Origin: Protonemura montana
Lineage: Eukaryota; Arthropoda; Insecta; Plecoptera; Nemouridae
Direction of reading: 5' to 3'
Assembly (NCBI GenBank): GCA_947568835.1
Contig: OX387606.1
Coordinates: 12,090,001 to 12,154,000, forward strand
Length of the DNA stretch: 64,000 nt
Shown here: positions 1-64,000 of the stretch, piece by piece
Position numbering within the stretch: the stretch's first letter is position 1
Layout: each line of letters opens with the position of its first letter
Made by a program: the position numbers and the translations under genes
Notes under the pieces: model-generated
Database searches by the model: none
What the model was told of the DNA's origin: nothing
Seen by the model: only the letters and a program-made list of their open reading frames with translations

Positions 1-1028
1 GAAGTGCGTTTCGGTTGGATCGGATTTGCAATTATAAAAAAAAGATATATTTTGCGGTCGCAAAAATATTATTTTTAACATCGTTTTGGCACGTTTTTAC
101 ACACCGTAGTGGTTCTGTGAAACGACTGTCTCTTCCAGTTGACGCAAAACTACATTGTACCGGAGACCGCATTTCAAAATCGTTCCGAATGAATTATTGT
201 GACAAGAATCTGTGGTACCTACTCTGATATTCATATTATTTTTTCTCTAAAACAATCTGATTATCAATCATTATCACTAACTTACTGTTTTTATAACCAG
301 CTAGTGCATGTTTTTGTCAGATTTTTAAGTGAACTTTTTTCAACTATAATAGTCTACTATTTCCCTCATTATATTTAACGTTAGTCATGTTCGTTATTTT
401 AAATTGATTGGATGTGATTTGCAACAGTTGCCACTTGATTTTACTTTCTTGCATTTACTTCTTGTAATACTTCTTGTACTTCTTGTATTTACTACGTAAT
501 GATCAATTTTCGTATGCCACTTAAAAGAAATCAATATTGCCCCAGTATTGAAATAAAACAACATTGTCTAGCATGTTTCCGCTAAACGAAAGTATCTGCA
601 AAGATAAGTTTTGCAACATGCGAGAGAAGTTCGCGTACCGAGGTTTACATCAATTTGATTTTTGATAATTTTCCAAATCATTGACCAAAAAGTTTCTATA
701 GTGAAATCACCAAAGTTAAGCGACATTGCGCTGGGTCAGGTATTAGATGAATTACCCTTGCTTATTTGCCTTACTTTCATTCGCCTTATTTCTTAACCTC
801 TCGACAGAATGGATATGTGGAGGAATCCTGTTGTTCGAGTTGAACCATCTTCCGGAAGTGAAGTTTAGCTCGTGGTCTCTTCAGTGCTCTTCGATATGAC
901 TCGGCTAGGTCAAGTTTCTCATCATCCTGAATATCACCTTTTCAATCACCGATTCTATTAGACAAATGCCACAGGGACCGTGCCTCTTTAAACACCACAA
1001 ATCAATACATCAATTATCCGTCTTGCAG
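1..1028 (+). other. Intronic or upstream DNA of the FAR gene
   Basis: AT-rich with no recognisable exon. The only structured content is the 5S-SINE relic at 697-1012, whose 3' end lies just upstream of the exon acceptor (TTGCAG, 1023-1028). Confidence 0.6.
697..1012 (+). mobile_element. 5S-rRNA-derived SINE, copy 1 (degenerate)
   Basis: It begins with the 5S-like ATCACCAAAGTTAAGCGACA, then GGTCAGGTATTAGATG (5S box C region), then the shared SINE body (CTCTCGACAGAATGG, GGAATCCTGTTGTTCGAG), and ends with the family tail TTTAAACACCACAAATCAAT. It lies in a FAR intron. The 5' 5S portion is shorter and more diverged than in copies 2 and 4. Confidence 0.85.
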
Positions 1029-4000
1029 ATGTTCAACCGGGTGCGAGAGTCCAATCCAGCGGCTTTGAAGAAGCTAGTGGTTTTCCCCGGGGACGTGTGC
1101 CTTGAGAATCTGGGAATGTCCCAGGAGAACCGAGCACGTGTGCGTGACGAAGTCTCCATCGTCTTCCACTGCGCCGCAACACTGCGCCTAGAAGCGATGC
1201 TCAAAGACGCCGTTACCATGAACACCATAGGGACGTGGAGGATGATCGAGCTCTGCAGAGGGATGCCCAAACTAGAGGTAATCAATAGCTGTGGGCACCT
1301 AGCTGTGGGTACAGGAGATTGGGGTGGATGAGATTTTCTAACCTTTTTGATTTTAACATGAGATCGTTTTTTTAATGTTAATGGTTGTTGCCAATTTAGA
1401 AAGCCTTTCTTTTGATTCTAGTTTCATGTCTATGAGACAAAAATGTCAAATCACCACTCTGAACCTTTTGAAATAATTTTAAGAAATTTCATCACCACCT
1501 CTTACTTCTGATTCGAAATGGTAAGGATGTGTAGCCAGACGGTGCATTTAACACGTTGGTTATAAAACGTGTTAAAATTTGCAGCTTTTTCTTCAAGCCA
1601 ATGGCATTTTAAGTCTCGCACCTTGGCAATTGAGTTTTGCAAGATGCTTGTCTGCTGGATTCAATTTCGTGAAACTAGACTTTGATAGCTAACATTGTCG
1701 AGCTTGAGATCGGGGAAAAAACACTTGCTAAGTCTGCGAGAGCAGCAAATAAGCATATTGAAAGAGGACTCAAAACTAATTAGCATGATCTCTATAATAC
1801 CTGATACAACAGTAGGGAAATTTAAAAGAAAATGTTCCAAACACACACCTTAATTTGAGCAGCGGCATGCTAATAAAAAAAACATAGCGTAACAAAACAT
1901 AACATAACGTAAAAAGATAATACTAGCAACACATTTTGATTTAAAAACATTGTCTCGGAGAAAATGGCTTCTGGTTTTTTTAAGTTAAGTAAGAGACTCA
2001 AAGTTAATGTGTAACTGTGTTTGAAAAAAAAAAATGGTGTCACTTTTTTTGCAAAACATCGTGATTTTGAGATGTTTGTAAAGTAATTGATATTGTTACA
2101 TTCGATATTGATTGCAGATTCTAGCCGATGTTCAATAGCAATTTCCGTGCGTCGATTACCGGTGTTATGAGACTTTTCGTTATTAATGTCTTGGATCGTA
2201 AAAAACTTGCCTCGCTTCTGGTTATAGACGCTAAGAATTCTATTCACTCCCTTACAAGCTCACTACAAAACTTAGATGCACATATAAAAAGCGACACATT
2301 CAGGAATTTTGATCTTTCGCTTGAGATCTGACAGCTAATATTTAAAAGTTTCAGACCCCTTACTCTTCACAAATTAGGTAATCTATATTTGCTCAAAAAT
2401 TTCCGAAAAAAAAAACGTGCAAAATAAAAGAGAGAACTTTGGCCAGGTTTAAACCCTTACATATGTAAAACAAATGGTTAGTGTTACCCGTAGATATCTG
2501 CGTAGAAATCTTCCCTATCCGCTTGGAGGATTTTTTAAGGTATTTTATTTCGTTATTTCTCGCAGATTACTCGCAGTTGAGACGGGTTTACACTCAATTA
2601 ATCTTTATAATTGTAACCTTAACGAACGAAACAAAAGCATCGATATTTTGAGTCTTAATTATTTAATTGTTGATGTTTGTTTACAAGGAAAGCTGTTAAA
2701 AAGGAAATTGTGGCCACCACCAGGGTCGTCTGCTTAGCAGAGAGTTTAGCATAAGCGTTGTGATGCAAACAATGAATCCAACAATAATTCCATTTACTTT
2801 ATGATTCGCCATCCCCTTTCAAGGACTCGCCAAGAAGATTATATATTTGACCTTGTCCAAGATATCATCCAGCAGTTGTCCGTCAAAAACGTAGTAACGA
2901 GGCAGAGAGAGGGTGTAAAACGCACTAACGAGGTAGAGAACTCACCAACATTTATTTCTTGGCTTTAATTATGCCTCAACCATTAAATGTACACTAAATG
3001 ACATGCCTCAATTGCGATTACACACATACAAGAGCAAATTAGGTTATTGTACGATCATAGTTTATTTGTAATTGTATGAGACAGTTGCACACATGGTTAC
3101 TTAGCTCCGAATTAATTTTGTAATAATTTTAATATACAAGAAAAAAAAATAAATGGAGGAAGGGGCCCCGAGGAAATATTACTACTTGTGAAGCATTACA
3201 GAAATTACTGTAATTGCCAAACATGGACTCAAATTATAATTTAAAAGGCTAAGAACCTAGTGCCTGTAGATAGGAACTATTCCGAAAGTCAATCAGTAAT
3301 ATTTTTGTACTATAGTTTTAATTTATTTTGTATTCTTAGGCGTTCATTCACCTGTCAACGGCGTTCTGTCACGTGGACCAGGAGGTTCTGGAGGAGAAGG
3401 TGTACGATTTCCGCGATGACGCACACGATATCATTCGACGCGTTCAATGTCTTGATGAAAAGGGTCTTAAAGAGCTCACGCCGAGGTTTGTACTTGCAAT
3501 TAATACCAGCATACTGACGAACAAGTCAAATGTCAAATTACAGAAAAGCTATTACAGAATTTTAATGCTGGTCATGCTAGTGTTTCTTCATTTCACTGCA
3601 TGTGTACACATCTATACCATTAATGATTTTCTTGTAATTGGGTTTGCAGAAACAAACTATGGTATTATTCTAAGTTCAAGAAAGACTCGCTTGGATATTT
3701 CCTAATAGTTCCAGAATTTAGGTCATGTCTTAGGGCAGAATTTAGGAATAAAATAAGATGAAATTGGCAATATTTTCTATTGCGAACAATTGAAAAAATG
3801 AAGGCTTTCATACCAGTTTTTATTCCATTGCAAAAAAGTTACGGAATATAAGTCCAGAGTATTTCATTGCTAGGATAGGTACGGCACGCTTATATTGTAT
3901 GGTGTCATCATTTCCTTTTTTTTCTATTTCCTCCTCCAATCTGCATATGTATTTTGCAGACTAGACTCTTCGGTTTCACAACCCAAATAAATAAATAAAT

Positions 4001-7000
4001 AAATACGTGCTTTAAGATAGTTTTTAGACTCGTGTCTACTTTATCTAACCTTAGCACTAGTTTTGACAAAAACTATTTGAACTGGGTTTTGAATGCTTAG
4101 TGAAGAACAACTAAATTTCCCAAAGTTTCGTAGTCTGTTACGCTATCAAGGGTAAAAGTAGACGTTGATAAAGTAACTAGTTACGAAACGTTGGGAAATT
4201 TAGTTGTTCTTCACTTAGCATTCAAAACTCAGTTAAAATATTTTTTTTTTCCAAGTTAAAAAAATCGTATTGTTCACAGTTAAGTTTAGGAATATGAAGA
4301 AGTGCATTGCTACACCAAGCAAGTGGCGTTTTAAATTTTAGGACACTAAAAATGTTACCAAATCCTCGTGTAGTTGCATATCGTTGTATTACGCATTTTA
4401 GAATTACGCGTAATCGATTGTTCTCGATATACAATTTCTACACAACAGGCCTGCCGTAAAAATCAGATTTCACCAATAGATCATTTTTAACTCTGTAATA
4501 ATGCGTAGCTGCAATATTGCTTGTTAAAAGGTACTGAGGCAAAAAAATAATGCGATCATTTTGTTACGGATTGTTTGCTGTGTTGTTGTATGCACCTTTT
4601 TTCACACTTTCACGCCAGTTTCACTCTTGACAAGAAGGATTTGGATTAAAAAAATGAAATGGATTAATTTTTACTGAAACATAGTTCGTGGGCAATGTTT
4701 ACATGATGTTTTTTAATGTAGAGACTGATTAAAATCTTAAAATTTAGTTATGTACCTACACATCTAAGTGATTGCCTTACCACTCGTTTACATTCGGTCT
4801 AGATTTGAAAATATTTGTTTTCATTTGGTTGAAATGTGGAATGTTAATATTAAAGATTGCTTATAATAAGTCAGTCGGCAAGAACAATAAACCAAATGAA
4901 TATTTCAGTTTCAATACTAAATATCAACCAAAACTCTTAAACTATACAGTTTAATACGCAATTTTAAATAAAATAAAATAAGTAATCTTGTGTAAGTAAC
5001 TTTACTAGAATTCTTATGTTGAATGCAAAAATCGTGTTTTTTTATACAAGTTTTTCGCTAAGGTACGGTGATTTTGCACAAAAGCGCTTTTTCTTGAGCT
5101 TTTTTTAGAGATACACCTTGTTTCATTTGCAGGTTGATCGCCCCACACCCTAATTGCTACACATACTCGAAGAGGCTGTCAGAGAAGCTGATTGTCGACG
5201 AATACCCAAACATGCCGATGGCGATCGCTAGGCCAGCCATAGGCAAGTACCTGCACCCACACAAACACATGTACACAACACTACGCAGCATATGTACTCC
5301 CATAAATATATTGCATTGCATTGCGTGTTGAGCCGAATTAAAATAATGTCACATTTTTGCAAAATTGCGTGAAACAATTTTGCTAAAAGAAACAATGTAA
5401 ATGCCATCTATTGTGATTTGCATAAATAATTTTTGAGGGAAAATTAAGATTTCTTTGTCTTGGGAAGCATTGGAATTTTAAGTAACTTAAGAACTAGTAA
5501 ATCAGAACTACTAGGTGAAGAAACGTTAGCAACTATCGCAGCATTAACCTGATTTGGGAAAATCGCGGTATCACAAGTGTGACAAGTAGGTATCACCGGT
5601 CACCAGTATCAAAAATGCCAAAACTTCACCTTCCAACTACACCGTAATTTACTTCGTGGTTATCACCAGAGTCAGTTGTGGTGGCTGCTCATTCAAAAAT
5701 TACTTGAATAGTGAAAGAGAACTAGTATAGAGATACTTCATATTTTGCCGATACAAAAACAAAATATTTTTCTCAAAAAATAAGCGTGGAATTCAGAATT
5801 GAAGATTTACTGTGTCGACTGCAAATAATGATTTCAAGGTTGCATATTCTGCATTCGCCACGATGACAAGTATCTTATTCTTCCTAGAAAAATACCTAAC
5901 ACATTTATTTCGACTTCTTCGGCTCATCTTCCATCTTTTAAATATTAAGGTGATTTTTGTGACACTAACAAAGCATCGCCAAAAACATTACTCTTCATCG
6001 AGTCTGACTTTCTTTTTTTTTTTCTTAATAATAACGCACTTAGGTGCAAGTGAAACGCGTACATTAGCCGCAATGACTCGGCTTATATGCAACTGATTAA
6101 GACTAGGGCTTTGCCAACTCGATTTGTATTCGTTTTTGAAGGATGTGCGAGGAGAATTTTTGTAATGTATTCTTAGATCTGTTGACCAACGTCAATTAAA
6201 ATTTACCAAAAAACGATAGACCTCTGGGATCTTCTACCCCAGACCACATCACATCACCAATGTGGTAACTGAAATGCAGATGAAGACATTATCTTTAAAA
6301 AATGCACTAAAAGAATAATTCATTAAAAAATTGTTTTTATTCAGTTGGCGCCTTTTTAGAACACAAAGAGTAAATCAGGCATTGTACTAATGCTAATGTA
6401 GTAATGTTATGTAAGGCTAATGTACTTTAGTATCTGACTTTCCAAATGTTATATTGTGGAACCAATCGTGGAAGAAAATAAAACACAAATACAAATACAA
6501 ATTATGTTTTCTAAAAGTACCGTTAGACACTATTTACTTTTGGAGGATGCGCCCCAAGCTACTACGCCCAGCCTGGCGATTTCACCCCTTTTGATTCAGC
6601 GGAAACCCTAATGGACGTAGCCGGAAATACGTTTTCCGTTCGGATGGTAAACTGGCTGACATTTTATGAAGCAAATTTTTTTATGAAATTTGGGAGACTT
6701 GGAGAGCCGGGATCCGCAAAACTGCATACACAAAAAACACGAGATTTTTATTCAGTACCTACCATTAAAATAATTGTTATTCCTCCAAAAACATTTTTTT
6801 TTTTTTTTTTTTTTTTAGGAATGACGTAATATTATTTCTAGTCAACAATAGTTGGGGTGTGAACGTAGATGACCAGCAAATGTACGCACCCTCACACCAT
6901 GCTCATATTTTTTTCACGATTATACTTTTTTACATAGTCTACGTGACCTTCACAAAACACGATTTTTAGCGTCCGGATATTTACGGGCATCGAACTTGGT

Positions 7001-10000
7001 TGATGGCAAAACCTACAAAAACATTTCTTCTTGCAAGAAAGCTTGTAGAAGAAATCAACATTTCATTCAACTCTTATTTCAGATGACAAGTTCTCACACG
7101 TCTGATGAAACATGGTCAAGCCTAATGTTCCCGTGCATAATATTTTGATGCCCGAGGCATAAATCATAGACTAATGGGCATCTGTCTTGCTGTTTTTTCA
7201 ATAGTTGCTGATGATTGATTATATGTGTAAAAATTGCATGATTTTTCTTTTGATTAAGTTGTCTAAAAAAAATCTCACTCATTGATATAGTAAGGTGCCA
7301 AACAATTAACCTACTACTTTTATCGAATTCACGTTAGCCTTGTACCACCGAAGGCTAAATTAAAATCTAGAAAAAAACAGGAACAAATCTAGCTAAACTA
7401 AAATAGGATGCAGGAAAAGAGGAACCAGCAATGTGAAATCTGATTAAAATTTTAAATGTTTGCAATTCGCAAAGTGTTTTATTATCAGAAACTAAAAATA
7501 ACCTCTCAAAATTGGAGCTCAAACGAGGACTCGATTCCTGATCACCACCTGTCGCAGGCATTTCTCTGACCAGTTGAGCTTATTTGCTAACCAATTTTTG
7601 AGAGTCAATTAGTGTTCCTAATAATAAAAAATACCAGCAATAGCCGCACCGATTACAACTGATACATCTTTTGTTCCGAATCGATTTGCAGTTTCAAATT
7701 TAACGGACACTATTGAGTCTTAACTTTATTTGTTTTGCCTTCGCAGTGACTCCTGCATTTCAGGAGCCCTTGCCAGGGTGGGTTGACTCTCTAAACGGGC
7801 CCGTGGGCCTGATCGTAGGCGCCGGCAAGGGAGTCATCCGGTCCATGCACTGCAACTCCCAGTACGTAGCGGAAGTCATCCCCGTCGACTTCGCTATCAA
7901 CGGACTTATCGCCATCGCGTGGAAGATCGCTACAGCTAAGGAGAGGTGACTATTTTTGGATGGATCTTAGGGATCTTATAGGGAATTACTGGCGTCCAAG
8001 GGTATCGAACAGTGTGACGGACACTTTGAGTGAATATGGTGAAATACCAGTGGACGCTTGAGGGAAATCGTGGAAAAATCGTAAGAGATTTGTGTTAAAT
8101 CTATGATAATCGTACAATTTCAAAATTGCAATGTTCATGCCTGACTGTTTAATAAAATTGCATACACATCAACGTTAAGAGTGGGGGGAAAGTGAGGAGA
8201 AATCTCGAGTAGATTGTGGTACAGCTACGATGAGGAAAAAGCTGGGACCAGTGAAGTAAACCAGTTTATTTGGAATTTTGGTAGATGTCGTTCAACTAGT
8301 CAGGTACTCTAACAACCGATTAGTGATCAAAATGTGTAACAATGCAGCAAAAATGCAGTAAACTTATTGTGGAATCAAGTAGCATGTTGCGTCCTTCCCG
8401 AGGACGGGGCAACGGGGAGAAAGAGATGTTCATCATGGGACCTCCCGAGCTGCTACCAGCAGCCCGACCACAGACCAGGTCCAATCTGTGCGACTTATTG
8501 TGAAGTCTTTTTTATTGTTCTGATTTAAGAGCTGTGTGTTGCGAACTTTCCCTTTTCCACCGGTTTAGCGAGCCGTGGTCAAGAATGCGTGGCTCAACGC
8601 GACGCACCGGCTTCTATTCAATCTGTCCCGGTCAAACGTTCGCACTGCGTTTATAATTAACGATTAATTTATTACTTTTTCGAATCTTTACTGTTTTCTA
8701 TAAACCTGTTAGAAATTATACCCATATTTGCATTATCGCTATGAGAATATAACACGATTGCAAACTGTTGGTTTTCTCTCAGATAATGAGAATATTGTAA
8801 ACGGATCCACCGTGGTTTAGCTGTGCAATTAATTAGCTAGTGTTTGCTTTCAAGTATCGTTCGATACGGATAATACCTTGACCATGTTAGCTCTTGCTAA
8901 AGTCTAGTTTCGAAATAAAGCGTTCATCTTTACGTTTGGTTAGGCTGGGATATTCGTTTTGGTCAATCTTCACGGGCAGTTAAGAGCTGAGACAAGGCGA
9001 AAAATCTTAATAAAGAAATGTGCAATAAGCTCAGCAATCATCCACAAGCACATACAAATCATCCAATCATCCAAATAAATAAGAGAAGACATTTTAAATA
9101 ATTTTTCCTGTGTTTACGTGTCAGCTCAAGCGATGCGTGATATGGATGTTGTCTGAAACAATGTCGGCGCCAACATTTTTTGCAAATTTTACAATTAAAA
9201 AAAATGTGCAAGAGAAATGAGTAAATTAGCTTGGAGATCTGGGAAGACTAATGAAGCTTTACTCCGTAGATTTTAAGAAAAACAAGAACGAGTCTGTTTA
9301 CTATTACAAACTTTTACCACCATGCACTTAAATTGTTTAAATTTGAATCCCGGCGCTAATGTTAAATATTCTTTACGAAAAATAGCGGCCATATGACTAC
9401 ACAAAAATGGTGGTCTTCCAGGGATGGATGCACCGTTATTTCGTTATTCCTCGCAGATTACTCAAATTTGAGATTGGTTTACGGTCAATAATTAGTAACA
9501 ATGCTTACCTTTACACTTGAAATATATACATCGATATTTTCGGTCTTATCATTATTTAATTTTAGAGGACAAGCGCAAGTGCTATCCGGTGGCTACAACC
9601 GTCACGTGTTGGGCAGTAGAGCGTTTTACATTAGCGCTGTTACTCTTGACTTATTATAAACCAAATGATTTAAATGTTTTTCTTTCAGGCCCGAACAGGT
9701 TCCCGTGTTCAACCTGACAATCACATCCGTGAAACATCTCACCTGGGGCAGGGTCCTGGAGGTAGGCAGAGTCCTCATCTACAAGTTCCCGTTCGAGATG
9801 ACAATCTGGTACCCAGACGGCCAACTCCGGAGCAGCAAGTTCATGCACAACATGTGCGTGCTCTTCCTTCACTTCTTGCCGGCATACTTCATCGACTTCT
9901 TGCTGCTCATCTTTCAACAGAAAAGATTGTATGTATGAGGTTGTGATTATTTCAATAACACCCTGTTAACTGTTAAAGCCAATAGAGACGCGGAAGATAG

Positions 10001-11959
10001 TTTCACTTTCTTTGGGTAGTATTTGGTGTTAGGCATTCAGTTTTTAAGTCGCCCACACAAGTCCTATTTAAACTTAAGTTAGATCTTATGAAAGCGTACA
10101 TAAACGTGCTATAAAGCAGTGTTACTGCCGCAAGTGCAACCTCTGTGATATAGGAATAGAGGACGTACCTGTCTCCTTATAACCTAAGCTAGGAAAAAGA
10201 AGGGCATATTTTCGTTTTTGCTTCTTTTTGGTAGTGAAAAGAACCAAGGCAAGGCCGGTACAACAGCACATATTAGGTAAACCATTCTTATAACTTAAAA
10301 ACAAATTACCTTGCCGGACAAAAACATAAGAGCAAAATAAAAATGCCGGACAAAAGATTTGTAGTGTTTTTAAAAGTGACAGTTGGCCCGCATGTCACCC
10401 TAAAACAACCGAGTGGCACCGAATGTTGTGACACTGCTTTTTCTTGTGAACATAGTTAGAAATAATTGAAATTTTAACAATGATAATTACTTTTAAAATA
10501 AATAGCGGTGTCGTCTTCTAGGATATTCCCACGCGATGAAATCCACAGTGCAAATCGTGAGAGAACATATCAGTACAGAAATGTCCCCCCAGCATTGCTA
10601 CCAACTCATGAATTATATTTCAGCTGTGGTTTTAGTGGCGGGATTTAAAAATACAAGTTATATCTCAAAATAATTCCCAGTATTGTTATAATTGCTAGGA
10701 AAATTCTAAAAAAGCTTGAAAAACAAAACAACTTGGCAGGACAAAGCTTTAGAGAAAAAAATAACGGACATCAGCGGAGATGTTTTTTAGTGTGTGTGTG
10801 TGTGTGTTTTTTTAAATAACGGTTAGCACGAATGTCACCCCAAAACGAACGGTGGTGCCTCTCCCGGAAAAGTATGGTAGCTCTCTGTCCGAAGTGTACG
10901 TGGTTAAATCTATACAATGTGTATGACCGACCGATCTAAGAAATGTTTCTCTGTTTACAGCATGGTTCGAATTCAGTGGCGCATCCAGGAGGGGCTTAAA
11001 GTTCTCCAATACTTTACAACTCGTCAATGGGATTTCAGAAGTGGAAACTTTACAGGCTTAAGAAAATTGATGTCAGAAAAAGAAAGTAATACATTTTCGA
11101 TGGCGATAGAAGAAATTGAAGATTTCGACTACATGCTGAAAGGTCTTCTGGGCTCAAGGAAATATTGCCTTAAGGAGCCCTTGTCGTCTTTGCCAAGATG
11201 CAGAAGGAACATAAGCATGTAAGTTTGTTGATCTGGTCACAGAGCTAAAATAGCACGTTCAAAAGAGAACACAATATTTTTCTCACAGTGGTACAAATTT
11301 TAAAGAAATGTTTGAGGTTAACAATGTCTAAGAGATGCCTATTGTAGAGATCTCCACAGCTTGGGGCAGACACATTTCGTAATATAATCACTTCACTAAT
11401 ACAATCACTGGTTTTTCACTAATTCATCACTTCCAGTGAATAATCTTCACTTAAATCATTTTATTATACAATATTCATCACTTCACTGGAAAAATCAAAC
11501 AAAAATACTGAAACATCAGCAAAGCACTGTCAAAAGACTAAAAAAAATATTAATTTTCTTAAATGATATTTTTGCATCAAAAACAGCCGTAATCAACATT
11601 TTCTTCTCTCATCATTTCCTCATCATTCTGTCGTCATCTTTTTTTAACCTACTAATGGCGATAAAAATAATTGTCACAAATACGCAAGTCATTTTAATTT
11701 TCATAATTTTCTTATGAAAAAAATCCTTATGTTATTTCACTTCATAACAATAATATATATAACCAGGTCTTAAAATTCTGTCTGCAGATTATGGGCCGTC
11801 GACAAGCTATGGAAACTATTCCTCATGTATATGATCTTCAGTTTGTGCTACTCAAACTCAGAGACGGTACGCTACTTCTACGACTTTGCCAGCGAACAAG
11901 TAAAGGGTGCGCCTGTCATTCGCACCTTCCTCAACAAGGCCGATTCACCATCTTTGTGA
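1029..11959 (+). CDS. Fatty acyl-CoA reductase (FAR, wat-like), 3' seven exons; 5' end outside window
   Basis: Reduces long-chain fatty acyl-CoA to fatty alcohol with NADPH; family members sit on ER or peroxisomal membranes and feed wax, pheromone or ether-lipid synthesis. Exons: 1029-1277, 3340-3485, 5133-5242, 7747-7945, 9689-9928, 10961-11218, 11788-11959; all phases match and give 457 residues ending at TGA 11957-11959. Visible features: PGDV, VFHCAATLR and FIHLSTAF of the Rossmann domain, the catalytic YxxxK as YTYSK near visible residue 141, then EPLPGWVDSLNGP, and a FAR_C region with hydrophobic stretches FLPAYFIDFLLLIF and KLWKLFLMYMIFSL. The N-terminal TGxxGxxG NADPH motif is absent; it must lie upstream of base 1, since the family is about 500 residues. 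Intron 3 uses a GC donor. Introns carry a SINE, a foldback element and a dispersed repeat. A possible AATAAA is at 12145-12150. Family certain; substrate unknown. Confidence 0.93.
2540..2730 (+). repeat. Dispersed repeat, copy 1
   Basis: The block TTATTTCGTTATTTCTCGCA at 2545, followed by GATTACTC, TTGAGACGGGTTTAC and a CATCGATATTTT motif, recurs at about 9436 and in more diverged form at about 50831. It lies in FAR intron 1. No coding capacity and no clear termini were seen. Confidence 0.6.
4016..4240. mobile_element. Foldback/MITE-like inverted-repeat element, copy 1
   Basis: A left arm (about 4081-4140) and a right arm (about 4174-4234) are near-perfect reverse complements over about 60 nt; both contain GAAGAACAACTAAATTTCCC or its complement. 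The loop is about 33 nt. The outer flank carries GTTTTTAGACTCGTGTCTAC, which recurs near 58500, 48545 and 63230. It lies in FAR intron 2. No transposase is present. Confidence 0.7.
9415..9620 (+). repeat. Dispersed repeat, copy 2
   Basis: Starting at 9436, TTATTTCGTTATTCCTCGCA and the following GATTACTC, TTGAGATTGGTTTAC and ACATCGATATTTT match the copy at 2545. It continues into AAGCGCAAGTGCTATCCGG, which aligns with the third copy near 50985. It lies in FAR intron 4. Confidence 0.6.
10791..10807. repeat. (TG)n microsatellite
   Basis: Seventeen bases of pure TG dinucleotide in FAR intron 5. Confidence 0.9.
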
Positions 11960-12848
11960 TATCATTAATTCGTTATGAGTGACGCGCATAATGAGCGCAT
12001 AATGTGATGCACTGATAATATATGGGGTGGCAAGACACACAATGGATTTTTCGGGTACAAACTGGGACTACGCTGTAGATTTTTTAAGACATTCATCAAT
12101 TATGATTTGAATCAATTAAAACGTTATTCGCACAATATTATTTTAATAAACGTTCATCGCTTCTATTGTTAAAAATTAAACCATTATCAGTTACCTTTCG
12201 TTTGCACATATAGGTTTATATTTGAGTTAGATTGCAAGACATCAGTAGGAGAAACCAATTAATTTCGTAATTTTATGTCACCCTTTATTTAGTGGAAATG
12301 GAATTGATAATATTAAAATAATATTATTAAGTAATACGGAATTTGATATTTTTATCATTATCTTATTTTTATTTTTAAATATATTACTTTTATAAGGATA
12401 TGTACAGTATTTACCTCAGTGGAAGAGTCGAGATCAAGGAACAACAGAGAATAGTAAGACATGAAAGGAATATGATATTTCTATCTAGATATAGATTACA
12501 ATAATCAATTATTACATTTTAATCAAAAGTTTGGTCCATTTATTCACTCGTAATAATCAACATCAAAGCTGTTGGAATTTCCACAGTGTATTTATTATTT
12601 ACAAGCTCAACATGTATGTACCATATAAAAACAATATAACACAAGGAAATAAAAAGTTAATAAAGAAAGCATAAATGAATACAATTTTAGTTGGTACTTT
12701 GTTTACTTCCCGACCTACTCTAATAAAACAGGTTCCAAGTCCAAGATTGTATTGCAAGAAGCGTTCAACACGCGCCATGAAATGCAGTTGCTAGGAAATG
12801 CAGTGATGCTCCAGTTGCCGTCCCTTATTTGCATTAAATGCATTCCAA
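11960..12848. other. Intergenic DNA downstream of FAR
   Basis: Very AT-rich 3' flank of the FAR gene. It contains the candidate polyadenylation signal at 12145-12150 and the left copy of a SINE target duplication at 12836-12848. No gene was seen. Confidence 0.6.
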
Positions 12849-13286
12849 CCGAACGGTTTGGCGTGTTGGAAACACCGGTTCTCGTTAGATCACCGAAGTT
12901 AAGCGACACTGCGCTGAGTCAGGTATTGGATGGGCGACCATCATACACATGACCAGTTCTGTTTGGGAGAGAGGTTGGAGGAATGAAAGTTAGTACAGCA
13001 ACTTCATTCGCCTTGCTTATCAACCTCTCGACAGCATGGATTTGTGGAGGAAACGTGTTGCTTGCGTTGTACCGTCCTTCGAAATGGACGTTAAGCCCTT
13101 GGTGCTCTTCGACAGGAGTAGGCTACGTGCCGGCACCGGGTTTTCCCTCCTCCCTTCTAGGCTAGGTTAGGTTCATCATCATCCTCAGCATCATCCACTC
13201 ATTCACCGACGTCATTAGACCAGTGCCGCATGGCCAGATGTCAAAACAGTGCGTCGTTAAACACCACAAATAATAATAATAATAAT
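12849..13286 (+). mobile_element. 5S-rRNA-derived SINE, copy 2 (intact, with target-site duplication)
   Basis: Full-length copy. The head matches eukaryotic 5S rRNA: CACCGGTTCTCGTTAGATCA, then CCGAAGTTAAGC, then GGTATTGGATGGGCGACC, the internal control region used by RNA polymerase III via TFIIIA. The body contains TATCAACCTCTCGACAGCAT and GTGCCGGCACCGGG. The 3' end is CGTCGTTAAACACCAC followed by (AAT)n. The 13-mer AAATGCATTCCAA flanks it perfectly at 12836-12848 and 13287-13299, so this is a genuine retroposition event of about 438 bp. Confidence 0.95.
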
Positions 13287-13668
13287 AAATGCATTCCAAT
13301 TTCGATAATAGGACGATCTGTGGTTTTATGCAGTTTTAACAAAATAGGCGTTTGTCTGTTTTGAAAAAGTCTGGGATAATAGTAACGAGCGAAAAGACTC
13401 AATTTGGATACCCGGAAAACATATTGTGCATACCACTGACCAAACGGCTGGACCGTTATAAAAAATTGAAAACTGAATAAATACTAAAAAACTTAAGACA
13501 ACCTAATGAAACTTTGCAAATATGTTAACCACATTGATATGTATCGTGTCTAAAAGTATAATTTATTTAATTTTGGCGACTTGTACGCCATATTTAACCT
13601 ATTTATCGCTCTTTATCGCTCATCCTTCAACGCGATAAAGAGCGCTAGAGAAGCCCTTGTTTGTGTAA

Positions 13669-14937
13669 AACTTTACACGAGCTGGCTGTACCACATTGAT
13701 CCAAGACTTGACAGACATAGTTGATGGACGAGGGGAAACAGATGCAGTTTTGATTGACTTTTCCAAAGCCTTTGATGTGGTTCCCCATAAGAGACTCGTA
13801 GAAAAAATTAACAGACTGGGAATTGATGAAAAAATTGTCACCTGGATCGATGAATGGCTAACTGGTAGAACACAGAGAGTCAAAGTAGGAGAAAATTACT
13901 CTGACGAGCTTCAGGTTACGTCAGGAGTCCCACAAGGGAGCGTATTAGGCCCGCTACTGTTTATTATTTTTATCAATGATATAGGTGACAATATAAACTG
14001 TAAAATCAGATTATTTGCTGACGATTGCATACTATACAGTGAAATCAAGGACAGTGATGACTCCCATAAATTCCAAAGGAATATACATGAGATCGAAAAG
14101 TGGGTTGGAAAGAACAAAATGAAACTTAACTCCACCAAGAGTCAATTGATAAAATTTACGAACAAAAAGAAAGCAAATTTTTATCAATATACGCTTAATG
14201 ACGCAGTACTACAATATGTAGACAAATGTAAATACTTGGGAGTACACATCACAAACAATCTACACTGGAAAGAACACATAACCACTACAATTAAAAAAGG
14301 AAACAGTAAATTGAGCTTTGTAATGAGACACCTTAAGAAAACTAGTTGGGAAGTGCGAGAGAAAGCCTACACAAGTATAGTCAGACCTACGCTAGAATAT
14401 GCTGCTATCATATGGGATCCTTACACACAGCAGCTCTCAAAAGCAATTGAAAGGGTTCAAAGACAAGCGGCAAGGCACGTACTTCGGAAATACGGTCCGA
14501 GGCAAAGTCCAACAGAAATGATTGCAGACTTGGGATGGGAATCGCTTAAACAGAGACGAACTGAGGCGAAACTGAACGGCTTGTACAAATCAGTTGTGGG
14601 GTATAAGTCCTGGGGAGATATTGCTAGGAGGCTGGAGACAGCACAAGACCGCGGAAGATCGGACCACCCTAAGAAGATGCTGGAAAGGGGCTACAACACA
14701 GATATAGGAAAATACTCCTTTCTAGCAGTCAGTGTACGTGCATGGAATCGTCTCCCAAGGGAATTAGTGGATCCCATAGCAGATAATGTCAACAAATTTA
14801 AAACCCAAATTAAAATTCTAAAATTCTAAAATTGTAATTGTACTTAGAGATGATATTAAGATGTTTGTAACCGAGTATAACATGTAACTCAAAACAAATG
14901 TATAAATAAATTATTATTATTATTATTATTATTACAA
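13669..14937 (+). mobile_element. 5'-truncated non-LTR retrotransposon (CR1/Jockey-like) with reverse transcriptase
   Basis: An open frame of about 386 codons runs to TAA at 14827-14829, with no start codon of its own at the left end. Reverse transcriptase motifs in order: FSKAFDVVPH (motif A), SGVPQGSVLGPLLF (motif B), LFADDC (motif C catalytic Asp pair), then YLGVHI, and the family-typical C-terminal WNRLPRELVDP. A short 3' UTR ends in (TTA)n at about 14914-14937, the usual LINE tail. The endonuclease domain and ORF1 are missing: a stop lies in frame at 13666 and no match is seen upstream. The RT frame itself is intact, so the insertion is fairly young. Confidence 0.92.
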
Positions 14938-15225
14938 TTACAACGTTTTTGCAAGCTAATACGACAGTGCTAGGATACTGCGATATAATAATAATAATAA
15001 TAACATAATGTTTATTTCAGAGTGATCTTTTACAGATATTGAAACGTCATGTAATGTAAAATATATAATATAACATACATAATAATAAGTAATATATCTT
15101 AAATATAGAATACAATGCGGCTGTCATTGGCATTTGTCGTGTATTAATAATTTATTAAAAATAAGGGCAGAATTCCTTAATGGTATAGAAACATTGATCT
15201 ACTAAAAATGATTTCAATTTCCAGT

Positions 15226-16420
15226 TCCAGGAGTGCTGTCGATAGTGCTGCACTCATTCAAAAGTTATGGCACACCCATATTTTCAGTAAAAAAGCTCAT
15301 TTGGAATATTGAATCCTTTTCCTACAGCAGCAAAAGTGCTTCGATAATGGTAGGTGCCGTAAGTCTTGCTGATATTGCTGCACTCATTCCAAATGTATAG
15401 CACCCCAAAAATGTTTGGTGATAACTAAAAAATATCACTTGTATACATTGCATGTGTAGTCAGTAGTGCTTTGGTAGTTCTAGACAGTGCCTTTTATTTC
15501 AATTATAGTGCTGCACCCTCGTTAATAAGTTATAAATTAAAATAATAAACGACATGCAATTGTCCCCTTTGAAACGACACATGCAAATTTCAAGATTCGC
15601 TCCATTGGTATCGTTAGTGTTTTGTTAGTGATGGTGTTTGCCGTTTGGCTCGATTATTTTCCTACTTTTCATACCAATATGACACTTCCACTCCAGTTCT
15701 CTATCATAATAACTCCCACACATTTAGTTTTATTTACCTCGACACTGCTTTTCCAATGCAATCGTATCAGATAGGTTTTGCTATCGTTTTGCTAATTGCT
15801 AGGATCTCATCAATTAACTAAATTTGTTCTTACCTCCGTTCTAAAACACATTGTTCTCGTGACTACAATATGTTTCGTCCTTCTCTAAATGAGTTGCACT
15901 CACGGAAAAAGCGTATAATCTTTTTTTTTTAATCTGTGGTTTTATAAACTTATAAAGGGCATTCTTCTAAAGAAGTGTCAATTCAAGTAGACAATTTGGC
16001 GAGGCTCAACTATAAGAGCGGTATGCTCGTTTGTTTCGGTTCCCTCAACAAAAGACCAAAGCGAAAGGGAGTGTAGCCTTCTTAGTCTACAACTTAAATT
16101 ATTGTGGTATTAAACTTTAAAATAAATACAGCACTATCTAAGAAAAACCTACACAGGAAAGACCGTTGCAATCAGAATTGCTACCTCAAATATTCACATT
16201 ATTTTGGGGTGCTGCAACTTTTTAACGAGTGCAGCACTGTCATCAGTATAGACAGAATTATACAGCACTACCAAAGCACTAACGATACCAACAGAAAGAA
16301 TTTATAAATTTGAAGTGGCGCAACTGTAAAGCGTAGCTTTTAAGTAGTGCAACACTTTAATTTTAGGGTCTCTATAACTTCCGTTAAAGTTTCCGTAAAA
16401 CCGTTAAAGTTTCAATGTGG
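15226..16420. repeat. Degenerate tandem units with an inverted distal copy
   Basis: TAGTGCTGCACTC-like motifs recur at 15243, 15373 and 15506 (period about 130 bp), each followed by a CATTCAAAAGTTAT-like segment. An inverted copy lies at about 16205-16260 (AACGAGTGCAGCACTGTC). A second shared block, GGTATCGTTAGTGYTTTG, is at about 15608 and inverted near 16275. This gives a large imperfect palindrome with an AT-rich centre and no coding capacity. Confidence 0.6.
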
Positions 16421-16631
16421 TAGCACCTCTAGCATCTTAATGTACGACTATTATTATCTGGGTGGCGGAACATCTCCCAGGGGAAGATTTTCCAGGGATG
16501 CTAACTTTTTTGGGTGAAACCCAAAACCCTCTTACCCTCTACCCTCTACCCTCTTACTCACCCTCTTTTTTGGGTGAGTAATTTGGAAACAATCTGAAAA
16601 AAAAACAGTGTATGGGGAGGCTGTGGTCATG

Positions 16632-16663
<32 letters not shown>

Positions 16664-18059
16664 TTCGACTTGTGGTCTCGTCACACAAAATCTTCTCAAC
16701 TGAGAAGATGCATCGTTGTCTATACGAAGCAGTTGTCATTGTTATTGAAGGAAACGCGTGAATTCTTTCGGTTTTCATAAAATATACATTGTACCCGTTA
16801 TACCTTTGAGCGTACAACTTGTGTGAATACGCAAAAACGGGTATGTTTGCGTGCTAGACACAGAAAGCGCGTAAGCAGGAAGGTCACACACATTTCCTTG
16901 TGGTTTCTTGGGTCACAAACAAATGTAGATAACTATCTTTTCTCAATTTGTATGTTTATGTCAATTACCTTTACCTACCTTAAAAACATTTACAGTGATT
17001 AGAAAAGCCTACATCAGTGTTACCCTGGGCAAAGCTCACAAGGCACTGAGTTTACACAGTTAAAAAATTGAAAATTGGTCAATAATAACTTTTCTGATAC
17101 AAAAATCAATCAATAATAAGTTATTCGGACCGACACGCAGTTTTTTCGCACACAATCGCAATGGAAATCGCAAAGACGCGTTTGAAAAGTCGTATTTGTT
17201 TGATTTTATTCGGTTTCTACTCAACGGTTGATTTATTTTCTCGACTGCTGTTTGATTTCTGTATACTGGATTGTTTCGAAAGGGGTCTTAACATTTACAT
17301 TGTTGCAAAGGAAGAAAGGAGAATGGAACCATATTTTAAGCATACACCATTTGCTAAAAATAATTATTCGAGGGCGTATGTCTACTAAAGAGGACTCGGA
17401 ACGTTTAATCGCGGAAATAAAAAATCTGAAAAACAACCATTTGCGCTGAGGCAAGAAAAATAGTAAAGATTAATTTTGCCTTCAAAAAGATTGCATTTGA
17501 GTTTCATTTCTTTTTTAAATCCACAAGGATATCTCTTAACGTTCATGTGCATTTCAGCATGGCGCAAAGGTATGAAAAGAGTATTTGCTTTGTCTGTCTC
17601 GTCCATGGGCCAATTTATATAATAGTGGGATCAAAAATCCTCATAGATGCCTAAATCCTTAGACGAGTCTATATGGAAATTGCTGTGTCACTAGTGTATA
17701 TCGTAATTCAATTGAAAGTCATCATTAATCAAAATTTATAAAGAAAGGAAGCTCAAAAATGCACAATCATCTTCACCGCGAATGACTCTTCAGGGTGGTG
17801 ACACATTATTGACATCGGAACTCGATCCGAAGAAACTTTGACAGTGCCTAAAGCTCATTTTCCCTTTCTTACTAAAAAAAACTTTACATTTCCTTCTAAG
17901 AAGGCCTAAAACACAACAAAAAATGTATCTATAGATAATGATTCAAATATACTTAGTAAGCGGGGTGTGCTAGTTTAATGAAACACTATTATATTTCTTA
18001 ACTATCTCTGTCCAAACAAATCGTATTGGTTTTGTCTGCTTTGTCAACTTTTAACGTGG

Positions 18060-18226
18060 GAATGTTTCGCAAGTAGGCCCTGCACGCAGAGCGGAGACAC
18101 TTGCTTCACAGGCCCACACACTTCAAGTACTTCTGCTGGCACAATGAATCGAAGGGCAGGTTGCCTACGCCGGCGTCGAACTCTCCGCTGCATCGACCGT
18201 ATGCACAGCGACACCCAATAAAATCA
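18060..18226 (-). pseudogene. Possible Cys-rich coding relic or unassigned exon
   Basis: A GC-rich island in AT-rich DNA. Read on the - strand from 18226 it gives a Cys-rich peptide beginning GCRCAYGRCSGEFDAGVGN, then CQQKYLKCVGL, an in-frame TGA at 18108-18106, and continues SKCLRSACRAYLRN. The Cys spacing looks like a small secreted protein, but I do not recognise the family, and splice sites and a start are lacking. Chance is a real alternative. Confidence 0.25.
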
Positions 18227-19057
18227 TATGCAAATATAGTAATGCATTTTTGTTATGTTTATTAAAGATAATTAATTAATTATGTAAATTTGTTAGCAGG
18301 GAAATTCTCTGTACAATCGACAAAGAAAATCAACTGTTGTAATCACTTGTAGCAAACATTTTTGGGTTTTAACTGTGATATCACGGATTGTTAAGTTATT
18401 ACCTTTAAGATCTAATATGAAAATGTCATTTGGTTATTACAGCAAACCAAAACCAGCAGGTCTTTGTAAGTGCTTCATCAACTTACTACAAATTCCCGTA
18501 AATTGGGAAAGGATTTTGCTGTTCCAAATTTATCGAATAAAACACAGAACGATTGGGACGTAATTTTGCTTTACTGTGATAAGTGTGGATGAAATTATTG
18601 AATGTTATGATTGACTAAACATTCACAATAAATAATTTAAAATGCGCTAACTGAACCCTTGCAGTCACAAATCATAAAAAGGTATCTGCACCCTATAATG
18701 TAACCGTGTTAATGGTCACCAATCCTTTCATTAAAATTGGCTATGGTATGTGCTAAGGATCAAAACAACCCTTTTGCATGGTGGTAGGGGTTAAGATTCC
18801 AATGTTAACCTAATAAATTGCTGTCTATAATTCTGATGTAATAAATTGCGAAGCCCCAAACGCTTCGTGTAGTGATAGAAGAACACCAAAGAAGGCTCGA
18901 GCATCTCCCTCTCGCAGTAACTGTTCAGAGAGAAGGGTCAAGCGTAACTACATCCAACTCCCCGCCTGTCAGGAAAAATATGTTCTCCAATGCTTGAATT
19001 TTCTGCGGTTGTACGAGGTGATCCCCTCCTTTCAATGATACCGTACCTTATTAAGGG

Positions 19058-19065
19058 TATATAAG
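19058..19065 (+). promoter_or_regulatory. TATA box for the P450 gene
   Basis: TATATAAG lies about 30-35 bases before a TTAGTT initiator-like site (19091) and 100 bases before the proposed start codon at 19165. Assignment to the P450 rests on the exon 1 model. Confidence 0.5.
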
Positions 19066-19164
19066 CAGGTACCAACAATGTTGAGATTTTTTAGTTGGAT
19101 TTTGTGCTAAGTTGTGCGTCTGTGTATCTTTGTTTTTGTGCAGTGAATATTTTTTGGCCGAGAT

Positions 19165-22100
19165 ATGTCAGTATTTTTGGTAAGATTTGCAGTTTTATGC
19201 TAATTTCATCACATATTTTTACTAGCAGTTCCCATGTTTATTGTAAAAAAATGTATTTACCTACTAACCCCGTTCCTCGTGAAATATTGATACGGTTTTT
19301 ATTGCTTGGATTAATCAGGTGATAAGCAATTAAAAAATCATAATATTGAAAATAAATGTGCTTCCAAAATTAGGTACAAAATCATACAAAATCGGCAAAA
19401 GACTAACTTTAAAAGAACCAAACATTTTTTCAGGCTGAAGTCGACTTTAAAAGTATTTCTTTGGTAAGCCTTAAGTTTGCACACTTTTAAAAATGGCAGC
19501 AAAAAAAAAAAATAACTATTCTGCTATTTTCATTTAAACTGGATTTTAACGTAAGAAAAATTTAGAAATAACGATAGAAAAACTAGAAATTATTAATGTC
19601 CCAGTCTCTAAGAATCTATTAGCTTAGGTACCTGACAATTACACACTTCTAAACAATATAAACAATACACATTATCTAAACAATCACACCTCATATCGCT
19701 CGTGGACAGCTATCCATAAAACACTCGTTACAATACTTTACACGCATGTAATCGCGCAGTTAACGCACCTTCCAGTCGTTACTACTTCCGTAACCATGAG
19801 ATTCCAACGCAAACCTGCACTCTTAAGTGTGGGCCCTAGAGCATTGGACACTTTTACTCGCCCCAAACCACGCTCGAAAACCAAAAACGATCAAGTTTCT
19901 ACACAGAAAGGCAAATTGTTAGTCAACACGTGTTGATCGCGGAATGTTATACAAATCCAAAAACTGTTAATCGATTTTTTTTCGGCTACATCTTTCATGT
20001 ACCTAACCTTGCAGTGTGCAGAGCTTAATTTGGGGAAAATAATACGACAAATAATTAAACAGGCAACTTAAAATATTATCTCTAAATTTGCTATGCGTTG
20101 GAAAAACTTGGGAATGTAAACCCGAGGTAATTTTCACCTACCACCATCCTTTTTAAATCATGCGTAGTTTACTAACAGCTAAGAACTATCAGTTAGAAAT
20201 ATTAGGAACTAACTTTCGTTTTTGTTAGTGAAATATGACGATCATTTGCGTATTATTGATTCTTTATTGTAAAACAGGCGTAGCCCACGGGTACAATTTA
20301 ATATAGACATGTAACAAAAAACACTTAACATATATGTTAAATTTTAAATGTTAAATGTTATGTTAAATGTCATATATATATATGACAAAAAATACAAAGA
20401 TTTAAAGCTGTTCGCTAGTCGTTAAAAGGGCTTAAAAATCGTTAAAATACATATTAAATATCTCCATTTCTGTATTAAAATTAATAATTTTATTGTAAAA
20501 TATCTGCGCCCTGTTAAATAATTAAAACCTTGAAGAATTGATTTTAAACTAGGTTTCAAAAGGTCTTTTATTCGGGTCCCCCGAGAGGGAACCCTCGGGT
20601 ACCCTCGGGTACCCTTTTGATTGATTAGTCAACTTTCCGATACATTTTTCTGAAAACCGTAGTTGTGTAAGTTGACATAGTGAAAATGTATCGAAGAACA
20701 AATCCACACAAACTGCGGTGCTTTTTTTTCAATTGAAAATGCGCTTTTCCCGCAACGTTCATAAATAAGATCAAGATCAAGATCACATGATTGTATTGTA
20801 TTGTATTGTATTGCTTATTTTCCATTGTAAAAATAATTACATGCCATGATCGTTGTCACATAAAACAGTAAAAATATATTTAGTCGTTTAAGTTCATTCA
20901 CACAATATTTACAATTACAATCATTCAAACTAGTATAAAATGAATGCTGAATTAAAAAAAACTTTGACCATTCCCTTAAAGCTTTTCCTGCTAAGTGATT
21001 TTTCCTTTATCTTGCGGGGTAGTATGTTGTATAAAATAGGTCCCATAAAAGTCGCGTTCTTTCTTCCTCTTTCTAACAAATTTTTTTGTTGTTGTTGTCT
21101 TAGGTTGTCTTTTTTCCTAATAATTTTATTGTGAATATTTTGATTTTGTTGAAACATGGTCGGGTTGTCTCTTACATTTACAATTGTCTCTAGTTTATAA
21201 AGGGAAGGTAATGTCAGTATGTTAAGATCTTTGAACGCTTTTCTGCATGTGCCTCTTTTCATCATTTCTGCTATTCCCCATACATTAACCCATATTTTAA
21301 TATCGACTGTACGTCGTATCGACCGATTTAAAAAAGCGCCGTGCCTTATTCAAATTGTTTCACTCAAAAAACAATTATTAGTGGTTAATATTACCCTAGT
21401 CTAAGAATGCTATGCAAGCAAGAAATATTTAAAAAACAACACCCCAGCTGCAAGTCAGTTTTCTCCTCCCCTGATGCGACAGTCGTAGATAGTTCCAGTT
21501 GTACCTTATAGGGACCTTACTTATTTTTCATAATATTCACTGCTCAATGTCCTTAACCTTTTCTGCGACGTCACGCACAGTTAAATTTTGACCACCATGA
21601 TGACCGATCGTTGACTGTTTGTTGTACCCCGGCCGACTGTAATTTAGCTGAGTGATAATTGATGGCTCATGATTCAAGCGCTTGTCATTTTCTTTGTTGT
21701 GTAAACTGTCGTAAGCCTAATAAATGAATATACATTTCAGAAGTGATTACTGCATAATGGGGATGGCCATGGGATTGTGCCAATTACCTAGTACTAGCTA
21801 AATACATAGAACTAACTACCGAGTACCTGTAGTACCTAGCTCAGTGAAAATAATTGTGAAAAACTGTGGAAAACCAAAACCAGAAAAGTATTGTATTTCG
21901 AATCTCAACTCTCATAAGAATGCCTTATACCTTATTTCCAAAAATACCTACCGAAAAATACCTTTATGGTACAAAAATTAATATCGATGGCCGTTATCTT
22001 CAAGCCATGGATAAGGTTGAAAAAGGTGAATGTGCTCAAAAATTCTCATTGAATTGCAAGTGACCAAGCTTTGGCATGTCATCTTTAGGCCAATGGAATC

Positions 22101-25100
22101 ACATCACTCTAAAATATGCGACAAATGCTCACTCGAAAGATATAAAAATTCGATATAAATACAAAAGTAATACATTTTAAAAAAATAAAAAAAATAATAG
22201 CAATACTTTTTAGAAGTAAATTAAAAATCAATTGTCTAAAATGAGTGATATTAATAATGCAGTGCATTTTTACAAACCGAATTTGCAATGAAAATGCATT
22301 TTTCTTATAAATGATCAAATAACTATAGATAAACTTGTGTTTTTTTTGCGAACTGCGAAGGTCACGTGTTGTAAACTCAAATACCGAAGGGAATAACAGG
22401 GGAATTGTTTACAATTATTACCTATTTTGCTTGCATGATTACGTTTGAGTGGCCAAGATGATGGATCTTGGTTTCGTGTCAGGTTTCAACTGTTAAATTT
22501 CACTACGCCTACGTTGCCTCCACTTATATTATCGCCCACTTGTTGTGGCCACCTGAAATATCCCATTGACGAATCACACATAGATTTCAATTACGCCAAG
22601 CGTCTACGGTGACCCGGCTTAGGCAACAACAGAAATCCTATTCACGAACATTGCACTAAAACGCCTTTTACGCGGTAAAGATTAAATTCATCATAAACCC
22701 TACGTTGGGTTTGGCAAAAACCCTGATTTTATTAGTCCCATTGGCACTGGGTGCCAATTAAAGTACCAATTAGCGTGCCAATTCATGGGTTAAAGATAAC
22801 TTACGGTGTGCAGAGCAAATTTATCTCATCGGGACAATTATCTTACCTGCCTAAATTTATGTAATTTATTTACGGGTACAGTACGAATGTAAGAGATTTT
22901 ATTAAAATGTACGGGAATTGGCACCAAATGTAACCTTTGATTACAATTTCTACAATAACTACTTCCAAGCAAAATAATGCGCATTATTTCTTAACCTAAC
23001 TTAACCAAACCTAACCGAACCTAACCCAACATAACCGAAAAACTTTTCATTAACGTCAATGACCTTGACTTTGACTCATTCCAGGGTGGTGTGGACCACA
23101 TTTCTAGCGTATGGTTGTATTTGACGCTGCTCCTGGTGCCCCTCGCCCTTTACCTGGCATCAGGATGGCTAAATATCGCCTGGCTGATGTTTCAAATGCC
23201 AGGACCTCCAGCATTACCCCTGCTGGGCAACGCTTTGCTCATCGCAGATACAAAAAGTAAGCGTGTCATTGTCTTGTTGGTAGGTCAAGGTTCTTGAAAA
23301 TCTTCTTCCATATACACAGAGCCCTTATAGCATGATTTGCAAATGTGAAGTGACGTTAAGGTAACCGCTCTTTACATTGAGTAACCACGTGCCACACGTG
23401 GATGTTATTTAATAATCAATTGCATGATAATGTACGGAAAGTAAGTAAGGGACGCATGGTGTGATCTATAATTGATCCAATTTTGATTTTATCGGCGGTC
23501 TTTTCGGTCTTTGTCGGTCTTTATGACTCGGTCTTTATTTTTCAAATTTATTTAATAACAGATTTGTTTTTATTTTTTAGATGTATATTACATGATCTTC
23601 ACCTACTTGCAAAATATGTAAGGTCATTAAAATCCGATTTGAACAAAATCACTAGCCCTGACAAAAGCACAGTCCGGCTATCATTCATGGGAAAATAGGC
23701 GTTTTCTTAGTAAAATAAAACATATTATAATAATATAGTAAATTGTGATAATTCTGTAAAACTATAAATTAAACTTAGTTTAAGAAGTTGTGCGTATGGT
23801 GTATTTACTAATATGTGAGAAGTAATCAGAAGTAAAAGAGCAAGAGCATCTTGAGATTAACATACGAACACTACCCACCATTTCAATTGTACGGAAAACT
23901 ATAATGAGCAACACGCTCGTGAATATTATTTCACACAAAACACTATCATAAGCCTTGATTCTAATAAAACGTCTTGACGTAGGTACTGAGCATTGTCACA
24001 TCAAAGGACGTCAATGAGAGAAACATTCCGTGGGTACAGCTTAGATAAACATGCCATGGCCATTTAACCCCTTTGTCCCATTTGATCTAAAAAAAGAAAG
24101 AAAGAAACTAAAGAAAGAGTTTCCAGCCTCCTTGATCGTCACCGGTACAAAATGACAAACTAACGAGGTATACATGAGACCGTGTAAGCGGCAACTCTTT
24201 AAATGTTTGAGGTTCTGACAGCTGTTTACTGATATTCGTCCAAAAATCAATCAATACGTTGCCAGCAACATTCATATAAATTAGATTATTACGATGCCAC
24301 TACTATTGGATGATAAATTGCCTAATATTTTTCTGAAATTTGCTATAAAAGTCTTACCATCAAGAATCAAAATTACTAAAGGAAATAATGTTAAAATAAT
24401 GGAACCCCTTGGTGCATTTCGTGAACAGTATAGGAACTTATAGGTTAATGTATAGTGAAATTTCAACAGATTTATTGTCCGATCTCTCCTCATGCTGGTT
24501 TTTTTAGGGAATTCCATTCCTGCTTTTCGAGTTAAAATTTAAATAAAATACAGTACCCAGTGGTTATTTTGGGCGTACGCTCACGTACTCACCTATTTCA
24601 ATGGGTACGCGCCGCGTACCCACCTTTTCTTGCAATATTGTACGTCGATCACTCATTCCGGGAAAAGTTAAATTCAAGAAACACACATTATTTTTAAGTG
24701 TTAGTGAAAATGTTATTTGGAAATGGCATTCAGCAGGACTTAAGTATATTCACAGAATCTCATCATTCTGAAAAATAGCTTCCACCCCCCCCCCCCCCCC
24801 CCCCCCCCAAAGAAAACTCACGATCAAGAACAGCACCTGAACTCAATTGAAAGCGTACCCACCTTTTTCGTTACAAAGTAACCACTGACAGTACCAATAA
24901 ATTAGTACAGGTTTTCAATGTCTATCAATTTGACATTTTGTAGTATTTTCATCTAAGACTACTATTTTTCTTCTCTGCCTTAGATCTGAGGGCCCTTGGC
25001 GACACATGCTACCCAAAGTATGGTCCAGTAATGAGAGTTTGGGGAGCCATATTTCCTTTTTTTGTAATCAACGAGCCACAATACGTGCAGGTCAGTCAAT

Positions 25101-28100
25101 GTGGCTACAAGCCAGCCTTGATTTCCTAAGATCATCAATTTAAAAAACCAATTTATGTGAAATATATTATCATCTTGTCGCTGACCATGAAATATTTTGA
25201 TAATTTACTATGATATTCGCACCATATTTTGAATTGCGTATTTGTAGCCACGTAATGTTACGGCAATCTTATATTTTGCAAATAGAATCGATGATTGCTT
25301 TGATTTCATCGAATTTTTTTCTTCAGGCGGTACTCAGCAGTCCCAGAAATACAGAGAAGATTGCATTTTACCGACTTCTGCACAATTTTCTTGGACAAGG
25401 ACTCATCACAAGTAGTGGTACGGTCAAGTGCGGTTTTTTTAATTACTCATACTATTGACGTGACTACGTCTTAAAGCGCATTATATCGGGAGGCATGTAC
25501 GGATTTGCTCTCCAAAATGGCACATGTGTAACAAGCCCTACAGCCTACAGGAAACAAAGGACAGAATGCGATTTATTATCATTCAATAGTTCAGACAATT
25601 TTCTAAAAGCAATTTTTTTTTATTTTCGATAAAATAAATATCGGAGGCGTTAGAGGGGTTGGCGTTTTTAATGCTCTCCATAAGACCAATGTTCAATTAC
25701 GCAAAATGGCAAATGTGTAACAAGCCCTACAGCCTGCAGGAAACGAAGGACAGAATGTGATTTATTATCATTCAATAGTTCAGACAATTCTCTAAAAGTA
25801 CTTTTTTTGATTTTCGATAAACTAAATATTGGAGGCGTGAGAGGAGGCGGCGTTTTAAGCACTCGTCATTAGACTAATGCAAAATAAAATATATATATCG
25901 CAAGATGACACTTCCATCCCAATCTGTATAGTCCTTCAGCATGTAAATTAGATATGAAAACACAACCCAAATAAAGAGAGATGTAAAACTTGCATGTGAA
26001 GTATGGTCAGTACTGTAGTTGACCTACGTGCCTACGCGGTAGTTGAACGTAGGCACGCTTAAATATCGGCCGTATCAATAAGATACAGGTACACCCGTTT
26101 TTTTTAATAAGAGTCATATTTAACAATGCACTTATGATTGATTCGTTGTTTCTCAATTAGGGAATAAATGGCAATCACACAGAAAACTAATCCAGCCATG
26201 CTTTCATATGAAAATTATGGAAACGTTTATCACAACATTCGCTGACAGTTCGAATATTTTTCTGGAAAAACTGAGAGCTATTTCGAATGAAAAAAATGTG
26301 AACATCCTATCTCTTGTAAACGAATCCGTCCTAGACATTCTCAACGGTGAGTCTAATTTTTATTTTTTTATTTAAACTATGTCTACAATACGGAAAATAT
26401 GGATGTTGTAAGTAAACATTGTTTTAGTGCAAGTATTCCAACATTTGCACAGCATGCAACGGCATTTCTTTTCTAGAATCGGTGTTGGGCATCAAAATAA
26501 ATCGAGATAGGTCTAAGGACGACGGAATTTCGCCTTTCAGACAGTAAGACAAAGTGCAGAAAAAATACTTTTGTGTGGACTTTTGAAGAGTTTGTTTCAC
26601 CTATGCACGTGTTTCTCAATATTTGCAGGGGTAAAGTTGTGGCTCAGGATCGCATAACTAAGCCTTGGCTGTTGTTCAGCTTTGTCTACAACAAAACGGA
26701 GCAGGCTAAAAAAGAGGTTTCACAGAAAGACCAGCTTTTTGAGTTTACAAAAAACGTAAGGGACTTGTATTTTTCTCGCTGAAAACATCCGAAATTGAAA
26801 CATTGATAGAAATAGAATAAACAGATATTTTGTGTTTAACTGAGATGCATTTAGGGTACCTAGACACGGTAATGGTAGTTTGTTTGTTAGTCTAGTGTAA
26901 GTTTATTTAGTTTACTAAACGTTTATTGGTTCTTCTTTATCGGAGAAAATTCAGGTCAGATAAAGTCACAGGTATAATCCCAGAAAGGTCGGGGAAATTT
27001 GTTGATTTTTGCATAACATTCAAACCCGAGTTTCAAGAAGTTTTTTTAAACCGGTGTTAAAGTCAGATAAAGTTGTCACGAGTCTAAAATCCATGCCAGG
27101 AAATAAATTATCTGTTCACTTCGTAATTTTCTTATATTTTTCCAGATTATTAGGCGAAAAATGGATGAAAGAAACATTTTGAAATCTTTGGTCATCGATG
27201 CGCCAGCTGGTAATTCTAATTTTGTGTGGACACTTTAGAAAACTTAGTTTATCGCCTTTCGAAGGATGTTTTGTATATTTGAAGCATCACTTACTCATTG
27301 TTATTATTTTCAGATGCTCAAATGGACGAGACTAAATCGTTTGCAGACTTCCTGATCGACATTGCCGAGAAAAACGAACAGTTTAGCGAAGAAGACATTG
27401 TTCACGAGCTGTGCACGTTCATGCTAGCGGTAAGCACACAATAAAATGAAAATAACTTTCCTCCATGACTAGTTTCAAAATTCAATCCTCTCTCCTTCCC
27501 AGCCGACCAATTCTAAAGTAAAACTCCTTAATTTTTAGGGTCAGGATTCGGTTGGTGCTGCTATAGCATTCTGTCTACACTTCCTGAGCAAGCACCAGGA
27601 TATTCAGGATAGAGTTGTCGAGGAACAAGATGCCATATTTGGAGACTCAACACGAACCCCCAGCATTCAGGACTTGAGGGAAATGCGTTTTCTAGAGCAA
27701 TGCCTCAAAGAAACCCTCAGGATGTACCCCAGTGTTCCTCTAATCGCGCGAAGGATAAATGAAGACATACGAATGGGTACATTGGTGACATCATTATAAT
27801 GATTAATCAGATGAGAGATTACTAGAAAATCAATAACTAACCACTAATGGCTATCTGATGATAGTAATATTGCTAAAAAACGTGACCTTGGGTTTTATAA
27901 GATAACCGATTACAGGTGACTACACTCTGCCAGCTGGGTGTGAAGTTTTGATATCGCCCTACGTGATCCACCACTTGTCGCATATTTATCCAGATCCAGA
28001 CAAATATGATCCTGAGCGCTTCTCGCCCGAAAATGTAGCTGCGAGACATCCTTACGCGTTTATTCCTTTTAGCGCAGGACCAAGAAACTGCATCGGTAAG

Positions 28101-28798
28101 AAAAGAGTAATTCCTCAAGACAGGATAGACGGTGCAGACTTGAATCGAAAAGAGCACCAGACCACATATAAATATTAGATAGTCGAAGCATTACACAATG
28201 CTTGTCAGATACGAACAAATTAAATAGCAAACAATACAATCTGCAATATACTAATATAAAATATACAATATTTAGTTAACTGCAACAATTACAATCATCG
28301 CATTTGGCTGAACACGCCAGACCTATAGAACAGAATTTTAGTCTAACAACCTGAATCTAAAAATGATCAATTTTGAAAAGGATCAGAATCACAACCGTCG
28401 TTCCTGTTTTTTAGGATTGTTTACCATGGTTATAACAAATTTACCCCCAATTATTTTGTAGTTAAGCTACGTGGATCTGGATCTTTGAATAATTAAAGGA
28501 GATTGCTTATTAAAGGCTATTTTATTTGTTTTAACCAGTTTCCAATAGTTTTAAAATTTTATATTTCATTTCCGCTCTTTAAGCCCTATTTTAACCGTTT
28601 ACCATTTTCCATCCCCCAGGCTACAAGTTTTCGCTGATGGAAATGAAGACCGTCATATCTACGCTACTCCGTAACTACAGGATGAAGTTAGCACCGGGGA
28701 AGCCCGAGTTCGTTCCCTCGTACCGCATCACGATGCGGGCAAAGGGAGGAATTTGGTTGTCGTTTACCCCCAGGCCCAAAAATCTAGCGCAGGGCTAA
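19165..28798 (+). CDS. Cytochrome P450, CYP4 clan (CYP4AA1-like)
   Basis: Membrane-bound ER monooxygenase with an unknown lipid or hormone-like substrate. Exons: 19165-19179, 23085-23256, 24984-25090, 25327-25417, 26161-26346, 26477-26543, 26629-26755, 27146-27209, 27314-27429, 27539-27776, 27916-28095, 28620-28798. Phases match throughout and give 513 residues, normal for CYP4. In order: N-terminal anchor WLYLTLLLVPLALYL, hinge MPGPPALPLLGNAL, WxxHRK helix C (WQSHRK), I-helix AGQDSVG (about 315-321), ExxR as ETLR (about 373), PERF, and the heme loop PFSAGPRNCIG with Cys at about 452. The I-helix Glu of typical CYP4 is replaced by Ala. The AGQDSVG and RITMRAKGGIW signatures resemble CYP4AA1. 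The 15-base first exon (MSVFL) is inferred from donor, phase and TATA box; the other exons are secure. Confidence 0.92.
20787..21420 (-). mobile_element. LINE 3' fragment (reverse transcriptase C-terminus and tail)
   Basis: The - strand frame 21265-20930 encodes the typical LINE tail: CRKAFKDLNILTLPSLYKLE, then NKIIRKKDNLR, then GPILYNILPRKIKE and FKGMVKVFF, ending at a stop at 20930. Downstream on the same strand is a 3' UTR ending in (CAATA)n, seen as repeated ATTGT at about 20790-20813. Upstream sequence to about 21420 is frameshifted. The fragment is dead and sits in P450 intron 1. Confidence 0.75.
22991..23040. repeat. Period-10 CTAACCNAAC tandem array
   Basis: Five consecutive decamers of the form YTAACCNAAC lie 45 bases before P450 exon 2. 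They resemble insect telomeric CCTAA but are degenerate and short. Confidence 0.6.
24558..24887. mobile_element. hAT-type MITE (non-autonomous DNA transposon)
   Basis: A 330-bp element in P450 intron 2. Left terminus CAGTGGTTATTTTG; right terminus, read on the other strand, CAGTGGTTACTTTG. It is flanked by a perfect 8-bp target duplication ACAGTACC at 24550-24557 and 24888-24895. TIRs starting CAGTG with 8-bp duplications are the hAT superfamily signature. The interior has no ORF, repeated GTACCCACC segments and a 24-base poly-C run. Confidence 0.9.
24785..24808. repeat. Poly-C run
   Basis: About 24 consecutive C bases inside the hAT MITE; the length may be uncertain in assembly. Confidence 0.9.
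25514..25881. repeat. Two-copy direct tandem duplication
   Basis: Units at 25514-25692 and 25703-25881 are about 189 bp apart and roughly 90 percent alike. Both start AAAATGGCAMATGTGTAACA and include CATTCAATAGTTCAGACAAT and GGAGGCGT. They lie in P450 intron 4 and have no coding capacity. Confidence 0.85.
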
Positions 28799-29525
28799 AC
28801 TATTTTGTGATCATCCTGGCAGATATGCGGTCTCTGGCTGTCAAATTTTAATATTAATCAATGCACAGCTCGTTTTTACGCTGAGCATAATTTTACACAA
28901 AATAATTAAATACGAAAAAAAATTAACTTCAGTGTTTGTCACGTTATTGTTTCTATAAAATATTAATTGTTGAGATAATATTGTTGGGATAATTGTTGTC
29001 TGGGGTGAAGTCAATCAAGGTCAAAAAATGTGGCGTATGTCTTCTCTAATTGATACGCATTAAAATTATTACAAATCACTTACTTTTAACTCTGAAACAT
29101 TCAGCTGAAATGGGTACCTGCTTATTAAATGAGCACAATAATACTTAATTTCTCACAGTTTGACCGTAGCATTAGTCATCTTGTTGCAGTTTCATCAAAC
29201 TTTTTTTTTGTAAATTACAGTCAGGATAAACATTTTTTTTTTACTGCAATACCAAACAGATTTAACTATCAGCAAAATGTATACGTCAATTATAAAACTA
29301 TTTCTTCTCAAGTGCTCTGTTATTATTTCTCATCAGCGACATCGATTTTTATCACACCTCCAAGTCTTATCTACCAGATTATTGACTACAATAATTAGTT
29401 GAGACAAAAGTGTTCAACAGTGATTAGTATTTTCAACGTGACCAGTAATTCGTATTGATTTTGTTCTTGTGACGAATTCTTTAGAATGACGGCGATAACG
29501 ATAAGATAGATAATGAATAAGTGTC
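28799..29525. other. Intergenic DNA between P450 and G12 gene
   Basis: AT-rich; it must hold the P450 3' UTR and the G12 upstream promoter. No gene or repeat was recognised. Confidence 0.5.
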
Positions 29526-29535
29526 TATATAAAAA
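29526..29535 (+). promoter_or_regulatory. TATA box of the G12 gene
   Basis: TATATAAAAA lies upstream of a proposed non-coding first exon (about 29556-29590) that ends in a good donor, CGAG followed by GTACGT. This would splice to the acceptor TTTTTGCAG directly before the start codon at 29851. Confidence 0.6.
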
Positions 29536-29850
29536 CGTCGAGACATTATACCTTATTCCCGTAACATCTTCATATAGCACCGCTTTCGAGGTACGTACCT
29601 TTAATTTACGTTTTTTTTTTTTCATTTTTAAAATAGAGACTGGACTTTAATTAAATATAAAAACCTTGAATATTTAAAAGAAAACACACAAGTTCACGTA
29701 ATTTATTTTTGCAGGTGTGTCGACATGGTTAAGGTTTTCTCAAATTGTCGGCTGTCTCAAAAATTCTTGCTCAATGAACAAACATTGCCTTTTTAATTGG
29801 CACGCGCCTATAATATTCAGTACTCTGTAATTATTCCTCTGTTTTTGCAG

Positions 29851-31428
29851 ATGAAGTACGCTTTCTTGCTGTTGGCAGTCCTTGGACTCGCCGCGAGCGC
29901 ATCTGTAAAAGTACAGCGTAAGTGAACCACTATATTCATTACAATTTTACAAGTACGATTAATTAACGATAGTCAACGATGCCTTACTTCCTCTCGAAAA
30001 CGATAGGATTGAAAGAGGTGGAGATTCATAAACTGGCAGAATGCAGGGAAACTAATTAAGGTAGTCGCTGTAAAATCTCAAGTCTTACGTCCCAAAATGT
30101 CAGCTGCAAATCTTGAAAGTGAAAAACGCACTGACCTTCTGGACCCTGTAAAATAAGCACGAGTGTCTTTGATAGCAGGGTCATTTTCGAATTACATATT
30201 TTTTTTCACAAATTTTACATACATATTTTGCAAGAGTTGTGTGTTATATATGTAGCCTATTCATCTCAATCTTCTATTCCTCTAACTCTTTCAGCATCAA
30301 TTGAGACACGAACCCTCCACGACGACTGGATCGAGTTCGTCGCCCTCGTCCCCCGTACGCAGATCATCCACATCCTCATCAACCATCTGACCACCGACGT
30401 CGAATTCCAGAACGTCATCTGGTTCCTTGTCTCAGACACATTCGAGGCTCAAGTCGTTGAACTAGATGCCGAACAAGACTTCCTCAACTTCCTGGACTAC
30501 CTCGAGACTCAAGACGTGAACATCTATAACTTCCTGAACACCATCCACGACTTCCTGGGTATCCCGTTGCTGCCTCCTCCGATCAGCCCAAGGGCAGTCG
30601 ACGCCAGCGCCGTCAACTGGCAGAAGTTGGATGATCTGATGAAGCGCTTCCTGAAGTCTGTGGGAACCAAAGTCGACGCCAAGACCACCAAGACGTTGGC
30701 CAGCTTTTGGGATGAGCTTTCTGCCGTCTGGCCTTCGGAAGAGGTTCGAGCCTTCCACCAGGACAAACTGGAGACCAGCCCGGAATACAGGGCAATCTTT
30801 GACGGACTAGCAGCCCAGGAATGCCGGGTAAGTTGTACCTTAATAAAAGATTTAAATTGTTACAGGAAGTCCTAGTTATTTACGGATATGCTAAGCAAAT
30901 CAGGAAGCTATTAAAATACGCTAATAAATCACAACCAGGTAACCCGGTACAACTCTGGTAAATAAACACACCCGAAGACCGCGTTGAGCGTACCACCCTT
31001 AGACTAGTTCTTGAAAAAAACTTCATCAACAAAAAGTGGCACAATAATTTTCAATGTTCAGTAAATCACTGAAGGAAAAACTTCGGAAGAAAGCTTTTAA
31101 CTGAATTTTCTTATTTCGATCGTTTAATACTCCATTTGGAAAATTAGCGACTTTAGAATTCATCGTGTGGACTTACGAAACAAGCAGGCGAGGGTTTCTT
31201 GTGCAGAATGTTTATTCCAAATCCCTATTTTCATGTGATGTCTACACCATACTATCATTTGTCCGTATTTTTTAACCTTGGATAAACTGTGTATTTTCCC
31301 AGGACCTCCTCAACAAGGTGATCGTCCTGCCCAGTTGGTTGGCCATCGTCCAGGACGCTAAGGATGTCGGAATCAACACTGAAGCCTTCGCCCAGTGGGT
31401 GCGAGATGTTTTTGGGTGGACGCTGTAA
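29851..31428 (+). CDS. G12-like secreted protein (insect allergen-related repeat family)
   Basis: Exons: 29851-29917, 30295-30827, 31303-31428; phases 1 then 0; 241 residues. The first exon is a clear signal peptide (MKYAFLLLAVLGLAASAS). The mature part is a helix-rich single insect-allergen repeat, with features such as FxxxVxYLETQDVNIYNFLN-type segments, IPLLPPPISP, and FHQDKLETSPEYRAIFDGL before the last intron. Family members include mosquito G12, cockroach Bla g 1 and butterfly nitrile-specifier protein; they are gut-expressed, microvillar or digestive, and many are lineage-specific. Exons are GC-rich against AT-rich flanks. AATAAA signals lie at 31494-31499 and 31565-31570. The start codon follows an acceptor directly, so there is an upstream non-coding exon. 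Molecular function unknown. Confidence 0.93.
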
Positions 31429-31493
31429 GATGTGGAAGAAGGTACAGTGCACTGCAGAGTGCAAAGTCTGTTGAAAACAGTAACTTGCCGCAA

Positions 31494-31499
31494 AATAAA
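31494..31499 (+). terminator. Polyadenylation signal, G12 gene
   Basis: AATAAA 66 bases after the stop codon; a second AATAAA is at 31565-31570. Confidence 0.6.
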
Positions 31500-31546
31500 C
31501 AAACATTTACCTCAGTATTTGTATACAAATTTAGAACCTAAACATC

Positions 31547-31552
31547 TTTATT
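31547..31552 (-). terminator. Polyadenylation signal, NRF-6-like gene A
   Basis: AATAAA on the - strand about 100 bases past the gene A stop (31650-31648). It lies between the two G12 signals. Confidence 0.55.
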
Positions 31553-31647
31553 TTTTCAGTACACAATAAAAATATTAAAAAAGTAAATGCCTTTCCTTCG
31601 GTCATTATAGGTTTCCGCGGTTTTTGGTCTTTCGGTTTCTTGGTTTT

Positions 31648-34600
31648 TCACCATCGCTTCTTTTGGTCCCGCTCAAGATGAACCATCTGTGCCAGTGCAA
31701 GTCCAACGATATCAAGTGGCTCAATTTTGCCAATTGAACTTTTCATTTTTCCACTTTCTGAAAGTCGAGTTGATTCTTCTGTGAATCAAAGAAAAATATT
31801 GGAATGTAATCAACCATCAACATGCTAATCAAGAAAGTCTCACATATGCCACATAAATTTTAAATACTCACTCTTTGAATTCTCTTCATTTCTACTCGTG
31901 CCCATTTCAAGAATTGCAGTCGCAAGTACCATTACGGGCCTCTCAACGGTCAAATATAAGATTGTCGCGAATACCACCGAAATGACCAAATCACTGATTG
32001 AGAGCCACACCTATAAAAAAAAGACAAAAACACGTGCCAGTAGTTGCACACCAATGTATTTACTCTGTGACGCAAACATTTAATTTTTGTAACTTACTAT
32101 ATCGGTGTACGACATGAACATTGGGGTCCTCACTGAAGCGTAGTGGTACATTTGTATGACAGTGTGGCACAAAAATACTGAATAGGTGAGCCGACTGAAT
32201 GGACGAAGTCTATTCCAAGAGAGTAGTCGATTTATGAGACCTAAATACAAAAATTCTGTTAGTCTATGACAATGGTGGTTGAATGCGACTCTTTTTTGAG
32301 TTAAGGGCACTTCCAATGGGATATTGAAATCTGTTATTTTCCACAAATCTTTTTTTCTGTAAAAATATAGCTCATGAGGATTCCATCTTCACCCTTTTTA
32401 CCGCCCAAAAGGCATAGATTTGCTTAAAACATAACCTTGAACTAAAAAATAAATACAAAATCCTGTCTACGCCTTCGAAACCTCCTCTGCTGTCTCAATC
32501 AGACTCAAAACGGCTCAAATTCAGCTTGATTTTTGATATTTTATTTATTTTAATTTTAGCTTCCAATGACGCGGCTCCAAAAAAATATCTGAAAACCAGG
32601 AACATGGCTCTGATTGGCTTCATGCCTAACTTCCACTGACTTTTGGAATGAAATATCAATTTATTACTGCTGTTGTCATTTGTTTACCACCCTGTCCCGC
32701 TGCGCAGGCTGTGATGCAGAAGCCGACGCCGACGGAAAATACGGTGCGGTGCAGAGCTGCGTAAAGCGCGACGAAAAATTTGCTGAGCTGATAATCGGGT
32801 TGGTAAAATACCACTGCAGCGGCGAGCATGGTAAACTGGGCCAGGGGCCCTAGAAGCCAGCCAGACCACAAGATGCCCTAAGGGGAAAATATTTTGGAAA
32901 ATTTGAATCTAATTGTATTACATTTAGAAGCAAGATTGCAAATCGTTTGAATACCTACAAATTTATTATTTTATTATTTTAGGTACCAAATTTAAAAAAT
33001 TTCACAAGTACCAAGGTTAATTACCTAAGATTATTCAAATTATCGAGAAAATTACACTATTGAAAAATGTCTTTGTGATTTTGCTTGCCAAACTCAACAT
33101 ACTTTTGCATTACCTTGGATATTTTCGCATTTCTTGTCTTCATGCTGTGCAGCCAGTACGCACAAGCCATACCCACAAAGTAAGGCCCGGCGCGGCAGTA
33201 GGCGGTTACATACGCTGACACGTACGTGTAATTTTCAGCAGAATGACCCAAAGTCCTTCAAAAAAAAAAAAAACGGCACGCATACAATCACATTATTTAA
33301 TACTTATCGACGTCTTTACGCAAATTATGCGTTTGAATTGACCTACGATGGGTCTGGGATGATTGTTGGGTCAAGATCTCCAGAGTATGTAACCACAAAC
33401 GGAACCATGATTGCCATGGAAATAGCTATTTTGAGAATCGTGGACCCGTGTTTCTTCCATTTGTGTAGTCCCAGGACGATGAAAGGAGCTACCAAATACA
33501 TTTGCATGTCGCAAGCGAGGTACCAAGATGGGTCGACACACTAGAAACCAGAAGCTAAATTAAATATGCTAAACAGTACTCTAAAAAGACAAGTTCACCG
33601 ACTTGGCTATGAATGCTAATAACATTTGAAACTATTTTAAGCGTTTTTCGTACTCTACCTTCTAAGAACAATTGATTGTCTTACAAATTCAAATTTTAAA
33701 AAAATGGATGCTTGTAGGCTTCGAATTAAAGATCAATGATGACGCAGTAAATAGTTTCAGAAATATCATGAACTTAATGTTGCGTTATTTGAAATTACCG
33801 GACGCTCTGGATGCACGTAGTTGTTTACGTAGAGTAAGTTTGTCCACCAATAATTCCGGCAATTGTCTCTTTCTCTGCCAACTTTGCTCTTCCAGAGAGG
33901 ACCGGAAGACAAGTCGAAGAGGACAAGTGCCTCGAATGCGATCACCAACATCAGTGCCGGAGTCAGCCTGTTTGGGAAATAGTAGAAATTAAAATGTCAA
34001 TTGAGTTTCAACCACTGCTCACGACAAAGATGTCGGTATTTCATTACCTTAGATAGCGATTTAAATACAGTTGAAGAAAATTTATTTTCTTCCCCATTTC
34101 CAGGCTTCTTAGCAGATTCCAACAAATGAGAAATCCGCTAATCGTAAAAAATACGTCGACAATTAGATGGCCATTCATAGCCAATATGCTGAGAAAGTCG
34201 TCGTACATCTGAAACATTGGTACCGACGAAACATCTCAATAACAAAGAACAGTTTCTAACATATTCGTGAAGGCATGTACCATTGTGTTGAATGTGAAGC
34301 CTAACCACGTACCTACTCAATTGTAAATCAACACTCTAGCCTCTTTCAAGGACGGCATTGCGCCATTCACGCTGATAAAAATGTCAAATGTGTGATTGCA
34401 TGTGATGACCGCCTTAAGTGGTGCTTACAAATGTTTTCACACGACCTTACATACTGTAGTATGCTCCTGGTCCTCCCTCAAGAGGACAAGGCCATTCTCT
34501 TCCTTTCCTCATCCCTAATAGCACTGCATGAATTTCTATGAATTCGAGCTTGAGTTTGCATAGATTGAACAAAATTATCGCCGGTAATAAAGCGTTATCA

Positions 34601-37600
34601 CTTTAAATTATTGATTTATATGAAATAGATGCCATCAACGGTCGGAGTACTATTTAAATCCCCGACTTTCAGACCTAGTAGAAACCGAACAGTTTGGCTT
34701 GTTGGAAACATCGGTTCTTATCAGATCACCGAAGTTACGCAACACTGCGCTGAGTTAGGTACTGGATGGGTGACTATCAAACACATGACCACTTCTGTTC
34801 GGGATCGAGGTTGGAGGGATCAAGTTGGTGCAGCAACTTCATTCGTCTTGCATATAAACCTCTCAATGGCATGGATTTTTGGAAGAATCCTGCTGTTCGA
34901 GTTGTAACGTCCATCGAAAGGGACGTCAAGCCGGTGGTCCTCTTGGTGTTATTCGACAGGAGTAGGCTGCGTGCCGGCACCGGGTTTCCCCTCCTGCCTT
35001 CTAGGCTAGGTTAGGTTCATCATCAACCACTCATTCACCAACGCCATTAGACCAGTGCCACAGAACCCGTTGTCAAAACAGTGCGTCGTTAAACACAATA
35101 ATCAATCAGACCTAGCAGCAAGAATATACTTCCCTTCCTACCTTTCTATGCGTCTGGCATATGTTTGTGTGGATCGGTAGGTTTATTTCTAACATGTACA
35201 TCGTGAATGAGACGGTAAGATTTTCAGCCAATCGGCTGAAAGTAACGCTCGCGCTCTTTCCACCACTCTGACCGAGAGCTGTACAAAAACCTTGCTGTAT
35301 CGTGTTTTGCTCACTTCTTCGATGGCGTCGCCGTTGATCAGAGGTCCGGCGGTGATGGCTTCCCCCCTGTGGCCCATGACGATGATGACCATGCTGAGTG
35401 CTCTCATCCCGTGAATACAGCTGATGGAGTCCTTGCTTCTTTCTTTGGACTCTCGTTCTGTCAGTTGCTCCCAGTGGAAGCGTACGGAGAAGGCTTTGGC
35501 CCAAACTGAGAGAAAAGGTTCCCGGAAAAATCAGAATAAGCAAAGAAAAAAGCAACACCTCTCATGAATGGAAAAAATCTGTTGCTTTGAAATGATCTGT
35601 CTGTGAATCTGTTTGAGTAGTTTGAACAGTGTGAAAATCTCCAATCATCTGATGTAATAAGTTTGAGAAAACGGTCTAACACAGCTAAAGTCATCTTTAC
35701 CGAGCACTGGGCGTTGTCGCTTCTGCCTTGTATTCGGGAGGTACCGGGTTCATTGTGGCCAGCTAACCTACGTGTGGTTAACAGGAGAATTTGGACAAAA
35801 GTTTCTGGGATATTTCTGAGATAGTTACACCTTGAAAAGGGCATAGCCGCCTCCGTTTTCCGAATACGATTTCCCAGCCATTCAGACAGGGGCATTTTAA
35901 TTAACTTTTCATATGAGAAAAAAAAAAGTTTCCTGTTTGTCTTGTTCCTAATATGCTGCAAGTCTGCTCGAATTTTGTTATCTGAATTGCGCTTAGACCG
36001 TTAATATTCGAGGCTAAGCATAATTTTGGTCAACCGTTAAGTTTTCAGTCAACAGCTGTTGTTACCTGAAGAAGACGGACAATCATTTTCATTTTTGACC
36101 AGCAGCTTATCGTAAGTTAACAGGAATGATGCGTACAAAATTACAGCACACCTGTGAAAAAGAAAACAGTAATTACCATAAAATAGCAACTGAAATTAAA
36201 ACCCAAAATTGAAGGGAACACGGTACCAGAACAGTGTAAGCCATTTGTTTGACGACTGATTTACAACTTGACACATGGTCTCTTCGATCTTAGTTTGAAT
36301 TGAGACTGCTCGATAGGTGGTTTCGAGGAATTTCAGCCCCATTTCCAAATCGTGCCCAGTGCACGCCGATGGTATGCAGATAGCGACGTGAAGGCGATTT
36401 CGATGCAGCTTCATTCTGTTACTTGGAACCTAAAGACACCAGGCCACAACTTTTAATACAAAGTATTGACACAATTTTGCATACATTTGCAGTTGATTGA
36501 AAATAACCGACCGGTTTTTTTACTTGGAGAATCGAGAGATCTCTGCTCAGCCAGCATAATGGAAGGAAAATGGATTTAAAAGCATATAAACAACACAGTC
36601 GAAATTCCCTCACAGGGTTCTAGTTAAAATTTAAGTTAACCACACGTCCACATAAGTGCACCGGGTCGTCTGGTTCTTGTCGAACAAATTTAAATCTTCA
36701 CCGATAACGACTATAGTTGGTGCCACACGGATCTAATTGGTAACCATTGGCTTCTTTATTGTTAACATTCTTTTTCATTTCACGGGGCTAAGAAATCTTT
36801 TTAAGGACTTTCTGTGAACGATGAAACGGTAGAGTTTCAAATCACAGTAATATATTAATCAGGTTAAAAATGAAAACTATCACATTTTGTTTATTTTTTA
36901 AAGGCGACAAAGTTTACTCTTGTAAAAGTCTTGCCTGTAGTTTTTTCCACGCCGAGCAGGATTTTGAGTCGCCCTCGCTGCATCTCGAGTCCTGTTCAAT
37001 CGTGGGAGTGACCTCGACTGTGGCGATGCAGTACTTTCCTGTGATCCTGTCCACCCCAGCCTCTCCGTTGTCAACGGCCAAGCACTCATCGAAGTTACCG
37101 AGGTGGTAAATCGATCCACCCAAGATACCTGAAGGCTTCGAAGACGCGTCGAGCACTTAAATGAGATGAAATCATGTTTATTAATGAAGGTCACCACACA
37201 AATTTGGTTCTGGAAAATGTCTCATTTTTATTTTATTTTCTATAACTTTTATTTTTTACATATTATTACATAATGTTAGCAAATAATCAGAATCAATCTT
37301 GTTATTCAAAGAACATAAATAATCCCCGCGTAAATCGAGGTTGGCATGTGGGTGCGTCTTTTAAACATAGCCATTTTTTATTCATGATCCAATGTAACAA
37401 AATAATGGATTACTGACAGCGAAAAAATAATATAAGGTGATATATTATTGCAATTTACGCTACTGTAACCCTCTAAAAAAGTTTACCCAATCAAAGAATC
37501 GAACCCCGGCCTTACCAGTGCCCTAATCAGTGTACAAAATAACAAAAACTCTGCGCTTGACGAGAATTTACACTTTAATGAACGGCTTAAATTTGGGGAG

Positions 37601-38743
37601 ACATTATTTTGTGCCATCCACTTGCTCTTATCAAGTGGCAAAATAACTCCTTTTTTTTTTGGAAAAATTTGATTTTTTTTCTAACCCGTGTAGAGGGAAG
37701 TGTGTCAAAAGTTTGAAATATCTCTACAAGTTATTAGTCACTCGTTCTACAGTTAATAAGGGCAAGTGCCACTTGAAAATAATTGTTGATGCAAAAAAGA
37801 TAATGACAGGTCCTTTGATAGAAAGTATGACAATGTTACGAAATAAACAAGTGCACACTGTACTTAATTCCCTGTAGTGTCGAGCACATTCAATTATTAC
37901 ATGAGCACATCTCGTGAAGTTATTTGATCGTTTTTGCACGTTTTACCAATAGAGTTTTTTTTTTTATAAATTACGCCTTAGACAAGTTGACAGCCAAAAT
38001 TTCTTGCCCGGAAAATCATTATTTACAGCAAGAAAAGTTCAAAAATAGTATAGTTTAGTTATTTGTAATTTTCTAAAAAAAGTTTTATTTTTAGATTCAT
38101 CAGTTTTAATAAAAACAGTTCCTTGTAATAATTTGACGTCATGAAAAAATATTTTTCTTTCAATATTCGATGAAAGCAGCAAATCACAAGACGTAATTAC
38201 CAATATCCAATCACCCAACGCAAATGTTAGTTTTTCCTAGTTCCCACTCATTTTCCGCAGGATATTTCTTTATTATTTCATAAATGACTGCGCAACACGT
38301 AAGAATGAAGCTAAGGAAACAGAATTACTAAAATATTGAGTTTCAGCATTATTTTAATTGACCTCAAAATTTAGTGCAAAACGCACGTGTGTTCAACAGA
38401 AACACGTGCCCATTGTCAACATCTCATCGGCGACCTCCGTCAAGCACTGCAAATAATAAAACTCCAGTTTAAATGTTCATATCTTACTTTGTATGGCCCA
38501 GAGCGTGAAATTGTTTGCATGTTCTTGATATTGTCTTAGCTGTCTCCTACATTGTTTACTTGGTATCTCACTAGCAATCTGATCAAAGATCACAGGGGTT
38601 AAATAACCAGAGAAATGATCGTGACTTAGATAGTTTCTGTTTGAAGACCATTCAACGCCTCCGTTGGGGTTGCCGTCGACGAAACCACTCAAGCACACCG
38701 CGAATGTTATCACTATCAGTAACGCAACGAACACATCACTCAT
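31648..38743 (-). CDS. nrf-6: Nose resistant to fluoxetine-6-like acyltransferase, gene A
   Basis: Multi-pass acyltransferase-3 family membrane protein. Worm NRF-6 moves drugs and lipids across the gut; the insect role is mostly unknown. Exons, 5' to 3' on the - strand: 38743-38488, 37155-36935, 36429-36227, 36151-36066, 35505-35315, 34208-34048, 33967-33799, 33540-33347, 33255-33114, 32877-32688, 32240-32098, 32010-31872, 31778-31648; 741 residues, phases consistent. There is a signal peptide (residues 1-24), then the lumenal NRF domain with GNFDECL, GKYCIA and CIPSAC. The acyltransferase part starts at SCIHGMRALSMVIIVMGH (about 284; conserved R and H), then VDVFFTISGFL, RLTPAL, YWWTNLLYVNNYV, WYLACDMQMYL, RAGPYFVGM and FSRLTYSVFLCH. 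Intron 2 uses a GC donor. Intron 5 holds a 5S-SINE. Same subtype as gene D. Confidence 0.95.
34681..35106 (+). mobile_element. 5S-rRNA-derived SINE, copy 3
   Basis: The head contains GATCACCGAAGTTACGCAAC and GGTACTGGATGGGTGAC, close to 5S rRNA, followed by the shared body and the tail CGTCGTTAAACACAAT. An 11-base duplication (CAGACCTAGYA, one mismatch) flanks it at 34670-34680 and 35107-35117. It is inserted in intron 5 of NRF-6-like gene A, antisense to that gene. Confidence 0.9.
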
Positions 38744-40152
38744 CTTCGAGCACGAACCACTGAAAGAGAAATGTCTTAGATTCGATTGTTGTCAACTTCA
38801 TTATTTATGCAGGCTAAGAATCTCTCTCGAACAGTTTATGTGGTTTTCGTTTCATAATAGCTGTTTAATCGGAACAACAAAAAAGCTGTGTGCCCTCTAT
38901 CCTATAATGAGCATGATCTTTGTAGGAGGTATGCATTATTTCAGAAGCGTAAAAGGTATAGAGCAAATAAAGAAAATGGCAAAAAGAAGCTATTACATAT
39001 TAATTTGATAGTAGTGTTTTTGTTTGCTTCTGGTAAAACGAAGTTTATATTTCAAAATCTATGAAATTGGTTTTAACCAAACAATTACCTCAAAATATCA
39101 AACCTATAATTGAGATCACCGCAGCAATCAGGCTTCTTGAGCGTTGCGCAGAACTGTCACAGTGCGAATGAAACTTATCCAATGCATGAACTGACATAAC
39201 ACTCAGACTTTTCAATATCGCGAATATCAAAGGACTTGGATAAACCGAAGAAGTCGGACCAGCATTGTTCGCAACCTGCCATTCTTTTGTTCTGTACATA
39301 TTGACACAAACGAATACAGGAGTGAGGTTTTTATCTACCAGGAACGACAGAGCTTCGCGAACCATTCACACAACTTTATTTATTTCTTTTATTCATTTGA
39401 TTGATCGCATGTGCTAATACGCACCCTCATTTGTGGCAAAAGTTATACCACAATGCCTTGTGAACTCGCCTTTTGAAGGCGCTCGGCGAACTGGAAGCTA
39501 TTGTTGTATAGATCGTCCTTGTCAATGTTACGGGTAATACCACTCGTCATTAAGATGTCACGAAGAAATTTGCATGAAAATATAATGTCATCAAATTATC
39601 TCAACTTTGAGTCGAGAGAAAGACTTCCTACTGGCATGTCATTTTTTAACACAAACAGGTGAATGTAAACATTTCTTAACATCAATATAAACTCACCGCT
39701 AGATATTTGTTTGAATAATTAAAAGTTAAAACCAAGGTACATATTTTGTAACTGCAGAAGAAATGCAACAGCAAAATGATTCAGCACATTTACAGCTTCC
39801 TTCCTCATATATTGATACTGTTATTCAATTTTACTCGTAATGATATTTGATCAATTTAGTGGATCTTGACTCATGTTTTCTCTGTCTTTTCTGATAACCT
39901 TAACTACAAGACAATGCCATGCTAGCCCTAGCTTTGCCACCAAAAATAGATTTCCCAATGGCAAATGTTGTTGACTAGCGAGAAGCATCATATCAATGCT
40001 GGGTGAAATATCTGTAGTTTTTATCAAGATGTAATTATGTCAGCAGCTATTTGCACTAGAAAATGCATAACAGCTAGCATGAATTTAGGTTATAAATTGT
40101 GTGTTTTTCTCACAAAGCAGCCATTTCAGTGAACTACAAAGAAGAAGCAGTT
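38744..40152. other. Divergent intergenic region, NRF-6 gene A / SV2-like gene
   Basis: It must contain both promoters. A 91-codon - strand frame at 39365-39090 (starting MVREALSFLVDKN) is not recognised and has no splice support. No clear TATA box was found for either gene. Confidence 0.5.
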
Positions 40153-43100
40153 ATGGAGGAAGAGGGCAGGTATGCCCAAAACATACAAGATCGTTTCAAC
40201 GATACCCTCAAGAAAACCGACGCTGCTATAGGTATTTACTTGACACTTCAGGTGGTAATATACAACACTGATAATGAGAGATAATAATTTAATTTAAACG
40301 ATTTTCATCTCTATAAGCTGTAGTTTCGTTTTCGCCGGATGTCAACCGTGAAGAAGCAGATTTTGAGAAGGCAATCGAAGAAAGTGGGCATGGAAAATTT
40401 AATTACCTATTGCTGTTGGCCGCCATACCCGCAACATGGAGTAGTGTATTTGACACCATGAACACTTCGTTCTTGCTACCAGCTGCCGAATGTGATCTGC
40501 AACTCTCACATTTTGATAAGGGGCTCTTAAACGCAGTCGTCTACATTGGTAGGTACCATCCTTCAAGATATTTTGGAAAAATGTAGCATGGAATATTGTT
40601 ACAAAATAACTTATTGTGCGTTCAATTTGTGTTTGAGCCTTTTTCGGTGGTTTTATTTGTATGATATCAAGTTATCAAGGACTTTAAGGCACCCTCACAT
40701 CGAGACATGCACCTGAAACTACATTCAAATACTCTTTTATTTCGTTCAGGCATGGTACTGAGCGCTTTCGGCTGGGGTTTTATCTCCGACACTTGCGGCA
40801 GGCACCGTCTCCTTGTGGTTGGGTACTTTCTCGATGCAGTCTGCAATTTAGCAGCCAGTTTCGCTCAGTCCTTTTGGCTGCTCCTCGTGCTAAAATGCCT
40901 CGGGGGTATAATGTAAGACAACGCAAAACACAAGTGATAATATTTGTGTACTGCTCAGAACATATTTAAACGTTTTTTAAACGGAGTTTTTTCTTAAAAA
41001 TGTTTTTGTCTGTTGACAGAATTTGTGGACCGATGGTGATACTAATGTCATATCTTGCTGAGTTCCAAGGGGTTACTCGACGAGCTAAAGTCATGATGTG
41101 GACGGGAGTTTACATGGCTGCAGCGCAGATTGTTTTGCCAGGTAATTGGAAAGGACAAGCCGCTTAAATGTTGAGATTTTCAATACGTTTTAGGAACAGT
41201 TGAGAAGATGAGTAAGGAGTAGAGGTGAAGCAACATGGTGAACATGTTTTGATAATAATAAAACATGGTGAACTTTCCATGTATTGGAAATTAATTAACG
41301 AAACTTGAGTAAATATAAGCCTCACTTACGAGCATGAATTAACAGAACTTAGGAATGTCAACAATGGAAAAAACTGTCAGTATTATTAGTCAGTTTTAGG
41401 TAGTCTTAAAGGCAGTATTACAGTTAGTATTATATTTTTAGCCTCGTGTGTACTTTTCTTTAGATTTGACACACCATTTGCACTAATTTGCAAAAAAACA
41501 AAAACTCGTTTCCAAAACGGATATTGGAGGCTTAGTAAAAAAATACTCCTGACGTTTTGTAATTCATGTTGCAATTACTTTATCAATGGTAAAAGCTAGG
41601 CTAGAACCGAACGGTTTGGCGTGTTGAAAACACCGGTTTTCGTGAAATCACCGAAGTTAAGCACTACTGCGCTGAGTCAGGTATTGGATGGGTAACCATC
41701 ATACACATGCCCAGTTCTGTTTGAGAGAGAGGTTGGAGGGATGAAAGTTAGTACAGCAACTTCATTCGCCTTGCTTATCAACCTCTCGACGGCATATATT
41801 TGTAGAGGAGTCCTGCGGTTCGAGTTGTACCTTCCTTCGGAAGAGACGTTAAGCTGGTGGTCTCCTTGGTGCTCTTCGACAGGAGAAGCTACGTGCCGGC
41901 ACCGGGTTTCCCCTCCTCCCTTCTAGGCTATGTTAGGTTCATCATCATCTCCTCATCATCAACCACTCATTCACCGCCGCCATTAGACCAGTGCCGCATG
42001 GCCAGATGTCAAAACAGTGCGTCGTTAAATACCACAAATCAATCAAGCTAGGCTGGCTTGACTACCATACCATTAAGAAACAAATATTCAAAGAATTATT
42101 TTGGAAAAAAGTTTATTTGTATTTTTTATCAGTAAATTTGGGGAAATGACGGGCAAGCTAGTAATGTTTTCAACCTTGACTGTTCCAGCAATCGCGTGGT
42201 CCATTATCCCCCAAACATGGCAGCTGAACTGGACTTGGTTTGGAATGGCGCTCACGTTTAACTCCTGGCGATTGTTCCTGGTGATCTGCGCCATCCCAGC
42301 AACCCTTGCGTCGAGTCTACTCTATTTTTACTTCGACGAGAGTCCCAAATATTTAATGGCGTGTGGTCGAACAGAAGATGCTTTGAAAGTCTTCAGAAGA
42401 ATCTACGCCATCAACACAGGGATGCCAATTGACACGTATCCCGTACGTAAATCCACACTCCTTTCAGCGAGAGAAGAGCGTGTTTGCTCCACCGGTCGCT
42501 TCAGGGGGACATGCGGCAAAACCCTCTTTTGTCCACAATTTTTCTTTTGCTCTTAAACTTTGTCGTGTCAAGATGTTTTGTTTTTTTGAGCTATTATAAG
42601 ATTTTATCTTGCAGTTAATACAATATTGGGAATTTTTTGCAGATAATATAACAAGTATTTTGATATCCCGCATACTGAAATCATAACTGAAATCATTCAT
42701 GTGTTCGTAGAAATTCTGGGAGCAGTCCTTGTGTCGGTATCTTCTCTCATGGGTTAGACTGTGGAGACGATACTCGGTATATGATAGCAAATTCTTACGA
42801 ACTAATCCTCCTGGATTAACCTCGTTCCATAATCTCAGTCTCACACCCAAAACGTATTGTCCGATTGTCTATCAAGACAAGGACACTACGAATTGTCTTA
42901 AGCGTAAGTCACTATTGTAGATATATATCATTCAATTCCTTCAATTTACGGCCCTCGATTGGAATGTGAATTTAAAACAGAGTAGGGACCACTGCATTTC
43001 GTCAGTTCACAAATGGAAAGTTATTTAGAAATCTTACATATGCATTTGTGTGTTTAAAGGTAAAATACTTAGTCGACGAGACTAGGGCTGGAACGGGAGT

Positions 43101-45877
43101 TCTAACCTCTGCGAAATGGATAAGCAAGAGTCCTTTCGCGATCCTGAAAATGGGATGTCGACAGGCGAAACCTCTCTTTACGTTTCCTTTACTGCCAAGG
43201 GCTCTGCTTGTCTTTACTCTTCAATTTGGAGCGCTTTTAGGGTAGGTACAACTTTACTTGCACATTATTTTTTGGCGCATGCATAAACCGCATGTTTATT
43301 ATTTTTATTATTATTAACCTTCGAGCAACATGAAAAGTTAACTGATTGGAAAATGATTATATCTTAAACAAGCTGCCAAAAGGTAACAAGCTGTTTATTT
43401 ATGATCAACCCATAATATTAAATAATGAAATATAAACAGAAAATGATGTAATGCGATGGAGGGCTAACAAAACTCGTTTAATTTTTCATAGCATGAACAC
43501 CCTTCGACTGTGGCTGCCTCAAATTTTTGCAACCATGGAGGAGTTCTTACATTACCATCAAGAAATGAACATCACCGTCGGTGGCGACTCTTTGTGTGAG
43601 ATGTTGTATTTCAACCATTCGCTTGTGGCCAATCAAGTTGTGAAAGAAGTTACCACGTGTAGTGTGGTGAGTACATGAAACAAAAGTAGATGCAGAGTTT
43701 AGATAAATTTCTCTGTGACGCTAGTCTAATGACGTCGGTGAATGAGTGGGCTATGCTCAGGATGAAGATAAACTTAACCGACACTTAAAGGGAAAGGGGA
43801 AACACGGTGCCGGCAAAAACCTACACTTGTCGAAGAGCACCGGCAACAACAACAGGATTCCACCATAAATCCAAACAAGAGATAGATACGCACGGCAATT
43901 GAAATTGTTACACTTATCTCAATTCCCAACCTCTCTCTCGAAAAGAACCAGTCATAAGTATGATGGTCACCCATCCAATACCTTACCCAGAGCGATATTG
44001 CTTAGCTTCGGTGATATCCCGATAGCCGATGTTTCCAACTTTTCAAACCGCTTGGTAAAGCAAAAATATCAAGATGGTGCCACCTTTCTTGTGCCCCGTT
44101 TTCTTTAGCACCCATCTGCGGATAACGCAAAAAGAAAACGCTTTTATTTTTATGTGTGACCTTGACTTACTAATGAATAAAAAAAACCACCTTTGACTGC
44201 TTTTCAACCATAAAAAATAATTTATGCAGATTGAAAGGAAATTAGGTCTAAGATAATGTGTGTTTTTCTGCAGTCGATGCTGGAAAATGCTGTCTACGTG
44301 AACTCGATGGTCGTGGGTGCCATCACTGCTACGTGCATCATGGGTGCCAGCTACTTGGTGAACTCTCTGGGCAAGAAGAACATCTTGAGTAAGAACATAG
44401 AACAATGAAAAACGAAAGAAGCTGCCCTAGTGTCATAATGGCAATTACACTTGCACATAACTGAACAGCAAGGATCCTGTCAAGGATCAAGCAGACCTTC
44501 ACAGTTCTAACTTTTCACCAGCTTAGAATCAAATAATATCGCCAGCGACCACGTTTAGAATTCTTCACGTTAGCTTACTAAAAATCCAAACCTTAGATGA
44601 CTTTATACAAAATAAAACCCATTCCATCGCCACCGCCCCCACTAAAACACAACTCCATCCACAGTAAGCTCCTTCATGCTCGGCGGCGTCAGCGGAGTGT
44701 GCATCTTCTGGGCCCGAAGCACGATTACGACGCTGATCCTATCGTCGCTGTACGTGGGCATGTGCGGAATTTGCGCCACGGCCGTTGTCGGTGTCGTCGT
44801 CGACTTGTTCCCCACTTCGTTACGTTCGATGGCGCTCGCCCTCACAATGATGGCTGGGGAACTTGGAGCCACCATCGGCAACCTGCTCTTCCCTGTTTTG
44901 CTGGACATCAGCTGTATAATGCCGTTCTTCCTACTCGGGGGAATCGTCATATGTATGTTATTCATTTGGTGAATTTGCAGATGCATTGTTATTGGCGCTT
45001 CACGTTACCTGTAAACAACTAGTTACGAAAATAGTTTAAATATTGTTTTGTTATGTACGGGAACCGGTGTTGTAAGTACCGGTTCTCGTGAGATCACCAA
45101 GGCAAAATTGCGCTGGATCAGATATTGGATGGATGACCATCATACACGATCAAAATATCAAAACAATAACAAATTCACTGACAATTACAATAAAAGTACC
45201 AGTACTGTTCGCGAGAAAAGTTGGAGGGATGAAAGTTAATACAACATCATTCGCCTTGCTAATCAACCTCTCGACAGCATGGATTGGCGGAGGAATGCTG
45301 TTGTTCACTTTGGACTGTCCTTAGGAAGGGACGTTAAGCCGGTGATCTTCTTTGTGCTTTTCGACAGGAGTAGGCTACGTGTCGGCACCGGGTTTCCCCT
45401 CCTCTCTTCTAGGCTAGGCTAAGCTCATTATCATCATTATCACTCAGGCCAGTGCTACATGGGCCCGTTGTCAAAAGAATGCGTCGTTAAACCCTGCTAC
45501 ACAATAAATTAATTCAACCAGTTCATTGAACAAAATACATACAATGAAATGATCCTCAAATTAATTTTGGGAAATTTTGACATCCCTATTCGGCGTAGCC
45601 AAGATATAAAAAGAATGATTTCTTTCAAAAAATAAATAGAACATTTTCCTTCACACATTGTTTACTAGAGCATATTTCCAATAATCTGATGCTTTCGTCC
45701 GTTAGTTTACGATATTTGTTTGACTTCAGACCCTCAGTTGAGTTTCTTTATTTTCATATGCACGCATGATAAGATCATTGTAGATCTAGATGCTAATTTT
45801 TCAATGTCTCTTTTCTTCCAGTTTGCTCGGCGCTTAGTTTGTCTCTGCCTGTGACGCATAAAATACCTCTGCAGTGA
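40153..45877 (+). CDS. Synaptic vesicle glycoprotein 2 / SVOP-like MFS transporter
   Basis: A 12-helix major facilitator of the organic-cation/sugar type, related to SV2 and SVOP. Exons: 40153-40231, 40324-40548 (or from 40318), 40750-40912, 41020-41141, 42189-42442, 43060-43241, 43492-43666, 44274-44388, 44665-44952, 45822-45877; phases match; 552 residues. Early helix LLLLAAIPATW; MFS motif A GFISDTCGRHR between helices 2 and 3; SV2 signature DESPKYLMACGRTEDALKVF; IYAINTG; a large lumenal loop after helix 7 with Asn sites; late helices MVVGAITATCIMGASYLV and GMCGICATAVVGVVVDLFPT. In insects such genes form multicopy sets that include non-neuronal transporters, so a synaptic role is not implied. 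The ATG at 40153 is the first good start but a more 5' exon is possible. Three introns carry 5S-SINEs. Substrate unknown. Confidence 0.93.
41605..42044 (+). mobile_element. 5S-rRNA-derived SINE, copy 4
   Basis: Full-length, close to copy 2: AACCGAACGGTTTGGCGTGT, ATCACCGAAGTTAAGC, GGTATTGGATGGGTAACC, then the body and CGTCGTTAAATACCACAAAT. It is flanked by AAGCTAGGCTR at 41593-41603 and 42045-42055. It lies in intron 4 of the SV2-like gene. Confidence 0.93.
43722..44053 (-). mobile_element. 5S-rRNA-derived SINE, copy 5 (antisense, 3' truncated)
   Basis: Reverse-oriented copy: the - strand shows the 5S-like GATATCACCGAAGCTAAGCA and GGTATTGGATGGGTGACCAT, then the body, ending near GACGTCATTAGACTAG without the usual CGTCGTTAAA tail. 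It lies in intron 7 of the SV2-like gene. Confidence 0.88.
45061..45503 (+). mobile_element. 5S-rRNA-derived SINE, copy 6
   Basis: The head is CCGGTTCTCGTGAGATCACC and AGATATTGGATGGATGACC. An insertion of about 50 bases separates head and body. The tail is CGTCGTTAAACCCTGC. It lies in the last intron of the SV2-like gene. Confidence 0.88.
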
Positions 45878-46091
45878 ACAACTTGAGAGTCATGGAGAAG
45901 GTGAAATATTTAAAGACTGTCAAATTATTTTTGATTAAATGTATTAAAGCAATCGTTTACATATAAACGAAAAACAATGTTTTTCCAGTTTCATTGTTAT
46001 TCCAATTCTATTGTTTCTAATTCCATCATTTTTCCATTGCACTATATGTAAATTGGCTACTATTTCTGATTCCTTGCCTCTTCTGGAAGAT
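45878..46091. other. Convergent 3' flanks, SV2-like gene / NRF-6 gene B
   Basis: Only 214 bases separate the two stop codons, so the 3' UTRs probably meet or overlap. Confidence 0.6.
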
Positions 46092-49000
46092 TTATTGAAG
46101 TTTTCTGGCTCTGGCACCTGTAATTGTGAAAATCAAGTCAGACTACTCACAGCACCTAGTAGCAAAGATGCTCTGTTAGACTGGTGTTTGGACGTTATTA
46201 TTTTCAGCGGGTACAAGAGTTGGTGATTCAAACTATCGAGGACTGGAATTCACTTCACTAAACCGGAAACGCACATCTGGAGGTTTGGCTTACCACTTCC
46301 TGTTATTATGCTTTTCAGATCCTGCATTGGCAAATCAAATAATAGCGTCATTGCTATCGATGCCGACAACACTACCAAAAATTCTTCCAATGACACCTTA
46401 AATACGATCAAAGAGACATTGAGTACAAGAACAAGACCACAAACACATCATAGCGCTAAGAAAGAATGAAGTAAAATTTACCACTCTCGTTAATAACAAC
46501 TCCTGAGAACTTCTCAAAGAGCCAATATTGTAGAAGAAGACAGCAAATTGTGTCAGGTACAGTGAATACGAGATCCTGCTCGTGAAAACCATTCCTTTCC
46601 AGCTGAGTATTTGGTTGAGCGGCCCTCCGTGGCCCAAAGCACAAGCTGTTATCACCCAGCCGAGGGCGAGCGACCACGTGAGGGGCGAGTAACTCGCGTA
46701 GATCGCCGCGACAAGAGGGTCGTAAGTGAAATCCTCACGGATCACCCGAATCGGCGCAAATACTGACAGGTATGCACACAGGAATGCTGTCATCCAGCCT
46801 AAGATGACAGCAATCTACAAAAAAAAAGAAGAAGAACAAAATAACCGGCTAGAAAAAAAAAGAAATATAAGAATAAATATTATTTTCGGGAATTATGTAA
46901 ATTAAAATGCAGGGGATTTACAAAAAACTTTAAAAACTTGAAACAGTTATGCCAATCTAGTATTAATATGCTCGTGGTGCACGAACACCCTGTTTTATGA
47001 GTCTGGGCTCAACTTTTTAATGTTTTCAATTGTAATTATACCTTTGGAATGTGAATACTCTTTTCATTCTTGTAAATAAAGTATCCAATTGCTACCCCCA
47101 TCAGATAAGGGGTTGCCCTGTGCGTAGACAAACTGTAACTCAAGTTGGCAGTTTCGTAGAGCTGGGCGACCCTGAGGAGCAAGAAAGCTGTTGGAGATTC
47201 GGCACAACCAAACCATGTGACACCTCCATCGGCTGAGCTGGACTTACGGCATTTGGTGGTAAATGATGAGTGAGAGATTGTTGTAAAAAGTGACAACGAA
47301 TCTGAGCAGAGCAGTGCCAGCCTGCAATGCCAGTAACACAAATATGCCCAAAGTTTGACGCTTGTAGAGAATGTAAACCAAAATGGGGGACAGCAAAGAT
47401 AGTTGCATGTCTAGAGCTAGCTGATGTGTATGAGTCGCGCACTGAAAAAATATTTAGTAGGTAAAAATATTATTCGTAAACTAGCAAGTTTACTGTCAGA
47501 GGTCTATGTGTACATACCATTTTTTGAAATGGAAAAAAGTTTTGAATGTATAAAATATTGGTCCAAAGATGCTCTTTACAGATGTCAGCATTTTCTGTAA
47601 CGACTCTATTCCACAGTGGTCCACCTCCTAAATGTTCTAGAATGTAAGCGTAGAAAACAACTAATGCAAGCAATGCCGGCGTCAGTCTGAAAGAAGAAGC
47701 CACATCGTTAACTGATGAACACGAAACAGACGAACAGAATAACATAAAGTTCGTAAGGAAAACAAGCAAAAGAACAGTATGTGAATTATGAGTTGATATA
47801 CCTAATGAATCTTGCCAAATATCTGTTGGCCCAGTCGATTCTGTTGCTCCTCTGCATTTCCTTGCTAAGATTGTATGCTGTCAAAACGCCGCTCATCAAA
47901 AGAAAGGCGTCTGTGTAGATCAGGGATGCTCGTAGCATCATGCTGAGGTACTCGAAGGAGAGCTGGGAAATTCAAATAGACTCATAATTGAAAATTATAC
48001 ATTTTGGTGCATACTTGCGAATAATAAGATGTTTGAGTGGGAAAATGAAGGTCTAAAACAAATGAGTCTGCAACAAGGATCTGCAAAGGATCTAGGGTCA
48101 AGACCAAAATATTTTATATATTTTATTGAATGGCAGCCTACATACCTCAGTGAGCGTTACCCTATTGCTTAACGGTGTCATGGCGAGAGGAATGATCTTG
48201 TGGGCAGCGTACAGCATGACAGTACACCCTGCGCGTATCCCATGGATGCAGTGGATGTCTCCTGTCTCTGGAGGATCCGCTACCAACGACGCCCAGTTGC
48301 GCTGAACGGAGAAGCAGGTCAGGGTGCGCCCAAGGGTGCCTGTAAAGTTAACAGACTGTTTGGGGTCGGGTAGGCAGGTCAGTTGACAAATATTTCTGTT
48401 GTTGCTTGCGTCTGGACTTAACTCATCACAGAAAAGAACTGTGATGGACACAGGTTTGTTTGAAAGCCCACTTCGCGGAAAGTAGCAACCAGGAGTTTCC
48501 TACCCAAACAAAATTCAAACTGGAAAAGTGAAGTCATAAAGTAGACATGAGTCTAAAAACCAGTATATTGAAGTCCAGCTGTTTTCCCAACGTTTCGTTT
48601 GTTGGCGCCCGGAGGGCTAGTGCTGGTTAAGGTAATAGCATATTTAAATTGAGAGTTCACAAAATCAGAAACGGCCTCACTTACTCATTTCCTTCGTGTT
48701 TTTCCATGATCCCAAGTCCCTGAATGAAGCAATCAGAGCAAGCGCAATGAAGAACGCGAATCCAAAACTAAAATAAAATATTATTAAAACCATTAGACTT
48801 ATTGGTTCCTCTCGTAAGCGTAGAATTTACCCCATTTTCACTCACATGGTCGCGTAGGTGCGCTTGCTGAGAGGTTTCACCTCTTTGACAGAACACATGC
48901 CTTCGTCGACTCGAACATTGAATCGCAAACCGGAAATTGTTAGCGCTCTCGCCAAGACTACTTGCAGGTCTCCAGATGAGCAGGAAGCTGGTAGGCAAAC

Positions 49001-50285
49001 CCCCCAGTTGATGGTCGAGAATTGAGGGATGAAATGGCCTGGCTACACACAGAAACAGGGACGAATCTCAACGATACATAACTAAGACATAAACCTGTAA
49101 ATTTATGTTCTTACGTCGTCCACTGTGCTTCGCAAAAATGCCCGAGATTGTGCATGGTACACTGCTTTAGCTAAGGATTCTGTTCCATTCATAGACATCT
49201 GAGCTTCAACGTCCAATTGGGCAAGACAGTATTTGCCTATTACGTGGTCCTTCGTATCTGACCCTGGTCTGTCCACTAAAGTATCCAAAGAAAGACATTG
49301 GTCGAAGTCTCCAAGTTGGTTCGCATTTCCTCTGAGAATGCCAGATGGAAACTTAGCTGATGAATCGTACACTGAAAAGGGTGTAAGACCAAGAAGGGCA
49401 TCAGAGCAATGAAAATTGATTCGATGGGTTCAATATTGAGGAAAGTCATAAACATAATGGCAGTTATTTTGACGGCGCCACTACGTAACATATAAAATGC
49501 AATTAAAAACGTTGTGAAATTCTTGCGGGGGCAGAGTGCCAAAAGAGCGACTACCTTTTTATGAACTCGGACGACGAGTAAAATTAGGTAGCGGCATCAC
49601 ACGTGTGTTAACGAAATATTTCGCTTACTCAGCAATGCCCACATCTTGTAGCGTCGCAGGTGATGCAGAAACAACCGACTGTGCTTCTTGCAGATTTCAT
49701 TCGGTATCTCGTCGACAATTGGTGAAAACTTGTTGAAAGTTTCCTCAAAAATACTCTCTAACTCTTTGACGGGCTCATTATCGTCTGTGATTTTGTTGTT
49801 ACCATGTTGAATTTGGTCTCCGATATCTCGCAGTTTTGCTTCTTCCATTGAAGTGACATCAGGTGGTTTTGTTTTTGGAGATTCGTCACAATTGACAAAA
49901 TCACATTTGTATATCTCTTTTATCAATGCTGAATCATCGATCAGGGTTCCTGTTTAGAAAGAGAATGAAAATAAGATTTCTTGAAAAAAACTAGTGTATT
50001 GCAACGAAGAAACTTCCTAGATCAGAGACAACTTTAGTCAATATCCACTTTTAAGTTCACTTCAAGCTAAGAAAATCGACTCTAAGCGTTGAAAATATGA
50101 CAAAACACACTGAATAACAAACCAAACATGTAATTGCCTAATAACTGCTGGTCGATTGATTGCCTTATGTTGGCGTCTCCGTGATCTTCAGTAGCCTCAC
50201 TTCTCACAACCAGAAAAATCGCACAGCATGCTAGCAAGTTGTAGGGACTCAAGATGATATTATAGAGATCTGACCGATAACCCAT
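46092..50285 (-). CDS. nrf-6: Nose resistant to fluoxetine-6-like acyltransferase, gene B
   Basis: Exons on the - strand: 50285-50123, 49949-49629, 49371-49115, 49042-48846, 48767-48685, 48339-48146, 47962-47802, 47686-47518, 47441-47248, 47171-47042, 46814-46482, 46396-46294, 46117-46092; 776 residues, phases consistent. The hydrophobic signal segment NLLACCAIFLVV is preceded by 13 polar residues. An Asp/Glu/Lys-rich lumenal insert in exon 2 makes the N-terminus longer than in A, C or D. The NRF domain has GDFDQCL, GKYCLA and CLPASC. The acyltransferase core has IHCIHGIRAGCTVMLYAAH (R and H kept), TDAFLLMSG, RLTPALLALV, THTHQLALDMQL in place of WYLxxDMQ, HGGPLNQILSW and SRISYSLYLTQF. Exon 11 (333 nt) equals the 190 + 143 nt exon pair of genes A and C, so an intron was lost. 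The last exon is only 26 nt and its stop overlaps AATAAA. Subtype with gene C. Confidence 0.94.
48545..48610. repeat. Fragment of the foldback element family
   Basis: AGACATGAGTCTAAAAACCA followed by TTTCCCAACGTTTCG matches the terminal and inner-arm motifs of the elements at 4016 and 58497. It lies in intron 5 of NRF-6 gene B. Confidence 0.5.
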
Positions 50286-52161
50286 CTCTCCATGAAAATA
50301 ACCACAAGTCTACACCAACACTACCCACCGGCGTAGCCTTGCCGTTTGGCGGTATAAATACACACCGAGAATGATCCCGACTAGCGCTCCTGTCTCGTGA
50401 CAGGCTAATTCCGCCAACGGGATTTTGGGACACTGCTCAGGCATAATGTGGGTGCCAACTTTTAACAAAAAAGTCTCAGTTTTGTATTTAATGAATGGGA
50501 ATAAAGCATAAACATAGTGTTGTGTCATCTCTGCAATTAAATTATCAATTCATGTTTTTTTTTAATTTCTTTGTATCTCAATCAGTATTTCATTGTTTCA
50601 AAAACATAACTTGTCCACTTCATTTCTTTTACAAAGTCTGTAAAAATGCGATCTTTTATGTTGTCAAAATAAAATCTGTGATGTTACTGTTGAGTTCATA
50701 GGTACCTACAGTCAGAGGGCCATGCACTATGTTTCACTGTCTTCGCTAAAAATAGCCACCAAATGACTATTTTATCGACAATATAGAGGATGCTACCAGG
50801 TGGAGTCACCGTCGTTTCGAGTATAAAGACCATTTCGTTATTTCACTTAGAATACTCGCATTTGAGACTGGTTTACTCGTAAATGATATTTATTAACGCT
50901 TAACTCAACGATTGATACATATGTATCGACATTTTAAGTCGCATTTATTTATTCGTAGAGATTTGTTAAAAAGGACGGCCGCAAGCGCCTTCGGGTAGGT
51001 GATACCGTTACCTAGCTCGTTTGCTCATCAGAAAGTTCAACATTATCGCTGACCCTGTGTAAACTCAACGATATTACCTGTACTGGCTGAGTCTGACGCC
51101 AGCGTTGTCACTGCTCGTTTATTCATCTTTATTTAGACGTACATCTGTACCTACACGTCTGAACGTGACTTATATTATTGTGACATGACCTACTCCAATA
51201 ACCTGTCGTATTTTTGGAGTCGAACTTTCCCTGTAGTTGATAAAAACAATCGATCGATCGATCAATTAAGACAAAGAACTTGTGTTTACTTAATTTCTAA
51301 CAATATTCGTGCAATGACGAGTCAATTTGGAAATGTTTTCGGTTCAATGTTCTTCTGTTGACAGAAAATTTAACAATGCCAACTATTAAAGTGAGCAATT
51401 ATGTGTCGTGAAATTTTAAAAAGTGAATTGACTCAATCATGATTCACTACTTGATTGCTGACAGGCATCGGTTGATTATGTGGCTTACATTTTAATGCTC
51501 GGTTGCACACATTCGATCGTCAACGAAACAATGAAGAAAATAATCTGAATATTCAGCACATTTATTGCAGTACATATTGCTTTGGTATTTGATGACTTAC
51601 AGGTTCCATGACAAACTTCAAAACTAATGGCGTGTCGAATTAAATTGCACGCTACCCTAATTAAAGTACACGATCATTAGATATTATTACATTGCATAGT
51701 GGGTCCAATTGGTATATCAAACAATTATTAGAAAATATATCATTTTTTTACTGTCCTAGTTTGGAGCACTTTTTTATGGGTAATTATTTTTGTGTATTAT
51801 TATGCCCATGGATTTTCGATACTTTTTAAGGAGAGTAAGTTTTATATGCGGATAGTGTTCAGAGGTGTCCTTGGTAGTTTAAGAACCTGTTTACCACATA
51901 AAATTGTTCCTCCGATCACAGCGAGCCCATACCGTACCAGTAGTTTCTTGCAGGTCGCCTACTATGGCGCATCGAGCAACTATCGAAGACAAACAAAAAG
52001 AATCATTTTCAGACAGCATTGTCCTAGTTAATTAAGAAATTTGGTAACAAACATGCTAATAATATATCGCTAATACTGACGATTATTTCATATCCTGCGT
52101 TTTTGAATATAACAGTTTTGCGTACCCGATATTCATGAGATCGCCACATTGAAGGCAGGTG
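50286..52161. other. Divergent intergenic region, NRF-6 genes B and C
   Basis: 1.9 kb between the start codons of two head-to-head paralogues. It holds dispersed-repeat copy 3 and otherwise unstructured AT-rich DNA; open frames here lack coding character. Confidence 0.5.
50815..51015 (+). repeat. Dispersed repeat, copy 3
   Basis: CATTTCGTTATTTCACTTAG, then ACTCGCATTTGAGACTGGTT and TTGTTAAAAAGGACGGCCGC match the copies at 2545 and 9436 in the same order. Confidence 0.55.
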
Positions 52162-52169
52162 TATAAAAG
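52162..52169 (+). promoter_or_regulatory. TATA box of NRF-6-like gene C
   Basis: TATAAAAG lies 51 bases before the start codon at 52213, which predicts a short 5' UTR of about 20 bases. Confidence 0.6.
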
Positions 52170-52212
52170 TGAGGAGTCAGTCGTTGCTGTGGCATACCTA
52201 AGAGTGGACAAA

Positions 52213-55200
52213 ATGTGGCACAGAAGTGCGATTTTGTGGTGCATTACCTTTATGGTTTTGTGGAAAGTGAAAATCTCGGACGGTAAAAATGAAACGTGCT
52301 TGGCTAACGGTGGTGATAAAAACATTAACCATGGCGGGAAAGGAAAATTGGATACACTCTATGATTCAGGTATGATTTAAAATAAGCAAGAAGCAATCTT
52401 CCTTATGTAATTTGTATAATTATTTGTAACCGATTGATTTTCATGACGCAGGAATTCACTATCTACACGAGAAAACTGATGCGTCTGCTCGCAAATCAAT
52501 TCAAGATCTACTTCCGAGGATATCAATTTACTCTGAATCAATAAAAAGTATAAAGAACACTCTGTGTCGTCAGGATGCTGAGAAAATTATGTCTCGAATA
52601 CAACAACTCGACATTGATGCTCTGAAAAGTAAGTTATATCCACACAAATGAAAATATTAAATGAAAATTCTTTAGGTCAGATGAAAATGAGAAAACGTGG
52701 ATCTGATATGGCTTAGGACAGAGGCGCACGTGCTCTTTAACTCGCCTAAACCGGTATTCGGCACGTCGATTAGGATATTATAGATGTAATTATGCATCTA
52801 CGTCAGATGCACCAATAGCTTTCGTCTGATATTTCGTTACAATTCCTTAAGCTCAAGTAGCAAAAAAATTGTCTACAGAGTTACCAGTAATTTCGCAACA
52901 ACTATACGCAGAGGTTTGATTTGCGCAACTGATATATCGCCAAAGTAAAAGGACACAAGACGCTGTTACACCAATTCAGTACATACCAAAAAAAAAAATG
53001 TCGTTTAATTATGCGTCATGAATTGTATATGACATATAAATCGAATGTTTCAGTGCTGGACTCCACGGGTAAAATGTCGTCTGGTTTTCTTAACGGGAAC
53101 GTCAATCAGTTGGGAGATTTCGACCAATGTTTGACCGTCAACTCCCAATCAGATATTCGAGGAAAGTACTGTCTCGCTTTCCTGGATGTCAAGTTAAAGC
53201 ATCATCAGATGGACGAATTGGTGCATTCGTATGGAGCAATTGTTAGCAACCTTTCAGACGTAAGTTAAGTATCTTAACCTTGTTGAATATACTTGTTAGA
53301 CCGAAAGTTTAGGCGCGTTAAAAACACCGGTTCTCGTTAGATCACCGAAGTTAAACATCACTGCGTTGGGTCAGGTATTGGAATGGTGTCTGTATACTCA
53401 ATACCAGTTAATTTGTGGAGGAATCCTGTTGTTCGAGATGAACCATCCTTCTGAAGGGGCATTTAACCGGTGGTCCTCTTTGTGCTTTTTGACAAGAGTA
53501 CCCTACGTGCCGCTCCGGATTTCCTTTTCTCACTTTAAGGTTCGGTTAGGTTCGCCATCGTCACCCGCTCATGTCAACTCCATCAGACAAGCGCCAGAGC
53601 ACTGGCTGTCCAAACACCACAAATTAATCAAAATCATGAGTATTCAATTTGGTGTTTATGTTCGGTGTAGTTCTCTCTCTTCATGGTTCACCCCCTCATT
53701 ATTAATGCTAAGAGATTGGAGTTCTAGAAAACTAAGAAACCATTGGATGAATTTTCCAGCCCGGTCATCGAGTTGCAAGATTCTCCACCATAAGCTGGGG
53801 CTTCTGCATGCCAGATACGTGCTCCTCCCAAGATTTAGAAAACTGGATTAAAGACACATGGTCAGACAACGCAGACATAGAGATCAAAGTCAAAGTCGAA
53901 AGTGACATGTGCGTTACCGATGAACCAGAACCTTACTCGCTGGCGAAGATGATGTCAATGTAAGTTTGAGAAAGTGAGGTGACGTGATAATCAACGGTTG
54001 TAAAAAGGCCGCCATAGTGCTATTAAAGTAAGTTGCATAACAGAATTGCCATTGAAATATTTTTATTTGATGTTACAGCCTATTTTTTCTGACGTTGGTG
54101 AGCATGACTGTCATTGGATCATTCCTCAAAGAAGATGGTAACAATAACAAAGAGCACGAGAACGTTAAAGATGGTTAGTTAACTTCAAATAAATCAACGC
54201 CAATCCTTACAATTCGAATTACGATGACAAAGCGGGTGTTTATTCTTTTTTGCAGGTACCTTTGTTCAATTGCTGAAGTCGTTTTCGCTGCGAAGAAATA
54301 TGAACACTCTGTTCAACACATCGACCCCTGAAGACGATATTAGATGTCTGCACGGTATTAGGGCTCTAAACGCGATGGCTCTGATAATATTCCACAAATC
54401 CGCTGCTGTCATGTTCAACCCTTATGTTAATAGGACAGCAATGGCCAGGGTCAGTACTTGTTTCATGATCTTGCCATGTCCAGGATATTCGCGATTACAA
54501 ATTGGCTAGTTTTATGACTACATGAAGTAATTCTTATTTTACAGTCCCTTGGTTTGGCGTGGTCAGTTATTGGAAGGACAGCGATTATTTACACAGATGC
54601 ATTTATACTTATAAGTGGTTTGCTGACTTCATACATTTTTATCAAAGAACTAGACAAGAAAAAGAAAATTGACTTGAAAGATAAATATTGGACTCGCTTC
54701 TTCAGGTACAATGAGTTTTAAAGTTTTGTTCTTATTTCAACATCCTTTCTTTAGTTATTAAAATTCACAAGGGCAATCATGGTGAGCATCTTTGGTCTGA
54801 CAATAGAAAGTGCTGATCATCATTCATGTTGCAAATATGATTATTTAATTGGGCCTAATAACCGATAACTGTGTTTTTCTGACATGCCAGGATCGCTCCC
54901 AACTTGATAGCGATGATCCTGTTCTGCACCTACATCATGGTGGACATGGGATCAGGACCTCAATGGAATCTAGTGGTGAAACACCACTCAGATCTTTGTA
55001 AAAGCAACATGTGGAAGAATCTTCTATTCATTCACAACTACTTTGGTTTTGAGAATATGGTGAGAAAAATATTTATATTTATTCGTCTCTATTTGACTAT
55101 GTCAAATAAGTTTTATGTTCTGGGACTAGTGGGGCTGAACATACTTAATTTTCCTGGTGAGGACTAAAAATTCTAATGAAATATACATTTGAACAACAGT

Positions 55201-57973
55201 CAAAAGTCAAGGAATCAAGCAAATGTCACATTTCAAAAGTAGATTGAAATGCAATTTACACTTACATAAAAATTTAAAGGAACAAAGAAATTGTTACCAT
55301 ATCGTTTCCGTTGTCTAAATTTTCAATTGTCTGAGTGTTGACACGTGAAGAATTACCATTGTTTCACAATGAAATATAAACTACTTCAGCATAATTCCTC
55401 ATGTCGTTTTTGCCAGTGCCTGACCCACACCCACCAGCTGGGAATCGACATGCAGCTGTTCGTGGTGTCTCCTCTGATCATCTGGATCTTGTGGCGACAT
55501 CTTAAGACAGGTCTGCTGCTCATGTCCACGTTGGGTGTGATCTCTACCTTCCTCCGGTACACCGTGGCCATTGACAAGCAACTGAGCCCGGTGTTGTACT
55601 TCGGCGCAACGTAAGCCCCAATTGCTGCTTGGAACCATCCCTAAAAAAATCTTACAAAACTCTTTCATCGTCAACAGTTAGCCGAGTTCAAAAATGTAAT
55701 TTTTCACCCAATTTCATCAACTTAATTTCGATAACTGTAATTTAAATACGGTATTAAAAAAAAAAAAAAACATGATGAAAATTGGGCCGGTAATCTGTGT
55801 CTTAGTGCGAAGTCATCTCTCCTTTGAAATCATCGAGCCTCCTTTTTAATTCAGGTAGATTCCATCAGCTAATAATAATAATAATCATCAGAAGAATTAA
55901 TGGCTAACAATAAATATGTCTTATTCTTTTCAGGGTGACACAGATGTTTGACACAGCCAATTTCTCCTATATTTTACCAAGCCATCGCGCTACTGTGTAT
56001 CTCATGGGAATAGCGATGGGCTTTTTTCTACGACGGTTCAAAACAGTTCCGTTAAACAAGGTTAGTTAACCCTGTCAATCGAAGTGAAGTTTAGCCCTTG
56101 AAGGGAGATTTCAGCATATGGACTGCCTCCTGAAGGACTGCACCAATATGTGGATTTCATTTTAGTAGAGTTTTCAGTGATGGGATAGCAAAATATTAAT
56201 TAATGCTAAGATATCTAAAAAAACAAACAACTTAGTAAAAACAAAATGTTGGTTATCAACAAAGATGGTTTTAGTATTTTATAGTTCTCACTTGACTCGC
56301 ATATCATCCTAAAAGACTAGTGATGGCGCCATTGTAAGAAAAGTATGAACTCCCTCTTGAAACAGAGTATACACTCTTCGCCGAACATTACAGCGATTTA
56401 ACTCAAGACAAATTCCAGATCTCGGCCTTCTTCCTGTACTTGGTCGCCATATCGGTAGGACTGTACGCGATGTGCGGTCCCTACCCAATGGCTCGCAGGG
56501 GGTACGTGTACTCAAGCCTCGATGCCGCCAACTGGAACGCATTTGCCCCTGTCCTGTGGTGCACTATGCTCTGCTTAGGAGTCGTGCTTTGCTCGAACGG
56601 ATATGGAGGTAATCATGAAGCACAGTTTTGATTGATTTGTGGTGTTAAGAGCGCACTTTTTTGACAACTGGCCCTGTGCCACGAGTCTAATGGCGCCGGT
56701 GAAAGTGTGGATGGTGATAAAGATGATAAAAACACAGCCTAGACTAAATGGGACGAGATATTCGGTGCTGGCACACAGCCTCTCCTGTCGATAGCACCAA
56801 GGAAACAATACAACTCAGACAATAGAATTCCTCCACGAATCAATGCTGATATTAAGAGCAAGACGACTTGCTCTTCGACTCTTCGACTTTATCGCTTTGA
56901 CCTCTCTCTTGAACAGAACAGGTCAAGTGTTTGATGGTCACCCATCCAATACCGGACCCAGGACAGTGTTGCTTAACTTAAGAGATCTCACGAGAACCGG
57001 CGTTTCTAACACGCCAAACCATTCGGTGCAGTATCGTCTAGCTCCAGTAACATTCTTTTGCTCCAACTATTCCATTTTCACACCTTTTACTCACGCTTTA
57101 GTACGTTAACTAATCACTGAACGAATCCCCACCACCTACTTCAACGTCGCCTCCTTTAACTTTCTTTGTCATATTCTCCTTCCCACTAAAATTAACCTCC
57201 ACGTATATTTTTCTCGACATTCGAATCTAGATCCGTGAGAGTCATTAGTTTGAGTGACGATTAATTGACTAACTTAGTTTGATTGTTTACCTTCCGCATC
57301 TTCTTATATCTAGCATCTTTCAGCGTCTGGCTTCTTTCTCCAGGTTTCCTAAATGACTTCCTGTCGTGGCGAGGGTTTGTTGTGTTTACTCGCATGGCCT
57401 ACGGCGTTTACCTCGTGCAGTTCCCAGTTTTCTTTTACAATGTTGGCTCCCAGAGAACTCCCGAGTTCTACACACCCCTCATGCTGGTAAGTCAGGTAGT
57501 TAGGTAATTAACCTAACCAAACCTAACCTGACTTGTTCAATAACAAGTAATATTCTGCTGAATAAAAATTATTATTATTATTATTATTATAAGTCGATAA
57601 AGTATTGCTGAACATTACTGGCTTGTGTGTTTTAATCAATTAATTTCATATTTTCGTTTCCTTAGACCAACGTGGGCGAGATATGTGTTGTGTTGGTATC
57701 AGCTGTTGTGTTGACACTTCTAGTCGATCTGCCGTTTCAACAGATCAAGAAGATATCCTGGAGAAAAACTCAGGTTGATTGTGAGTATAGAATCATTGAA
57801 CTAAAGTGAGATAAAAAATTGTAATGAGGCTAATTTTGTTGTTTTTTTATTTATTTGTAGCAGTCAAATCTGCAGCCAAAGAAAAGTTCCAAACCTTGAC
57901 CAGGATATCGGAAAGAGAAGAAACGATTTTGAAACAGAGACAGCGCCATATAGCTGCTCGTGTCACTGGTTAA
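52213..57973 (+). CDS. nrf-6: Nose resistant to fluoxetine-6-like acyltransferase, gene C
   Basis: Exons: 52213-52369, 52452-52628, 53054-53259, 53760-53959, 54079-54173, 54256-54449, 54545-54705, 54891-55059, 55417-55610, 55934-56060, 56419-56608, 57344-57486, 57666-57780, 57861-57973; 746 residues, phases consistent. Signal peptide MWHRSAILWCITFMVLW; NRF domain with GDFDQCL, GKYCLA and CMPDTC; core CLHGIRALNAMALIIFH (about 313), TDAFILISGLL, LTHTHQLGIDMQLFVVSPL, YLMGIAMGFFLRR, YGGFLNDFLSW and FTRMAYGVYLVQF. The C-terminal cytosolic tail is basic. The start has a good context (ACAAAATG) and a TATA box 51 bases upstream. Exon layout matches gene B, including the intron that splits the N-terminal region. 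Introns 3 and 11 hold 5S-SINEs. Possible ATTAAA at 58054. Acyl substrate unknown. Confidence 0.95.
53299..53630 (+). mobile_element. 5S-rRNA-derived SINE, copy 7
   Basis: The head is AACACCGGTTCTCGTTAGAT, then CACCGAAGTTAAAC and GGTATTGGAATGG. The body lacks the central block after the C box but keeps GGAATCCTGTTGTTCGAGAT and the tail AAACACCACAAATTAATCAA. It lies in intron 3 of NRF-6 gene C, sense orientation. Confidence 0.87.
56632..57031 (-). mobile_element. 5S-rRNA-derived SINE, copy 8 (antisense)
   Basis: The - strand reads a 5S head (CGGTTCTCGTGAGATCTCTT, GGTATTGGATGGGTGACCAT), then the body, and ends in TTAACACCACAAATCAAT. It lies in intron 11 of NRF-6 gene C. Confidence 0.9.
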
Positions 57974-58724
57974 GTTGAAACAAACTATATGTAGTTTCAA
58001 GACATACAGTGCCAATTTGTTATAGTTGTACATAAAAGTATTATACGGTGTACATTAAAGTTTTGTACATATTTAACATTTCGTGTAGATTTTTTCTCTT
58101 TCTTCCTGCCTCGATGTCATTTTTGAAAACATATTTGCTACCACAATTCACAACTTGTGATAAGTTACAAGAAATTAATTAAAAACAAAGCAGCGTTGTT
58201 CATTATTAGAAAAACATGATTTTTAAACTTAACTTCCAAATTTTGTGGCGAACGAATTTATCCACATTTGAAGATATGGACATTTTGGCTTCAATTTCGG
58301 TTTATCTAACGATAAAACATAGGAAATGAGTACTTGAAATTCTCATGGAAGACGAATAATTTTATTTGCGAGATTTCAAACAGCGCACTCTTCGTAGGTA
58401 GTTATGAAGGGGCAATTTATTGTTGGTGCCACAAGAAGCAAAGGTTCAAAAATAATAATGGGCCTCTAAAAATATAAAGATGAATGTAAAACGATGGTTT
58501 TTAGACTCATGTCTACTTGATTTATCCGTAGCACTAGTTTTAACAAAAACTATTTGAAATGGGTTTTAAATGCTAAAAAAGAACAAGGACTAAGGACTAA
58601 GTAAAGGACTAAGTTATCTTTTACTAAGCATTCAAAACCCATTTTAAATAGTTTTTGTTATAAATGTAAAAATTAAAAAATACACTAATTAAAGGAAAAA
58701 ATAATGATCACAAGCTTTCAGTGC
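57974..58724. other. Convergent intergenic region, NRF-6 genes C and D
   Basis: 750 bases between two tail-to-tail paralogues, with both 3' UTRs and foldback element copy 2. No gene was seen. Confidence 0.6.
58497..58672. mobile_element. Foldback/MITE-like inverted-repeat element, copy 2
   Basis: Arms around AAAAACTATTTGAAATGGGT (about 58546) and its inverted match ending in ATAGTTTTTG (about 58655) pair. The outer GTTTTTAGACTCATGTCTAC and CACTAGTTTTAACAAAAACT match copy 1 at 4016. The centre contains repeated AAGGACTAAG. Confidence 0.65.
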
Positions 58725-61700
58725 CTAGACAAGGTTTGAGGTGCTTTGAGTGTTTAGTTCTTCGTGTTCGATGACGGAGCTCTTATCGATTCCCTCGAGA
58801 TCTTCTTGCAGTTTCGTTATCCCTTCCTTCTTGGCTGGCGTGTTTGATTTCTTACCCACTGGAGAAAATATTATCATCAGAGAAAGGAGACATCTAAAAC
58901 TCTAAATTACTTGATTTTTGTACATATTTACAGCTAAAATATTCCCTTGAAATTTAAATAATATCTAGATTGTATGCAAACTTACATCCCCCAAGAAAGT
59001 GTCGCTCGAGAATTATTGCTGGGGACTCGAAAACAACAGACAAAACGAACGCTGCTGTGAAAACGATCACCAAGTCTCCAAAATACTGTAAAAACTAAAA
59101 CAGCGGAACAAGAAATCGACTTTATAAACAACTAAATACTTTCATCATTTCCAATGCTGAATCCGCAATGAGACGTAAGATAAAAACACTTACAGCGGTT
59201 CGATCACTCAAATAAATAGGTACTTTAGTAGATCCGTAGTCCCATATCAAGAATGTGTAGTGGATTAAATAGACTGAGTATGTCAGTCGACTCAGAACTT
59301 GTAAAACACTCCAAGAAAGAAACGTGTTAATAAATCCTGAAAATCAAAAACAAAATAATCAACCCTTGTCTGTCAAGTTCTTTTGCACATTCTATCAAAC
59401 GTATGCTTTCTCGTACCTCCATAACCTTTAACACACGCAAATACCAACCAACCAAGGCCCACAGCCCAAGCAGGTCTCATCAAACAGGTGTAAATTGATT
59501 CGAACGCTCTTTCGTATTGATGGTCCAATTGAAAGAATCGATGAGCAAGAAGCCACGATGTCAGCATCAGCCCAAAGCTGAGGAACCACCCGAGAGCTAC
59601 TTGTGACCTTGAGAGTTTTATTGTGGTCTTCTTGGTCGTGTGGAGAATGTAGCCAAGTCCGATCCCGATTAACCAAGGGGTAAAGCGGGTGTGTGTTGGG
59701 TAGTACTCCTTAGTTCCAGCGTCTCTGCAAATCATTTTATAGCCATCAAACGATCAATTAAGCTACACTGGTTTCTGTGCTTGGTTCAGGTAATTGGAAA
59801 ATACTTACCCACCAGACCCAGAAATGGCAGGAAACTCATTTATGTATGCTACAAGAAATGCAATTATCAGACCGACTCCTATCAGCACTCCGAGACACGC
59901 TTTTCCGACCTTTGGCCACCTAAAGTGTAAAAATATTTGGTTTTTCTTTGCGCTGTTAATATAAATCAACTACAATAAGAAAATTTTAGTAAGCCGACAT
60001 GGTTAACTTACTTCCAAAGAGGTAAAAGCACCAACGGTGAGAGCCAAAAAAGTTGCATGTCGACTGCAATATACCAAGCTGGCCCAACGCACTGAAAAGG
60101 TGGGATAATGTAAATAACTTTTGTCATGGTGTAAAATGTCGGTTTCCGATTCGTGAAACTCCACAGAAAATAATATCATGGGATCTTAAACCACAGAACG
60201 AAAAATAATTGATCATGACAAATTGTTTATTGTTTTCATTACAGTTTGTTTAAAAAAAACGACTCAAGAAAAAATTGAGTAACAAATCATTTACCTGTTC
60301 AATTGGCCGGACATAGTTGTTGACATAAAGTAGGCCGATCCACCATTTGTCTTGGCACGGATAGCTGCTAGCCTCTCCCGTCGATAGCCCTAAAGGACCC
60401 TCGCTCATGTACTTGAACAATGTAGCCGTCAAGAGGATCACTACCGCGTAAGGAGGTGTCAATCTACACCGAAATAAAAACACAAAGTAGAGCTCCAGGT
60501 AATCAAACAAACTGATTCCACATATTAATCCAGCTGAGAGCTCGGGATGTAATATCAAATTCAGAAACAAATTCAAATTTAAAAAAACCTTAAACAAAGA
60601 AAAGATGATTGTTCTGTTCGATGATGTTTTGTTCCCTAACTGAGATACTTTGATCTAGAGTCGACTTGATGGATTCGTCACTCACCTTACATATCTGTGA
60701 ATGTAGTATAGAAAAATATTGAAAGTAGTCCCTTTCTCCATTTCCTTCATGAAGATGTAACAAACTAAGATGCCACTCAAAAGGAAGAACGAGTCCACAG
60801 ATACCGACGCATTTGTAATGAAGATGTGATTCCAGTCTTGATAATACTGGGAAAGAAAGAATTGCAACGTTTTATAGTGACTCGTGGAAAGTTTCCAACA
60901 CAATTTTAAATGATATTCAATTTTCCTGCTACTTTAAAAGGCCTCTGAGTAGTCTTATTTCTTACATCTAGCAGCACAAATCTGTTGACTGACGGTGTAA
61001 GGGCGAAAAAGAGATACCGGTGGCCAATCACCACCCAGGCCATGCTGAGGAACCGCACCCCGTGCAGGCAAGGGAGATTGTCAGGAGAACTTGTGGGCGA
61101 ACTCAAAATCTTGGCGCCGTTGGTGTACACGGAGAAGGCAGCCAGCACGGGCTTGCGAGATTCTGCAATATATATTCCTCTTTTGAAGAAATCGTGTCCG
61201 TTTATAGGATTTTTTTTTATAATTGTTCAATTTACATCTGTAAATGTAAATTTTAAGCACTTACCTGAATGCAAGTTAATCAGATCGTATGAAGTGCTTA
61301 AAACAACCAGTATTGCAAAGAACGTCATGAACCCACTGCAATTGAAACAGTTTTCATGAGATTTGTTGGTTACAAAAAGGAGTTTTAAGAAATTATACAC
61401 AAGTGAACTGTTTGGAAAAACTGCAGCAGAGTGGAATAGCGATTAAGGCCCTATAAATATGACAGATGATTAGAATGAACAGATGATTCTATGTTAAATT
61501 TTCTCCATATTAAATGTTTCATGTTTTTATGTTTTATGTCCTGTTCTGTTTGTAATGTCCCTGTATTGTTCTACTTTTATTATATCACACTTGTGGTTTT
61601 GCCTCCGTTGTTGATCAATAAACAAAAAACGTACACAGCGAACCAGTCAGCAGCCGAGAAGGGGTAGTCATGGGCTCTGCTGTAGCAGTTGTTTTCCTTG

Positions 61701-62953
61701 ACCTTGACGGACAGACTGCCAGGCAGCGAGGTCTGAAGATGGAGTTGCACGTCCTGGGGTCGGCATGAAGACGGCACGCAGATGGACCACTGGTATGGCA
61801 AGCTCACCCCACCAGCCTTGTTGTCCTGCACAGAAGAGTTGCTTTCTTAGAGATGAGTGGTATCAGTCGATAAGTGTGATAAGACTTACACTTTCTCAGA
61901 ACCTTTTGAATGTTTCAGTTTGGTTTCTGAAACTCACACTGCCATTTTCAGAATCTTATTTGCATGGACTTTGAGCTCTGACCATTATCTAAATCCTATC
62001 CAGAATTAGTTTTGTCATTTTATTTGAGGAAATGCCTTAAATCAACCCTCAATTCTCTTCCAGAAAGACAAACATGTATTAAAATAAAGAAACATATGTC
62101 AAAGCCAACTGTCAAAGAACTCACCAATTGTTCTAAAGGATCTAAAGCGCCCAAAATTGGATTCATATATGCCATGCTCAAGGCACTTATCCTCTCGAGC
62201 GGTGACCGTTGATCATTATTGCCTGGAGATTGTGACATCGATACCAGACAATGTTGTCCGCTAAATTCGCCGAAACCTGACGGTACGTTCTCTGTTTGCA
62301 CACACTCGTCAAAGTTGCCCAGCTGGACAATGTTCCCGGTCAGGATTCCTTCGGGGATCTTTGAGCTAGCGTCAAACACTAAGAAGAAATCATTTCAAGA
62401 AATCAGAGCTAATATACAGTGTGCTCCAGGCTTTCTACCCAGTAATCCGGTTCCAAGTCCTAATTAGGCTACAGGTGCGTAGATTTTCTTCAGAAATAAA
62501 CAAGATTCAAACGTTTCCTTTGATTTCGATGTCGTTACCAGGTCAAAGTTATCTCGCTCTCAGCTGCAATTGGCACCCATGAGAACCAGAACCACCAATA
62601 ATCAATGCCGAGCCCTAAATACTACAGAGTACAGACGATGGCAAATCTAAGTTAGTTGTATTACATGATAGTCTTTACTTACTTTTCAAAGCCCAGATTT
62701 CACCTTTCTTGACGCCATCTTTATATAGTTTCCCATGACTTCTACACAAATCATTATCAAATCCATCAGATACGGGCGCGTAAATATTTAATATCTGATC
62801 GACTATAGCATCCGTGATAATATTCTTGTTTCCGCTAGACTTTCCAAGCTTTTCTGAAATAACTTCTGTGAAGAATTTTTCGTGCGAGGAAGCGCTTTGG
62901 GCGTACGACAACGTAGCTAAGAAACACCACACACGTATGTCCAGAATTTGCAT
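58725..62953 (-). CDS. nrf-6: Nose resistant to fluoxetine-6-like acyltransferase, gene D
   Basis: Exons on the - strand: 62953-62683, 62378-62125, 61825-61635, 61335-61265, 61162-60966, 60846-60686, 60463-60295, 60091-60012, 59919-59809, 59724-59417, 59336-59194, 59085-58986, 58858-58725; 729 residues, phases consistent. Signal peptide at residues 1-22; NRF domain with GNFDECV, GQHCLV and CVPSSC; core CLHGVRFLSMAWVVIGHRY (about 297), VDSFFLLSGIL, RLTPPYAVVI, WWIGLLYVNNYV, WYIAVDMQLFWLSP, TRFTPWLIGIGLGY, YGGFINTFLSW and LSRLTYSVYLIH, a set typical of canonical insect NRF-6. The lysine-rich C-terminal tail is about 45 residues. The 194-nt exon of A, B and C is split in two here (80 + 111), and two downstream exons are fused (308 nt). 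Subtype with gene A. Confidence 0.95.
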
Positions 62954-63565
62954 TGTGCAATTTCAGTTCGTGGTGCAATTATAAGTTCTTAAATAATTCT
63001 TGAACTAATTCAGAGATTGCCTGAGAATCAATAAATGTCTCCATAGTGCAGTATCAGGTATATGTAGCACTTATCAGAAGGAAGGAAAATATTTTTAAAT
63101 TGTCTTTCACTTGACCATCATGATATGCTAAAACAGACTAAACAGCTGCATTCCGCATATTCTTAGTAACCGATAGATATGTTACTGTTATCCGTATAAA
63201 AGTAGATATAAAAGTATAGTAGGATAAAAGTAGACATGAGTCTAAAAACAATCGTGACATATATGTGTGTTGAGAATTTTATATCCGTCTGTATTATATA
63301 ATGTATTTGCACAATTACAAGTTAATAGATAGACGATACTTAATTTCCTGAGGATTCCAAAAGGGCAAATCTACTATTTCAAAAGTTAGAACGATTGTGA
63401 TAGCAACGCGTCAAGCTCTTTCCCTAGTTCGTTTTTCCGGAACAATTGAATGAATGAATAGTAGGGTTTATAGGCGCGTCAACATCATGGTCATTTTGCG
63501 CCTGATAATAAGTTGTGATTAAAAAATGAATAATAAAGAAAAATGAAGTTAAGTAACAGTAGTGA
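62954..63565. other. Upstream flank of NRF-6 gene D
   Basis: AT-rich; contains a fragment of the foldback family near 63228 (AGTAGACATGAGTCTAAAAA). No gene or clear promoter element was found. Confidence 0.5.
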
Positions 63566-63790
63566 CTAGATGTTGTGTAAAATGTTTGCGGCTTTTAAAA
63601 ACTCAAATAGTTTGTCTATTTCTTTGGGATCGTCGTCCAAGATTTGGCTGATGGTGCTTTCGATCTTAAGCCGCCTGCGCATCCCTACGTATTTAGTGCA
63701 TTCGATTAAAATGTGTCGGACGGTTAAAACATCATTGCAGGCCTCACATCGAGGTAGGATCTTGTCAGGTGAGAATAAAAACGAGTGGGT
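63566..63790 (-). mobile_element. LINE ORF2 C-terminal relic with CCHC zinc knuckle
   Basis: Read on the - strand, it gives THSFLFSPDK then ILPRCEACNDVLTVRHILIE followed by CTKY, ending ILHNI and TAG at 63568-63566. The Cys-X2-Cys-X7-His-X4-Cys pattern after an RLTHS-like block is the conserved C-terminus of I/R1/Jockey-type LINEs. A stop lies just upstream of THSF, so this is a dead fragment. Confidence 0.8.
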
Positions 63791-64000
63791 TCAGCGGTAA
63801 TTCTTTCGGTTATATCGACTAACCGAATATATAGTTAAAAATATAGTAAATATAATATAATATAATATATCCCTACGTATCCCTACGCATCCCTACGTAT
63901 TTAGTGCATTCGATTAAAATGTGTCGGACGGTTAAAACATCATTGCAGGCCTCACATCGAGGTAGGATCTTGTCAGGTGAGAATAAAAACGAGCTGGTTC
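63681..64000 (-). repeat. Direct duplication of the LINE fragment, running off the window
   Basis: The block starting ATCCCTACGTATTTAGTGCA at 63681 recurs at 63889 (offset 208) and stays nearly identical to base 64000. The second copy is preceded by a triple ATCCCTACGY decamer and an AT-rich (TATAA)n-like spacer. Confidence 0.85.

Follow-up and report, generated by a model that had tools for sequence, protein, structure and literature searches.

Promoter arrays in a 5S rRNA-headed SINE family of the stonefly Protonemura montana

SINEs with a head derived from 5S rRNA are known from several insects, e.g. SINE3-1_TC of Tribolium, HaSE3 of Helicoverpa, and PxSE4 and PxSE5 of Plutella (PMC3272025, PMC8010984). 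The family described here was found in a window of 64 kb (the whole stretch of genomic DNA that was analysed). As far as the accessible parts of these papers describe them, the SINE3-class insect elements share with it a 5S head containing boxes A, IE and C, a body and a short simple-repeat 3′ end, as well as the presence of thousands of copies and of target-site duplications. Compared by description, they differ in their tails, which are (TGA)n or (ATGT)n, and not (AAT)n as in P. montana. The element adds one insect family to the already known 5S SINEs. The accessible text of PMC8010984 does not contain the word "tandem", and that of PMC3272025 does not contain "tandem repeat".

The closest published case to the promoter arrays reported below is that of the squamate SINE-derived satellites (sSats; PMC10702118). 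According to the accessible part of that paper, sSats consist of tandem units, each formed from a portion of a SINE, and of a longer terminal unit that includes the SINE end, and they show alternating subvariants and homogenisation, all of which is also seen here; sSats reach hundreds of units. The snake sSat unit, which takes in the 3′ portion of the head, box B included, and some of the body, is similar to the 91-bp unit of P. montana. The two systems differ in that the squamate heads are of the tRNA type, whereas the present head is 5S-derived, and in that the arrays reported here occur in elements possessing both head and tail, some of them with target-site duplications and starts within a unit. 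Among sSats, few forms possess both SINE ends (PMC10702118, section 17), and neither "target site" nor "TSD" appears in the accessible text.

Two other kinds of element are comparable in part, again as described in the accessible texts. Dimeric and multimeric SINEs (Alu, Twin of Culex and the Dip tandems, mentioned in section 19 of PMC10702118 and in a reference of PMC8010984) likewise have more than one promoter unit per element, but they are composed of two units or of whole SINEs in tandem, whereas here a promoter sub-unit is repeated a variable number of times. The Cassandra and Ajax TRIMs (PMC10886601) also carry a 5S-derived promoter within a mobile element but, unlike the SINE, they are LTR elements with 5-bp duplications. 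Searches of an open-access library revealed no promoter array inside a 5S SINE. Within that scope, complete 5S SINEs that contain promoter arrays, together with duplications and mid-unit starts, constitute a new combination of known features and not a new class. These arrays matter more than the addition of one further insect 5S SINE, and they link jumping elements to satellite-like DNA.

The SINE family in the window and in the genome

The preliminary description of the window listed eight SINE copies. When copies 2, 4 and 1 were searched against the 64-kb window by blastn, all eight places were re-found, on the strands given, with the starts shown in Table 1 (for copy 6, at 45067/45198); copies 3, 4 and 7 begin 2-4 bp further on than originally placed. 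Alignment of the eight copies revealed one family with a common body. To judge from their sequences, the repeats can be classified as a young and abundant 5S rRNA-headed insect SINE of the SINE3 type. The consensus of the element (432 bp) is composed of (i) the 5S head, (ii) the body and (iii) the tail CGTCGTTAAACACCACAAAT, followed by (AAT)n.

Table 1. Positions of the SINE copies and associated features within the window.
Feature	Position	Strand	Description	Basis
SINE copy 1	697..1004	+	5′-truncated, from approximately consensus position 33	blastn, alignment
Copy 2, left target-site duplication TAAATGCATTCCAA	12835..12848	+	perfect 14-bp match (L001)	
SINE copy 2 (L001)	12849..13271	+	full length	blastn
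Copy 2, 5S rRNA-derived head	12849..12967	+	model positions 1-120	RF00001, 61.3 bits, E 2e-10
Copy 2, internal control region of 5S head	12896..12945	+	consensus 48-97	position from consensus
Copy 2, body	12968..13251	+	common to other copies	
Copy 2, tail CGTCGTTAAACACCACAAAT	13252..13271	+	exact at 2,417 places of the genome (control, 0)	
Copy 2, (AAT)n terminal repeat	13272..13286	+		
Copy 2, right target-site duplication	13286..13299	+		
Separate LINE remnant	13669..14935	+	RT ORF 13669-14829, (ATT)n tail	RVT_1, 97.3 bits
Copy 3, left target-site duplication CAGACCTAGTAG	34670..34681	+	one mismatch versus right duplication, 35107-35118	by eye
SINE copy 3	34685..35103	+	full length	blastn; RF00001, 41.1 bits (from 34684)
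Copy 4, left target-site duplication AAGCTAGGCTAG	41593..41604	+	one mismatch versus right duplication, 42045-42056	by eye
SINE copy 4	41607..42039	+	full length, 89% identity to copy 2	blastn; RF00001, 49.4 bits
SINE copy 5	43721..44055	-	decayed, tail gone	blastn, alignment
SINE copy 6	45067..45492	+	head damaged, insertion of ~47 bp	blastn, alignment
SINE copy 7	53301..53622	+	internal deletion; end by eye at CCACAAAT	blastn; RF00001, 41.4 bits
SINE copy 8	56635..57026	-		blastn; RF00001, 35.8 bits at 57027-56912(-), under gathering score

Copy 2, at 4.7% divergence from the 30-copy genome consensus, is the least diverged copy of the window. Its internal control region comprises box A, IE and box C. 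This region forms part of the 91-bp unit (consensus 48-138) that is multiplied in other copies of the genome. Target-site duplications flank copies 2, 3 and 4 (by eye; that of copy 2 was also scored). None of the eight copies is multi-headed, and the promoter arrays are not visible within the window and absent from the preliminary description. All copies except copy 2 had been assigned to introns; coding exons on either side fit this placement, which is uncertain for copy 6. Pfam searches with eight cellular exons of the window gave three matches above the cut-off, one below it and four exons without a match. Copy 1 lies 5′ of an exon of a fatty acyl-CoA reductase, with Pfam NAD_binding_4 in 909-1328. 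The best named hit to a fatty acyl-CoA reductase query was that of Periplaneta americana (57% identity), ahead of Hymenoptera and others, which indicates an insect with no close named relative among the hits listed.

The resemblance of the heads to 5S rRNA, originally extended to all copies, holds at the gathering score of RF00001 (38 bits) for four of the eight (copies 2, 3, 4 and 7; the covariance model thus does recognise the heads), and copy 8 falls just below this score. Copies 1, 5 and 6 gave no RF00001 hit at E values up to 5; they are counted as members because they align with the other copies. The true host 5S genes score 108.7-117.5 bits and are located elsewhere. The SINE head and the host 5S gene share 92 of 112 aligned bases (82%), i.e. 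37/45 before, 40/48 within and 15/19 after the internal control region. The head therefore represents a whole 5S-like gene, the promoter part of which shows no special conservation.

Copies were also counted in the genome (258 Mb, 34 contigs), as the preliminary description had proposed, and thousands of copies with target-site duplications were found. A first look with copy 2 as the query yielded 3,641 candidate places; 40 of these were scored, and all 40 match nearly the full length of the query with at least 91% identity. The exact 20-base tail matches the genome 2,417 times and its reversed pattern 0 times, which is far beyond chance. Strong target-site duplications (score of at least 10) accompany 22 of the 30 best-scoring copies, compared with 0/284 shuffled pairs; their length varies between 9 and 16 bp. 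These 30 had been selected for their resemblance to a single copy and are not an age sample; 29 of them diverge by 0.5-4.7% from their own consensus. That consensus includes one mis-oriented row (L025), whose 28% divergence is an artefact; L025 itself has a target-site duplication. A perfect (AAT)6 tail is present at 89 sites genome-wide. Both the low divergence of the 29 copies and these perfect tails support the earlier suggestion that the family is still or was recently active.

Structure and abundance of the promoter arrays

In many copies elsewhere in the genome the promoter part forms consecutive repeats, numbering from several to dozens. Their frequency was estimated in a sample selected independently of the head, consisting of 40 exact-tail sites of contig C1 (out of 100 listed) and 20 of the 89 (AAT)6-tail sites. 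All 60 tail-selected sites proved to be SINE copies, and 13 of them contain extra head units in tandem (12 with a 91-bp unit and one with a 92-bp unit); within the young-tail part of the sample the proportion is 4/20. L092 was considered as a fourteenth multi-headed copy; it has an internal deletion instead and was left out of the count.

The 91-bp unit corresponds to consensus positions 48-138 and comprises the internal control region, the 3′ part of the 5S sequence and approximately 20 nt of the body. The 92-bp unit, found in L073, corresponds to positions 1-92. The hexamer AAGTTA is present in the consensus at both 48-53 and 139-144, and the array junction falls there. The 91-bp period and the AAGTTA junction were confirmed base by base in eight arrays (L074, L077, L078, L079, L080, L087, L101 and L105), which were examined together with ~2.5 kb of upstream sequence. 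In all eight the units are strictly head-to-tail, with 2 to 8 unit pieces in each. A neighbouring minus-strand copy has 9 unit pieces.

Additional arrays are present in L121-L134; of these, L121 and L122 were chosen from the list of junctions on contig C1 for their apparent length. The former is the largest array seen (49 unit pieces; 4,694 bp), and the latter contains 22 unit pieces with no body or tail. In L123 several 92-bp units are joined to several 91-bp units. L135 displays a third, 15-bp type of expansion.

The 22-mer spanning the 91-bp junction has 16,055 exact matches in the genome, compared with 3,406 for the head start, 4,430 for the body start and 548 for the 92-bp junction; all of the reversed controls gave 0. 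The exact junction was recovered in 15 of the 25 junctions of the tail-selected copies. As a rough estimate, made by hand from the 16,055 junctions and this recovery rate, the arrays comprise ~27,000 units, which amounts to ~2.4 Mb and 0.9% of the genome. Two properties of SINE-derived satellites are present: tandem units formed from part of a SINE plus a SINE terminus, and long homogenised arrays (up to 49 pieces, with a unit divergence of 5.4% within and 8.9-10.1% between arrays). The positions of head matches on contig C1, given below, bear on a third such property, subtelomeric preference. A single genome contains this young element in single-, few- and dozens-headed form.

Growth and movement of the arrays

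The array statistics given here refer to the 60 tail-selected copies plus hand-picked loci. The 3′ end could be read in 18 array elements. Eight of these have a duplication scoring at least 8 (shuffled pairs, 1/344); the remaining ten have no clear duplication and were counted against array movement. Two elements are particularly informative. L074 starts at consensus position 100, has 7 joints and is flanked by a perfect 14-bp duplication, and L153 starts at position 111, has 4 joints and is flanked by a perfect 13-bp duplication. Since both start in the middle of a unit, flush with perfect duplications, an RNA of at least two promoter units must have been retrotransposed; it does not follow that the full present-day number of units was contained in the template RNA. 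L121 (start at 78, 49 pieces, 10-bp duplication) counts for less, because its target site falls inside another SINE head, inverted and part of a repeat, and the duplication could reflect homology of the repeat.

The similarity of the units provides evidence of another kind. Units are closest to each other within an array, which points to local growth or homogenisation, and units that hold the same ordinal position in different arrays show no greater similarity than others (10.1% versus 8.9%), which speaks against the copying of long arrays as a whole. In a comparison of 42 single-headed with 13 multi-headed copies, the nearest body relative was single-headed for 12 of the 13, so the multi-headed copies do not form a clean subfamily. 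Two body alleles are nevertheless unevenly distributed: 217C occurs in 11/13 multi-headed versus 13/42 single-headed copies, and 244T in 12/13 versus 23/42.

We consider it probable that the family is a 5S SINE with hexamer-linked promoter arrays, which grow locally and some of which are retrotransposed as array RNAs. The 5S-like head would supply an internal RNA polymerase III promoter, and LINE machinery would recognise the tail and copy the SINE RNA, the insertion of which creates the target-site duplications of about 9-16 bp. The directly observed units, their junctions and their counts may then stem from the AAGTTA sequences at 48-53 and 139-144: slippage or unequal exchange between these would multiply the unit 48-138, the segment 1-92 being multiplied less often. 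The arrays would lengthen and homogenise at their site. The duplications around arrays and the mid-unit starts, likewise observed directly, would mark those cases in which array-bearing RNAs were retrotransposed. Complete elements would in this way come to contain anything from 2 to about 50 units of the promoter.

It is also conceivable that the arrays form almost wholly in place, in a satellite-like manner, and that retrotransposition spreads just single- and double-headed elements. We give this explanation a little less than an even chance. It agrees with the greater similarity of units within than between arrays, with the alternation of A and B units in L074 (as in dimer-wise expansion), with the range of array size (2 to 49 pieces), with the bodiless and tailless array of L122, and with the distribution of head matches on contig C1, where 29 of the first 100 listed are located within the first 1.36 Mb of 33 Mb. 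The mid-unit starts of L074 and L153, which need a template of at least two units, are at odds with it, as is the occurrence of multi-headed copies at 13 of the 60 tail-selected sites, including four of the 20 young-tail ones. The SINE may also, as it moves, take along its own Pol III promoter in the form of an array of variable unit number: tandem internal control regions would arise by hexamer-mediated duplication, RNAs of at least two units seeding arrays throughout the genome and so turning a retrotransposon into a dispersed promoter satellite, possibly because more units raise the transcription of a weak type-1 head; we put this forward with more doubt than confidence. It is unlikely that the extra units persist through a gain in Pol III transcription from a weak, upstream-dependent type-1 promoter. 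The repeated unit includes the internal control region in both types of array, and a weak-promoter argument is made in the accessible text of PMC3272025, but the promoter bases are not preferentially conserved and the repeated hexamer explains the ends of the duplication.

Two explanations without a SINE are extremely improbable. Tandem 5S pseudogenes or stray copies of 5S genes, the former already raised in the preliminary description, would account for the RF00001 hits only; they are refuted by the common body and tail of the copies, which are moreover interspersed, dispersed across contigs and accompanied by duplications, and the true 5S genes, with their much higher RF00001 scores, sit elsewhere. 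An LTR miniature element of the Cassandra or Ajax type, equally improbable, would likewise combine a short mobile element with a 5S promoter (PMC10886601, in its accessible part), but no terminal repeats flank the present element, its duplications are variable, at about 9-16 bp, and not 5 bp long, and it ends in an (AAT)n tail. The presence in one genome of forms with one, a few and dozens of heads, with target-site duplications showing that RNAs of at least two units have been retrotransposed, makes two questions directly testable: how an interspersed element becomes satellite DNA, and whether a 5S-type SINE benefits from additional internal promoters.

Tail, LINE sequences and truncated copies

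The tail, reported as common to the copies of the window, is exact in copy 2 (1/8); by eye it is altered but recognisable in copies 1, 3, 4, 6, 7 and 8 and absent from copy 5. A comparison with 12 LINE 3′ regions, taken from 500 nt after the RT domain onwards, revealed only an 11-base chance match to the tail. None of the 60 tail sites belongs to a LINE and, by eye, none of the 89 young tails lies directly behind any of the 150 RT hits listed. A LINE remnant begins ~400 bp past copy 2 in the window; it was rejected as the SINE partner, its tail being unlike that of the SINE. In viral contigs, a search with the SINE tail gave one chance match (L136, with ORFs that look bacteriophage-like by eye), and a search with the array junction gave no match.

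The consensus contains no TTTT, which is compatible with Pol III read-through and could be due to chance. Eight of the 16 truncated tail-selected copies begin at consensus positions 90-115 (P 1.8e-6, for an interval picked after seeing the data). Such starts could reflect entry of the reverse transcriptase into a folded 5S-like domain, or internal transcription starts. Two of the truncated copies, L140 and L141, apparently have the same flank, and the proportion starting at 90-115 is then perhaps 7/15.

True 5S genes and their histone neighbours

True 5S genes of the host genome (G000) lie at positions ~70-105743 of contig C11 (loci L034-L060), where they are arranged in a recurring unit of ~9.5 kb, each unit carrying two plus-strand copies and one minus-strand copy. 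At one of these loci, L038, a histone 3′ stem-loop was located ~185 bp away from one 5S copy (8 of 30 loci scanned). Judging from this spacing in the sequence, the 5S and histone genes of C11 seem to be linked in one tandem cluster. The end of C11 that bears these repeats also holds reverse-transcriptase matches: 33 of the best 150 (of 1,781 candidates) fall within its first 0.93 Mb (~54 kb-932 kb).

Tandem growth and truncation in the SINE head

In locus L135, positions 87-107 of the SINE consensus, which lie inside the head, have grown into a 15-bp minisatellite. With it, tandem growth takes three forms in the 5S-headed family. Among the copies selected by their 3′ tail, 5′ truncation points cluster at consensus positions 90-115 (8 of the 16 truncated copies; this interval was chosen afterwards).

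Genes and other repeats of the window

The window (1-64000) is gene-rich, with exons of a fatty acyl-CoA reductase, a cytochrome P450 and a sugar transporter scoring above the Pfam cut-offs. Several more exons look, by eye, like those of nose-resistant-to-fluoxetine acyltransferases, and Pfam confirmed none of the four. The window also contains two short repeat pairs and an inverted repeat, the latter possibly the remnant of a small DNA transposon.

Repeat features and truncated SINE copies
Feature	Location	Details
15-bp minisatellite	L135:19-309	
Copies truncated within consensus 90-115	L074, L100, L139, L140, L141, L150, L153, L154	
Short tandem or direct repeat pair	window 63674-63792 and 63882-64000	97% identical
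Short tandem or direct repeat pair	window 25513-25619 and 25702-25808	93% identical
Inverted repeat	window 4068-4149 and 4165-4246	82-nt arms, 87% complementary, 15-nt spacing
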